Of a DNA stretch of 64,000 nt, positions 1 to 64,000 are shown in pieces. The DNA is from Phorcus lineatus (Eukaryota; Mollusca; Gastropoda; Trochida; Trochidae). Location of the stretch: the NCBI GenBank assembly GCA_921293015.1, contig OV121089.1:39542520-39606519 (forward strand). The letters are read 5' to 3'. Each line of letters opens with the position of its first letter. Positions within the stretch are counted from its first letter, which is position 1. The notes below the pieces were generated by a model. It saw only the letters and a program-made list of their open reading frames with translations. It was not told the origin of the DNA and searched no databases. A program made the position numbers and the translations under genes.

Positions 1-1618
1 AAAATTAACATGGGAAAAATTTTCAAAATGCACTTAGAGACTTGCAACTTTTTTTAAACGATGCACAGTAACAATGCAAGCAAAAAAGTCAATCATGGCA
101 AATTCGTAGCATGAGTACTTTGGCCGCCATATTGCTTTAATTAACTTTTTGAAATTTCCGGACCCCATGCATCTTTGAGAATCTTCTCCTCTGAAGATAC
201 ATGCAATTAAGAGCTGAAACTCACATATATCATAGCTAAAGGAATGGGGAGAAAATTCATTTTGGAAAATTTTCATTTTTCTGAATACTTTTTCTTCTGC
301 AACCCTTCAAAGTCGGGCGACTTTGCTCGTTTTAGCATATTCAAGGGCAGATAACTCAAAAACCTACCCGTCGAATTTAATGAATTTTGCATGAGAGGTA
401 AACATGATCGAGGTCATTAAGAATCAAGAATAAAATGGATCGCGAACAGTCATTTCAGTTCACACGAGGGAGTCAAAGTTTGCATCATACTATATGTCAA
501 TTAAGTGCGTTAGCAAGGGTTAAATTGCAAACAATTGAAGGAAAACATCAATATTGAAGATCGGTCAAGACGTGTGACATGTCCAAATGCAGGTCCATGC
601 GCTCTTGCATGTGTGAAAGGGCAAAAGTTGACAGAAATACTCTGCATTGCTCTTGTAGCAAGATTCGCTGAGTGCGTTAGCAAGGGTTAATTTGAAAAGT
701 TGAAGGAAAACACCCTTCCTGTCAAGACATGCGACATGGGGCAGAAGTTCGAAGAAATACTCTTCGATGTCTTATGAATTATCACGTAATTGACAGTCTA
801 GAGAAGGCCGAAATGGCTTTATGCAGCAGAAGTCCGTACGACTGGACGTATGGACAGCGTGCGCGAGATGAGCAAATGCACACAAGTGCGTCAAGCACTG
901 TCAAAATCTGATCAGACAGGCAGAGAAGCGAGCAAAAAAGCCTGCCTGACTGACCTGAGCTGACTGACTGACATAGTCTTGATTATTTATATATATAAAG
1001 ATCCTCAACCTATGTACCAGCATTCGGGAACTATATTCCAGTGTCGGCAAAGCACCTGATCACGCTGAAGGAAAACACTAACCCTTTTTCAACTTTCAAA
1101 CCTCTACTGCCTCCCCTCCACATACCCCTTACATTATGATGTTCTTGCTTTCTTGCCTCAACTGCCAGCAGGCCGTGTACATCGAGTAAACCTCACTTCC
1201 GCTCCTATGTCTCGCTACGTACTGAAAACGTATACAAAACGTCATTTTCCTTCAGAATACGGCTAAATCAACTGCAGTGCACTAAAATTGTCTTCAAAAC
1301 GCTATCTAAACTTGGAAAAGCACTTACTTTGCCCCCAAGAGCCACGGGTGCTCATATTTTGCTGAATCCTGTCATTGTCGTCGCTTGCGACTATATTGTA
1401 CACATGCCTGCAATACCTATTGGAATCAAGGCAATAAGAGACCAATAAAGTCTAGAAAAATGCAAAATCAGTCTAACAGTCTTTCTCAAGTCTTATTTAA
1501 CGACATACAACCTTAAAATGCCAATATTTCCTAAAATTATTAAGGATTCAGCAGAAATGCTGAATCCTTATTGTTATTGGCGTGTTTTATTATTATTATT
1601 ATTATTATTTTTTTTATT
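1..1618 (+). repeat. Satellite unit A1, 5' partial
   Basis: Lacks the first 152 bp of the unit because the window starts inside it. Haplotype T-C-A-G-C. Ends with one J hairpin at 1541-1570. Confidence 0.93.
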
Positions 1619-1892
1619 CCACCGATTTTGTCGCCGCGATTTAGCCAAAACCGCTAAAGCTATTACAGCCAAACTTGCCAGTCTTGTAGAGCTTCATGAG
1701 ACAAAGCCACAATAAGCTTTTGGGCTTAATCGGCTTAAGCGTTAAAGGCACAGTAGCATCCAAAGTGCGAAAAATTAACATGGGAAAAATTTTCAAAATG
1801 CACTTAGAGACTTGCAACTTTTTTTAAACGATGCACAGTAACAATGCAAGCAAAAAAGTCAATCATGGCAAATTCGTAGCATGAGTACTTTG

Positions 1893-1903
1893 GCCGCCAT
1901 ATT
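1893..1903 (-). promoter_or_regulatory. YY1-like motif conserved across unit classes
   Basis: The plus strand reads GCCGCCATATT, so the minus strand is AATATGGCGGC, which fits the known YY1 consensus AAnATGGCGGC. It is present at the same place in A, B, C and D units and twice in E. Conservation could simply reflect shared descent. No binding evidence exists here. Confidence 0.35.
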
Positions 1904-2078
1904 GCTTTAATTAACTTTTTGAAATTTCCGGACCCCATGCATCTTTGAGAATCTTCTCCTCTGAAGATACATGCAATTAAGAGCTGAAACTCACATATAT
2001 CATAGCTAAAGGAATGGGGAGAAAATTCATTTTGGAAAATTTTCATTTTTCTGAATACTTTTTCTTCTGCAACCCTTC

Positions 2079-2094
2079 AAAGTCGGGCGACTTT
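2079..2094. repeat. Short palindrome AAAGTCG-GG-CGACTTT
   Basis: Seven-base arms with a GG centre, present at this position of every A, B and E-type unit with small changes. The C units read CGACATAG on the right and so have only the inner arms. Its GTCG/CGAC core resembles the 3' terminal palindrome. Confidence 0.6.
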
Positions 2095-2273
2095 GCTCGT
2101 TTTAGCATATTCAAGGGCAGATAACTCAAAAACCTACCCGTCGAATTTAATGAATTTTGCATGAGAGGTAAACATGATCGAGGTCATTAAGAATCAAGAA
2201 TAAAATGGATCGCGAACAGTCATTTCAGTTCACACGAGGGAGTCAAAGTTTGCATCATACTATATGTCAATTA

Positions 2274-2560
2274 AGTGCGTTAGCAAGGGTTAAATTGCAA
2301 ACAATTGAAGGAAAACATCAATATTGAAGATCGGTCAAGACGTGTGACATGTCCAAATGCAGGTACATGCGCTCTTGCATGTGTGAAAGGGCAAAAGTTG
2401 ACAGAAATACTCTGCATTGCTCTTGTAGCAAGATTCGCTGAGTGCGTTAGCAAGGGTTAATTTGAAAAGTTGAAGGAAAACACCCTTCCTGTCAAGACAT
2501 GCGACATGGGGCAGAAGTTGGAAGAAATACTCTTCGATGTCTTATGAATTATCACGTAAT
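2274..2560 (+). repeat. Internal tandem duplication, 167-bp period
   Basis: AGTGCGTTAGCAAGGGTTAA at 2274 recurs at 2441. The second copy is shorter: it drops about 35-50 bases after GCGACATG but rejoins at GGGCAGAAGTT and AGAAATACTC. The same pair is in every A and B unit (for example 30070 and 30237 in B2), and D has three copies. All five shared A-copy variable sites fall within this segment. Confidence 0.85.
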
Positions 2561-2682
2561 TGACAGTCTAGAGAAGGCCGAAATGGCTTTATGCAGCAGA
2601 AGTCCGTACGACTGGACGTATGGACAGCGTGCGCGAGATGAGCAAATGCACACAAGTGCGTCAAGCACTGTCAAAATCTGAT

Positions 2683-2722
2683 CAGACAGGCAGAGAAGCG
2701 AGCAAAAAAGCCTGCCTGACTG
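2683..2722. repeat. Imperfect inverted repeat CAGACAGGCAG / CTGCCTGACTG
   Basis: Eleven-base arms with one mismatch separated by 18 bases, followed by a short (TGAC)n-like run. Conserved in A, B and D units. Confidence 0.6.
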
Positions 2723-2757
2723 ACCTGAGCTGACTGACTGACATAGTCTTGATTATT

Positions 2758-2770
2758 TATATATATAAAG
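2758..2770 (+). promoter_or_regulatory. TATA-like run
   Basis: TATATATATAAAG inside every A unit and most B units; B4, B6, B10 and D read TATATGTAAAG instead. It could act as a TATA box, but nothing downstream codes for a protein and no initiator is evident. It may be an ordinary AT run. Confidence 0.2.
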
Positions 2771-3167
2771 ATCCTCAACCTATGTACCAGCATTCGGGAA
2801 CTATATTCCAGTGTCGGCAAAGCACCTGATCACGCTGAAGGAAAACACTAACCCTTTTTCAACTTTCAAACCTCTACTGCCTCCCCTCCACATACCCCTT
2901 ACATTATGATGTTCTTGCTTTCTTGCCTCAACTGCCAGCAGGCCGTGTACATCGAGTAAACCTCACTTCCGCTCCTATGTCTCGCTACGTACTGAAAACG
3001 TATACAAAACGTCATTTTCCTTCAGAATACGGCTAAATCAACTGCAGTGCACTAAAATTGTCTTCAAAACGCTATCTAAACTTGGAAAAGCACTTACTTT
3101 GCCCCCAAGAGCCACGGGTGCTCATATTTTGCTGAATCCTGTCATTGTCGTCGCTTGCGACTATATT

Positions 3168-3310
3168 GTACACATGCCTGCAATACCTATTGGAATCAAG
3201 GCAATAAGAGACCAATAAAGTCTAGAAAAATGCAAAATCAGTCTAACAGTCTTTCTCAAGTCTTATTTAACGACATACAACCTTAAAATGCCAATATTTC
3301 CTAAAATTAT
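3168..3310 (+). repeat. A-specific 143-bp tail between 3' palindrome and J hairpin
   Basis: Runs from GTACACATGCC to CCTAAAATTAT and is present in A1 to A14 (for example 1398-1540) but not in A15 or in any B, C, D or E unit. It holds an AATAAA at 3214-3219. It shows no similarity to the rest of the unit by eye. Most simply, it is flanking DNA captured when the A repeat unit was first amplified. Confidence 0.8.
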
Positions 3311-3388
3311 TAAGGATTCAGCAGAAATGCTGAATCCTTATTGTTATTGGCGTGTTTTATTATTATTATTATTATTTTTTTTTTTATT
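3311..3388 (+). repeat. J module, single copy (A type, GAAA loop)
   Basis: Representative of the A junctions. A 30-nt perfect hairpin (13-bp stem including the flanking T-A, loop GAAA), then ATTGTTATTGGCGTG, (ATT)n and a T run. Equivalent modules start at 1541, 5081, 6851, 8621, 10390, 12161, 13931, 15701, 20777, 22547, 24317 and 26087. Read as RNA, the loop would be a GNRA-class tetraloop. Confidence 0.93.
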
Positions 3389-5158
3389 CCACCGATTTTG
3401 TCGCCGCGATTTAGCCAAAACCGCTAAAGCTATTACAGCCAAACTTGCCAGTCTTGTAGAGCTTCATGAGACAAAGCCACAATAAGCTTTTGGGCTTAAT
3501 CGGCTTAAGCGTTAAAGGCACAGTAGCATCCAAAGTGCGAAAAATTAACATGGGAAAAATTTTCAAAATGCACTTAGAGACTTGCAACTTTTTTTAAACG
3601 ATGCACAGTAACAATGCAAGCAAAAAAGTCAATCATGGCAAATTCGTAGCATGAGTACTTTGGCCGCCATATTGCTTTAATTAACTTTTTGAAATTTCCG
3701 GACCCCATGCATCTTTGAGAATCTTCTCCTCTGAAGATACATGCAATTAAGAGCTGAAACTCACATATATCATAGCTAAAGGAATGGGGAGAAAATTCAT
3801 TTTGGAAAATTTTCATTTTTCTGAATACTTTTTCTTCTGCAACCCTTCAAAGTCGGGCGACTTTGCTCGTTTTAGCATATTCAAGGGCAGATAACTCAAA
3901 AACCTACCCGTCGAATTTAATGAATTTTGCATGAGAGGTAAACATGATCGAGGTCATTAAGAATCAAGAATAAAATGGATCGCGAACAGTCATTTCAGTT
4001 CACACGAGGGAGTCAAAGTTTGCATCATACTATATGTCAATTAAGTGCGTTAGCAAGGGTTAAATTGCAAACAATTGAAGGAAAACATCAATATTGAAGA
4101 TCGGTCAAGACGTGTGACATGTCCAAATGCAGGTACATGCGCTCTTGCATGTGTGAAAGGGCAAAAGTTGACAGAAATACTCTGCATTGCTCTTGTAGCA
4201 AGATTCGCTGAGTGCGTTAGCAAGGGTTAATTTGAAAAGTTGAAGGAAAACACCCTTCCTGTCAAGACATGCGACATGGGGCAGAAGTTCGAAGAAATAC
4301 TCTTCGATGTCTTATGAATTATCACGTAATTGACAGTCTAGAGAAGGCCGAAATGGCTTTATGCAGCAGAAGTCCGTACGACTGGACGTATGGACAGCGT
4401 GCGCGAGATGAGCAAATGCACACAAGTGCGTCAAGCACTGTCAAAATCTGATCAGACAGGCAGAGAAGCGAGCAAAAAAGCCTGCCTGACTGACCTGAGC
4501 TGACTGACTGACATAGTCTTGATTATTTATATATATAAAGATCCTCAACCTATGTACCAGCATTCGGGAACTATATTCCAGTGTCGGCAAAGCACCTGAT
4601 CACGCTGAAGGAAAACACTAACCCTTTTTCAACTTTCAAACCTCTACTGCCTCCCCTCCACATACCCCTTACATTATGATGTTCTTGCTTTCTTGCCTCA
4701 ACTGCCAGCAGGCCGTGTACATCGAGTAAACCTCACTTCCGCTCCTATGTCTCGCTACGTACTGAAAACGTATACAAAACGTCATTTTCCTTCAGAATAC
4801 GGCTAAATCAACTGCAGTGCACTAAAATTGTCTTCAAAACGCTATCTAAACTTGGAAAAGCACTTACTTTGCCCCCAAGAGCCACGGGTGCTCATATTTT
4901 GCTGAATCCTGTCATTGTCGTCGCTTGCGACTATATTGTACACATGCCTGCAATACCTATTGGAATCAAGGCAATAAGAGACCAATAAAGTCTAGAAAAA
5001 TGCAAAATCAGTCTAACAGTCTTTCTCAAGTCTTATTTAACGACATACAACCTTAAAATGCCAATATTTCCTAAAATTATTAAGGATTCAGCAGAAATGC
5101 TGAATCCTTATTGTTATTGGCGTGTTTTATTATTATTATTATTATTATTTTTTTTATT
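3389..5158 (+). repeat. Satellite unit A3
   Basis: 1,770 bp, haplotype T-A-A-G-C, one J hairpin at 5081-5110. Confidence 0.95.
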
Positions 5159-6928
5159 CCACCGATTTTGTCGCCGCGATTTAGCCAAAACCGCTAAAGC
5201 TATTACAGCCAAACTTGCCAGTCTTGTAGAGCTTCATGAGACAAAGCCACAATAAGCTTTTGGGCTTAATCGGCTTAAGCGTTAAAGGCACAGTAGCATC
5301 CAAAGTGCGAAAAATTAACATGGGAAAAATTTTCAAAATGCACTTAGAGACTTGCAACTTTTTTTAAACGATGCACAGTAACAATGCAAGCAAAAAAGTC
5401 AATCATGGCAAATTCGTAGCATGAGTACTTTGGCCGCCATATTGCTTTAATTAACTTTTTGAAATTTCCGGACCCCATGCATCTTTGAGAATCTTCTCCT
5501 CTGAAGATACATGCAATTAAGAGCTGAAACTCACATATATCATAGCTAAAGGAATGGGGAGAAAATTCATTTTGGAAAATTTTCATTTTTCTGAATACTT
5601 TTTCTTCTGCAACCCTTCAAAGTCGGGCGACTTTGCTCGTTTTAGCATATTCAAGGGCAGATAACTCAAAAACCTACCCGTCGAATTTAATGAATTTTGC
5701 ATGAGAGGTAAACATGATCGAGGTCATTAAGAATCAAGAATAAAATGGATCGCGAACAGTCATTTCAGTTCACACGAGGGAGTCAAAGTTTGCATCATAC
5801 TATATGTCAATTAAGTGCGTTAGCAAGGGTTAAATTGCAAACAATTGAAGGAAAACATCAATATTGAAGATCGGTCAAGACGTGTGACATGTCCAAATGC
5901 AGGTACATGCGCTCTTGCATGTGTGAAAGGGCAAAAGTTGACAGAAATACTCTGCATTGCTCTTGTAGCAAGATTCGCTGAGTGCGTTAGCAAGGGTTAA
6001 TTTGAAAAGTTGAAGGAAAACACCCTTCCTGTCAAGACATGCGACATGGGGCAGAAGTTGGAAGAAATACTCTTCGATGTCTTATGAATTATCACGTAAT
6101 TGACAGTCTAGAGAAGGCCGAAATGGCTTTATGCAGCAGAAGTCCGTACGACTGGACGTATGGACAGCGTGCGCGAGATGAGCAAATGCACACAAGTGCG
6201 TCAAGCACTGTCAAAATCTGATCAGACAGGCAGAGAAGCGAGCAAAAAAGCCTGCCTGACTGACCTGAGCTGACTGACTGACATAGTCTTGATTATTTAT
6301 ATATATAAAGATCCTCAACCTATGTACCAGCATTCGGGAACTATATTCCAGTGTCGGCAAAGCACCTGATCACGCTGAAGGAAAACACTAACCCTTTTTC
6401 AACTTTCAAACCTCTACTGCCTCCCCTCCACATACCCCTTACATTATGATGTTCTTGCTTTCTTGCCTCAACTGCCAGCAGGCCGTGTACATCGAGTAAA
6501 CCTCACTTCCGCTCCTATGTCTCGCTACGTACTGAAAACGTATACAAAACGTCATTTTCCTTCAGAATACGGCTAAATCAACTGCAGTGCACTAAAATTG
6601 TCTTCAAAACGCTATCTAAACTTGGAAAAGCACTTACTTTGCCCCCAAGAGCCACGGGTGCTCATATTTTGCTGAATCCTGTCATTGTCGTCGCTTGCGA
6701 CTATATTGTACACATGCCTGCAATACCTATTGGAATCAAGGCAATAAGAGACCAATAAAGTCTAGAAAAATGCAAAATCAGTCTAACAGTCTTTCTCAAG
6801 TCTTATTTAACGACATACAACCTTAAAATGCCAATATTTCCTAAAATTATTAAGGATTCAGCAGAAATGCTGAATCCTTATTGTTATTGGCGTGTTTTAT
6901 TATTATTATTATTATTATTTTTTTTATT
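5159..6928 (+). repeat. Satellite unit A4
   Basis: 1,770 bp, haplotype T-A-A-G-G as in A2, one J hairpin at 6851-6880. Confidence 0.95.
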
Positions 6929-8698
6929 CCACCGATTTTGTCGCCGCGATTTAGCCAAAACCGCTAAAGCTATTACAGCCAAACTTGCCAGTCTTGTAGA
7001 GCTTCATGAGACAAAGCCACAATAAGCTTTTGGGCTTAATCGGCTTAAGCGTTAAAGGCACAGTAGCATCCAAAGTGCGAAAAATTAACATGGGAAAAAT
7101 TTTCAAAATGCACTTAGAGACTTGCAACTTTTTTTAAACGATGCACAGTAACAATGCAAGCAAAAAAGTCAATCATGGCAAATTCGTAGCATGAGTACTT
7201 TGGCCGCCATATTGCTTTAATTAACTTTTTGAAATTTCCGGACCCCATGCATCTTTGAGAATCTTCTCCTCTGAAGATACATGCAATTAAGAGCTGAAAC
7301 TCACATATATCATAGCTAAAGGAATGGGGAGAAAATTCATTTTGGAAAATTTTCATTTTTCTGAATACTTTTTCTTCTGCAACCCTTCAAAGTCGGGCGA
7401 CTTTGCTCGTTTTAGCATATTCAAGGGCAGATAACTCAAAAACCTACCCGTCGAATTTAATGAATTTTGCATGAGAGGTAAACATGATCGAGGTCATTAA
7501 GAATCAAGAATAAAATGGATCGCGAACAGTCATTTCAGTTCACACGAGGGAGTCAAAGTTTGCATCATACTATATGTCAATTAAGTGCGTTAGCAAGGGT
7601 TAAATTGCAAACAATTGAAGGAAAACATCAATATTGAAGATCGGTCAAGACGTGTGACATGTCCAAATGCAGGTCCATGCGCTCTTGCATGTGTGAAAGG
7701 GCAGAAGTTGACAGAAATACTCTACATTGCTCTTGTAGCAAGATTCGCTGAGTGCGTTAGCAAGGGTTAATTTGAAAAGTTGAAGGAAAACACCCTTCCT
7801 GTCAAGACATGCGACATGGGGCAGAAGTTCGAAGAAATACTCTTCGATGTCTTATGAATTATCACGTAATTGACAGTCTAGAGAAGGCCGAAATGGCTTT
7901 ATGCAGCAGAAGTCCGTACGACTGGACGTATGGACAGCGTGCGCGAGATGAGCAAATGCACACAAGTGCGTCAAGCACTGTCAAAATCTGATCAGACAGG
8001 CAGAGAAGCGAGCAAAAAAGCCTGCCTGACTGACCTGAGCTGACTGACTGACATAGTCTTGATTATTTATATATATAAAGATCCTCAACCTATGTACCAG
8101 CATTCGGGAACTATATTCCAGTGTCGGCAAAGCACCTGATCACGCTGAAGGAAAACACTAACCCTTTTTCAACTTTCAAACCTCTACTGCCTCCCCTCCA
8201 CATACCCCTTACATTATGATGTTCTTGCTTTCTTGCCTCAACTGCCAGCAGGCCGTGTACATCGAGTAAACCTCACTTCCGCTCCTATGTCTCGCTACGT
8301 ACTGAAAACGTATACAAAACGTCATTTTCCTTCAGAATACGGCTAAATCAACTGCAGTGCACTAAAATTGTCTTCAAAACGCTATCTAAACTTGGAAAAG
8401 CACTTACTTTGCCCCCAAGAGCCACGGGTGCTCATATTTTGCTGAATCCTGTCATTGTCGTCGCTTGCGACTATATTGTACACATGCCTGCAATACCTAT
8501 TGGAATCAAGGCAATAAGAGACCAATAAAGTCTAGAAAAATGCAAAATCAGTCTAACAGTCTTTCTCAAGTCTTATTTAACGACATACAACCTTAAAATG
8601 CCAATATTTCCTAAAATTATTAAGGATTCAGCAGAAATGCTGAATCCTTATTGTTATTGGCGTGTTTTATTATTATTATTATTATTATTTTTTTTATT
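6929..8698 (+). repeat. Satellite unit A5
   Basis: 1,770 bp, haplotype T-C-G-A-C, one J hairpin at 8621-8650. Confidence 0.95.
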
Positions 8699-10467
8699 CC
8701 ACCGATTTTGTCGCCGCGATTTAGCCAAAACCGCTAAAGCTATTACAGCCAAACTTGCCAGTCTTGTAGAGCTTCATGAGACAAAGCCACAATAAGCTTT
8801 TGGGCTTAATCGGCTTAAGCGTTAAAGGCACAGTAGCATCCAAAGTGCGAAAAATTAACATGGGAAAAATTTTCAAAATGCACTTAGAGACTTGCAACTT
8901 TTTTTAAACGATGCACAGTAACAATGCAAGCAAAAAAGTCAATCATGGCAAATTCGTAGCATGAGTACTTTGGCCGCCATATTGCTTTAATTAACTTTTT
9001 GAAATTTCCGGACCCCATGCATCTTTGAGAATCTTCTCCTCTGAAGATACATGCAATTAAGAGCTGAAACTCACATATATCATAGCTAAAGGAATGGGGA
9101 GAAAATTCATTTTGGAAAATTTTCATTTTTCTGAATACTTTTTCTTCTGCAACCCTTCAAAGTCGGGCGACTTTGCTCGTTTTAGCATATTCAAGGGCAG
9201 ATAACTCAAAAACCTACCCGTCGAATTTAATGAATTTTGCATGAGAGGTAAACATGATCGAGGTCATTAAGAATCAAGAATAAAATGGATCGCGAACAGT
9301 CATTTCAGTTCACACGAGGGAGTCAAAGTTTGCATCATACTATATGTCAATTAAGTGCGTTAGCAAGGGTTAAATTGCAAACAATTGAAGGAAAACATCA
9401 ATATTGAAGATCGGTCAAGACGTGTGACATGTCCAAATGCAGGTCCATGCGCTCTTGCATGTGTGAAAGGGCAGAAGTTGACAGAAATACTCTACATTGC
9501 TCTTGTAGCAAGATTCGCTGAGTGCGTTAGCAAGGGTTAATTTGAAAAGTTGAAGGAAAACACCCTTCCTGTCAAGACATGCGACATGGGGCAGAAGTTC
9601 GAAGAAATACTCTTCGATGTCTTATGAATTATCACGTAATTGACAGTCTAGAGAAGGCCGAAATGGCTTTATGCAGCAGAAGTCCGTACGACTGGACGTA
9701 TGGACAGCGTGCGCGAGATGAGCAAATGCACACAAGTGCGTCAAGCACTGTCAAAATCTGATCAGACAGGCAGAGAAGCGAGCAAAAAAGCCTGCCTGAC
9801 TGACCTGAGCTGACTGACTGACATAGTCTTGATTATTTATATATATAAAGATCCTCAACCTATGTACCAGCATTCGGGAACTATATTCCAGTGTCGGCAA
9901 AGCACCTGATCACGCTGAAGGAAAACACTAACCCTTTTTCAACTTTCAAACCTCTACTGCCTCCCCTCCACATACCCCTTACATTATGATGTTCTTGCTT
10001 TCTTGCCTCAACTGCCAGCAGGCCGTGTACATCGAGTAAACCTCACTTCCGCTCCTATGTCTCGCTACGTACTGAAAACGTATACAAAACGTCATTTTCC
10101 TTCAGAATACGGCTAAATCAACTGCAGTGCACTAAAATTGTCTTCAAAACGCTATCTAAACTTGGAAAAGCACTTACTTTGCCCCCAAGAGCCACGGGTG
10201 CTCATATTTTGCTGAATCCTGTCATTGTCGTCGCTTGCGACTATATTGTACACATGCCTGCAATACCTATTGGAATCAAGGCAATAAGAGACCAATAAAG
10301 TCTAGAAAATGCAAAATCAGTCTAACAGTCTTTCTCAAGTCTTATTTAACGACATACAACCTTAAAATGCCAATATTTCCTAAAATTATTAAGGATTCAG
10401 CAGAAATGCTGAATCCTTATTGTTATTGGCGTGTTTTATTATTATTATTATTATTATTTTTTTTATT
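8699..10467 (+). repeat. Satellite unit A6, one-base deletion
   Basis: 1,769 bp, haplotype T-C-G-A-C. One A is missing from the run after TCTAG near 10306-10309. That shift lengthens an open frame to 109 codons here only, which illustrates that the frames are incidental. J hairpin 10390-10419. Confidence 0.95.
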
Positions 10468-12238
10468 CCACCGATTTTGTCGCCGCGATTTAGCCAAAAC
10501 CGCTAAAGCTATTACAGCCAAACTTGCCAGTCTTGTAGAGCTTCATGAGACAAAGCCACAATAAGCTTTTGGGCTTAATCGGCTTAAGCGTTAAAGGCAC
10601 AGTAGCATCCAAAGTGCGAAAAATTAACATGGGAAAAATTTTCAAAATGCACTTAGAGACTTGCAACTTTTTTTTAAACGATGCACAGTAACAATGCAAG
10701 CAAAAAAGTCAATCATGGCAAATTCGTAGCATGAGTACTTTGGCCGCCATATTGCTTTAATTAACTTTTTGAAATTTCCGGACCCCATGCATCTTTGAGA
10801 ATCTTCTCCTCTGAAGATACATGCAATTAAGAGCTGAAACTCACATATATCATAGCTAAAGGAATGGGGAGAAAATTCATTTTGGAAAATTTTCATTTTT
10901 CTGAATACTTTTTCTTCTGCAACCCTTCAAAGTCGGGCGACTTTGCTCGTTTTAGCATATTCAAGGGCAGATAACTCAAAAACCTACCCGTCGAATTTAA
11001 TGAATTTTGCATGAGAGGTAAACATGATCGAGGTCATTAAGAATCAAGAATAAAATGGATCGCGAACAGTCATTTCAGTTCACACGAGGGAGTCAAAGTT
11101 TGCATCATACTATATGTCAATTAAGTGCGTTAGCAAGGGTTAAATTGCAAACAATTGAAGGAAAACATCAATATTGAAGATCGGTCAAGACGTGTGACAT
11201 GTCCAAATGCAGGTCCATGCGCTCTTGCATGTGTGAAAGGGCAAAAGTTGACAGAAATACTCTGCATTGCTCTTGTAGCAAGATTCGCTGAGTGCGTTAG
11301 CAAGGGTTAATTTGAAAAGTTGAAGGAAAACACCCTTCCTGTCAAGACATGCGACATGGGGCAGAAGTTCGAAGAAATACTCTTCGATGTCTTATGAATT
11401 ATCACGTAATTGACAGTCTAGAGAAGGCCGAAATGGCTTTATGCAGCAGAAGTCCGTACGACTGGACGTATGGACAGCGTGCGCGAGATGAGCAAATGCA
11501 CACAAGTGCGTCAAGCACTGTCAAAATCTGATCAGACAGGCAGAGAAGCGAGCAAAAAAGCCTGCCTGACTGACCTGAGCTGACTGACTGACATAGTCTT
11601 GATTATTTATATATATAAAGATCCTCAACCTATGTACCAGCATTCGGGAACTATATTCCAGTGTCGGCAAAGCACCTGATCACGCTGAAGGAAAACACTA
11701 ACCCTTTTTCAACTTTCAAACCTCTACTGCCTCCCCTCCACATACCCCTTACATTATGATGTTCTTGCTTTCTTGCCTCAACTGCCAGCAGGCCGTGTAC
11801 ATCGAGTAAACCTCACTTCCGCTCCTATGTCTCGCTACGTACTGAAAACGTATACAAAACGTCATTTTCCTTCAGAATACGGCTAAATCAACTGCAGTGC
11901 ACTAAAATTGTCTTCAAAACGCTATCTAAACTTGGAAAAGCACTTACTTTGCCCCCAAGAGCCACGGGTGCTCATATTTTGCTGAATCCTGTCATTGTCG
12001 TCGCTTGCGACTATATTGTACACATGCCTGCAATACCTATTGGAATCAAGGCAATAAGAGACCAATAAAGTCTAGAAAAATGCAAAATCAGTCTAACAGT
12101 CTTTCTCAAGTCTTATTTAACGACATACAACCTTAAAATGCCAATATTTCCTAAAATTATTAAGGATTCAGCAGAAATGCTGAATCCTTATTGTTATTGG
12201 CGTGTTTTATTATTATTATTATTATTATTTTTTTTATT
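10468..12238 (+). repeat. Satellite unit A7, one-base insertion
   Basis: 1,771 bp, haplotype T-C-A-G-C. The T run ending near 10675 has eight T instead of seven. Together with the deletion in A6 this restores the array phase. J hairpin 12161-12190. Confidence 0.95.
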
Positions 12239-14008
12239 CCACCGATTTTGTCGCCGCGATTTAGCCAAAACCGCTAAAGCTATTACAGCCAAACTTGCCA
12301 GTCTTGTAGAGCTTCATGAGACAAAGCCACAATAAGCTTTTGGGCTTAATCGGCTTAAGCGTTAAAGGCACAGTAGCATCCAAAGTGCGAAAAATTAACA
12401 TGGGAAAAATTTTCAAAATGCACTTAGAGACTTGCAACTTTTTTTAAACGATGCACAGTAACAATGCAAGCAAAAAAGTCAATCATGGCAAATTCGTAGC
12501 ATGAGTACTTTGGCCGCCATATTGCTTTAATTAACTTTTTGAAATTTCCGGACCCCATGCATCTTTGAGAATCTTCTCCTCTGAAGATACATGCAATTAA
12601 GAGCTGAAACTCACATATATCATAGCTAAAGGAATGGGGAGAAAATTCATTTTGGAAAATTTTCATTTTTCTGAATACTTTTTCTTCTGCAACCCTTCAA
12701 AGTCGGGCGACTTTGCTCGTTTTAGCATATTCAAGGGCAGATAACTCAAAAACCTACCCGTCGAATTTAATGAATTTTGCATGAGAGGTAAACATGATCG
12801 AGGTCATTAAGAATCAAGAATAAAATGGATCGCGAACAGTCATTTCAGTTCACACGAGGGAGTCAAAGTTTGCATCATACTATATGTCAATTAAGTGCGT
12901 TAGCAAGGGTTAAATTGCAAACAATTGAAGGAAAACATCAATATTGAAGATCGGTCAAGACGTGTGACATGTCCAAATGCAGGTACATGCGCTCTTGCAT
13001 GTGTGAAAGGGCAGAAGTTGACAGAAATACTCTACATTGCTCTTGTAGCAAGATTCGCTGAGTGCGTTAGCAAGGGTTAATTTGAAAAGTTGAAGGAAAA
13101 CACCCTTCCTGTCAAGACATGCGACATGGGGCAGAAGTTCGAAGAAATACTCTTCGATGTCTTATGAATTATCACGTAATTGACAGTCTAGAGAAGGCCG
13201 AAATGGCTTTATGCAGCAGAAGTCCGTACGACTGGACGTATGGACAGCGTGCGCGAGATGAGCAAATGCACACAAGTGCGTCAAGCACTGTCAAAATCTG
13301 ATCAGACAGGCAGAGAAGCGAGCAAAAAAGCCTGCCTGACTGACCTGAGCTGACTGACTGACATAGTCTTGATTATTTATATATATAAAGATCCTCAACC
13401 TATGTACCAGCATTCGGGAACTATATTCCAGTGTCGGCAAAGCACCTGATCACGCTGAAGGAAAACACTAACCCTTTTTCAACTTTCAAACCTCTACTGC
13501 CTCCCCTCCACATACCCCTTACATTATGATGTTCTTGCTTTCTTGCCTCAACTGCCAGCAGGCCGTGTACATCGAGTAAACCTCACTTCCGCTCCTATGT
13601 CTCGCTACGTACTGAAAACGTATACAAAACGTCATTTTCCTTCAGAATACGGCTAAATCAACTGCAGTGCACTAAAATTGTCTTCAAAACGCTATCTAAA
13701 CTTGGAAAAGCACTTACTTTGCCCCCAAGAGCCACGGGTGCTCATATTTTGCTGAATCCTGTCATTGTCGTCGCTTGCGACTATATTGTACACATGCCTG
13801 CAATACCTATTGGAATCAAGGCAATAAGAGACCAATAAAGTCTAGAAAAATGCAAAATCAGTCTAACAGTCTTTCTCAAGTCTTATTTAACGACATACAA
13901 CCTTAAAATGCCAATATTTCCTAAAATTATTAAGGATTCAGCAGAAATGCTGAATCCTTATTGTTATTGGCGTGTTTTATTATTATTATTATTATTATTT
14001 TTTTTATT
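12239..14008 (+). repeat. Satellite unit A8
   Basis: 1,770 bp, haplotype T-A-G-A-C, a combination not seen in any other copy. J hairpin 13931-13960. Confidence 0.95.
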
Positions 14009-15778
14009 CCACCGATTTTGTCGCCGCGATTTAGCCAAAACCGCTAAAGCTATTACAGCCAAACTTGCCAGTCTTGTAGAGCTTCATGAGACAAAGCCAC
14101 AATAAGCTTTTGGGCTTAATCGGCTTAAGCGTTAAAGGCACAGTAGCATCCAAAGTGCGAAAAATTAACATGGGAAAAATTTTCAAAATGCACTTAGAGA
14201 CTTGCAACTTTTTTTAAACGATGCACAGTAACAATGCAAGCAAAAAAGTCAATCATGGCAAATTCGTAGCATGAGTACTTTGGCCGCCATATTGCTTTAA
14301 TTAACTTTTTGAAATTTCCGGACCCCATGCATCTTTGAGAATCTTCTCCTCTGAAGATACATGCAATTAAGAGCTGAAACTCACATATATCATAGCTAAA
14401 GGAATGGGGAGAAAATTCATTTTGGAAAATTTTCATTTTTCTGAATACTTTTTCTTCTGCAACCCTTCAAAGTCGGGCGACTTTGCTCGTTTTAGCATAT
14501 TCAAGGGCAGATAACTCAAAAACCTACCCGTCGAATTTAATGAATTTTGCATGAGAGGTAAACATGATCGAGGTCATTAAGAATCAAGAATAAAATGGAT
14601 CGCGAACAGTCATTTCAGTTCACACGAGGGAGTCAAAGTTTGCATCATACTATATGTCAATTAAGTGCGTTAGCAAGGGTTAAATTGCAAACAATTGAAG
14701 GAAAACATCAATATTGAAGATCGGTCAAGACGTGTGACATGTCCAAATGCAGGTCCATGCGCTCTTGCATGTGTGAAAGGGCAAAAGTTGACAGAAATAC
14801 TCTGCATTGCTCTTGTAGCAAGATTCGCTGAGTGCGTTAGCAAGGGTTAATTTGAAAAGTTGAAGGAAAACACCCTTCCTGTCAAGACATGCGACATGGG
14901 GCAGAAGTTCGAAGAAATACTCTTCGATGTCTTATGAATTATCACGTAATTGACAGTCTAGAGAAGGCCGAAATGGCTTTATGCAGCAGAAGTCCGTACG
15001 ACTGGACGTATGGACAGCGTGCGCGAGATGAGCAAATGCACACAAGTGCGTCAAGCACTGTCAAAATCTGATCAGACAGGCAGAGAAGCGAGCAAAAAAG
15101 CCTGCCTGACTGACCTGAGCTGACTGACTGACATAGTCTTGATTATTTATATATATAAAGATCCTCAACCTATGTACCAGCATTCGGGAACTATATTCCA
15201 GTGTCGGCAAAGCACCTGATCACGCTGAAGGAAAACACTAACCCTTTTTCAACTTTCAAACCTCTACTGCCTCCCCTCCACATACCCCTTACATTATGAT
15301 GTTCTTGCTTTCTTGCCTCAACTGCCAGCAGGCCGTGTACATCGAGTAAACCTCACTTCCGCTCCTATGTCTCGCTACGTACTGAAAACGTATACAAAAC
15401 GTCATTTTCCTTCAGAATACGGCTAAATCAACTGCAGTGCACTAAAATTGTCTTCAAAACGCTATCTAAACTTGGAAAAGCACTTACTTTGCCCCCAAGA
15501 GCCACGGGTGCTCATATTTTGCTGAATCCTGTCATTGTCGTCGCTTGCGACTATATTGTACACATGCCTGCAATACCTATTGGAATCAAGGCAATAAGAG
15601 ACCAATAAAGTCTAGAAAAATGCAAAATCAGTCTAACAGTCTTTCTCAAGTCTTATTTAACGACATACAACCTTAAAATGCCAATATTTCCTAAAATTAT
15701 TAAGGATTCAGCAGAAATGCTGAATCCTTATTGTTATTGGCGTGTTTTATTATTATTATTATTATTATTTTTTTTATT
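14009..15778 (+). repeat. Satellite unit A9
   Basis: 1,770 bp, haplotype T-C-A-G-C, J hairpin 15701-15730. Confidence 0.95.
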
Positions 15779-17568
15779 CCACCGATTTTGTCGCCGCGAT
15801 TTAGCCAAAACCGCTAAAGCTATTACAGCCAAACTTGCCAGTCTTGTAGAGCTTCATGAGACAAAGCCACAATAAGCTTTTGGGCTTAATCGGCTTAAGC
15901 GTTAAAGGCACAGTAGCATCCAAAGTGCGAAAAATTAACATGGGAAAAATTTTCAAAATGCACTTAGAGACTTGCAACTTTTTTTAAACGATGCACAGTA
16001 ACAATGCAAGCAAAAAAGTCAATCATGGCAAATTCGTAGCATGAGTACTTTGGCCGCCATATTGCTTTAATTAACTTTTTGAAATTTCCGGACCCCATGC
16101 ATCTTTGAGAATCTTCTCCTCTGAAGATACATGCAATTAAGAGCTGAAACTCACATATATCATAGCTAAAGGAATGGGGAGAAAATTCATTTTGGAAAAT
16201 TTTCATTTTTCTGAATACTTTTTCTTCTGCAACCCTTCAAAGTCGGGCGACTTTGCTCGTTTTAGCATATTCAAGGGCAGATAACTCAAAAACCTACCCG
16301 TCGAATTTAATGAATTTTGCATGAGAGGTAAACATGATCGAGGTCATTAAGAATCAAGAATAAAATGGATCGCGAACAGTCATTTCAGTTCACACGAGGG
16401 AGTCAAAGTTTGCATCATACTATATGTCAATTAAGTGCGTTAGCAAGGGTTAAATTGCAAACAATTGAAGGAAAACATCAATATTGAAGAACGGTCAAGA
16501 CGTGTGACATGTCCAAATGCAGGTACATGCGCTCTTGCATGTGTGAAAGGGCAGAAGTTGACAGAAATACTCTACATTGCTCTTGTAGCAAGATTCGCTG
16601 AGTGCGTTAGCAAGGGTTAATTTGAAAAGTTGAAGGAAAACACCCTTCCTGTCAAGACATGCGACATGGGGCAGAAGTTCGAAGAAATACTCTTCGATGT
16701 CTTATGAATTATCACGTAATTGACAGTCTAGAGAAGGCCGAAATGGCTTTATGCAGCAGAAGTCCGTACGACTGGACGTATGGACAGCGTGCGCGAGATG
16801 AGCAAATGCACACAAGTGCGTCAAGCACTGTCAAAATCTGATCAGACAGGCAGAGAAGCGAGCAAAAAAGCCTGCCTGACTGACCTGAGCTGACTGACTG
16901 ACATAGTCTTGATTATTTATATATATAAAGATCCTCAACCTATGTACCAGCATTCGGGAACTATATTCCAGTGTCGGCAAAGCACCTGATCACGCTGAAG
17001 GAAAACACTAACCCTTTTTCAACTTTCAAACCTCTACTGCCTCCCCTCCACATACCCCTTACATTATGATGTTCTTGCTTTCTTGCCTCAACTGCCAGCA
17101 GGCCGTGTACATCGAGTAAACCTCACTTCCGCTCCTATGTCTCGCTACGTACTGAAAACGTATACAAAACGTCATTTTCCTTCAGAATACGGCTAAATCA
17201 ACTGCAGTGCACTAAAATTGTCTTCAAAACGCTATCTAAACTTGGAAAAGCACTTACTTTGCCCCCAAGAGCCACGGGTGCTCATATTTTGCTGAATCCT
17301 GTCATTGTCGTCGCTTGCGACTATATTGTACACATGCCTGCAATACCTATTGGAATCAAGGCAATAAGAGACCAATAAAGTCTAGAAAAATGCAAAATCA
17401 GTCTAACAGTCTTTCTCAAGTCTTATTTAACGACATACAACCTTAAAATGCCAATATTTCCTAAAATTATTAAGGATTCAGCAGAAATGCTGAATCCTTA
17501 TTGTTATTGGCGTGTTTTATTATTAAGGATTCAGCAAATTTTGCTGAATCCTTATTGTTATTGGCGTG

Positions 17569-17611
<43 letters not shown>

Positions 17612-17626
17612 TTTTTTTTTTTTATT
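15779..17626 (+). repeat. Satellite unit A10, two J modules at its end
   Basis: 1,848 bp, haplotype A-A-G-A-C; the A at 16491 and A at 595-equivalent are the B-class states. It ends with two J hairpins instead of one: 17471-17500 (GAAA loop, usual for A) and 17524-17554 (arms ending in AAA/TTT). A long (ATT)n and poly-T follow, then unit E. Confidence 0.94.
17471..17626 (+). repeat. Double J module preceding unit E
   Basis: Two tandem hairpin modules with different loops sit in the ATT tract. The first has the GAAA loop found at every other A junction. The second, nearest E, has 15-bp arms around a single T. The junction after E (near 19061-19084) has no hairpin. Confidence 0.93.
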
Positions 17627-19084
17627 CCACGATTCTTGTTAACAAGATTCAGCCAAAACCGCTAAAGCTGTTAAAGCCAAACTTACCAGCCTGGTAGAGC
17701 TCTATGAGGAGATCCTGCAATAAGCTTTTGGGCTTAATCGGCTTAAGCGTTAAAGGCACAGTACCATCCAAAGTTTGAAAAATTAACATGGGAAAAATTT
17801 TCAAAATGCACTTAGAGACTTGCAACTTTTTTTAAACGATAGCCAATAACATTGCAAGCAAAAAAGTAAATCATGGTGAATTCGTAGCATGAATACTTTC
17901 GCCGCCATATTGCTTTTTTTGACGTTTTGAAATTTCCGGACCCTATGCATCTTTGAGAATCTTCTTCTCTGAAGATACTTGCATCTTAGAGCTGAAACTC
18001 TCCAATTGTGCAGTGGAGGCATTGGGTATTTCATGGTCTTTTTGAGTTTGATGAAAATTTAATATTTATTTCTCGGCAACCCTGCAAAGTCGGGCGACTT
18101 AGCTCATATAAGCATGTTCGAGGGGCGATAACTGAAAAAGTTAGACTCACAATTGCAATAATTTTTCAGGAATGTAAGACCGGTATGTGGACTTGCAGAA
18201 ACATTTAAAACATTGATCGCGAACAGTCATTATCGTTCACAATAATCGATCAAAAACAGCAAAAATATGGTTAAAAAAAAATAACATGGGCAATTTTTAC
18301 AAAATTAACATAGAGACCTGAAACTTGTTTTGAATGAAGCGTAATAACAGTATGAACAAAAAAGTCAATCATGACGATTTCCTAACTATTATAGTTTTTG
18401 CACATTATCAACTTATTTGTTCCAGAAATTGCTTTTCAACAATCGACAATTCTTGTTAACACGATTCAGCCAAAACCGCTCATGCTATTACAGCCAAACT
18501 TGCGAGTCTGATAGAATTGCATGAGACGACGCCACAATAAGCTTTTAGGTTTCATCGGATTAAGCGTTAAAGGCACAGTACGATCGAAAGTTCGAAAAAT
18601 TAACATAGGTTATTTTTTCAAAATGCACTTAGAGACTTGCAACTTGTTTTAAACGACAGGCAATTAGATTTGGAACAAATAAGTAAATCATGGCAAATTC
18701 GTAGCGTCAATAGTTTGGCCGCCATATTGCTTTTACTGATTTTTTAGATGCATCTTAAAAAATCTTCTTCTCTGAAGATACTTGCATCTAAGAGCTCAAA
18801 CTCTCCAATAATGTAGCTGAGACATTGGGAATTTCAGGGTCATTCAGATTTTGATGTCAGTCCAATATTTTTTTCTTACCACTTCTTTGCAAAAACCGGA
18901 GTATGCTTTGGAGATAAGGTTAGATGAAAGTTGCTGCTGTAGATTAATGCATGCTCCAATCTTCATGAAAATTTCAGTGAAGCTGGCTAACATCACTATG
19001 TTTGTACTGAATGTGCTTTTTATGCGCTGAATCCTTTTGTCGTCGCTTGCGACTATATTTATTATTATTATTTTTTTTTTTATT
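17627..19084 (+). repeat. Diverged satellite unit E, built of three related blocks
   Basis: A 1,458-bp unit starting CCACGATTCTTGTTAAC instead of the usual start. It is related to the C units along its length (shared AAAAACAGCAAAAATATGG, shared 3' region with TTTTTATGCGCTGAATCC) but is longer and more diverged. It contains the unit core three times in degenerate form: about 17627-18265, about 18270-18435 (partial) and about 18444-18900. It ends with the common 3' palindrome, TATATTT and ATT with no J hairpin. It looks like an older relative of C; only one copy is in this window. Confidence 0.85.
18444..18900 (+). repeat. Third core block inside unit E
   Basis: Starts CGACAATTCTTGTTAACAC and then follows the core order: GATTCAGCC, CACAATAAGCTTTT, TTAAGCGTTAAAGGCACAG, CGAAAAATTAACAT, CAAAATGCACTTAGAGAC, GGCCGCCATATTGC, GAAGATACTTGCATC. 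It keeps the GGCCGCCATATTGC to GAAGATAC part that the equivalent C-unit block has lost, so E preserves the fuller ancestral monomer. Confidence 0.8.
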
Positions 19085-20854
19085 CCACCGATTTTGTCGC
19101 CGCGATTTAGCCAAAACCGCTAAAGCTATTACAGCCAAACTTGCCAGTCTTGTAGAGCTTCATGAGACAAAGCCACAATAAGCTTTTGGGCTTAATCGGC
19201 TTAAGCGTTAAAGGCACAGTAGCATCCAAAGTGCGAAAAATTAACATGGGAAAAATTTTCAAAATGCACTTAGAGACTTGCAACTTTTTTTAAACGATGC
19301 ACAGTAACAATGCAAGCAAAAAAGTCAATCATGGCAAATTCGTAGCATGAGTACTTTGGCCGCCATATTGCTTTAATTAACTTTTTGAAATTTCCGGACC
19401 CCATGCATCTTTGAGAATCTTCTCCTCTGAAGATACATGCAATTAAGAGCTGAAACTCACATATATCATAGCTAAAGGAATGGGGAGAAAATTCATTTTG
19501 GAAAATTTTCATTTTTCTGAATACTTTTTCTTCTGCAACCCTTCAAAGTCGGGCGACTTTGCTCGTTTTAGCATATTCAAGGGCAGATAACTCAAAAACC
19601 TACCCGTCGAATTTCATGAATTTTGCATGAGAGGTAAACATGATCGAGGTCATTAAGAATCAAGAATAAAATGGATCGCGAACAGTCATTTCAGTTCACA
19701 CGAGGGAGTCAAAGTTTGCATCATACTATATGTCAATTAAGTGCGTTAGCAAGGGTTAAATTGCAAACAATTGAAGGAAAACATCAATATTGAAGATCGG
19801 TCAAGACGTGTGACATGTCCAAATGCAGGTCCATGCGCTCTTGCATGTGTGAAAGGGCAGAAGTTGACAGAAATACTCTACATTGCTCTTGTAGCAAGAT
19901 TCGCTGAGTGCGTTAGCAAGGGTTAATTTGAAAAGTTGAAGGAAAACACCCTTCCTGTCAAGACATGCGACATGGGGCAGAAGTTCGAAGAAATACTCTT
20001 CGATGTCTTATGAATTATCACGTAATTGACAGTCTAGAGAAGGCCGAAATGGCTTTATGCAGCAGAAGTCCGTACGACTGGACGTATGGACAGCGTGCGC
20101 GAGATGAGCAAATGCACACAAGTGCGTCAAGCACTGTCAAAATCTGATCAGACAGGCAGAGAAGCGAGCAAAAAAGCCTGCCTGACTGACCTGAGCTGAC
20201 TGACTGACATAGTCTTGATTATTTATATATATAAAGATCCTCAACCTATGTACCAGCATTCGGGAACTATATTCCAGTGTCGGCAAAGCACCTGATCACG
20301 CTGAAGGAAAACACTAACCCTTTTTCAACTTTCAAACCTCTACTGCCTCCCCTCCACATACCCCTTACATTATGATGTTCTTGCTTTCTTGCCTCAACTG
20401 CCAGCAGGCCGTGTACATCGAGTAAACCTCACTTCCGCTCCTATGTCTCGCTACGTACTGAAAACGTATACAAAACGTCATTTTCCTTCAGAATACGGCT
20501 AAATCAACTGCAGTGCACTAAAATTGTCTTCAAAACGCTATCTAAACTTGGAAAAGCACTTACTTTGCCCCCAAGAGCCACGGGTGCTCATATTTTGCTG
20601 AATCCTGTCATTGTCGTCGCTTGCGACTATATTGTACACATGCCTGCAATACCTATTGGAATCAAGGCAATAAGAGACCAATAAAGTCTAGAAAAATGCA
20701 AAATCAGTCTAACAGTCTTTCTCAAGTCTTATTTAACGACATACAACCTTAAAATGCCAATATTTCCTAAAATTATTAAGGATTCAGCAGAAATGCTGAA
20801 TCCTTATTGTTATTGGCGTGTTTTATTATTATTATTATTATTTTTTTTTTTATT
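19085..20854 (+). repeat. Satellite unit A11
   Basis: 1,770 bp, haplotype T-C-G-A-C, with a private C at 19615 where the other A copies have A. No J hairpin directly upstream. J hairpin at its end 20777-20806. Confidence 0.95.
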
Positions 20855-22624
20855 CCACCGATTTTGTCGCCGCGATTTAGCCAAAACCGCTAAAGCTATT
20901 ACAGCCAAACTTGCCAGTCTTGTAGAGCTTCATGAGACAAAGCCACAATAAGCTTTTGGGCTTAATCGGCTTAAGCGTTAAAGGCACAGTAGCATCCAAA
21001 GTGCGAAAAATTAACATGGGAAAAATTTTCAAAATGCACTTAGAGACTTGCAACTTTTTTTAAACGATGCACAGTAACAATGCAAGCAAAAAAGTCAATC
21101 ATGGCAAATTCGTAGCATGAGTACTTTGGCCGCCATATTGCTTTAATTAACTTTTTGAAATTTCCGGACCCCATGCATCTTTGAGAATCTTCTCCTCTGA
21201 AGATACATGCAATTAAGAGCTGAAACTCACATATATCATAGCTAAAGGAATGGGGAGAAAATTCATTTTGGAAAATTTTCATTTTTCTGAATACTTTTTC
21301 TTCTGCAACCCTTCAAAGTCGGGCGACTTTGCTCGTTTTAGCATATTCAAGGGCAGATAACTCAAAAACCTACCCGTCGAATTTAATGAATTTTGCATGA
21401 GAGGTAAACATGATCGAGGTCATTAAGAATCAAGAATAAAATGGATCGCGAACAGTCATTTCAGTTCACACGAGGGAGTCAAAGTTTGCATCATACTATA
21501 TGTCAATTAAGTGCGTTAGCAAGGGTTAAATTGCAAACAATTGAAGGAAAACATCAATATTGAAGATCGGTCAAGACGTGTGACATGTCCAAATGCAGGT
21601 CCATGCGCTCTTGCATGTGTGAAAGGGCAAAAGTTGACAGAAATACTCTGCATTGCTCTTGTAGCAAGATTCGCTGAGTGCGTTAGCAAGGGTTAATTTG
21701 AAAAGTTGAAGGAAAACACCCTTCCTGTCAAGACATGCGACATGGGGCAGAAGTTCGAAGAAATACTCTTCGATGTCTTATGAATTATCACGTAATTGAC
21801 AGTCTAGAGAAGGCCGAAATGGCTTTATGCAGCAGAAGTCCGTACGACTGGACGTATGGACAGCGTGCGCGAGATGAGCAAATGCACACAAGTGCGTCAA
21901 GCACTGTCAAAATCTGATCAGACAGGCAGAGAAGCGAGCAAAAAAGCCTGCCTGACTGACCTGAGCTGACTGACTGACATAGTCTTGATTATTTATATAT
22001 ATAAAGATCCTCAACCTATGTACCAGCATTCGGGAACTATATTCCAGTGTCGGCAAAGCACCTGATCACGCTGAAGGAAAACACTAACCCTTTTTCAACT
22101 TTCAAACCTCTACTGCCTCCCCTCCACATACCCCTTACATTATGATGTTCTTGCTTTCTTGCCTCAACTGCCAGCAGGCCGTGTACATCGAGTAAACCTC
22201 ACTTCCGCTCCTATGTCTCGCTACGTACTGAAAACGTATACAAAACGTCATTTTGCTTCAGAATACGGCTAAATCAACTGCAGTGCACTAAAATTGTCTT
22301 CAAAACGCTATCTAAACTTGGAAAAGCACTTACTTTGCCCCCAAGAGCCACGGGTGCTCATATTTTGCTGAATCCTGTCATTGTCGTCGCTTGCGACTAT
22401 ATTGTACACATGCCTGCAATACCTATTGGAATCAAGGCAATAAGAGACCAATAAAGTCTAGAAAAATGCAAAATCAGTCTAACAGTCTTTCTCAAGTCTT
22501 ATTTAACGACATACAACCTTAAAATGCCAATATTTCCTAAAATTATTAAGGATTCAGCAGAAATGCTGAATCCTTATTGTTATTGGCGTGTTTTATTATT
22601 ATTATTATTATTTTTTTTTTTATT
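20855..22624 (+). repeat. Satellite unit A12
   Basis: 1,770 bp, haplotype T-C-A-G-C, with G at 22255 (TTTTGCTTC), a state also seen in unit D and similar to the B class. J hairpin 22547-22576. Confidence 0.95.
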
Positions 22625-24394
22625 CCACCGATTTTGTCGCCGCGATTTAGCCAAAACCGCTAAAGCTATTACAGCCAAACTTGCCAGTCTTGTAGAGCTT
22701 CATGAGACAAAGCCACAATAAGCTTTTGGGCTTAATCGGCTTAAGCGTTAAAGGCACAGTAGCATCCAAAGTGCGAAAAATTAACATGGGAAAAATTTTC
22801 AAAATGCACTTAGAGACTTGCAACTTTTTTTAAACGATGCACAGTAACAATGCAAGCAAAAAAGTCAATCATGGCAAATTCGTAGCATGAGTACTTTGGC
22901 CGCCATATTGCTTTAATTAACTTTTTGAAATTTCCGGACCCCATGCATCTTTGAGAATCTTCTCCTCTGAAGATACATGCAATTAAGAGCTGAAACTCAC
23001 ATATATCATAGCTAAAGGAATGGGGAGAAAATTCATTTTGGAAAATTTTCATTTTTCTGAATACTTTTTCTTCTGCAACCCTTCAAAGTCGGGCGACTTT
23101 GCTCGTTTTAGCATATTCAAGGGCAGATAACTCAAAAACCTACCCGTCGAATTTAATGAATTTTGCATGAGAGGTAAACATGATCGAGGTCATTAAGAAT
23201 CAAGAATAAAATGGATCGCGAACAGTCATTTCAGTTCACACGAGGGAGTCAAAGTTTGCATCATACTATATGTCAATTAAGTGCGTTAGCAAGGGTTAAA
23301 TTGCAAACAATTGAAGGAAAACATCAATATTGAAGATCGGTCAAGACGTGTGACATGTCCAAATGCAGGTCCATGCGCTCTTGCATGTGTGAAAGGGCAA
23401 AAGTTGACAGAAATACTCTGCATTGCTCTTGTAGCAAGATTCGCTGAGTGCGTTAGCAAGGGTTAATTTGAAAAGTTGAAGGAAAACACCCTTCCTGTCA
23501 AGACATGCGACATGGGGCAGAAGTTGGAAGAAATACTCTTCGATGTCTTATGAATTATCACGTAATTGACAGTCTAGAGAAGGCCGAAATGGCTTTATGC
23601 AGCAGAAGTCCGTACGACTGGACGTATGGACAGCGTGCGCGAGATGAGCAAATGCACACAAGTGCGTCAAGCACTGTCAAAATCTGATCAGACAGGCAGA
23701 GAAGCGAGCAAAAAAGCCTGCCTGACTGACCTGAGCTGACTGACTGACATAGTCTTGATTATTTATATATATAAAGATCCTCAACCTATGTACCAGCATT
23801 CGGGAACTATATTCCAGTGTCGGCAAAGCACCTGATCACGCTGAAGGAAAACACTAACCCTTTTTCAACTTTCAAACCTCTACTGCCTCCCCTCCACATA
23901 CCCCTTACATTATGATGTTCTTGCTTTCTTGCCTCAACTGCCAGCAGGCCGTGTACATCGAGTAAACCTCACTTCCGCTCCTATGTCTCGCTACGTACTG
24001 AAAACGTATACAAAACGTCATTTTCCTTCAGAATACGGCTAAATCAACTGCAGTGCACTAAAATTGTCTTCAAAACGCTATCTAAACTTGGAAAAGCACT
24101 TACTTTGCCCCCAAGAGCCACGGGTGCTCATATTTTGCTGAATCCTGTCATTGTCGTCGCTTGCGACTATATTGTACACATGCCTGCAATACCTATTGGA
24201 ATCAAGGCAATAAGAGACCAATAAAGTCTAGAAAAATGCAAAATCAGTCTAACAGTCTTTCTCAAGTCTTATTTAACGACATACAACCTTAAAATGCCAA
24301 TATTTCCTAAAATTATTAAGGATTCAGCAGAAATGCTGAATCCTTATTGTTATTGGCGTGTTTTATTATTATTATTATTATTTTTTTTTTTATT
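22625..24394 (+). repeat. Satellite unit A13
   Basis: 1,770 bp, haplotype T-C-A-G-G; the only copy joining C at site 595 with G at site 750. J hairpin 24317-24346. Confidence 0.95.
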
Positions 24395-26164
24395 CCACCG
24401 ATTTTGTCGCCGCGATTTAGCCAAAACCGCTAAAGCTATTACAGCCAAACTTGCCAGTCTTGTAGAGCTTCATGAGACAAAGCCACAATAAGCTTTTGGG
24501 CTTAATCGGCTTAAGCGTTAAAGGCACAGTAGCATCCAAAGTGCGAAAAATTAACATGGGAAAAATTTTCAAAATGCACTTAGAGACTTGCAACTTTTTT
24601 TAAACGATGCACAGTAACAATGCAAGCAAAAAAGTCAATCATGGCAAATTCGTAGCATGAGTACTTTGGCCGCCATATTGCTTTAATTAACTTTTTGAAA
24701 TTTCCGGACCCCATGCATCTTTGAGAATCTTCTCCTCTGAAGATACATGCAATTAAGAGCTGAAACTCACATATATCATAGCTAAAGGAATGGGGAGAAA
24801 ATTCATTTTGGAAAATTTTCATTTTTCTGAATACTTTTTCTTCTGCAACCCTTCAAAGTCGGGCGACTTTGCTCGTTTTAGCATATTCAAGGGCAGATAA
24901 CTCAAAAACCTACCCGTCGAATTTAATGAATTTTGCATGAGAGGTAAACATGATCGAGGTCATTAAGAATCAAGAATAAAATGGATCGCGAACAGTCATT
25001 TCAGTTCACACGAGGGAGTCAAAGTTTGCATCATACTATATGTCAATTAAGTGCGTTAGCAAGGGTTAAATTGCAAACAATTGAAGGAAAACATCAATAT
25101 TGAAGAACGGTCAAGACGTGTGACATGTCCAAATGCAGGTACATGCGCTCTTGCATGTGTGAAAGGGCAAAAGTTGACAGAAATACTCTGCATTGCTCTT
25201 GTAGCAAGATTCGCTGAGTGCGTTAGCAAGGGTTAATTTGAAAAGTTGAAGGAAAACACCCTTCCTGTCAAGACATGCGACATGGGGCAGAAGTTCGAAG
25301 AAATACTCTTCGATGTCTTATGAATTATCACGTAATTGACAGTCTAGAGAAGGCCGAAATGGCTTTATGCAGCAGAAGTCCGTACGACTGGACGTATGGA
25401 CAGCGTGCGCGAGATGAGCAAATGCACACAAGTGCGTCAAGCACTGTCAAAATCTGATCAGACAGGCAGAGAAGCGAGCAAAAAAGCCTGCCTGACTGAC
25501 CTGAGCTGACTGACTGACATAGTCTTGATTATTTATATATATAAAGATCCTCAACCTATGTACCAGCATTCGGGAACTATATTCCAGTGTCGGCAAAGCA
25601 CCTGATCACGCTGAAGGAAAACACTAACCCTTTTTCAACTTTCAAACCTCTACTGCCTCCCCTCCACATACCCCTTACATTATGATGTTCTTGCTTTCTT
25701 GCCTCAACTGCCAGCAGGCCGTGTACATCGAGTAAACCTCACTTCCGCTCCTATGTCTCGCTACGTACTGAAAACGTATACAAAACGTCATTTTCCTTCA
25801 GAATACGGCTAAATCAACTGCAGTGCACTAAAATTGTCTTCAAAACGCTATCTAAACTTGGAAAAGCACTTACTTTGCCCCCAAGAGCCACGGGTGCTCA
25901 TATTTTGCTGAATCCTGTCATTGTCGTCGCTTGCGACTATATTGTACACATGCCTGCAATACCTATTGGAATCAAGGCAATAAGAGACCAATAAAGTCTA
26001 GAAAAATGCAAAATCAGTCTAACAGTCTTTCTCAAGTCTTATTTAACGACATACAACCTTAAAATGCCAATATTTCCTAAAATTATTAAGGATTCAGCAG
26101 AAATGCTGAATCCTTATTGTTATTGGCGTGTTTTATTATTATTATTATTATTTTTTTTTTTATT
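24395..26164 (+). repeat. Satellite unit A14
   Basis: 1,770 bp, haplotype A-A-A-G-C; first two sites in the B-class state. J hairpin 26087-26116. Confidence 0.95.
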
Positions 26165-27729
26165 CCACCGATTTTGTCGCCGCGATTTAGCCAAAACCGC
26201 TAAAGCTATTACAGCCAAACTTGCCAGTCTTGTAGAGCTTCATGAGACAAAGCCACAATAAGCTTTTGGGCTTAATCGGCTTAAGCGTTAAAGGCACAGT
26301 AGCATCCAAAGTGCGAAAAATTAACATGGGAAAAATTTTCAAAATGCACTTAGAGACTTGCAACTTTTTTTAAACGATGCACAGTAACAATGCAAGCAAA
26401 AAAGTCAATCATGGCAAATTCGTAGCATGAGTACTTTGGCCGCCATATTGCTTTAATTAACTTTTTGAAATTTCCGGACCCCATGCATCTTTGAGAATCT
26501 TCTCCTCTGAAGATACATGCAATTAAGAGCTGAAACTCACATATATCATAGCTAAAGGAATGGGGAGAAAATTCATTTTGGAAAATTTTCATTTTTCTGA
26601 ATACTTTTTCTTCTGCAACCCTTCAAAGTCGGGCGACTTTGCTCGTTTTAGCATATTCAAGGGCAGATAACTCAAAAACCTACCCGTCGAATTTAATGAA
26701 TTTTGCATGAGAGGTAAACATGATCGAGGTCATTAAGAATCAAGAATAAAATGGATCGCGAACAGTCATTTCAGTTCACACGAGGGAGTCAAAGTTTGCA
26801 TCATACTATATGTCAATTAAGTGCGTTAGCAAGGGTTAAATTGCAAACAATTGAAGGAAAACATCAATATTGAAGATCGGTCAAGACGTGTGACATGTCC
26901 AAATGCAGGTCCATGCGCTCTTGCATGTGTGAAAGGGCAAAAGTTGACAGAAATACTCTGCATTGCTCTTGTAGCAAGATTCGCTGAGTGCGTTAGCAAG
27001 GGTTAATTTGAAAAGTTGAAGGAAAACACCCTTCCTGTCAAGACATGCGACATGGGGCAGAAGTTCGAAGAAATACTCTTCGATGTCTTATGAATTATCA
27101 CGTAATTGACAGTCTAGAGAAGGCCGAAATGGCTTTATGCAGCAGAAGTCCGTACGACTGGACGTATGGACAGCGTGCGCGAGATGAGCAAATGCACACA
27201 AGTGCGTCAAGCACTGTCAAAATCTGATCAGACAGGCAGAGAAGCGAGCAAAAAAGCCTGCCTGACTGACCTGAGCTGACTGACTGACATAGTCTTGATT
27301 ATTTATATATATAAAGATCCTCAACCTATGTACCAGCATTCGGGAACTATATTCCAGTGTCGGCAAAGCACCTGATCACGCTGAAGGAAAACACTAACCC
27401 TTTTTCAACTTTCAAACCTCTACTGCCTCCCCTCCACATACCCCTTACATTATGATGTTCTTGCTTTCTTGCCTCAACTGCCAGCAGGCCGTGTACATCG
27501 AGTAAACCTCACTTCCGCTCCTATGTCTCGCTACGTACTGAAAACGTATACAAAACGTCATTTTCCTTCAGAATACGGCTAAATCAACTGCAGTGCACTA
27601 AAATTGTCTTCAAAACGCTATCTAAACTTGGAAAAGCACTTACTTTGCCCCCAAGAGCCACGGGTGCTCATATTTTGCTGAATCCTGTCATTGTCGTCGC
27701 TTGCGACTATATTTATTATTATTTTTCTT
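26165..27729 (+). repeat. Satellite unit A15, ends at the element terminus
   Basis: 1,565 bp, haplotype T-C-A-G-C. It stops right after GTCGCTTGCGACTATATTT and a short ATT tract: the 143-bp A tail and the J hairpin are both absent, and B1 begins. This is the last A unit and marks the A to B switch. The clean stop shows where the element's 3' end lies. Confidence 0.94.
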
Positions 27730-29374
27730 CCACCGATTTTGTCGCCGCGATTCAGCCAATACCGCTGAAGCGATGACAGCCAAACTCGACAGACTGATAG
27801 ACCTTCATGAGACGAAGCCGCAATAAGCTTTTGGGCTCAATCGGCTTAAGCGTTAAAGGCACAGTACGATCCAAAGTTCGAAAAATTAACATGGGAAATT
27901 TTTTCAAAATGCACTTAGAGACTTGCAACTTTTTGCAAACGATGCACAGTAACAATTCAAGCAAAAAAGTCAATCATGGCAAATTCGTAACATGAGTACT
28001 TTGGCCGCCATATTGCTTTAATTAACTTTTTGAAATTTCCGGACCCCATGCATCTTTGAGAATCTTCTCCTCAGAAGATACATGCAAGTAAGAGCTGAAA
28101 CTCACATATATCATAGCTAAAGGAATGGGGAGAAAATTCATTTTGGAAAATTTTCATTTTTCTGAATACTTTTTCTTCTGCAACCCTTCAAAGTCGGGCG
28201 ACTTTGCTCGTTTTAGAATATTCAAGGGCAGATAACTCAAAAACCTACCCGTCGAATTTAATGAATTTTGCATGAGAGGTAAACATGATCGAGGTCATTA
28301 AGAATCATGAATAAAATGGATCGCGAACAGTCATTTCAGTTCACAGGAGGGAGTCAAAGTTTGCATCATACTATATGTCAATTAAGTGCGTTAGCAAGGG
28401 TTAAATTGCAAACAGTTGAAGGAAAACATCAATATTGAAGAACGGTCAAGACGTGTGACATGTCCAAATGCAGGTACATGCGCTCTTGCATGTGTGAACG
28501 GGCAAAAGTTGACAGAAATACTCTACATTGCTCTTGTATCAAGATTCGTTACGTGCGTTAGCAAGGGTAAATTTGAAAAGTTGAAGGAAAACTGTCAAGA
28601 TATGCGACATGGGGCAAAGTTTGAGAGAAATACTCTTTGATGTCTTATAAACAAGCACGTAATCGACAGTCTACAGAGGGACGAAATCGCTCTTTGGAGC
28701 AAAAATCCGTACGACTGCACGTATGGTCGACGTGTGCGAGAAGACCAAAAGCATGCAAGTGCGTCAGTAACTGTCAAAATCTCATCAGACAGGCAGAGAA
28801 GCGAGCAAAAAAGCCTGCCTGACTGACCTGACCTGAGTGACTGACATAGTCTTGATTATTTATATATATAAAGATCCTCAACCTATGTACCAGCATTCGG
28901 GAACTATATTCCAGTGTCGGCAAACCACTTGATCACGCCAAAGGAAAACACTAGCCCTTTTTCAACTTTCAAACCTCTACTGCCTCCCCTCCACATACCC
29001 CTTACATTGTGATGTTGTTACTTTCTTGCCTCAACTGGCAGCAGGCCGTGTACATCGAGTAAACCTCACTTCCGCTCCTATGTCTCGCTACGTACTGAAA
29101 ACGTATACAAAACGTCACTTAGCTTCAGAATACGGCTAAATCAACTGCAGTGCACTAAAAATGTCTTCAAAACGCTATCTAAACTTGGAAAAGCACTTAC
29201 TTTGCCCCCAAGAGCCACGGGTGCTCATATTTTGCTGAATCCTGTCATTGTCGTCGCTTGCGACTATATTTAAGGATTCAGCAAATTTTGCTGAATCCTT
29301 ATTGTTATTGGCGTGTTTTATTATTATTATTAAGGATTCAGCAGAAATGCTGAATCCTTATTGTTATTGGCGTG

Positions 29375-29408
<34 letters not shown>

Positions 29409-29414
29409 TTTCTT
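27730..29414 (+). repeat. Satellite unit B1, subtype mosaic
   Basis: 1,685 bp. It has the common B subtype through AACTGGCAGC near 29037, then the other subtype (10 bp retained near 29079, CACTTAGCTTC, CACTTACTTT). No J hairpin upstream. Two hairpins at its end, 29271-29301 and 29331-29360. Confidence 0.93.
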
Positions 29415-31049
29415 CCACCGATTTTGTCGCCGCGATTCAGCCAATACCGCTGAAGCGATGACAGCCAAACTCGACAGACTGATAGACCTTCATGAGACGA
29501 AGCCGCAATAAGCTTTTGGGCTCAATCGGCTTAAGCGTTAAAGGCACAGTACGATCCAAAGTTCGAAAAATTAACATGGGAAATTTTTTCAAAATGCACT
29601 TAGAGACTTGCAACTTTTTGCAAACGATGCACAGTAACAATTCAAGCAAAAAAGTCAATCATGGCAAATTCGTAACATGAGTACTTTGGCCGCCATATTG
29701 CTTTAATTAACTTTTTGAAATTTCCGGACCCCATGCATCTTTGAGAATCTTCTCCTCAGAAGATACATGCAAGTAAGAGCTGAAACTCACATATATCATA
29801 GCTAAAGGAATGGGGAGAAAATTCATTTTGGAAAATTTTCATTTTTCTGAATACTTTTTCTTCTGCAACCCTTCAAAGTCGGGCGACTTTGCTCGTTTTA
29901 GAATATTCAAGGGCAGATAACTCAAAAACCTACCCGTCGAATTTAATGAATTTTGCATGAGAGGTAAACATGATCGAGGTCATTAAGAATCATGAATAAA
30001 ATGGATCGCGAACAGTCATTTCAGTTCACAGGAGGGAGTCAAAGTTTGCATCATACTATATGTCAATTAAGTGCGTTAGCAAGGGTTAAATTGCAAACAG
30101 TTGAAGGAAAACATCAATATTGAAGAACGGTCAAGACGTGTGACATGTCCAAATGCAGGTACATGCGCTCTTGCATGTGTGAACGGGCAAAAGTTGACAG
30201 AAATACTCTACATTGCTCTTGTATCAAGATTCGTTACGTGCGTTAGCAAGGGTAAATTTGAAAAGTTGAAGGAAAACTGTCAAGATATGCGACATGGGGC
30301 AAAGTTTGAGAGAAATACTCTTTGATGTCTTATAAACAAGCACGTAATCGACAGTCTACAGAGGGACGAAATCGCTCTTTGGAGCAAAAATCCGTACGAC
30401 TGCACGTATGGTCGACGTGTGCGAGAAGACCAAAAGCATGCAAGTGCGTCAGTAACTGTCAAAATCTCATCAGACAGGCAGAGAAGCGAGCAAAAAAGCC
30501 TGCCTGACTGACCTGACCTGAGTGACTGACATAGTCTTGATTATTTATATATATAAAGATCCTCAACCTATGTACCAGCATTCGGGAACTATATTCCAGT
30601 GTCGGCAAACCACTTGATCACGCCAAAGGAAAACACTAGCCCTTTTTCAACTTTCAAACCTCTACTGCCTCCCCTCCACATACCCCTTACATTGTGATGT
30701 TGTTACTTTCTTGCCTCAACTGGCAGCAGGCCGTGTACATCGAGTAAACCTCACTTCCGCTCCTACGTACTGAAAACGTATACAAAACGTCACTTTGCTT
30801 CAGAATACGGCTAAATCAACTGCAGTGCACTAAAAATGTCTTCAAAACGCTATCTAAACTTGGAAAAGCACTTAGTTTGCCCCCAAGAGCCACGGGTGCT
30901 CATATTTTGCTGAATCCTGTCATTGTCGTCGCTTGCGACTATATTTAAGGATTCAGCAAATTTTGCTGAATCCTTATTGTTATTGGCGTGTTTTATTATT
31001 ATTATTAAGGATTCAGCAGAAATGCTGAATCCTTATTGTTATTGGCGTG

Positions 31050-31080
<31 letters not shown>

Positions 31081-31086
31081 TTTCTT
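29415..31086 (+). repeat. Satellite unit B2, reference B copy
   Basis: 1,672 bp. 5' end: palindrome TCGCCGCGA at 29427-29435 overlapping GATTCAGC at 29434-29441. 3' end: GCTGAATC at 30909-30916, the inverted match of that 5' motif, then palindrome GTCGCTTGCGAC at 30928-30939, then TATATTT. YY1-like site 29689-29699. Double J cluster 30946-31086. Confidence 0.95.
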
Positions 31087-32721
31087 CCACCGATTTTGTC
31101 GCCGCGATTCAGCCAATACCGCTGAAGCGATGACAGCCAAACTCGACAGACTGATAGACCTTCATGAGACGAAGCCGCAATAAGCTTTTGGGCTCAATCG
31201 GCTTAAGCGTTAAAGGCACAGTACGATCCAAAGTTCGAAAAATTAACATGGGAAATTTTTTCAAAATGCACTTAGAGACTTGCAACTTTTTGCAAACGAT
31301 GCACAGTAACAATTCAAGCAAAAAAGTCAATCATGGCAAATTCGTAACATGAGTACTTTGGCCGCCATATTGCTTTAATTAACTTTTTGAAATTTCCGGA
31401 CCCCATGCATCTTTGAGAATCTTCTCCTCAGAAGATACATGCAAGTAAGAGCTGAAACTCACATATATCATAGCTAAAGGAATGGGGAGAAAATTCATTT
31501 TGGAAAATTTTCATTTTTCTGAATACTTTTTCTTCTGCAACCCTTCAAAGTCGGGCGACTTTGCTCGTTTTAGAATATTCAAGGGCAGATAACTCAAAAA
31601 CCTACCCGTCGAATTTAATGAATTTTGCATGAGAGGTAAACATGATCGAGGTCATTAAGAATCATGAATAAAATGGATCGCGAACAGTCATTTCAGTTCA
31701 CAGGAGGGAGTCAAAGTTTGCATCATACTATATGTCAATTAAGTGCGTTAGCAAGGGTTAAATTGCAAACAGTTGAAGGAAAACATCAATATTGAAGAAC
31801 GGTCAAGACGTGTGACATGTCCAAATGCAGGTACATGCGCTCTTGCATGTGTGAACGGGCAAAAGTTGACAGAAATACTCTACATTGCTCTTGTATCAAG
31901 ATTCGTTACGTGCGTTAGCAAGGGTAAATTTGAAAAGTTGAAGGAAAACTGTCAAGATATGCGACATGGGGCAAAGTTTGAGAGAAATACTCTTTGATGT
32001 CTTATAAACAAGCACGTAATCGACAGTCTACAGAGGGACGAAATCGCTCTTTGGAGCAAAAATCCGTACGACTGCACGTATGGTCGACGTGTGCGAGAAG
32101 ACCAAAAGCATGCAAGTGCGTCAGTAACTGTCAAAATCTCATCAGACAGGCAGAGAAGCGAGCAAAAAAGCCTGCCTGACTGACCTGACCTGAGTGACTG
32201 ACATAGTCTTGATTATTTATATATATAAAGATCCTCAACCTATGTACCAGCATTCGGGAACTATATTCCAGTGTCGGCAAACCACTTGATCACGCCAAAG
32301 GAAAACACTAGCCCTTTTTCAACTTTCAAACCTCTACTGCCTCCCCTCCACATACCCCTTACATTGTGATGTTGTTACTTTCTTGCCTCAACTGGCAGCA
32401 GGCCGTGTACATCGAGTAAACCTCACTTCCGCTCCTACGTACTGAAAACGTATACAAAACGTCACTTTGCTTCAGAATACGGCTAAATCAACTGCAGTGC
32501 ACTAAAAATGTCTTCAAAACGCTATCTAAACTTGGAAAAGCACTTAGTTTGCCCCCAAGAGCCACGGGTGCTCATATTTTGCTGAATCCTGTCATTGTCG
32601 TCGCTTGCGACTATATTTAAGGATTCAGCAAATTTTGCTGAATCCTTATTGTTATTGGCGTGTTTTATTATTATTATTAAGGATTCAGCAGAAATGCTGA
32701 ATCCTTATTGTTATTGGCGTG

Positions 32722-32752
<31 letters not shown>

Positions 32753-32758
32753 TTTCTT
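31087..32758 (+). repeat. Satellite unit B3
   Basis: 1,672 bp, no difference from B2 seen by eye. Double J cluster 32618-32758. Confidence 0.95.
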
Positions 32759-34484
32759 CCACCGATTTTGTCGCCGCGATTCAGCCAATACCGCTGAAGC
32801 GATGACAGCCAAACTCGACAGACTGATAGACCTTCATGAGACGAAGCCGCAATAAGCTTTTGGGCTCAATCGGCTTAAGCGTTAAAGGCACAGTACGATC
32901 CAAAGTTCGAAAAATTAACATGGGAAATTTTTTCAAAATGCACTTAGAGACTTGCAACTTTTTGCAAACGATGCACAGTAACAATTCAAGCAAAAAAGTC
33001 AATCATGGCAAATTCGTAACATGAGTACTTTGGCCGCCATATTGCTTTAATTAACTTTTTGAAATTTCCGGACCCCATGCATCTTTGAGAATCTTCTCCT
33101 CAGAAGATACATGCAAGTAAGAGCTGAAACTCACATATATCATAGCTAAAGGAATGGGGAGAAAATTCATTTTGGAAAATTTTCATTTTTCTGAATACTT
33201 TTTCTTCTGCAACCCTTCAAAGTCGGGCGACTTTGCTCGTTTTAGAATATTCAAGGGCAGATAACTCAAAAACCTACCCGTCGAATTTAATGAATTTTGC
33301 ATGAGAGGTAAACATGATCGAGGTCATTAAGAATCATGAATAAAATGGATCGCGAACAGTCATTTCAGTTCACAGGAGGGAGTCAAAGTTTGCATCATAC
33401 TATATGTCAATTAAGTGCGTTAGCAAGGGTTAAATTGCAAACAGTTGAAGGAAAACATCAATATTGAAGAACGGTCAAGACGTGTGACATGTCCAAATGC
33501 AGGTACATGCGCTCTTGCATGTGTGAACGGGCAAAAGTTGACAGAAATACTCTACATTGCTCTTGTATCAAGATTCGTTACGTGCGTTAGCAAGGGTAAA
33601 TTTGAAAAGTTGAAGGAAAACTGTCAAGATATGCGACATGGGGCAAAGTTTGAGAGAAATACTCTTTGATGTCTTATAAACAAGCACGTAATCGACAGTC
33701 TACAGAGGGACGAAATCGCTCTTTGGAGCAAAAATCCGTACGACTGCACGTATGGTCGACGTGTGCGAGAAGACCAAAAGCATGCAAGTGCGTCAGTAAC
33801 TGTCAAAATCTCATCAGACAGGCAGAGAAGCGAGCAAAAAAGCCTGCCTGACTGACCTGACCTGACTGACTGACATAGTCTTGATTATTTATATATGTAA
33901 AGATCCTCAACCTATGTACCAGCATTCGGGAACTATATTCCAGTGTCGGCAAAGCACTTGATCACGCCAAAGGAAAACACTAGGCCTTTTTCAACTTTCA
34001 AACCTCTACTGCCTCCCCTCCACATACCCCTTACATTATGATGTTGTTACTTTCTTGCCTCAACTGCCAGCAGGCCGTGTACATCGAGTAAACCTCACTT
34101 CCGCTCCTATGTCTCGCTACGTACTGAAAACGTATACAAAACGTCACTTAGCTTCAGAATACGGCTAAATCAACTGCAGTGCACTAAAAATGTCTTCAAA
34201 ACGCTATCTAAACTTGGAAAAGCACTTAGTTTGCCCCCAAGAGCCACGGGTGCTCATATTTTGCTGAATCCTGTCATTGTCGTCGCTTGCGACTATATTT
34301 AAGGATTCAGCAAATTTTGCTGAATCCTTATTGTTATTGGCGTGTTTTATTATTATTATTAAGGATTCAGCAGAAATGCTGAATCCTTATTGTTATTGGC
34401 GTGTTTTATTATTATTAAGGATTCAGCAATTTTGCTGAATCCTTATTGTTATTGGCGTGTTTTATTATTATTTTTTTTTTTATT
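32759..34484 (+). repeat. Satellite unit B4, alternative subtype, triple J
   Basis: 1,726 bp. B-type 5' part, then the alternative subtype from about 33866 (CTGACTGACTGAC, TATATGTAAAG, 10 bp retained), returning to the common state at 34229 (CACTTAGTTTG). Ends with three J hairpins. Confidence 0.94.
34300..34484 (+). repeat. Triple J module preceding C1
   Basis: Hairpins at 34300-34330 (AAA/TTT arm ends), 34360-34389 (GAAA loop) and 34416-34445 (AA/TT arm ends, TT centre). The first two match the normal B pair. The third, nearest C1, is a loop type found only directly before C units. Confidence 0.93.
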
Positions 34485-35776
34485 CCACCGATTTTGTCGC
34501 CGCGATTAAGCCAAAACCGCTAAAGCTATTAAAGCCAAACTTACCAGTCTTGTAGAGCTTCATGAGACAAAGCCGCAATAAGCTTTTGGGCTTAATTGGC
34601 TTAAGCGTTAAAGGCACAGTACCATCCAAAGTTCGAAAAATTAACATGGGAAAAATTTTCAAAATGCACTTAGAGACTTGCAACTTTTTTTAAACGATGC
34701 ACAGTAACATTGTAAGCAAAAAAGTCAATCATGGCAAATTCGTAGCATCAGCAGTTTGGCCGCCATATTGCTTTAATTAACTTTTTGAAATTTACGGACC
34801 CCATGCATCTTTGAGAATCTTCTTCTCTGAAGATACTTGCATCTAAGAGCTGAAATTCATACTCAATGTAGCTGAAGCATTGTAATTTTGAATTTATATT
34901 TTTCAAGGTCCTAACATTAAAACTTTTTTCTCAGCAACCCTGCAAAGTCGGGCGACATAGCTCATATAAGCATGTTCAAGGGGCGATAACTCAAAAAGTT
35001 AGACTCACAATTGCAATATTTTTTCAGGAATGTAAGACCAGTATGTTCACTTACAGAAACTGTTAAAACATTGATCGCGAACAGTCAATTTCGTTCACAA
35101 TAAACGATCAAAAACAGCAAAAATATGGTTACAAAAAAATAACATGGGCAATTTTTTCAAAATGCACTTAGAGACCTGAAACTTGTTTTGAATGAAGCGT
35201 AATAACAGTATGAACAAAAAAGTCAATCATGACGATTTCCTAACTATTATAGTTTTTGCACAATATCAACTTATTTGTTCCAGAAATTGCTTGTCATGAT
35301 TCGACGATTCTTGTTAACACGATTCAGCCAAAACCGCTCAAGCTATTACAGCCAAAGTTACCAGTCTGATAGAACTGCATGAGATAAAGCCACAATAACC
35401 TTTTGGGCTTAATCGGCTTAAGCGTTAAAGGCACAGTACGATCCAAATTTCGAAAAATTAACATGGGATTTTTTTTCAAAATGCATTTGGAGACCTGTAA
35501 GTTGTTTTAAACGATAGGCAATTACATCACGAGCAAAAAAGCAAATCACGGCGAATTCCTAAGTAGCATACTTTTTCCACATTATCAACTTCTTTGCAAT
35601 AATCGCAATTTTCAGATAAAACATGCCGCTGAAGCTTAATGCATGCACCAATCTTCATGAAATTTTCAGAGAAGGTAGCTAACATCACTATCTTTGTACT
35701 GAATGTGCTTTTTATGCGCTGAATCCTTTTGTCGTCGCTTGCGACTATATTTATTATTATTATTATTATTTTTCTT
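34485..35776 (+). repeat. Satellite unit C1
   Basis: 1,292 bp. It lacks the 167-bp duplication and TATA run of A and B and is instead made of repeated core blocks: a full block from 34485, a partial block near 35133-35230, and a third from about 35304 to 35560. Ends TTTTTATGCGCTGAATCC, GTCGCTTGCGAC, TATATTT, ATT with no J hairpin. Same length as C3 and C4 and no difference seen on reading. Confidence 0.92.
35304..35560 (+). repeat. Third core block inside unit C1
   Basis: Begins CGATTCTTGTTAACACG and repeats the core landmarks of the unit start (GATTCAGCC, TTAAGCGTTAAAGGCACAG, CGAAAAATTAACATGGG, CAAAATGCAT). It stops before GGCCGCCATATTGC, so it is truncated relative to the E block. A comparable block lies in C2, C3 and C4. 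Confidence 0.82.
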
Positions 35777-37501
35777 CCACCGATTTTGTCGCCGCGATTC
35801 AGCCAATACCGCTGAAGCGATGACAGCCAAACTCGACAGACTGATAGACCTTCATGAGACGAAGCCGCAATAAGCTTTTGGGCTCAATCGGCTTAAGCGT
35901 TAAAGGCACAGTACGATCCAAAGTTCGAAAAATTAACATGGGAAATTTTTTCAAAATGCACTTAGAGACTTGCAACTTTTTGCAAACGATGCACAGTAAC
36001 AATTCAAGCAAAAAAGTCAATCATGGCAAATTCGTAACATGAGTACTTTGGCCGCCATATTGCTTTAATTAACTTTTTGAAATTTCCGGACCCCATGCAT
36101 CTTTGAGAATCTTCTCCTCAGAAGATACATGCAAGTAAGAGCTGAAACTCACATATATCATAGCTAAAGGAATGGGGAGAAAATTCATTTTGGAAAATTT
36201 TCATTTTTCTGAATACTTTTTCTTCTGCAACCCTTCAAAGTCGGGCGACTTTGCTCGTTTTAGAATATTCAAGGGCAGATAACTCAAAAACCTACCCGTC
36301 GAATTTAATGAATTTTGCATGAGAGGTAAACATGATCGAGGTCATTAAGAATCATGAATAAAATGGATCGCGAACAGTCATTTCAGTTCACAGGAGGGAG
36401 TCAAAGTTTGCATCATACTATATGTCAATTAAGTGCGTTAGCAAGGGTTAAATTGCAAACAGTTGAAGGAAAACATCAATATTGAAGAACGGTCAAGACG
36501 TGTGACATGTCCAAATGCAGGTACATGCGCTCTTGCATGTGTGAACGGGCAAAAGTTGACAGAAATACTCTACATTGCTCTTGTATCAAGATTCGTTACG
36601 TGCGTTAGCAAGGGTAAATTTGAAAAGTTGAAGGAAAACTGTCAAGATATGCGACATGGGGCAAAGTTTGAGAGAAATACTCTTTGATGTCTTATAAACA
36701 AGCACGTAATCGACAGTCTACAGAGGGACGAAATCGCTCTTTGGAGCAAAAATCCGTACGACTGCACGTATGGTCGACGTGTGCGAGAAGACCAAAAGCA
36801 TGCAAGTGCGTCAGTAACTGTCAAAATCTCATCAGACAGGCAGAGAAGCGAGCAAAAAAGCCTGCCTGACTGACCTGACCTGAGTGACTGACATAGTCTT
36901 GATTATTTATATATATAAAGATCCTCAACCTATGTACCAGCATTCGGGAACTATATTCCAGTGTCGGCAAACCACTTGATCACGCCAAAGGAAAACACTA
37001 GCCCTTTTTCAACTTTCAAACCTCTACTGCCTCCCCTCCACATACCCCTTACATTGTGATGTTGTTACTTTCTTGCCTCAACTGGCAGCAGGCCGTGTAC
37101 ATCGAGTAAACCTCACTTCCGCTCCTACGTACTGAAAACGTATACAAAACGTCACTTTGCTTCAGAATACGGCTAAATCAACTGCAGTGCACTAAAAATG
37201 TCTTCAAAACGCTATCTAAACTTGGAAAAGCACTTAGTTTGCCCCCAAGAGCCACGGGTGCTCATATTTTGCTGAATCCTGTCATTGTCGTCGCTTGCGA
37301 CTATATTTAAGGATTCAGCAAATTTTGCTGAATCCTTATTGTTATTGGCGTGTTTTATTATTATTATTAAGGATTCAGCAGAAATGCTGAATCCTTATTG
37401 TTATTGGCGTGTTTTATTATTATTAAGGATTCAGCAGAAATGCTGAATCCTTATTGTTATTGGCGTGTTTTATTATTATTATTATTATTATTATTTTTCT
37501 T
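35777..37501 (+). repeat. Satellite unit B5, triple J
   Basis: 1,725 bp, common B subtype, no J hairpin directly upstream. Its end has three hairpins (37308-37338, 37368-37397, 37424-37453). The third has a GAAA loop, unlike the third hairpin before C units. Confidence 0.94.
37308..37501 (+). repeat. Triple J module preceding D
   Basis: Normal B pair plus a second GAAA-loop hairpin. The extra hairpin, nearest D, has the loop type typical of A units, and D itself is A-like. Confidence 0.92.
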
Positions 37502-39249
37502 CCACCGATTTTGTGGACACGATTTAGCCCAAACCGCTGAAGCGATTACAGCCAAACTTGTCAGTCTTGTAGAGCTTCATGAGACAAAGCCACAATAAGC
37601 TTTTGGGCTTAATCGGCTTAAGCGTTAAAGGCACAGTAGCATCCAAAGTGCGAAAAATTAACATGGGAAAAATTTTCAAAATGCACTTAGAGACTTGCAA
37701 CTTTTTTTAAACGATGCACAGTAACAATGCAAGCAAAAAAGTCAATCATGGCAAATTCGTAGCATGAGTACTTTGGCCGCCATATTGCTTTAATTAACTT
37801 TTTGAAATTTCCGGACCCAATGCATCTTTGAAAATCTTCTTCTCTGAAGATACATGCAATTGAGAGCTGAAACTCAGATATATGACAGCTGAAGGAGTGG
37901 GGAGAACATTCATTTTGGAAAACTTGCATTTTTGTTAATACTTTTTTTTCTGCAACCCTTCAAAGTCAGGCGACTTTGCTCGTTTTAGCATATTCAAGGG
38001 CAGATAACTCAAAAACCTACCCGTCGAATTTTATGAATTTTGCATGAGAGGTAAACATGATCGAGGTCATTAAGAATCAAGAATAAAATGGATCGCGAAC
38101 AGTCATTTCTGTTCACATGAGGGAGTCCAAGTTTGCATTATACTATATGTCAATTAAGTGCGTTAGCAAGGGTTAAATTGCAGTCAGTTGAAGGGAAACA
38201 CACTCTAGCGTGATAAAATGCAGATATGCACCCCCCCCCCCCCCCCCCCCCAAATGCCCCCTCACCTGTTCAAAAGCAGATGGGAACGTGAGCAGAAGTC
38301 TTACAGTGCTCCTGTAGCAAGATTCGTCAAGTGCGTTAGCAAGGGTTAGATTGCATAGAATTGAAGGAAAACATCAATATTGAAGAACGGTCAAGACGTG
38401 TGACATGTCCAAGTGAAGGTACATGCGCTCTTGTATGTGTGAAAGGGCAAAAGTTGACAGAATTACTCTACATGGCTCTTGTATCAAGATTCTCTAAATG
38501 CGTTAGCAAGGGGTAATTTGAAAAGTTGAAGGAAAACACCCTTCCTGTCAAGATATACGGACATGGGGCAAAGTTTGAGAGAAATACTCTCCGATGTCTC
38601 ATGAACAAGCACGTATTTGCCAGTGTACAGAAGCACGAAATCGCTCTTTGAAGCAGAAGTCCGTACGACTGGACGTATGGACAGCGTGCGCGAGATGAGC
38701 AAATGCAAGCAAGTGCGTCAAGAGCTGTCAAAATCTGATCAGACAGGCAGAGAAGCGAGCAAAAAAGCCTGCCTGACTGATCTGAGCTGACTGACTGACA
38801 TAGTCTTGATTATTTATATATGTAAAGATCCTCAACCTATGTACCAGCATTCGGGAACTATATTCCAGTGTCGGCAAAGCACCTGATCACGCTGAAGGAA
38901 AACACTAACCCTTTTTCAACTTTCAAACCTCTACTGCCTCCCCTCCACATACCCCTTACATTATGATGTTCTTGCTTTCTTGCCTCAACTGCCAGCAGGC
39001 CGTGTACATCGAGTAAACCTCACTTCCGCTCCTATGTCTCGCTACGTACTGAAAACGTATACAAAACGTCATTTTGCTTCAGAATACGGCTAAATCAACT
39101 GCAGTGCACTAAAATTGTCTTCAAAACGCTATCTAAACTTGGAAAAGCACTTAGTTTGCCCCCAAGAGCCACGGTTGCTCATATTTTGCTGAATCCTGTC
39201 ATTGTCGTCGCTTGCGACTATATTTATTATTATTATTATTATTTTTCTT
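37502..39249 (+). repeat. Satellite unit D, A-like, with an extra subrepeat and poly-C
   Basis: 1,748 bp. It opens CCACCGATTTTGTGGACACG, then follows A (GTAGCATCCAAAGTGCG, seven-T run) with many private changes. The 167-bp subrepeat occurs three times, starting near 38157, 38330 and 38497; the first copy is the most diverged and contains the poly-C run. It ends GCGACTATATTT then ATT without the A tail and without a J hairpin. It keeps TATATGTAAAG near 38815. Confidence 0.9.
38231..38251 (+). repeat. 21-bp poly-C tract
   Basis: An uninterrupted run of 21 C inside the first subrepeat of unit D; the minus strand is a G run able in principle to form a quadruplex. Unique in this window. Its exact length is uncertain because homopolymers are prone to sequencing error. 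Confidence 0.85.
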
Positions 39250-40978
39250 CCACCGATTTTGTCGCCGCGATTCAGCCAATACCGCTGAAGCGATGACAGC
39301 CAAACTCGACAGACTGATAGACCTTCATGAGACGAAGCCGCAATAAGCTTTTGGGCTCAATCGGCTTAAGCGTTAAAGGCACAGTACGATCCAAAGTTCG
39401 AAAAATTAACATGGGAAATTTTTTCAAAATGCACTTAGAGACTTGCAACTTTTTGCAAACGATGCACAGTAACAATTCAAGCAAAAAAGTCAATCATGGC
39501 AAATTCGTAACATGAGTACTTTGGCCGCCATATTGCTTTAATTAACTTTTTGAAATTTCCGGACCCCATGCATCTTTGAGAATCTTCTCCTCAGAAGATA
39601 CATGCAAGTAAGAGCTGAAACTCACATATATCATAGCTAAAGGAATGGGGAGAAAATTCATTTTGGAAAATTTTCATTTTTCTGAATACTTTTTCTTCTG
39701 CAACCCTTCAAAGTCGGGCGACTTTGCTCGTTTTAGAATATTCAAGGGCAGATAACTCAAAAACCTACCCGTCGAATTTAATGAATTTTGCATGAGAGGT
39801 AAACATGATCGAGGTCATTAAGAATCATGAATAAAATGGATCGCGAACAGTCATTTCAGTTCACAGGAGGGAGTCAAAGTTTGCATCATACTATATGTCA
39901 ATTAAGTGCGTTAGCAAGGGTTAAATTGCAAACAGTTGAAGGAAAACATCAATATTGAAGAACGGTCAAGACGTGTGACATGTCCAAATGCAGGTACATG
40001 CGCTCTTGCATGTGTGAACGGGCAAAAGTTGACAGAAATACTCTACATTGCTCTTGTATCAAGATTCGTTACGTGCGTTAGCAAGGGTAAATTTGAAAAG
40101 TTGAAGGAAAACTGTCAAGATATGCGACATGGGGCAAAGTTTGAGAGAAATACTCTTTGATGTCTTATAAACAAGCACGTAATCGACAGTCTACAGAGGG
40201 ACGAAATCGCTCTTTGGAGCAAAAATCCGTACGACTGCACGTATGGTCGACGTGTGCGAGAAGACCAAAAGCATGCAAGTGCGTCAGTAACTGTCAAAAT
40301 CTCATCAGACAGGCAGAGAAGCGAGCAAAAAAGCCTGCCTGACTGACCTGACCTGACTGACTGACATAGTCTTGATTATTTATATATGTAAAGATCCTCA
40401 ACCTATGTACCAGCATTCGGGAACTATATTCCAGTGTCGGCAAAGCACTTGATCACGCCAAAGGAAAACACTAGGCCTTTTTCAACTTTCAAACCTCTAC
40501 TGCCTCCCCTCCACATACCCCTTACATTATGATGTTGTTACTTTCTTGCCTCAACTGCCAGCAGGCCGTGTACATCGAGTAAACCTCACTTCCGCTCCTA
40601 TGTCTCGCTACGTACTGAAAACGTATACAAAACGTCACTTAGCTTCAGAATACGGCTAAATCAACTGCAGTGCACTAAAAATGTCTTCAAAACGCTATCT
40701 AAACTTGGAAAAGCACTTACTTTGCCCCCAAGAGCCACGGGTGCTCATATTTTGCTGAATCCTGTCATTGTCGTCGCTTGCGACTATATTTAAGGATTCA
40801 GCAAATTTTGCTGAATCCTTATTGTTATTGGCGTGTTTTATTATTATTATTAAGGATTCAGCAGAAATGCTGAATCCTTATTGTTATTGGCGTGTTTTAT
40901 TATTATTATTAAGGATTCAGCAATTTTGCTGAATCCTTATTGTTATTGGCGTGTTTTATTATTATTTTTTTTTTTATT
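39250..40978 (+). repeat. Satellite unit B6, alternative subtype, triple J
   Basis: 1,729 bp. Alternative subtype from about 40357 to its end (10 bp retained, CACTTACTTT). No J hairpin upstream. Triple J cluster 40791-40978 with the C-specific hairpin last (40910-40939). Confidence 0.94.
40791..40978 (+). repeat. Triple J module preceding C2
   Basis: Same loop order as before C1: 40791-40821, 40851-40880 and the AA/TT-arm type at 40910-40939. Confidence 0.92.
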
Positions 40979-42269
40979 CCACCGATTTTGTCGCCGCGAT
41001 TTAGCCAAAACCGCTAAAGCTATTACAGCCAAACTTACCAGTCTTGTAGAGCTTCATGAGACGAAGCCGCAATAAGCTTTTGGGCTTAATCGGCTTAAGC
41101 GTTAAAGGCACAGTACCATCCAAAGTTCGAAAAATTAACATGGGAAAATTTTTCAAAATGCACTTAGAGACCTGCAACTTTTTTTAAACGATGCACAGTA
41201 ACATTGTAAGCAAAAAAGTAAATCATGGCAAATTCGTAGCATCAGCAGTTTGGCCGCCATATTGCTTTAATTAACTTTTTAAAATTTACGGACCCCATGC
41301 ATCTTTGAGAATCTTCTTCTCTGAAGATACTTGCATCTAAGAGCTGAAATTCATACTCAATGTAGCTGAAGCATTGTAATTTTGAATTTATATTTTTCAA
41401 GGTCCTAACATTAAAACTTTTTTCTCAGCAACCCTTCAAAGTCGGGCGACATAGCTCATATAAGCATGTTCAAAGGAAGATAACTCTAAAAGTTAGACTC
41501 ACAATTGCAATATTTTTTCAGGAATGTAAGACCAGTATGTTCACTTACAGAAACTGTTAAAACATTGATCGCGAACAGTCAATTTCGTTCACAATAAACG
41601 ATCAAAAACAGCAAAAATATGGTTAAAAAAAATAACATGGGCAATTTTTTCAAAATGCACTTAGAGACCTGAAACTTGTTTTGAATGAAGCGTAATAACA
41701 GTATGAACAAAAAAGTCAATCATGACGATTTCATAACTATTATAGTTTTTGCACAATATCAACTTATTTGTTACAGAAATTGCTTGTCATGATTAGACGA
41801 TTCTTGTTAACACTATTCAGCCCAAACCGCTCAAGCTATTACAGCCAAAGTTACCAGTCTGATAGAACTGCATGAGACGAAGCCACAATAAGCTTTTGGG
41901 CTTAATCGGCTTAAGTGTTAAAGGCACAGTACGATCCAAATTTCGAAAAATTAACATGGGATTTTTTTTCAAAATGCACTTGGAGACCTGTAAGTTGTTT
42001 TAAACGATAGGCAATTACATCACGAGCAAAAAAGCAAATCACGGCGAATTCCTAAGTAGCATACTTTTTCCACATTATCAACTTCTTTGCAATAATCGCA
42101 ATTTTCAGATAAAACATGCCGCTGAAGCTTAATGCATGCACCAATCTTCATGAAATTTTCAGAGAAGGTAGCTAACATCACTATCTTTGTACTGAATGTG
42201 CTTTTTATGCGCTGAATCCTTTTGTCGTCGCTTGCGACTATATTTATTATTATTATTATTATTTTTCTT
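40979..42269 (+). repeat. Satellite unit C2, diverged C copy
   Basis: 1,291 bp, same plan as C1 but with scattered differences (GATTTAGCC start, ACCCTTCAAAG, AAAGGAAGATAACTC, CACTATTCAGCCC), so it is an older or separately derived C. Ends with no J hairpin. Confidence 0.92.
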
Positions 42270-43904
42270 CCACCGATTTTGTCGCCGCGATTCAGCCAAT
42301 ACCGCTGAAGCGATGACAGCCAAACTCGACAGACTGATAGACCTTCATGAGACGAAGCCGCAATAAGCTTTTGGGCTCAATCGGCTTAAGCGTTAAAGGC
42401 ACAGTACGATCCAAAGTTCGAAAAATTAACATGGGAAATTTTTTCAAAATGCACTTAGAGACTTGCAACTTTTTGCAAACGATGCACAGTAACAATTCAA
42501 GCAAAAAAGTCAATCATGGCAAATTCGTAACATGAGTACTTTGGCCGCCATATTGCTTTAATTAACTTTTTGAAATTTCCGGACCCCATGCATCTTTGAG
42601 AATCTTCTCCTCAGAAGATACATGCAAGTAAGAGCTGAAACTCACATATATCATAGCTAAAGGAATGGGGAGAAAATTCATTTTGGAAAATTTTCATTTT
42701 TCTGAATACTTTTTCTTCTGCAACCCTTCAAAGTCGGGCGACTTTGCTCGTTTTAGAATATTCAAGGGCAGATAACTCAAAAACCTACCCGTCGAATTTA
42801 ATGAATTTTGCATGAGAGGTAAACATGATCGAGGTCATTAAGAATCATGAATAAAATGGATCGCGAACAGTCATTTCAGTTCACAGGAGGGAGTCAAAGT
42901 TTGCATCATACTATATGTCAATTAAGTGCGTTAGCAAGGGTTAAATTGCAAACAGTTGAAGGAAAACATCAATATTGAAGAACGGTCAAGACGTGTGACA
43001 TGTCCAAATGCAGGTACATGCGCTCTTGCATGTGTGAACGGGCAAAAGTTGACAGAAATACTCTACATTGCTCTTGTATCAAGATTCGTTACGTGCGTTA
43101 GCAAGGGTAAATTTGAAAAGTTGAAGGAAAACTGTCAAGATATGCGACATGGGGCAAAGTTTGAGAGAAATACTCTTTGATGTCTTATAAACAAGCACGT
43201 AATCGACAGTCTACAGAGGGACGAAATCGCTCTTTGGAGCAAAAATCCGTACGACTGCACGTATGGTCGACGTGTGCGAGAAGACCAAAAGCATGCAAGT
43301 GCGTCAGTAACTGTCAAAATCTCATCAGACAGGCAGAGAAGCGAGCAAAAAAGCCTGCCTGACTGACCTGACCTGAGTGACTGACATAGTCTTGATTATT
43401 TATATATATAAAGATCCTCAACCTATGTACCAGCATTCGGGAACTATATTCCAGTGTCGGCAAACCACTTGATCACGCCAAAGGAAAACACTAGCCCTTT
43501 TTCAACTTTCAAACCTCTACTGCCTCCCCTCCACATACCCCTTACATTGTGATGTTGTTACTTTCTTGCCTCAACTGGCAGCAGGCCGTGTACATCGAGT
43601 AAACCTCACTTCCGCTCCTACGTACTGAAAACGTATACAAAACGTCACTTTGCTTCAGAATACGGCTAAATCAACTGCAGTGCACTAAAAATGTCTTCAA
43701 AACGCTATCTAAACTTGGAAAAGCACTTAGTTTGCCCCCAAGAGCCACGGGTGCTCATATTTTGCTGAATCCTGTCATTGTCGTCGCTTGCGACTATATT
43801 TAAGGATTCAGCAAATTTTGCTGAATCCTTATTGTTATTGGCGTGTTTTATTATTATTATTAAGGATTCAGCAGAAATGCTGAATCCTTATTGTTATTGG
43901 CGTG

Positions 43905-43935
<31 letters not shown>

Positions 43936-43941
43936 TTTCTT
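42270..43941 (+). repeat. Satellite unit B7
   Basis: 1,672 bp, common subtype, no J upstream, double J cluster 43801-43941. Confidence 0.95.
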
Positions 43942-45576
43942 CCACCGATTTTGTCGCCGCGATTCAGCCAATACCGCTGAAGCGATGACAGCCAAACTCG
44001 ACAGACTGATAGACCTTCATGAGACGAAGCCGCAATAAGCTTTTGGGCTCAATCGGCTTAAGCGTTAAAGGCACAGTACGATCCAAAGTTCGAAAAATTA
44101 ACATGGGAAATTTTTTCAAAATGCACTTAGAGACTTGCAACTTTTTGCAAACGATGCACAGTAACAATTCAAGCAAAAAAGTCAATCATGGCAAATTCGT
44201 AACATGAGTACTTTGGCCGCCATATTGCTTTAATTAACTTTTTGAAATTTCCGGACCCCATGCATCTTTGAGAATCTTCTCCTCAGAAGATACATGCAAG
44301 TAAGAGCTGAAACTCACATATATCATAGCTAAAGGAATGGGGAGAAAATTCATTTTGGAAAATTTTCATTTTTCTGAATACTTTTTCTTCTGCAACCCTT
44401 CAAAGTCGGGCGACTTTGCTCGTTTTAGAATATTCAAGGGCAGATAACTCAAAAACCTACCCGTCGAATTTAATGAATTTTGCATGAGAGGTAAACATGA
44501 TCGAGGTCATTAAGAATCATGAATAAAATGGATCGCGAACAGTCATTTCAGTTCACAGGAGGGAGTCAAAGTTTGCATCATACTATATGTCAATTAAGTG
44601 CGTTAGCAAGGGTTAAATTGCAAACAGTTGAAGGAAAACATCAATATTGAAGAACGGTCAAGACGTGTGACATGTCCAAATGCAGGTACATGCGCTCTTG
44701 CATGTGTGAACGGGCAAAAGTTGACAGAAATACTCTACATTGCTCTTGTATCAAGATTCGTTACGTGCGTTAGCAAGGGTAAATTTGAAAAGTTGAAGGA
44801 AAACTGTCAAGATATGCGACATGGGGCAAAGTTTGAGAGAAATACTCTTTGATGTCTTATAAACAAGCACGTAATCGACAGTCTACAGAGGGACGAAATC
44901 GCTCTTTGGAGCAAAAATCCGTACGACTGCACGTATGGTCGACGTGTGCGAGAAGACCAAAAGCATGCAAGTGCGTCAGTAACTGTCAAAATCTCATCAG
45001 ACAGGCAGAGAAGCGAGCAAAAAAGCCTGCCTGACTGACCTGACCTGAGTGACTGACATAGTCTTGATTATTTATATATATAAAGATCCTCAACCTATGT
45101 ACCAGCATTCGGGAACTATATTCCAGTGTCGGCAAACCACTTGATCACGCCAAAGGAAAACACTAGCCCTTTTTCAACTTTCAAACCTCTACTGCCTCCC
45201 CTCCACATACCCCTTACATTGTGATGTTGTTACTTTCTTGCCTCAACTGGCAGCAGGCCGTGTACATCGAGTAAACCTCACTTCCGCTCCTACGTACTGA
45301 AAACGTATACAAAACGTCACTTTGCTTCAGAATACGGCTAAATCAACTGCAGTGCACTAAAAATGTCTTCAAAACGCTATCTAAACTTGGAAAAGCACTT
45401 AGTTTGCCCCCAAGAGCCACGGGTGCTCATATTTTGCTGAATCCTGTCATTGTCGTCGCTTGCGACTATATTTAAGGATTCAGCAAATTTTGCTGAATCC
45501 TTATTGTTATTGGCGTGTTTTATTATTATTATTAAGGATTCAGCAGAAATGCTGAATCCTTATTGTTATTGGCGTG

Positions 45577-45607
<31 letters not shown>

Positions 45608-45613
45608 TTTCTT
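43942..45613 (+). repeat. Satellite unit B8
   Basis: 1,672 bp, common subtype, double J cluster 45473-45613. Confidence 0.95.
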
Positions 45614-47301
45614 CCACCGATTTTGTCGCCGCGATTCAGCCAATACCGCTGAAGCGATGACAGCCAAACTCGACAGACTGATAGACCTTCATGAGACGAA
45701 GCCGCAATAAGCTTTTGGGCTCAATCGGCTTAAGCGTTAAAGGCACAGTACGATCCAAAGTTCGAAAAATTAACATGGGAAATTTTTTCAAAATGCACTT
45801 AGAGACTTGCAACTTTTTGCAAACGATGCACAGTAACAATTCAAGCAAAAAAGTCAATCATGGCAAATTCGTAACATGAGTACTTTGGCCGCCATATTGC
45901 TTTAATTAACTTTTTGAAATTTCCGGACCCCATGCATCTTTGAGAATCTTCTCCTCAGAAGATACATGCAAGTAAGAGCTGAAACTCACATATATCATAG
46001 CTAAAGGAATGGGGAGAAAATTCATTTTGGAAAATTTTCATTTTTCTGAATACTTTTTCTTCTGCAACCCTTCAAAGTCGGGCGACTTTGCTCGTTTTAG
46101 AATATTCAAGGGCAGATAACTCAAAAACCTACCCGTCGAATTTAATGAATTTTGCATGAGAGGTAAACATGATCGAGGTCATTAAGAATCATGAATAAAA
46201 TGGATCGCGAACAGTCATTTCAGTTCACAGGAGGGAGTCAAAGTTTGCATCATACTATATGTCAATTAAGTGCGTTAGCAAGGGTTAAATTGCAAACAGT
46301 TGAAGGAAAACATCAATATTGAAGAACGGTCAAGACGTGTGACATGTCCAAATGCAGGTACATGCGCTCTTGCATGTGTGAACGGGCAAAAGTTGACAGA
46401 AATACTCTACATTGCTCTTGTATCAAGATTCGTTACGTGCGTTAGCAAGGGTAAATTTGAAAAGTTGAAGGAAAACTGTCAAGATATGCGACATGGGGCA
46501 AAGTTTGAGAGAAATACTCTTTGATGTCTTATAAACAAGCACGTAATCGACAGTCTACAGAGGGACGAAATCGCTCTTTGGAGCAAAAATCCGTACGACT
46601 GCACGTATGGTCGACGTGTGCGAGAAGACCAAAAGCATGCAAGTGCGTCAGTAACTGTCAAAATCTCATCAGACAGGCAGAGAAGCGAGCAAAAAAGCCT
46701 GCCTGACTGACCTGACCTGAGTGACTGACATAGTCTTGATTATTTATATATATAAAGATCCTCAACCTATGTACCAGCATTCGGGAACTATATTCCAGTG
46801 TCGGCAAACCACTTGATCACGCCAAAGGAAAACACTAGCCCTTTTTCAACTTTCAAACCTCTACTGCCTCCCCTCCACATACCCCTTACATTGTGATGTT
46901 GTTACTTTCTTGCCTCAACTGGCAGCAGGCCGTGTACATCGAGTAAACCTCACTTCCGCTCCTACGTACTGAAAACGTATACAAAACGTCACTTTGCTTC
47001 AGAATACGGCTAAATCAACTGCAGTGCACTAAAAATGTCTTCAAAACGCTATCTAAACTTGGAAAAGCACTTAGTTTGCCCCCAAGAGCCACGGGTGCTC
47101 ATATTTTGCTGAATCCTGTCATTGTCGTCGCTTGCGACTATATTTAAGGATTCAGCAAAATTTGCTGAATCCTTATTGTTATTGGCGTGTTTTATTATTA
47201 TTATTAAGGATTCAGCAGAAATGCTGAATCCTTATTGTTATTGGCGTGTTTTATTATTAAGGATTCAGCAGAAATGCTGAATCCTTATTGTTATTGGCGT
47301 G

Positions 47302-47332
<31 letters not shown>

Positions 47333-47338
47333 TTTCTT
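45614..47338 (+). repeat. Satellite unit B9, triple J with a changed loop
   Basis: 1,725 bp. Triple J cluster 47145-47338: first hairpin (47145-47175) has A instead of T at its centre, then two GAAA-loop hairpins (47205-47234, 47258-47287). Confidence 0.94.
47145..47338 (+). repeat. Triple J module preceding B10
   Basis: Normal B pair (first with an inverted centre base) plus a second GAAA hairpin next to B10. The junction after B10 has none. Confidence 0.92.
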
Positions 47339-48895
47339 CCACCGATTTTGTCGCCGCGATTCAGCCAATACCGCTGAAGCGATGACAGCCAAACTCGACA
47401 GACTGATAGACCTTCATGAGACGAAGCCGCAATAAGCTTTTGGGCTCAATCGGCTTAAGCGTTAAAGGCACAGTACGATCCAAAGTTCGAAAAATTAACA
47501 TGGGAAATTTTTTCAAAATGCACTTAGAGACTTGCAACTTTTTGCAAACGATGCACAGTAACAATTCAAGCAAAAAAGTCAATCATGGCAAATTCGTAAC
47601 ATGAGTACTTTGGCCGCCATATTGCTTTAATTAACTTTTTGAAATTTCCGGACCCCATGCATCTTTGAGAATCTTCTCCTCAGAAGATACATGCAAGTAA
47701 GAGCTGAAACTCACATATATTATAGCTAAAGGAATGGGGAGAAAATTCATTTTGGAAAATTTTCATTTTTCTGAATACTTTTTCTTCTGCAACCCTTCAA
47801 AGTCGGGCGACTTTGCTCGTTTTAGAATATTCAAGGGCAGATAACTCAAAAACCTACCCGTCGAATTTAATGAATTTTGCATGAGAGGTAAACATGATCG
47901 AGGTCATTAAGAATCATGAATAAAATGGATCGCGAACAGTCATTTCAGTTCACAGGAGGGAGTCAAAGTTTGCATCATACTATATGTCAATTAAGTGCGT
48001 TAGCAAGGGTTAAATTGCAAACAGTTGAAGGAAAACATCAATATTGAAGAACGGTCAAGACGTGTGACATGTCCAAATGCAGGTACATGCGCTCTTGCAT
48101 GTGTGAACGGGCAAAAGTTGACAGAAATACTCTACATTGCTCTTGTATAAAGATTCGTTACGTGCGTTAGCAAGGGTAAATTTGAAAAGTTGAAGGAAAA
48201 CTGTCAAGATATGCGACATGGGGCAAAGTTTGAGAGAAATACTCTTTGATGTCTTATAAACAAGCACGTAATCGACAGTCTACAGAGGGACGAAATCGCT
48301 CTTTGGAGCAAAAATCCGTACGACTGCACGTATGGTCGACGTGTGCGAGAAGACCAAAAGCATGCAAGTGCGTCAGTAACTGTCAAAATCTCATCAGACA
48401 GGCAGAGAAGCGAGCAAAAAAGCCTGCCTGACTGACCTGACCTGACTGACTGACATAGTCTTGATTATTTATATATGTAAAGATCCTCAACCTATGTACC
48501 AGCATTCGGGAACTATATTCCAGTGTCGGCAAAGCACTTGATCACGCCAAAGGAAAACACTAGGCCTTTTTCAACTTTCAAACCTCTACTGCCTCCCCTC
48601 CACATACCCCTTACATTATGATGTTGTTACTTTCTTGCCTCAACTGCCAGCAGGCCGTGTACATCGAGTAAACCTCACTTCCGCTCCTATGTCTCGCTAC
48701 GTACTGAAAACGTATACAAAACGTCACTTAGCTTCAGAATACGGCTAAATCAACTGCAGTGCACTAAAAATGTCTTCAAAACGCTATCTAAACTTGGAAA
48801 AGCACTTACTTTGCCCCCAAGAGCCACGGGTGCTCATATTTTGCTGAATCCTGTCATTGTCGTCGCTTGCGACTATATTTATTATTATTTTTCTT
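47339..48895 (+). repeat. Satellite unit B10, alternative subtype, no J at end
   Basis: 1,557 bp. Alternative subtype from about 48446. Private changes include ATATTATAGC near 47720 and TTGTATAAAG near 48149. Ends GCGACTATATTT plus a short ATT tract directly against B11. Confidence 0.94.
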
Positions 48896-50530
48896 CCACC
48901 GATTTTGTCGCCGCGATTCAGCCAATACCGCTGAAGCGATGACAGCCAAACTCGACAGACTGATAGACCTTCATGAGACGAAGCCGCAATAAGCTTTTGG
49001 GCTCAATCGGCTTAAGCGTTAAAGGCACAGTACGATCCAAAGTTCGAAAAATTAACATGGGAAATTTTTTCAAAATGCACTTAGAGACTTGCAACTTTTT
49101 GCAAACGATGCACAGTAACAATTCAAGCAAAAAAGTCAATCATGGCAAATTCGTAACATGAGTACTTTGGCCGCCATATTGCTTTAATTAACTTTTTGAA
49201 ATTTCCGGACCCCATGCATCTTTGAGAATCTTCTCCTCAGAAGATACATGCAAGTAAGAGCTGAAACTCACATATATCATAGCTAAAGGAATGGGGAGAA
49301 AATTCATTTTGGAAAATTTTCATTTTTCTGAATACTTTTTCTTCTGCAACCCTTCAAAGTCGGGCGACTTTGCTCGTTTTAGAATATTCAAGGGCAGATA
49401 ACTCAAAAACCTACCCGTCGAATTTAATGAATTTTGCATGAGAGGTAAACATGATCGAGGTCATTAAGAATCATGAATAAAATGGATCGCGAACAGTCAT
49501 TTCAGTTCACAGGAGGGAGTCAAAGTTTGCATCATACTATATGTCAATTAAGTGCGTTAGCAAGGGTTAAATTGCAAACAGTTGAAGGAAAACATCAATA
49601 TTGAAGAACGGTCAAGACGTGTGACATGTCCAAATGCAGGTACATGCGCTCTTGCATGTGTGAACGGGCAAAAGTTGACAGAAATACTCTACATTGCTCT
49701 TGTATCAAGATTCGTTACGTGCGTTAGCAAGGGTAAATTTGAAAAGTTGAAGGAAAACTGTCAAGATATGCGACATGGGGCAAAGTTTGAGAGAAATACT
49801 CTTTGATGTCTTATAAACAAGCACGTAATCGACAGTCTACAGAGGGACGAAATCGCTCTTTGGAGCAAAAATCCGTACGACTGCACGTATGGTCGACGTG
49901 TGCGAGAAGACCAAAAGCATGCAAGTGCGTCAGTAACTGTCAAAATCTCATCAGACAGGCAGAGAAGCGAGCAAAAAAGCCTGCCTGACTGACCTGACCT
50001 GAGTGACTGACATAGTCTTGATTATTTATATATATAAAGATCCTCAACCTATGTACCAGCATTCGGGAACTATATTCCAGTGTCGGCAAACCACTTGATC
50101 ACGCCAAAGGAAAACACTAGCCCTTTTTCAACTTTCAAACCTCTACTGCCTCCCCTCCACATACCCCTTACATTGTGATGTTGTTACTTTCTTGCCTCAA
50201 CTGGCAGCAGGCCGTGTACATCGAGTAAACCTCACTTCCGCTCCTACGTACTGAAAACGTATACAAAACGTCACTTTGCTTCAGAATACGGCTAAATCAA
50301 CTGCAGTGCACTAAAAATGTCTTCAAAACGCTATCTAAACTTGGAAAAGCACTTAGTTTGCCCCCAAGAGCCACGGGTGCTCATATTTTGCTGAATCCTG
50401 TCATTGTCGTCGCTTGCGACTATATTTAAGGATTCAGCAAATTTTGCTGAATCCTTATTGTTATTGGCGTGTTTTATTATTATTATTAAGGATTCAGCAG
50501 AAATGCTGAATCCTTATTGTTATTGGCGTG

Positions 50531-50561
<31 letters not shown>

Positions 50562-50567
50562 TTTCTT
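48896..50567 (+). repeat. Satellite unit B11
   Basis: 1,672 bp, common subtype, no J upstream, double J cluster 50427-50567. Confidence 0.95.
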
Positions 50568-52202
50568 CCACCGATTTTGTCGCCGCGATTCAGCCAATAC
50601 CGCTGAAGCGATGACAGCCAAACTCGACAGACTGATAGACCTTCATGAGACGAAGCCGCAATAAGCTTTTGGGCTCAATCGGCTTAAGCGTTAAAGGCAC
50701 AGTACGATCCAAAGTTCGAAAAATTAACATGGGAAATTTTTTCAAAATGCACTTAGAGACTTGCAACTTTTTGCAAACGATGCACAGTAACAATTCAAGC
50801 AAAAAAGTCAATCATGGCAAATTCGTAACATGAGTACTTTGGCCGCCATATTGCTTTAATTAACTTTTTGAAATTTCCGGACCCCATGCATCTTTGAGAA
50901 TCTTCTCCTCAGAAGATACATGCAAGTAAGAGCTGAAACTCACATATATCATAGCTAAAGGAATGGGGAGAAAATTCATTTTGGAAAATTTTCATTTTTC
51001 TGAATACTTTTTCTTCTGCAACCCTTCAAAGTCGGGCGACTTTGCTCGTTTTAGAATATTCAAGGGCAGATAACTCAAAAACCTACCCGTCGAATTTAAT
51101 GAATTTTGCATGAGAGGTAAACATGATCGAGGTCATTAAGAATCATGAATAAAATGGATCGCGAACAGTCATTTCAGTTCACAGGAGGGAGTCAAAGTTT
51201 GCATCATACTATATGTCAATTAAGTGCGTTAGCAAGGGTTAAATTGCAAACAGTTGAAGGAAAACATCAATATTGAAGAACGGTCAAGACGTGTGACATG
51301 TCCAAATGCAGGTACATGCGCTCTTGCATGTGTGAACGGGCAAAAGTTGACAGAAATACTCTACATTGCTCTTGTATCAAGATTCGTTACGTGCGTTAGC
51401 AAGGGTAAATTTGAAAAGTTGAAGGAAAACTGTCAAGATATGCGACATGGGGCAAAGTTTGAGAGAAATACTCTTTGATGTCTTATAAACAAGCACGTAA
51501 TCGACAGTCTACAGAGGGACGAAATCGCTCTTTGGAGCAAAAATCCGTACGACTGCACGTATGGTCGACGTGTGCGAGAAGACCAAAAGCATGCAAGTGC
51601 GTCAGTAACTGTCAAAATCTCATCAGACAGGCAGAGAAGCGAGCAAAAAAGCCTGCCTGACTGACCTGACCTGAGTGACTGACATAGTCTTGATTATTTA
51701 TATATATAAAGATCCTCAACCTATGTACCAGCATTCGGGAACTATATTCCAGTGTCGGCAAACCACTTGATCACGCCAAAGGAAAACACTAGCCCTTTTT
51801 CAACTTTCAAACCTCTACTGCCTCCCCTCCACATACCCCTTACATTGTGATGTTGTTACTTTCTTGCCTCAACTGGCAGCAGGCCGTGTACATCGAGTAA
51901 ACCTCACTTCCGCTCCTACGTACTGAAAACGTATACAAAACGTCACTTTGCTTCAGAATACGGCTAAATCAACTGCAGTGCACTAAAAATGTCTTCAAAA
52001 CGCTATCTAAACTTGGAAAAGCACTTAGTTTGCCCCCAAGAGCCACGGGTGCTCATATTTTGCTGAATCCTGTCATTGTCGTCGCTTGCGACTATATTTA
52101 AGGATTCAGCAAATTTTGCTGAATCCTTATTGTTATTGGCGTGTTTTATTATTATTATTAAGGATTCAGCAGAAATGCTGAATCCTTATTGTTATTGGCG
52201 TG

Positions 52203-52233
<31 letters not shown>

Positions 52234-52239
52234 TTTCTT
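50568..52239 (+). repeat. Satellite unit B12
   Basis: 1,672 bp, double J cluster 52099-52239. Confidence 0.95.
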
Positions 52240-53874
52240 CCACCGATTTTGTCGCCGCGATTCAGCCAATACCGCTGAAGCGATGACAGCCAAACTCGAC
52301 AGACTGATAGACCTTCATGAGACGAAGCCGCAATAAGCTTTTGGGCTCAATCGGCTTAAGCGTTAAAGGCACAGTACGATCCAAAGTTCGAAAAATTAAC
52401 ATGGGAAATTTTTTCAAAATGCACTTAGAGACTTGCAACTTTTTGCAAACGATGCACAGTAACAATTCAAGCAAAAAAGTCAATCATGGCAAATTCGTAA
52501 CATGAGTACTTTGGCCGCCATATTGCTTTAATTAACTTTTTGAAATTTCCGGACCCCATGCATCTTTGAGAATCTTCTCCTCAGAAGATACATGCAAGTA
52601 AGAGCTGAAACTCACATATATCATAGCTAAAGGAATGGGGAGAAAATTCATTTTGGAAAATTTTCATTTTTCTGAATACTTTTTCTTCTGCAACCCTTCA
52701 AAGTCGGGCGACTTTGCTCGTTTTAGAATATTCAAGGGCAGATAACTCAAAAACCTACCCGTCGAATTTAATGAATTTTGCATGAGAGGTAAACATGATC
52801 GAGGTCATTAAGAATCATGAATAAAATGGATCGCGAACAGTCATTTCAGTTCACAGGAGGGAGTCAAAGTTTGCATCATACTATATGTCAATTAAGTGCG
52901 TTAGCAAGGGTTAAATTGCAAACAGTTGAAGGAAAACATCAATATTGAAGAACGGTCAAGACGTGTGACATGTCCAAATGCAGGTACATGCGCTCTTGCA
53001 TGTGTGAACGGGCAAAAGTTGACAGAAATACTCTACATTGCTCTTGTATCAAGATTCGTTACGTGCGTTAGCAAGGGTAAATTTGAAAAGTTGAAGGAAA
53101 ACTGTCAAGATATGCGACATGGGGCAAAGTTTGAGAGAAATACTCTTTGATGTCTTATAAACAAGCACGTAATCGACAGTCTACAGAGGGACGAAATCGC
53201 TCTTTGGAGCAAAAATCCGTACGACTGCACGTATGGTCGACGTGTGCGAGAAGACCAAAAGCATGCAAGTGCGTCAGTAACTGTCAAAATCTCATCAGAC
53301 AGGCAGAGAAGCGAGCAAAAAAGCCTGCCTGACTGACCTGACCTGAGTGACTGACATAGTCTTGATTATTTATATATATAAAGATCCTCAACCTATGTAC
53401 CAGCATTCGGGAACTATATTCCAGTGTCGGCAAACCACTTGATCACGCCAAAGGAAAACACTAGCCCTTTTTCAACTTTCAAACCTCTACTGCCTCCCCT
53501 CCACATACCCCTTACATTGTGATGTTGTTACTTTCTTGCCTCAACTGGCAGCAGGCCGTGTACATCGAGTAAACCTCACTTCCGCTCCTACGTACTGAAA
53601 ACGTATACAAAACGTCACTTTGCTTCAGAATACGGCTAAATCAACTGCAGTGCACTAAAAATGTCTTCAAAACGCTATCTAAACTTGGAAAAGCACTTAG
53701 TTTGCCCCCAAGAGCCACGGGTGCTCATATTTTGCTGAATCCTGTCATTGTCGTCGCTTGCGACTATATTTAAGGATTCAGCAAATTTTGCTGAATCCTT
53801 ATTGTTATTGGCGTGTTTTATTATTATTATTAAGGATTCAGCAGAAATGCTGAATCCTTATTGTTATTGGCGTG

Positions 53875-53905
<31 letters not shown>

Positions 53906-53911
53906 TTTCTT
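52240..53911 (+). repeat. Satellite unit B13
   Basis: 1,672 bp, double J cluster 53771-53911. Confidence 0.95.
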
Positions 53912-55546
53912 CCACCGATTTTGTCGCCGCGATTCAGCCAATACCGCTGAAGCGATGACAGCCAAACTCGACAGACTGATAGACCTTCATGAGACGAAGC
54001 CGCAATAAGCTTTTGGGCTCAATCGGCTTAAGCGTTAAAGGCACAGTACGATCCAAAGTTCGAAAAATTAACATGGGAAATTTTTTCAAAATGCACTTAG
54101 AGACTTGCAACTTTTTGCAAACGATGCACAGTAACAATTCAAGCAAAAAAGTCAATCATGGCAAATTCGTAACATGAGTACTTTGGCCGCCATATTGCTT
54201 TAATTAACTTTTTGAAATTTCCGGACCCCATGCATCTTTGAGAATCTTCTCCTCAGAAGATACATGCAAGTAAGAGCTGAAACTCACATATATCATAGCT
54301 AAAGGAATGGGGAGAAAATTCATTTTGGAAAATTTTCATTTTTCTGAATACTTTTTCTTCTGCAACCCTTCAAAGTCGGGCGACTTTGCTCGTTTTAGAA
54401 TATTCAAGGGCAGATAACTCAAAAACCTACCCGTCGAATTTAATGAATTTTGCATGAGAGGTAAACATGATCGAGGTCATTAAGAATCATGAATAAAATG
54501 GATCGCGAACAGTCATTTCAGTTCACAGGAGGGAGTCAAAGTTTGCATCATACTATATGTCAATTAAGTGCGTTAGCAAGGGTTAAATTGCAAACAGTTG
54601 AAGGAAAACATCAATATTGAAGAACGGTCAAGACGTGTGACATGTCCAAATGCAGGTACATGCGCTCTTGCATGTGTGAACGGGCAAAAGTTGACAGAAA
54701 TACTCTACATTGCTCTTGTATCAAGATTCGTTACGTGCGTTAGCAAGGGTAAATTTGAAAAGTTGAAGGAAAACTGTCAAGATATGCGACATGGGGCAAA
54801 GTTTGAGAGAAATACTCTTTGATGTCTTATAAACAAGCACGTAATCGACAGTCTACAGAGGGACGAAATCGCTCTTTGGAGCAAAAATCCGTACGACTGC
54901 ACGTATGGTCGACGTGTGCGAGAAGACCAAAAGCATGCAAGTGCGTCAGTAACTGTCAAAATCTCATCAGACAGGCAGAGAAGCGAGCAAAAAAGCCTGC
55001 CTGACTGACCTGACCTGAGTGACTGACATAGTCTTGATTATTTATATATATAAAGATCCTCAACCTATGTACCAGCATTCGGGAACTATATTCCAGTGTC
55101 GGCAAACCACTTGATCACGCCAAAGGAAAACACTAGCCCTTTTTCAACTTTCAAACCTCTACTGCCTCCCCTCCACATACCCCTTACATTGTGATGTTGT
55201 TACTTTCTTGCCTCAACTGGCAGCAGGCCGTGTACATCGAGTAAACCTCACTTCCGCTCCTACGTACTGAAAACGTATACAAAACGTCACTTTGCTTCAG
55301 AATACGGCTAAATCAACTGCAGTGCACTAAAAATGTCTTCAAAACGCTATCTAAACTTGGAAAAGCACTTAGTTTGCCCCCAAGAGCCACGGGTGCTCAT
55401 ATTTTGCTGAATCCTGTCATTGTCGTCGCTTGCGACTATATTTAAGGATTCAGCAAATTTTGCTGAATCCTTATTGTTATTGGCGTGTTTTATTATTATT
55501 ATTAAGGATTCAGCAGAAATGCTGAATCCTTATTGTTATTGGCGTG

Positions 55547-55577
<31 letters not shown>

Positions 55578-55583
55578 TTTCTT
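53912..55583 (+). repeat. Satellite unit B14
   Basis: 1,672 bp, double J cluster 55443-55583. First unit of a 4,680-bp higher-order block. Confidence 0.95.
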
Positions 55584-57299
55584 CCACCGATTTTGTCGCC
55601 GCGATTCAGCCAATACCGCTGAAGCGATGACAGCCAAACTCGACAGACTGATAGACCTTCATGAGACGAAGCCGCAATAAGCTTTTGGGCTCAATCGGCT
55701 TAAGCGTTAAAGGCACAGTACGATCCAAAGTTCGAAAAATTAACATGGGAAATTTTTTCAAAATGCACTTAGAGACTTGCAACTTTTTGCAAACGATGCA
55801 CAGTAACAATTCAAGCAAAAAAGTCAATCATGGCAAATTCGTAACATGAGTACTTTGGCCGCCATATTGCTTTAATTAACTTTTTGAAATTTCCGGACCC
55901 CATGCATCTTTGAGAATCTTCTCCTCAGAAGATACATGCAAGTAAGAGCTGAAACTCACATATATCATAGCTAAAGGAATGGGGAGAAAATTCATTTTGG
56001 AAAATTTTCATTTTTCTGAATACTTTTTCTTCTGCAACCCTTCAAAGTCGGGCGACTTTGCTCGTTTTAGAATATTCAAGGGCAGATAACTCAAAAACCT
56101 ACCCGTCGAATTTAATGAATTTTGCATGAGAGGTAAACATGATCGAGGTCATTAAGAATCATGAATAAAATGGATCGCGAACAGTCATTTCAGTTCACAG
56201 GAGGGAGTCAAAGTTTGCATCATACTATATGTCAATTAAGTGCGTTAGCAAGGGTTAAATTGCAAACAGTTGAAGGAAAACATCAATATTGAAGAACGGT
56301 CAAGACGTGTGACATGTCCAAATGCAGGTACATGCGCTCTTGCATGTGTGAACGGGCAAAAGTTGACAGAAATACTCTACATTGCTCTTGTATCAAGATT
56401 CGTTACGTGCGTTAGCAAGGGTAAATTTGAAAAGTTGAAGGAAAACTGTCAAGATATGCGACATGGGGCAAAGTTTGAGAGAAATACTCTTTGATGTCTT
56501 ATAAACAAGCACGTAATCGACAGTCTACAGAGGGACGAAATCGCTCTTTGGAGCAAAAATCCGTACGACTGCACGTATGGTCGACGTGTGCGAGAAGACC
56601 AAAAGCATGCAAGTGCGTCAGTAACTGTCAAAATCTCATCAGACAGGCAGAGAAGCGAGCAAAAAAGCCTGCCTGACTGACCTGACCTGAGTGACTGACA
56701 TAGTCTTGATTATTTATATATATAAAGATCCTCAACCTATGTACCAGCATTCGGGAACTATATTCCAGTGTCGGCAAACCACTTGATCACGCCAAAGGAA
56801 AACACTAGCCCTTTTTCAACTTTCAAACCTCTACTGCCTCCCCTCCACATACCCCTTACATTGTGATGTTGTTACTTTCTTGCCTCAACTGGCAGCAGGC
56901 CGTGTACATCGAGTAAACCTCACTTCCGCTCCTACGTACTGAAAACGTATACAAAACGTCACTTTGCTTCAGAATACGGCTAAATCAACTGCAGTGCACT
57001 AAAAATGTCTTCAAAACGCTATCTAAACTTGGAAAAGCACTTAGTTTGCCCCCAAGAGCCACGGGTGCTCATATTTTGCTGAATCCTGTCATTGTCGTCG
57101 CTTGCGACTATATTTAAGGATTCAGCAAATTTTGCTGAATCCTTATTGTTATTGGCGTGTTTTATTATTATTATTAAGGATTCAGCAGAAATGCTGAATC
57201 CTTATTGTTATTGGCGTGTTTTATTATTATTAAGGATTCAGCAATTTTGCTGAATCCTTATTGTTATTGGCGTGTTTTATTATTATTTTTTTTTTTATT
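55584..57299 (+). repeat. Satellite unit B15, triple J
   Basis: 1,716 bp, common subtype with the 10-bp deletion, unlike B4 and B6 which also precede a C. Triple J cluster 57115-57299 ending in the C-specific hairpin. Confidence 0.95.
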
Positions 57300-58591
57300 C
57301 CACCGATTTTGTCGCCGCGATTAAGCCAAAACCGCTAAAGCTATTAAAGCCAAACTTACCAGTCTTGTAGAGCTTCATGAGACAAAGCCGCAATAAGCTT
57401 TTGGGCTTAATTGGCTTAAGCGTTAAAGGCACAGTACCATCCAAAGTTCGAAAAATTAACATGGGAAAAATTTTCAAAATGCACTTAGAGACTTGCAACT
57501 TTTTTTAAACGATGCACAGTAACATTGTAAGCAAAAAAGTCAATCATGGCAAATTCGTAGCATCAGCAGTTTGGCCGCCATATTGCTTTAATTAACTTTT
57601 TGAAATTTACGGACCCCATGCATCTTTGAGAATCTTCTTCTCTGAAGATACTTGCATCTAAGAGCTGAAATTCATACTCAATGTAGCTGAAGCATTGTAA
57701 TTTTGAATTTATATTTTTCAAGGTCCTAACATTAAAACTTTTTTCTCAGCAACCCTGCAAAGTCGGGCGACATAGCTCATATAAGCATGTTCAAGGGGCG
57801 ATAACTCAAAAAGTTAGACTCACAATTGCAATATTTTTTCAGGAATGTAAGACCAGTATGTTCACTTACAGAAACTGTTAAAACATTGATCGCGAACAGT
57901 CAATTTCGTTCACAATAAACGATCAAAAACAGCAAAAATATGGTTACAAAAAAATAACATGGGCAATTTTTTCAAAATGCACTTAGAGACCTGAAACTTG
58001 TTTTGAATGAAGCGTAATAACAGTATGAACAAAAAAGTCAATCATGACGATTTCCTAACTATTATAGTTTTTGCACAATATCAACTTATTTGTTCCAGAA
58101 ATTGCTTGTCATGATTCGACGATTCTTGTTAACACGATTCAGCCAAAACCGCTCAAGCTATTACAGCCAAAGTTACCAGTCTGATAGAACTGCATGAGAT
58201 AAAGCCACAATAACCTTTTGGGCTTAATCGGCTTAAGCGTTAAAGGCACAGTACGATCCAAATTTCGAAAAATTAACATGGGATTTTTTTTCAAAATGCA
58301 TTTGGAGACCTGTAAGTTGTTTTAAACGATAGGCAATTACATCACGAGCAAAAAAGCAAATCACGGCGAATTCCTAAGTAGCATACTTTTTCCACATTAT
58401 CAACTTCTTTGCAATAATCGCAATTTTCAGATAAAACATGCCGCTGAAGCTTAATGCATGCACCAATCTTCATGAAATTTTCAGAGAAGGTAGCTAACAT
58501 CACTATCTTTGTACTGAATGTGCTTTTTATGCGCTGAATCCTTTTGTCGTCGCTTGCGACTATATTTATTATTATTATTATTATTTTTCTT
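57300..58591 (+). repeat. Satellite unit C3
   Basis: 1,292 bp, indistinguishable from C1 and C4 by eye. No J at its end. Confidence 0.93.
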
Positions 58592-60226
58592 CCACCGATT
58601 TTGTCGCCGCGATTCAGCCAATACCGCTGAAGCGATGACAGCCAAACTCGACAGACTGATAGACCTTCATGAGACGAAGCCGCAATAAGCTTTTGGGCTC
58701 AATCGGCTTAAGCGTTAAAGGCACAGTACGATCCAAAGTTCGAAAAATTAACATGGGAAATTTTTTCAAAATGCACTTAGAGACTTGCAACTTTTTGCAA
58801 ACGATGCACAGTAACAATTCAAGCAAAAAAGTCAATCATGGCAAATTCGTAACATGAGTACTTTGGCCGCCATATTGCTTTAATTAACTTTTTGAAATTT
58901 CCGGACCCCATGCATCTTTGAGAATCTTCTCCTCAGAAGATACATGCAAGTAAGAGCTGAAACTCACATATATCATAGCTAAAGGAATGGGGAGAAAATT
59001 CATTTTGGAAAATTTTCATTTTTCTGAATACTTTTTCTTCTGCAACCCTTCAAAGTCGGGCGACTTTGCTCGTTTTAGAATATTCAAGGGCAGATAACTC
59101 AAAAACCTACCCGTCGAATTTAATGAATTTTGCATGAGAGGTAAACATGATCGAGGTCATTAAGAATCATGAATAAAATGGATCGCGAACAGTCATTTCA
59201 GTTCACAGGAGGGAGTCAAAGTTTGCATCATACTATATGTCAATTAAGTGCGTTAGCAAGGGTTAAATTGCAAACAGTTGAAGGAAAACATCAATATTGA
59301 AGAACGGTCAAGACGTGTGACATGTCCAAATGCAGGTACATGCGCTCTTGCATGTGTGAACGGGCAAAAGTTGACAGAAATACTCTACATTGCTCTTGTA
59401 TCAAGATTCGTTACGTGCGTTAGCAAGGGTAAATTTGAAAAGTTGAAGGAAAACTGTCAAGATATGCGACATGGGGCAAAGTTTGAGAGAAATACTCTTT
59501 GATGTCTTATAAACAAGCACGTAATCGACAGTCTACAGAGGGACGAAATCGCTCTTTGGAGCAAAAATCCGTACGACTGCACGTATGGTCGACGTGTGCG
59601 AGAAGACCAAAAGCATGCAAGTGCGTCAGTAACTGTCAAAATCTCATCAGACAGGCAGAGAAGCGAGCAAAAAAGCCTGCCTGACTGACCTGACCTGAGT
59701 GACTGACATAGTCTTGATTATTTATATATATAAAGATCCTCAACCTATGTACCAGCATTCGGGAACTATATTCCAGTGTCGGCAAACCACTTGATCACGC
59801 CAAAGGAAAACACTAGCCCTTTTTCAACTTTCAAACCTCTACTGCCTCCCCTCCACATACCCCTTACATTGTGATGTTGTTACTTTCTTGCCTCAACTGG
59901 CAGCAGGCCGTGTACATCGAGTAAACCTCACTTCCGCTCCTACGTACTGAAAACGTATACAAAACGTCACTTTGCTTCAGAATACGGCTAAATCAACTGC
60001 AGTGCACTAAAAATGTCTTCAAAACGCTATCTAAACTTGGAAAAGCACTTAGTTTGCCCCCAAGAGCCACGGGTGCTCATATTTTGCTGAATCCTGTCAT
60101 TGTCGTCGCTTGCGACTATATTTAAGGATTCAGCAAATTTTGCTGAATCCTTATTGTTATTGGCGTGTTTTATTATTATTATTAAGGATTCAGCAGAAAT
60201 GCTGAATCCTTATTGTTATTGGCGTG

Positions 60227-60257
<31 letters not shown>

Positions 60258-60263
60258 TTTCTT
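58592..60263 (+). repeat. Satellite unit B16
   Basis: 1,672 bp, no J upstream, double J cluster 60123-60263. Confidence 0.95.
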
Positions 60264-61979
60264 CCACCGATTTTGTCGCCGCGATTCAGCCAATACCGCT
60301 GAAGCGATGACAGCCAAACTCGACAGACTGATAGACCTTCATGAGACGAAGCCGCAATAAGCTTTTGGGCTCAATCGGCTTAAGCGTTAAAGGCACAGTA
60401 CGATCCAAAGTTCGAAAAATTAACATGGGAAATTTTTTCAAAATGCACTTAGAGACTTGCAACTTTTTGCAAACGATGCACAGTAACAATTCAAGCAAAA
60501 AAGTCAATCATGGCAAATTCGTAACATGAGTACTTTGGCCGCCATATTGCTTTAATTAACTTTTTGAAATTTCCGGACCCCATGCATCTTTGAGAATCTT
60601 CTCCTCAGAAGATACATGCAAGTAAGAGCTGAAACTCACATATATCATAGCTAAAGGAATGGGGAGAAAATTCATTTTGGAAAATTTTCATTTTTCTGAA
60701 TACTTTTTCTTCTGCAACCCTTCAAAGTCGGGCGACTTTGCTCGTTTTAGAATATTCAAGGGCAGATAACTCAAAAACCTACCCGTCGAATTTAATGAAT
60801 TTTGCATGAGAGGTAAACATGATCGAGGTCATTAAGAATCATGAATAAAATGGATCGCGAACAGTCATTTCAGTTCACAGGAGGGAGTCAAAGTTTGCAT
60901 CATACTATATGTCAATTAAGTGCGTTAGCAAGGGTTAAATTGCAAACAGTTGAAGGAAAACATCAATATTGAAGAACGGTCAAGACGTGTGACATGTCCA
61001 AATGCAGGTACATGCGCTCTTGCATGTGTGAACGGGCAAAAGTTGACAGAAATACTCTACATTGCTCTTGTATCAAGATTCGTTACGTGCGTTAGCAAGG
61101 GTAAATTTGAAAAGTTGAAGGAAAACTGTCAAGATATGCGACATGGGGCAAAGTTTGAGAGAAATACTCTTTGATGTCTTATAAACAAGCACGTAATCGA
61201 CAGTCTACAGAGGGACGAAATCGCTCTTTGGAGCAAAAATCCGTACGACTGCACGTATGGTCGACGTGTGCGAGAAGACCAAAAGCATGCAAGTGCGTCA
61301 GTAACTGTCAAAATCTCATCAGACAGGCAGAGAAGCGAGCAAAAAAGCCTGCCTGACTGACCTGACCTGAGTGACTGACATAGTCTTGATTATTTATATA
61401 TATAAAGATCCTCAACCTATGTACCAGCATTCGGGAACTATATTCCAGTGTCGGCAAACCACTTGATCACGCCAAAGGAAAACACTAGCCCTTTTTCAAC
61501 TTTCAAACCTCTACTGCCTCCCCTCCACATACCCCTTACATTGTGATGTTGTTACTTTCTTGCCTCAACTGGCAGCAGGCCGTGTACATCGAGTAAACCT
61601 CACTTCCGCTCCTACGTACTGAAAACGTATACAAAACGTCACTTTGCTTCAGAATACGGCTAAATCAACTGCAGTGCACTAAAAATGTCTTCAAAACGCT
61701 ATCTAAACTTGGAAAAGCACTTAGTTTGCCCCCAAGAGCCACGGGTGCTCATATTTTGCTGAATCCTGTCATTGTCGTCGCTTGCGACTATATTTAAGGA
61801 TTCAGCAAATTTTGCTGAATCCTTATTGTTATTGGCGTGTTTTATTATTATTATTAAGGATTCAGCAGAAATGCTGAATCCTTATTGTTATTGGCGTGTT
61901 TTATTATTATTAAGGATTCAGCAATTTTGCTGAATCCTTATTGTTATTGGCGTGTTTTATTATTATTTTTTTTTTTATT
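60264..61979 (+). repeat. Satellite unit B17, triple J
   Basis: 1,716 bp, triple J cluster 61795-61979 ending in the C-specific hairpin. Confidence 0.95.
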
Positions 61980-63271
61980 CCACCGATTTTGTCGCCGCGA
62001 TTAAGCCAAAACCGCTAAAGCTATTAAAGCCAAACTTACCAGTCTTGTAGAGCTTCATGAGACAAAGCCGCAATAAGCTTTTGGGCTTAATTGGCTTAAG
62101 CGTTAAAGGCACAGTACCATCCAAAGTTCGAAAAATTAACATGGGAAAAATTTTCAAAATGCACTTAGAGACTTGCAACTTTTTTTAAACGATGCACAGT
62201 AACATTGTAAGCAAAAAAGTCAATCATGGCAAATTCGTAGCATCAGCAGTTTGGCCGCCATATTGCTTTAATTAACTTTTTGAAATTTACGGACCCCATG
62301 CATCTTTGAGAATCTTCTTCTCTGAAGATACTTGCATCTAAGAGCTGAAATTCATACTCAATGTAGCTGAAGCATTGTAATTTTGAATTTATATTTTTCA
62401 AGGTCCTAACATTAAAACTTTTTTCTCAGCAACCCTGCAAAGTCGGGCGACATAGCTCATATAAGCATGTTCAAGGGGCGATAACTCAAAAAGTTAGACT
62501 CACAATTGCAATATTTTTTCAGGAATGTAAGACCAGTATGTTCACTTACAGAAACTGTTAAAACATTGATCGCGAACAGTCAATTTCGTTCACAATAAAC
62601 GATCAAAAACAGCAAAAATATGGTTACAAAAAAATAACATGGGCAATTTTTTCAAAATGCACTTAGAGACCTGAAACTTGTTTTGAATGAAGCGTAATAA
62701 CAGTATGAACAAAAAAGTCAATCATGACGATTTCCTAACTATTATAGTTTTTGCACAATATCAACTTATTTGTTCCAGAAATTGCTTGTCATGATTCGAC
62801 GATTCTTGTTAACACGATTCAGCCAAAACCGCTCAAGCTATTACAGCCAAAGTTACCAGTCTGATAGAACTGCATGAGATAAAGCCACAATAACCTTTTG
62901 GGCTTAATCGGCTTAAGCGTTAAAGGCACAGTACGATCCAAATTTCGAAAAATTAACATGGGATTTTTTTTCAAAATGCATTTGGAGACCTGTAAGTTGT
63001 TTTAAACGATAGGCAATTACATCACGAGCAAAAAAGCAAATCACGGCGAATTCCTAAGTAGCATACTTTTTCCACATTATCAACTTCTTTGCAATAATCG
63101 CAATTTTCAGATAAAACATGCCGCTGAAGCTTAATGCATGCACCAATCTTCATGAAATTTTCAGAGAAGGTAGCTAACATCACTATCTTTGTACTGAATG
63201 TGCTTTTTATGCGCTGAATCCTTTTGTCGTCGCTTGCGACTATATTTATTATTATTATTATTATTTTTCTT
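61980..63271 (+). repeat. Satellite unit C4
   Basis: 1,292 bp, matches C3. Ends without J against B18. Confidence 0.93.
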
Positions 63272-64000
63272 CCACCGATTTTGTCGCCGCGATTCAGCCA
63301 ATACCGCTGAAGCGATGACAGCCAAACTCGACAGACTGATAGACCTTCATGAGACGAAGCCGCAATAAGCTTTTGGGCTCAATCGGCTTAAGCGTTAAAG
63401 GCACAGTACGATCCAAAGTTCGAAAAATTAACATGGGAAATTTTTTCAAAATGCACTTAGAGACTTGCAACTTTTTGCAAACGATGCACAGTAACAATTC
63501 AAGCAAAAAAGTCAATCATGGCAAATTCGTAACATGAGTACTTTGGCCGCCATATTGCTTTAATTAACTTTTTGAAATTTCCGGACCCCATGCATCTTTG
63601 AGAATCTTCTCCTCAGAAGATACATGCAAGTAAGAGCTGAAACTCACATATATCATAGCTAAAGGAATGGGGAGAAAATTCATTTTGGAAAATTTTCATT
63701 TTTCTGAATACTTTTTCTTCTGCAACCCTTCAAAGTCGGGCGACTTTGCTCGTTTTAGAATATTCAAGGGCAGATAACTCAAAAACCTACCCGTCGAATT
63801 TAATGAATTTTGCATGAGAGGTAAACATGATCGAGGTCATTAAGAATCATGAATAAAATGGATCGCGAACAGTCATTTCAGTTCACAGGAGGGAGTCAAA
63901 GTTTGCATCATACTATATGTCAATTAAGTGCGTTAGCAAGGGTTAAATTGCAAACAGTTGAAGGAAAACATCAATATTGAAGAACGGTCAAGACGTGTGA
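63272..64000 (+). repeat. Satellite unit B18, 3' partial
   Basis: First 729 bp of a B unit, cut by the window end within the 167-bp duplication. No J upstream. Confidence 0.93.

Follow-up and report, generated by a model that had tools for sequence, protein, structure and literature searches.

How can a tandem array of hairpin-bearing units come to contain junctions with one hairpin too many, each followed by a junction that has none? The window, the whole stretch of 64,000 nt analyzed here, is built of units with a J hairpin module, an (ATT)n tract, a core and a 3' end, and an exact-pattern parse gives for it 38 exact 3' ends, together with 53 J hairpins. From junction 1 to junction 38, in order, the number of J is 1 (nine times), 2, 0, 1 (four times), 0, 2, 2, 2, 3, 0, 3, 0, 3, 0, 2, 2, 3, 0, 2, 2, 2, 2, 3, 0, 2, 3, 0. 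These counts bear out the baseline given in the initial annotation, one J at A junctions and two at B junctions, and all seven places at which it had reported one J too many and then none are found, with the zero junction immediately after each excess (the excess junctions start at 17,327; 34,299; 37,307; 40,790; 47,144; 57,114 and 61,794). Shuffling the 15 junctions of the A part among themselves, and likewise the 23 of the B part, never placed every excess directly ahead of a zero in 200,000 permutations, which rules out random placement of the excess hairpins. The hairpin-junction pattern is thus confirmed as real. The zero junctions number eight, one more than the seven described earlier. 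The extra one is A15/B1 at 27,713 and its partner would lie upstream of the window, where the A array continues with 12 regularly spaced A spacers at least as far as contig C15:39,520,913, about 21.6 kb ahead.

The two parts of the window are built differently; all features given here are on the + strand. The A array (1..27,713) consists of single-J units, mostly of 1,770 bp, with a non-element spacer of 142 bp (141 bp in one case) before the next J. The 3' end of A15 (27,713) abuts the tract of the zero-J unit B1 (27,714..29,270) directly, with no spacer. The B array (29,271..63,246) consists of double-J units whose ends are joined to the next J without spacer, and each follows the plan outer J, (ATT)4, inner J and usually (ATT)9. 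An ordinary example (50,426..52,098) continues after its (ATT)9 with the core, the 3' subterminal repeat, the palindrome GTCGCttGCGAC and TATATT.

To judge from their sequence, the units fit the published non-autonomous Helentrons (HINEs), with J as the 5' subterminal repeat that holds an inverted repeat and (ATT)n, between J and the core, as the left-flank microsatellite. In the available portions of the HINE/DINE-1 descriptions (PMC4067079; oyster Cg_HINE, PMC7492417), the features held in common are these two, a 3' subterminal repeat, a 3' palindrome, a T-rich or TT target, a variable number of terminal Ts, the lack of target duplication and occurrence in clusters. In the window the copy of the subterminal inverted repeat at the 5' end is GGATTCAGCA and its counterpart near the 3' end is TGCTGAATCC; the match is 10 bp long for A/B 3' ends and 9 bp for those of C/E, slightly shorter than the 12–15 bp (mite) and 11–12 bp (oyster) given by the same sources, which place the 5' repeat 2–4 nt from the end. 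The palindrome GTCGCttGCGAC has 5-bp arms and stops 6 nt before the end, nearer than the 8–35 bp described there. The target is T-rich with two or more T on either side, as published for HINEs, and no ORF of 120 aa or more is found within the window, so that the units have no coding capacity. A canonical Helitron (5' TC, 3' CTRR, insertion at A/T) is rejected because the J-family termini, (T)TAAGG at the start and TATATT at the end, do not match; an A-T target, taken alone, is still compatible, the terminal Ts being ambiguous.

The reading that we consider very probable is that the window is a nested, tandemly amplified array of such HINEs, in which newcomers inserted into the (ATT)n of their kin. 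The initial annotation had proposed a mobile form, J-(ATT)n-core-end, that inserts into the tract of another copy, and this is supported by the boundaries of the intruders, which coincide with element termini at 7/7 places. Insert E (17,525..19,060; J with an AATTT loop, (ATT)13, core and 3' end) sits in the (ATT)6 of A11. The J of this host (17,470..17,499; GAAA loop) is cut off from its core, and in the zero-J junction (19,060..19,082) the remaining A11 tract starts at the end of E. Removing E in silico restores the host tract exactly (2+4=6, the allele of A12–A15). The same holds for C1 (34,417..35,752, in B5), C3 (57,232..58,567, in B16) and C4 (61,912..63,247, in B18), which each split their host 3+6=9 as in a normal B, and for D (37,425..39,225, an A-like core in B6), likewise 3+6=9. 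For C2 (40,911..42,245, in B7; 23 mismatches to C1 in the core) the sum is 4+6=10, one above the usual nine but within host variation since one B unit has 10, and for B10 (47,259..48,880, a B-like core with a single J, in B11) it is 2+3=5, a misfit to the host allele of nine; both sums count against tract insertion. Because C1, C3 and C4 are identical across 1,336 bp, the seven places represent at most five independent insertions; these three are a single event that was later copied, and the left flanks of C3 and C4 are identical over 3,346 bp. Of the five independent events at most, three therefore restore the tract exactly and a fourth stays within the range of its host, and where the tract total is conserved there is no target duplication.

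The loops of the hairpins carry further information. C has an ATTT loop and E an AATTT loop, while GAAA is found in A, D and B10 as well as in the inner J of B units; the outer J of these B units has the loop of E. The claim that the loop of the extra hairpin fits the intruder is consequently informative for C and E, whose loops are intruder-specific, but says nothing for D and B10, where the class match is shared by all GAAA units. Duplication of J as the sole cause is rejected for C and E on the same grounds. J duplication does seem to happen elsewhere, with double and triple J in an array at contig C1:46.58–46.60 Mb.

A simple mechanism would produce this pattern. Elements would go into T-T sites and, wherever the tract adds up, leave no target duplication. 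(ATT)n offers such sites densely but on a single strand, so that newcomers landing inside the tract of another copy would face the same way, with no special orientation rule needed. An insertion cuts a host's J off from its core, so that the upstream junction gains a J and the downstream one is left with none, and every newcomer would carry in a fresh tract. Mobilization may be provided by those Rep/helicase elements of this genome that share the 3' end of the units. For double-J units such as B, transposition would begin at the outer 5' end and halt at the first inner 3' end. Afterwards, rolling-circle concatemers or unequal exchange may have multiplied the units, copying nests (C1/C3/C4) and producing J-less arrays elsewhere. 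The orientation of intruders, which had been said always to equal that of the host, does so in the window, and genome-wide 279 of 1,329 exact 3' ends lead into (ATT)4 and 0 of 1,329 into (AAT)4; nesting in the opposite orientation is thus rejected for this one pattern. None of 58 clusters on six contigs is of mixed strand.

Outside the window, solitary copies with one J, whose existence had been proposed as a check, are present. Locus L071 is a nest three deep with non-element DNA on both sides, L072 has the form ( ( )( ) ), and L059+L074 is a balanced nest in which an absent host J was predicted upstream of an element of K, a second HINE-like family, and then found there. Of the bounded nests elsewhere, 6/9 balance and 3/9 do not. 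A strict one-to-one pairing of excess and zero junctions, as the initial annotation had it, is accordingly rejected, also in view of J-less arrays, double-J units, extra J stacks and unequal cluster counts. The array on contig C12 has at least 20 zero junctions in a row among the matches listed, with J absent in all 13 inspected, and a four-J stack stands ahead of 13 zeros, again among the matches listed. In the six contigs with complete match lists, parsed with exact patterns, both signatures occur in 25 of the 58 clusters; another 22 show J-J alone, J modules multiplying there with no zero to match, and the other 11 have just zeros. The J-J and zero counts are equal in 9 of the 25, a mismatch that is inflated by matches missed by exact patterns, and the J-J stack lies upstream of the first zero in 24 of the 25. 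By strict counting, the outer J of every double-J B unit is a bracket left open.

Could the nests have arisen by unequal crossing-over or conversion between the ATT tracts of an existing tandem array, shuffling J and cores with no transposition into the tracts? We regard this as unlikely. It would place both boundaries of an intruder at random points of the tract, and in the window they lie exactly at element termini; other contigs, too, have nests that stand as isolated loci. The tracts are nevertheless natural exchange points, and the copying of C1/C3/C4, the J-less arrays and the J stacks show that exchange or amplification occurs.

The target is wider than the tract of close kin. Insertion into the family's own ATT tract, as originally claimed, is supported, but J-family copies also lie inside other ATT microsatellites, and the two families cross-nest, K elements being found in J tracts and, conversely, J nests in those of K. 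In one set of loci, all outermost 5' flanks end in TT (14/14); locus L008, outside this set, is the one exception. The right-side flank has 2–5 T. The cross-nesting argues against rolling-circle concatemers, in which starts and stops would be missed within one replication product with no separate insertions. This is less probable still: intruders and hosts belong to different classes (C, E or D within A or B), and the tract is split with its total conserved, even if the B array has end-to-J joints without spacer, A units with the same spacer are present on three contigs, and tandem Helitron arrays and multiple 5' ends have been published, as far as the available text of the sources goes. An assembly error is barely credible: many B cores are mutually identical, so that the number and order of array units could be wrong, but isolated loci show the same structure and the signatures run into the hundreds.

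Insertion of newcomers into kin tracts has partial counterparts in known systems, described here from the available parts of each source. Self-insertion and multiple 5' ends are already published for Fusarium Helitrons (PMC5148889); the Helitron2 composites there have one nested copy, or several 5' ends with one 3' end, and are explained by the same start-outer, stop-inner model as suggested here for B, but they are few, have no microsatellite target, and large nested arrays are not described. In maize (PMC3288121), nested copies also give Helitrons extra termini, but these are canonical elements with multiple 3' ends, not 5' stacks, and no tract. The SaTar arrays of guayule and rice (PMC5907723) likewise mix families through microsatellite insertion, but they are Mutator-like and, according to the abstract, uniformly non-nested, the elements never interrupting each other. 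J-family elements do interrupt each other, at the internal tract, and since this tract lies inside the element their arrays nest. A further case of rolling-circle elements that interrupt a microsatellite, to judge by the title of the paper, would be the Helitron-like elements of Lepidoptera in (GAAA)n (Coates 2010, cited in PMC4344730). Plant centromeric Helitrons, amplified by rolling circle (Xiong 2016, via PMC12628747), likewise form tandem arrays in which many 5' ends go with just one 3' end, but involve truncated copies from rolling-circle errors, not tract insertions. The HINE/DINE-1 descriptions, in their available portions, do not mention elements that insert into their own microsatellite, nests locked in orientation or 5' modules in stacks, all of which distinguish the J family. 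Literature searches over titles and abstract openings returned no Helentron or Helitron that targets its own microsatellite, and a 21-base end pattern gave two matches in a collection of genome contigs, judged from context to be chance, and none in viral contigs.

What is apparently new here is an internal microsatellite that serves as a landing pad for kin on a genome scale. In J-family arrays, stacked 5' hairpins together with split ATT tracts reveal the order of insertions, and one simple rule accounts for the common orientation of nested copies. How transposons convert to satellite DNA is an open question, for which rolling-circle errors, exchange and insertion preference are among the proposals in the available part of PMC12628747. 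We tentatively suggest, as a possibility somewhat less likely than not, that the internal (ATT)n is a landing pad that propagates itself. This would be an autocatalytic route, driven by transposition, along which a dispersed rolling-circle element turns into directional satellite arrays of higher order. If so, each insertion adds tract, so that the target enlarges with every hit, strand polarity locks the orientation, at least two families (J and K) use the same pads and cross-nest in them, and the stacked 5' modules are a legible record of insertion order.

A HINE should have an autonomous partner with the same termini, and possible sources of the mobilizing functions are 12 loci of autonomous relatives with Helitron_like_N and PIF1 matches, which are related to the J family in the 3' region. 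These domain matches are present at 12/12 of the loci strongly hit by a probe of 501 bp, which was taken immediately upstream of a single J-type 3' end and excludes the 3' subterminal repeat and palindrome. With a second probe of 201 bp that includes the J-type 3' end, 9/12 align through that end and 3/12 diverge within the last 35 bases, the latter a point against the preferred reading. The autonomous copy at contig C1:46.57 Mb has a run of 200 N at its 5' junction, which may be an assembly gap. Four of the autonomous 3' regions, on four contigs, are 100% identical across 501 bp, which suggests that these elements moved recently.

The window is filled by a single-strand array of non-coding units (no open reading frame of 120 aa or more) with 53 J hairpins, the 5' modules of subterminal and inverted repeat, and 38 exact 3' ends. 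A complete unit runs J hairpin, TTATTGTTATTGGCGTG, (ATT)n, core, TGCTGAATCC or CGCTGAATCC ... GTCGTCGCTTGCGACTATATT, and by sequence these features match, small departures aside, the description of HINEs (non-autonomous Helentrons) in the available parts of PMC4067079 and PMC7492417. Core distances give 0-5 mismatches within host class A and at least 12 identical cores in host class B, plus variants with a 10-bp insertion; they also place intruder D closer to A and join intruders C and E in one core family. The D core (window 37500-39224) differs from A mainly by one extra 173-bp stretch including a long C run.

All seven pairs claimed by the initial annotation, a junction with one J too many followed by a junction with none, are present in the window, and with permutations confined within the A part and within the B part, none of 200,000 reproduced an arrangement in which a zero immediately follows each excess. 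The window has one more zero, its eighth, at 27,713 (A15/B1). Upstream of the window the A array continues, as seen in 5 kb read there (L043) and in 12 spacer matches, spaced 1,770 or 1,764 bp, that extend it back to C15:39,520,913; because it extends beyond the window, the partner of this zero was not reached. Inserts C1, C3 and C4 are identical across 1,336 bp, with an identical left flank of 3,346 bp for C3/C4 versus only 266 bp for C1/C3, so the window holds at most five independent insertions. The further claim that the loop of the extra hairpin fits the intruder is informative for C and E only, the two classes that loops can tell apart.

To reconstruct the host tracts we excised each intruder from AAGG to TATATTT and summed the left and right ATT counts. 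Removing E leaves 2+4, against a count of 6 in A12-A15, whose T9 run is the same; removing C1, C3 or C4 leaves 3+6, and a normal B has 9. D also leaves 3+6, C2 leaves 4+6 (the usual count is 9, with 10 in one B unit), and B10 leaves 2+3, which does not fit. A B unit offers 168 TT sites on the + strand and 195 on the other, with 15 in the main tract; given these counts, it is unlikely that chance placed every insertion in the main tract, a preference to be read with the caveat that copies lost or rearranged elsewhere would go unseen. Elements insert at their exact termini into tracts, in one orientation, and nest at isolated loci too. Nesting in the ATT tract is well supported, and the proposed mobile form J-(ATT)n-core-end inserting into another copy's tract is supported too, by the exact termini, the isolated nests and a tract total conserved in three of five window events.

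The isolated loci come from 20 stretches fetched elsewhere in the genome, selected for an end running into ATT; L074 extends L059, giving 19 loci. Solitary copies with one 5' J, which the initial annotation had proposed to look for, were found at six (L058, L064, L065, L067, L068, L069). ATT flanks both sides of L058, L064, L068 and L069, whose left flanks we take to resemble SINE tails. Among the eight loci read first, a clear J is missing at L003, where just the tail is present, and at L004, which has none in 1.5 kb. Six loci are balanced nests: L071 (3 J/3 ends), L072 (3/3, of the form ( ( )( ) )), L066 (2/2), L059+L074 (2/2, with a K element between), and L061 and L073 (2/2 each, inside a K tract). 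L059 at first showed no host J; nesting predicted one on the upstream side of the K element, where the extension L074 then revealed it. Three are unbalanced, L062 (truncated J, two ends), L076 (4 J/3 ends) and L077 (2 J/3 ends), and four stay unclosed in the sequence fetched (L060, L063, L070, L075).

K is a second HINE-like family with its own hairpin: its 5' module TAGGTCTTCAAGACAAAGTCTGGAAGACCTATTG is followed by an ATT tract, while its 3' end carries GTCTTGAAGACCT plus the palindrome ACTGCCttGGCAGT, then CCTAG. There are 260 exact K 5' modules genome-wide, some stacked; a search of the window for K motifs found none. The families cross-nest, J in K tracts and K in J tracts (L061, L073, L059+L074). 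At C1:46.47-46.65 Mb, J and K modules are intermixed over ~180 kb, all listed matches on the minus strand.

Genome-wide counts (957.8 Mb, 74 contigs) agree with intruders sharing the orientation of their hosts. Of 1,329 exact 3' ends, 279 run directly into TATTATTATTATT and none into (AAT)4 within 1-4 bases; T-T occurs on one strand only of (ATT)n, and a polar T-T target therefore leaves an insert just one possible orientation. Clusters were built from the first 100 of 299 end-tract-core matches and the first 100 of 263 J-J matches, taking the contigs C1, C2, C5, C7, C9 and C11, for which neither list seems to be cut short. None of the 58 clusters mixes strands, and in 24 of the 25 with both signatures the first zero comes after a J-J stack.

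The stricter law, pairing each excess with one downstream zero, does not survive. Excess and zero counts are equal in 9 of those 25 clusters, and of the other 33 clusters 22 hold J-J only and 11 zeros only. Exact patterns miss real J stacks (at L060, L061 and L066), which overstates the mismatch to some degree. Three nests are unbalanced, and at C12:32.56-32.59 Mb 20 consecutive zero junctions are listed, spaced about 1,562-1,566 bp, with J absent at all 13 junctions read. The array at C2:14.53-14.58 Mb opens with a stack of four J, followed by 13 listed zeros. The J-less array itself (C12:32.561-32.591 Mb) is long, with ~1,562-bp units of ATT tract, core and end.

Mobilisation may be due to autonomous relatives in the same genome, a kinship read at the 3' region. 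Helitron_like_N has 53 matches in the genome, and their open frames reach 2,661 aa. A 501-bp probe taken from immediately ahead of one J-type 3' end, the end itself not included, gave 12 strong loci (14 rows) among the best 40 of 291 candidates scored, with 89-100% identity at 10 and 76% at two. Against 33 of the 53 matches, Helitron_like_N lies 6.5-10.7 kb upstream on the same strand at 12/12 strong loci and is lacking at 6/6 weaker rows tested (of 28). By eye, a PIF1 match is present at all 12, its open frame equal in length to that of Helitron_like_N at 11. With a 201-bp probe including the end (best 40 of 1,035 candidates scored), nine of the 12 align to the last base; alignment stops within the 3' subterminal repeat at C29, C25:19.59 Mb and C32:3.52 Mb. 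Two of the 12 flank the window on its own strand; the open frame with Helitron_like_N + PIF1 measures 2,533 aa at C15:39,455,550 (+), ~87 kb upstream, and 2,661 aa at C15:39,673,860 (+), ~67 kb downstream. Four autonomous 3' regions (C32, C25, C15, C1) are 100% identical over 501 bp, which suggests recent movement or duplication; in all four copies 6,649 bp separate this region from the Rep match.

Composite double-J units could arise if transposition began at an outer 5' end and stopped at an inner 3' end; the same outer-start, inner-stop model was proposed earlier for Fusarium Helitrons, as far as the available text of PMC5148889 goes. Units would then be amplified by rolling-circle concatemers or exchange. 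Arrays of A unit plus 142-bp spacer occur on C15, C9 and C1 (best 40 of 78 candidates scored), suggesting interchromosomal movement of a circle or concatemer that carried the spacer. The 40 scored matches divide as 13 in window 1-27713, 14 at C9:43.867-43.896 Mb and 13 at C1:46.580-46.610 Mb, where the A-type array carries an extra J per unit.
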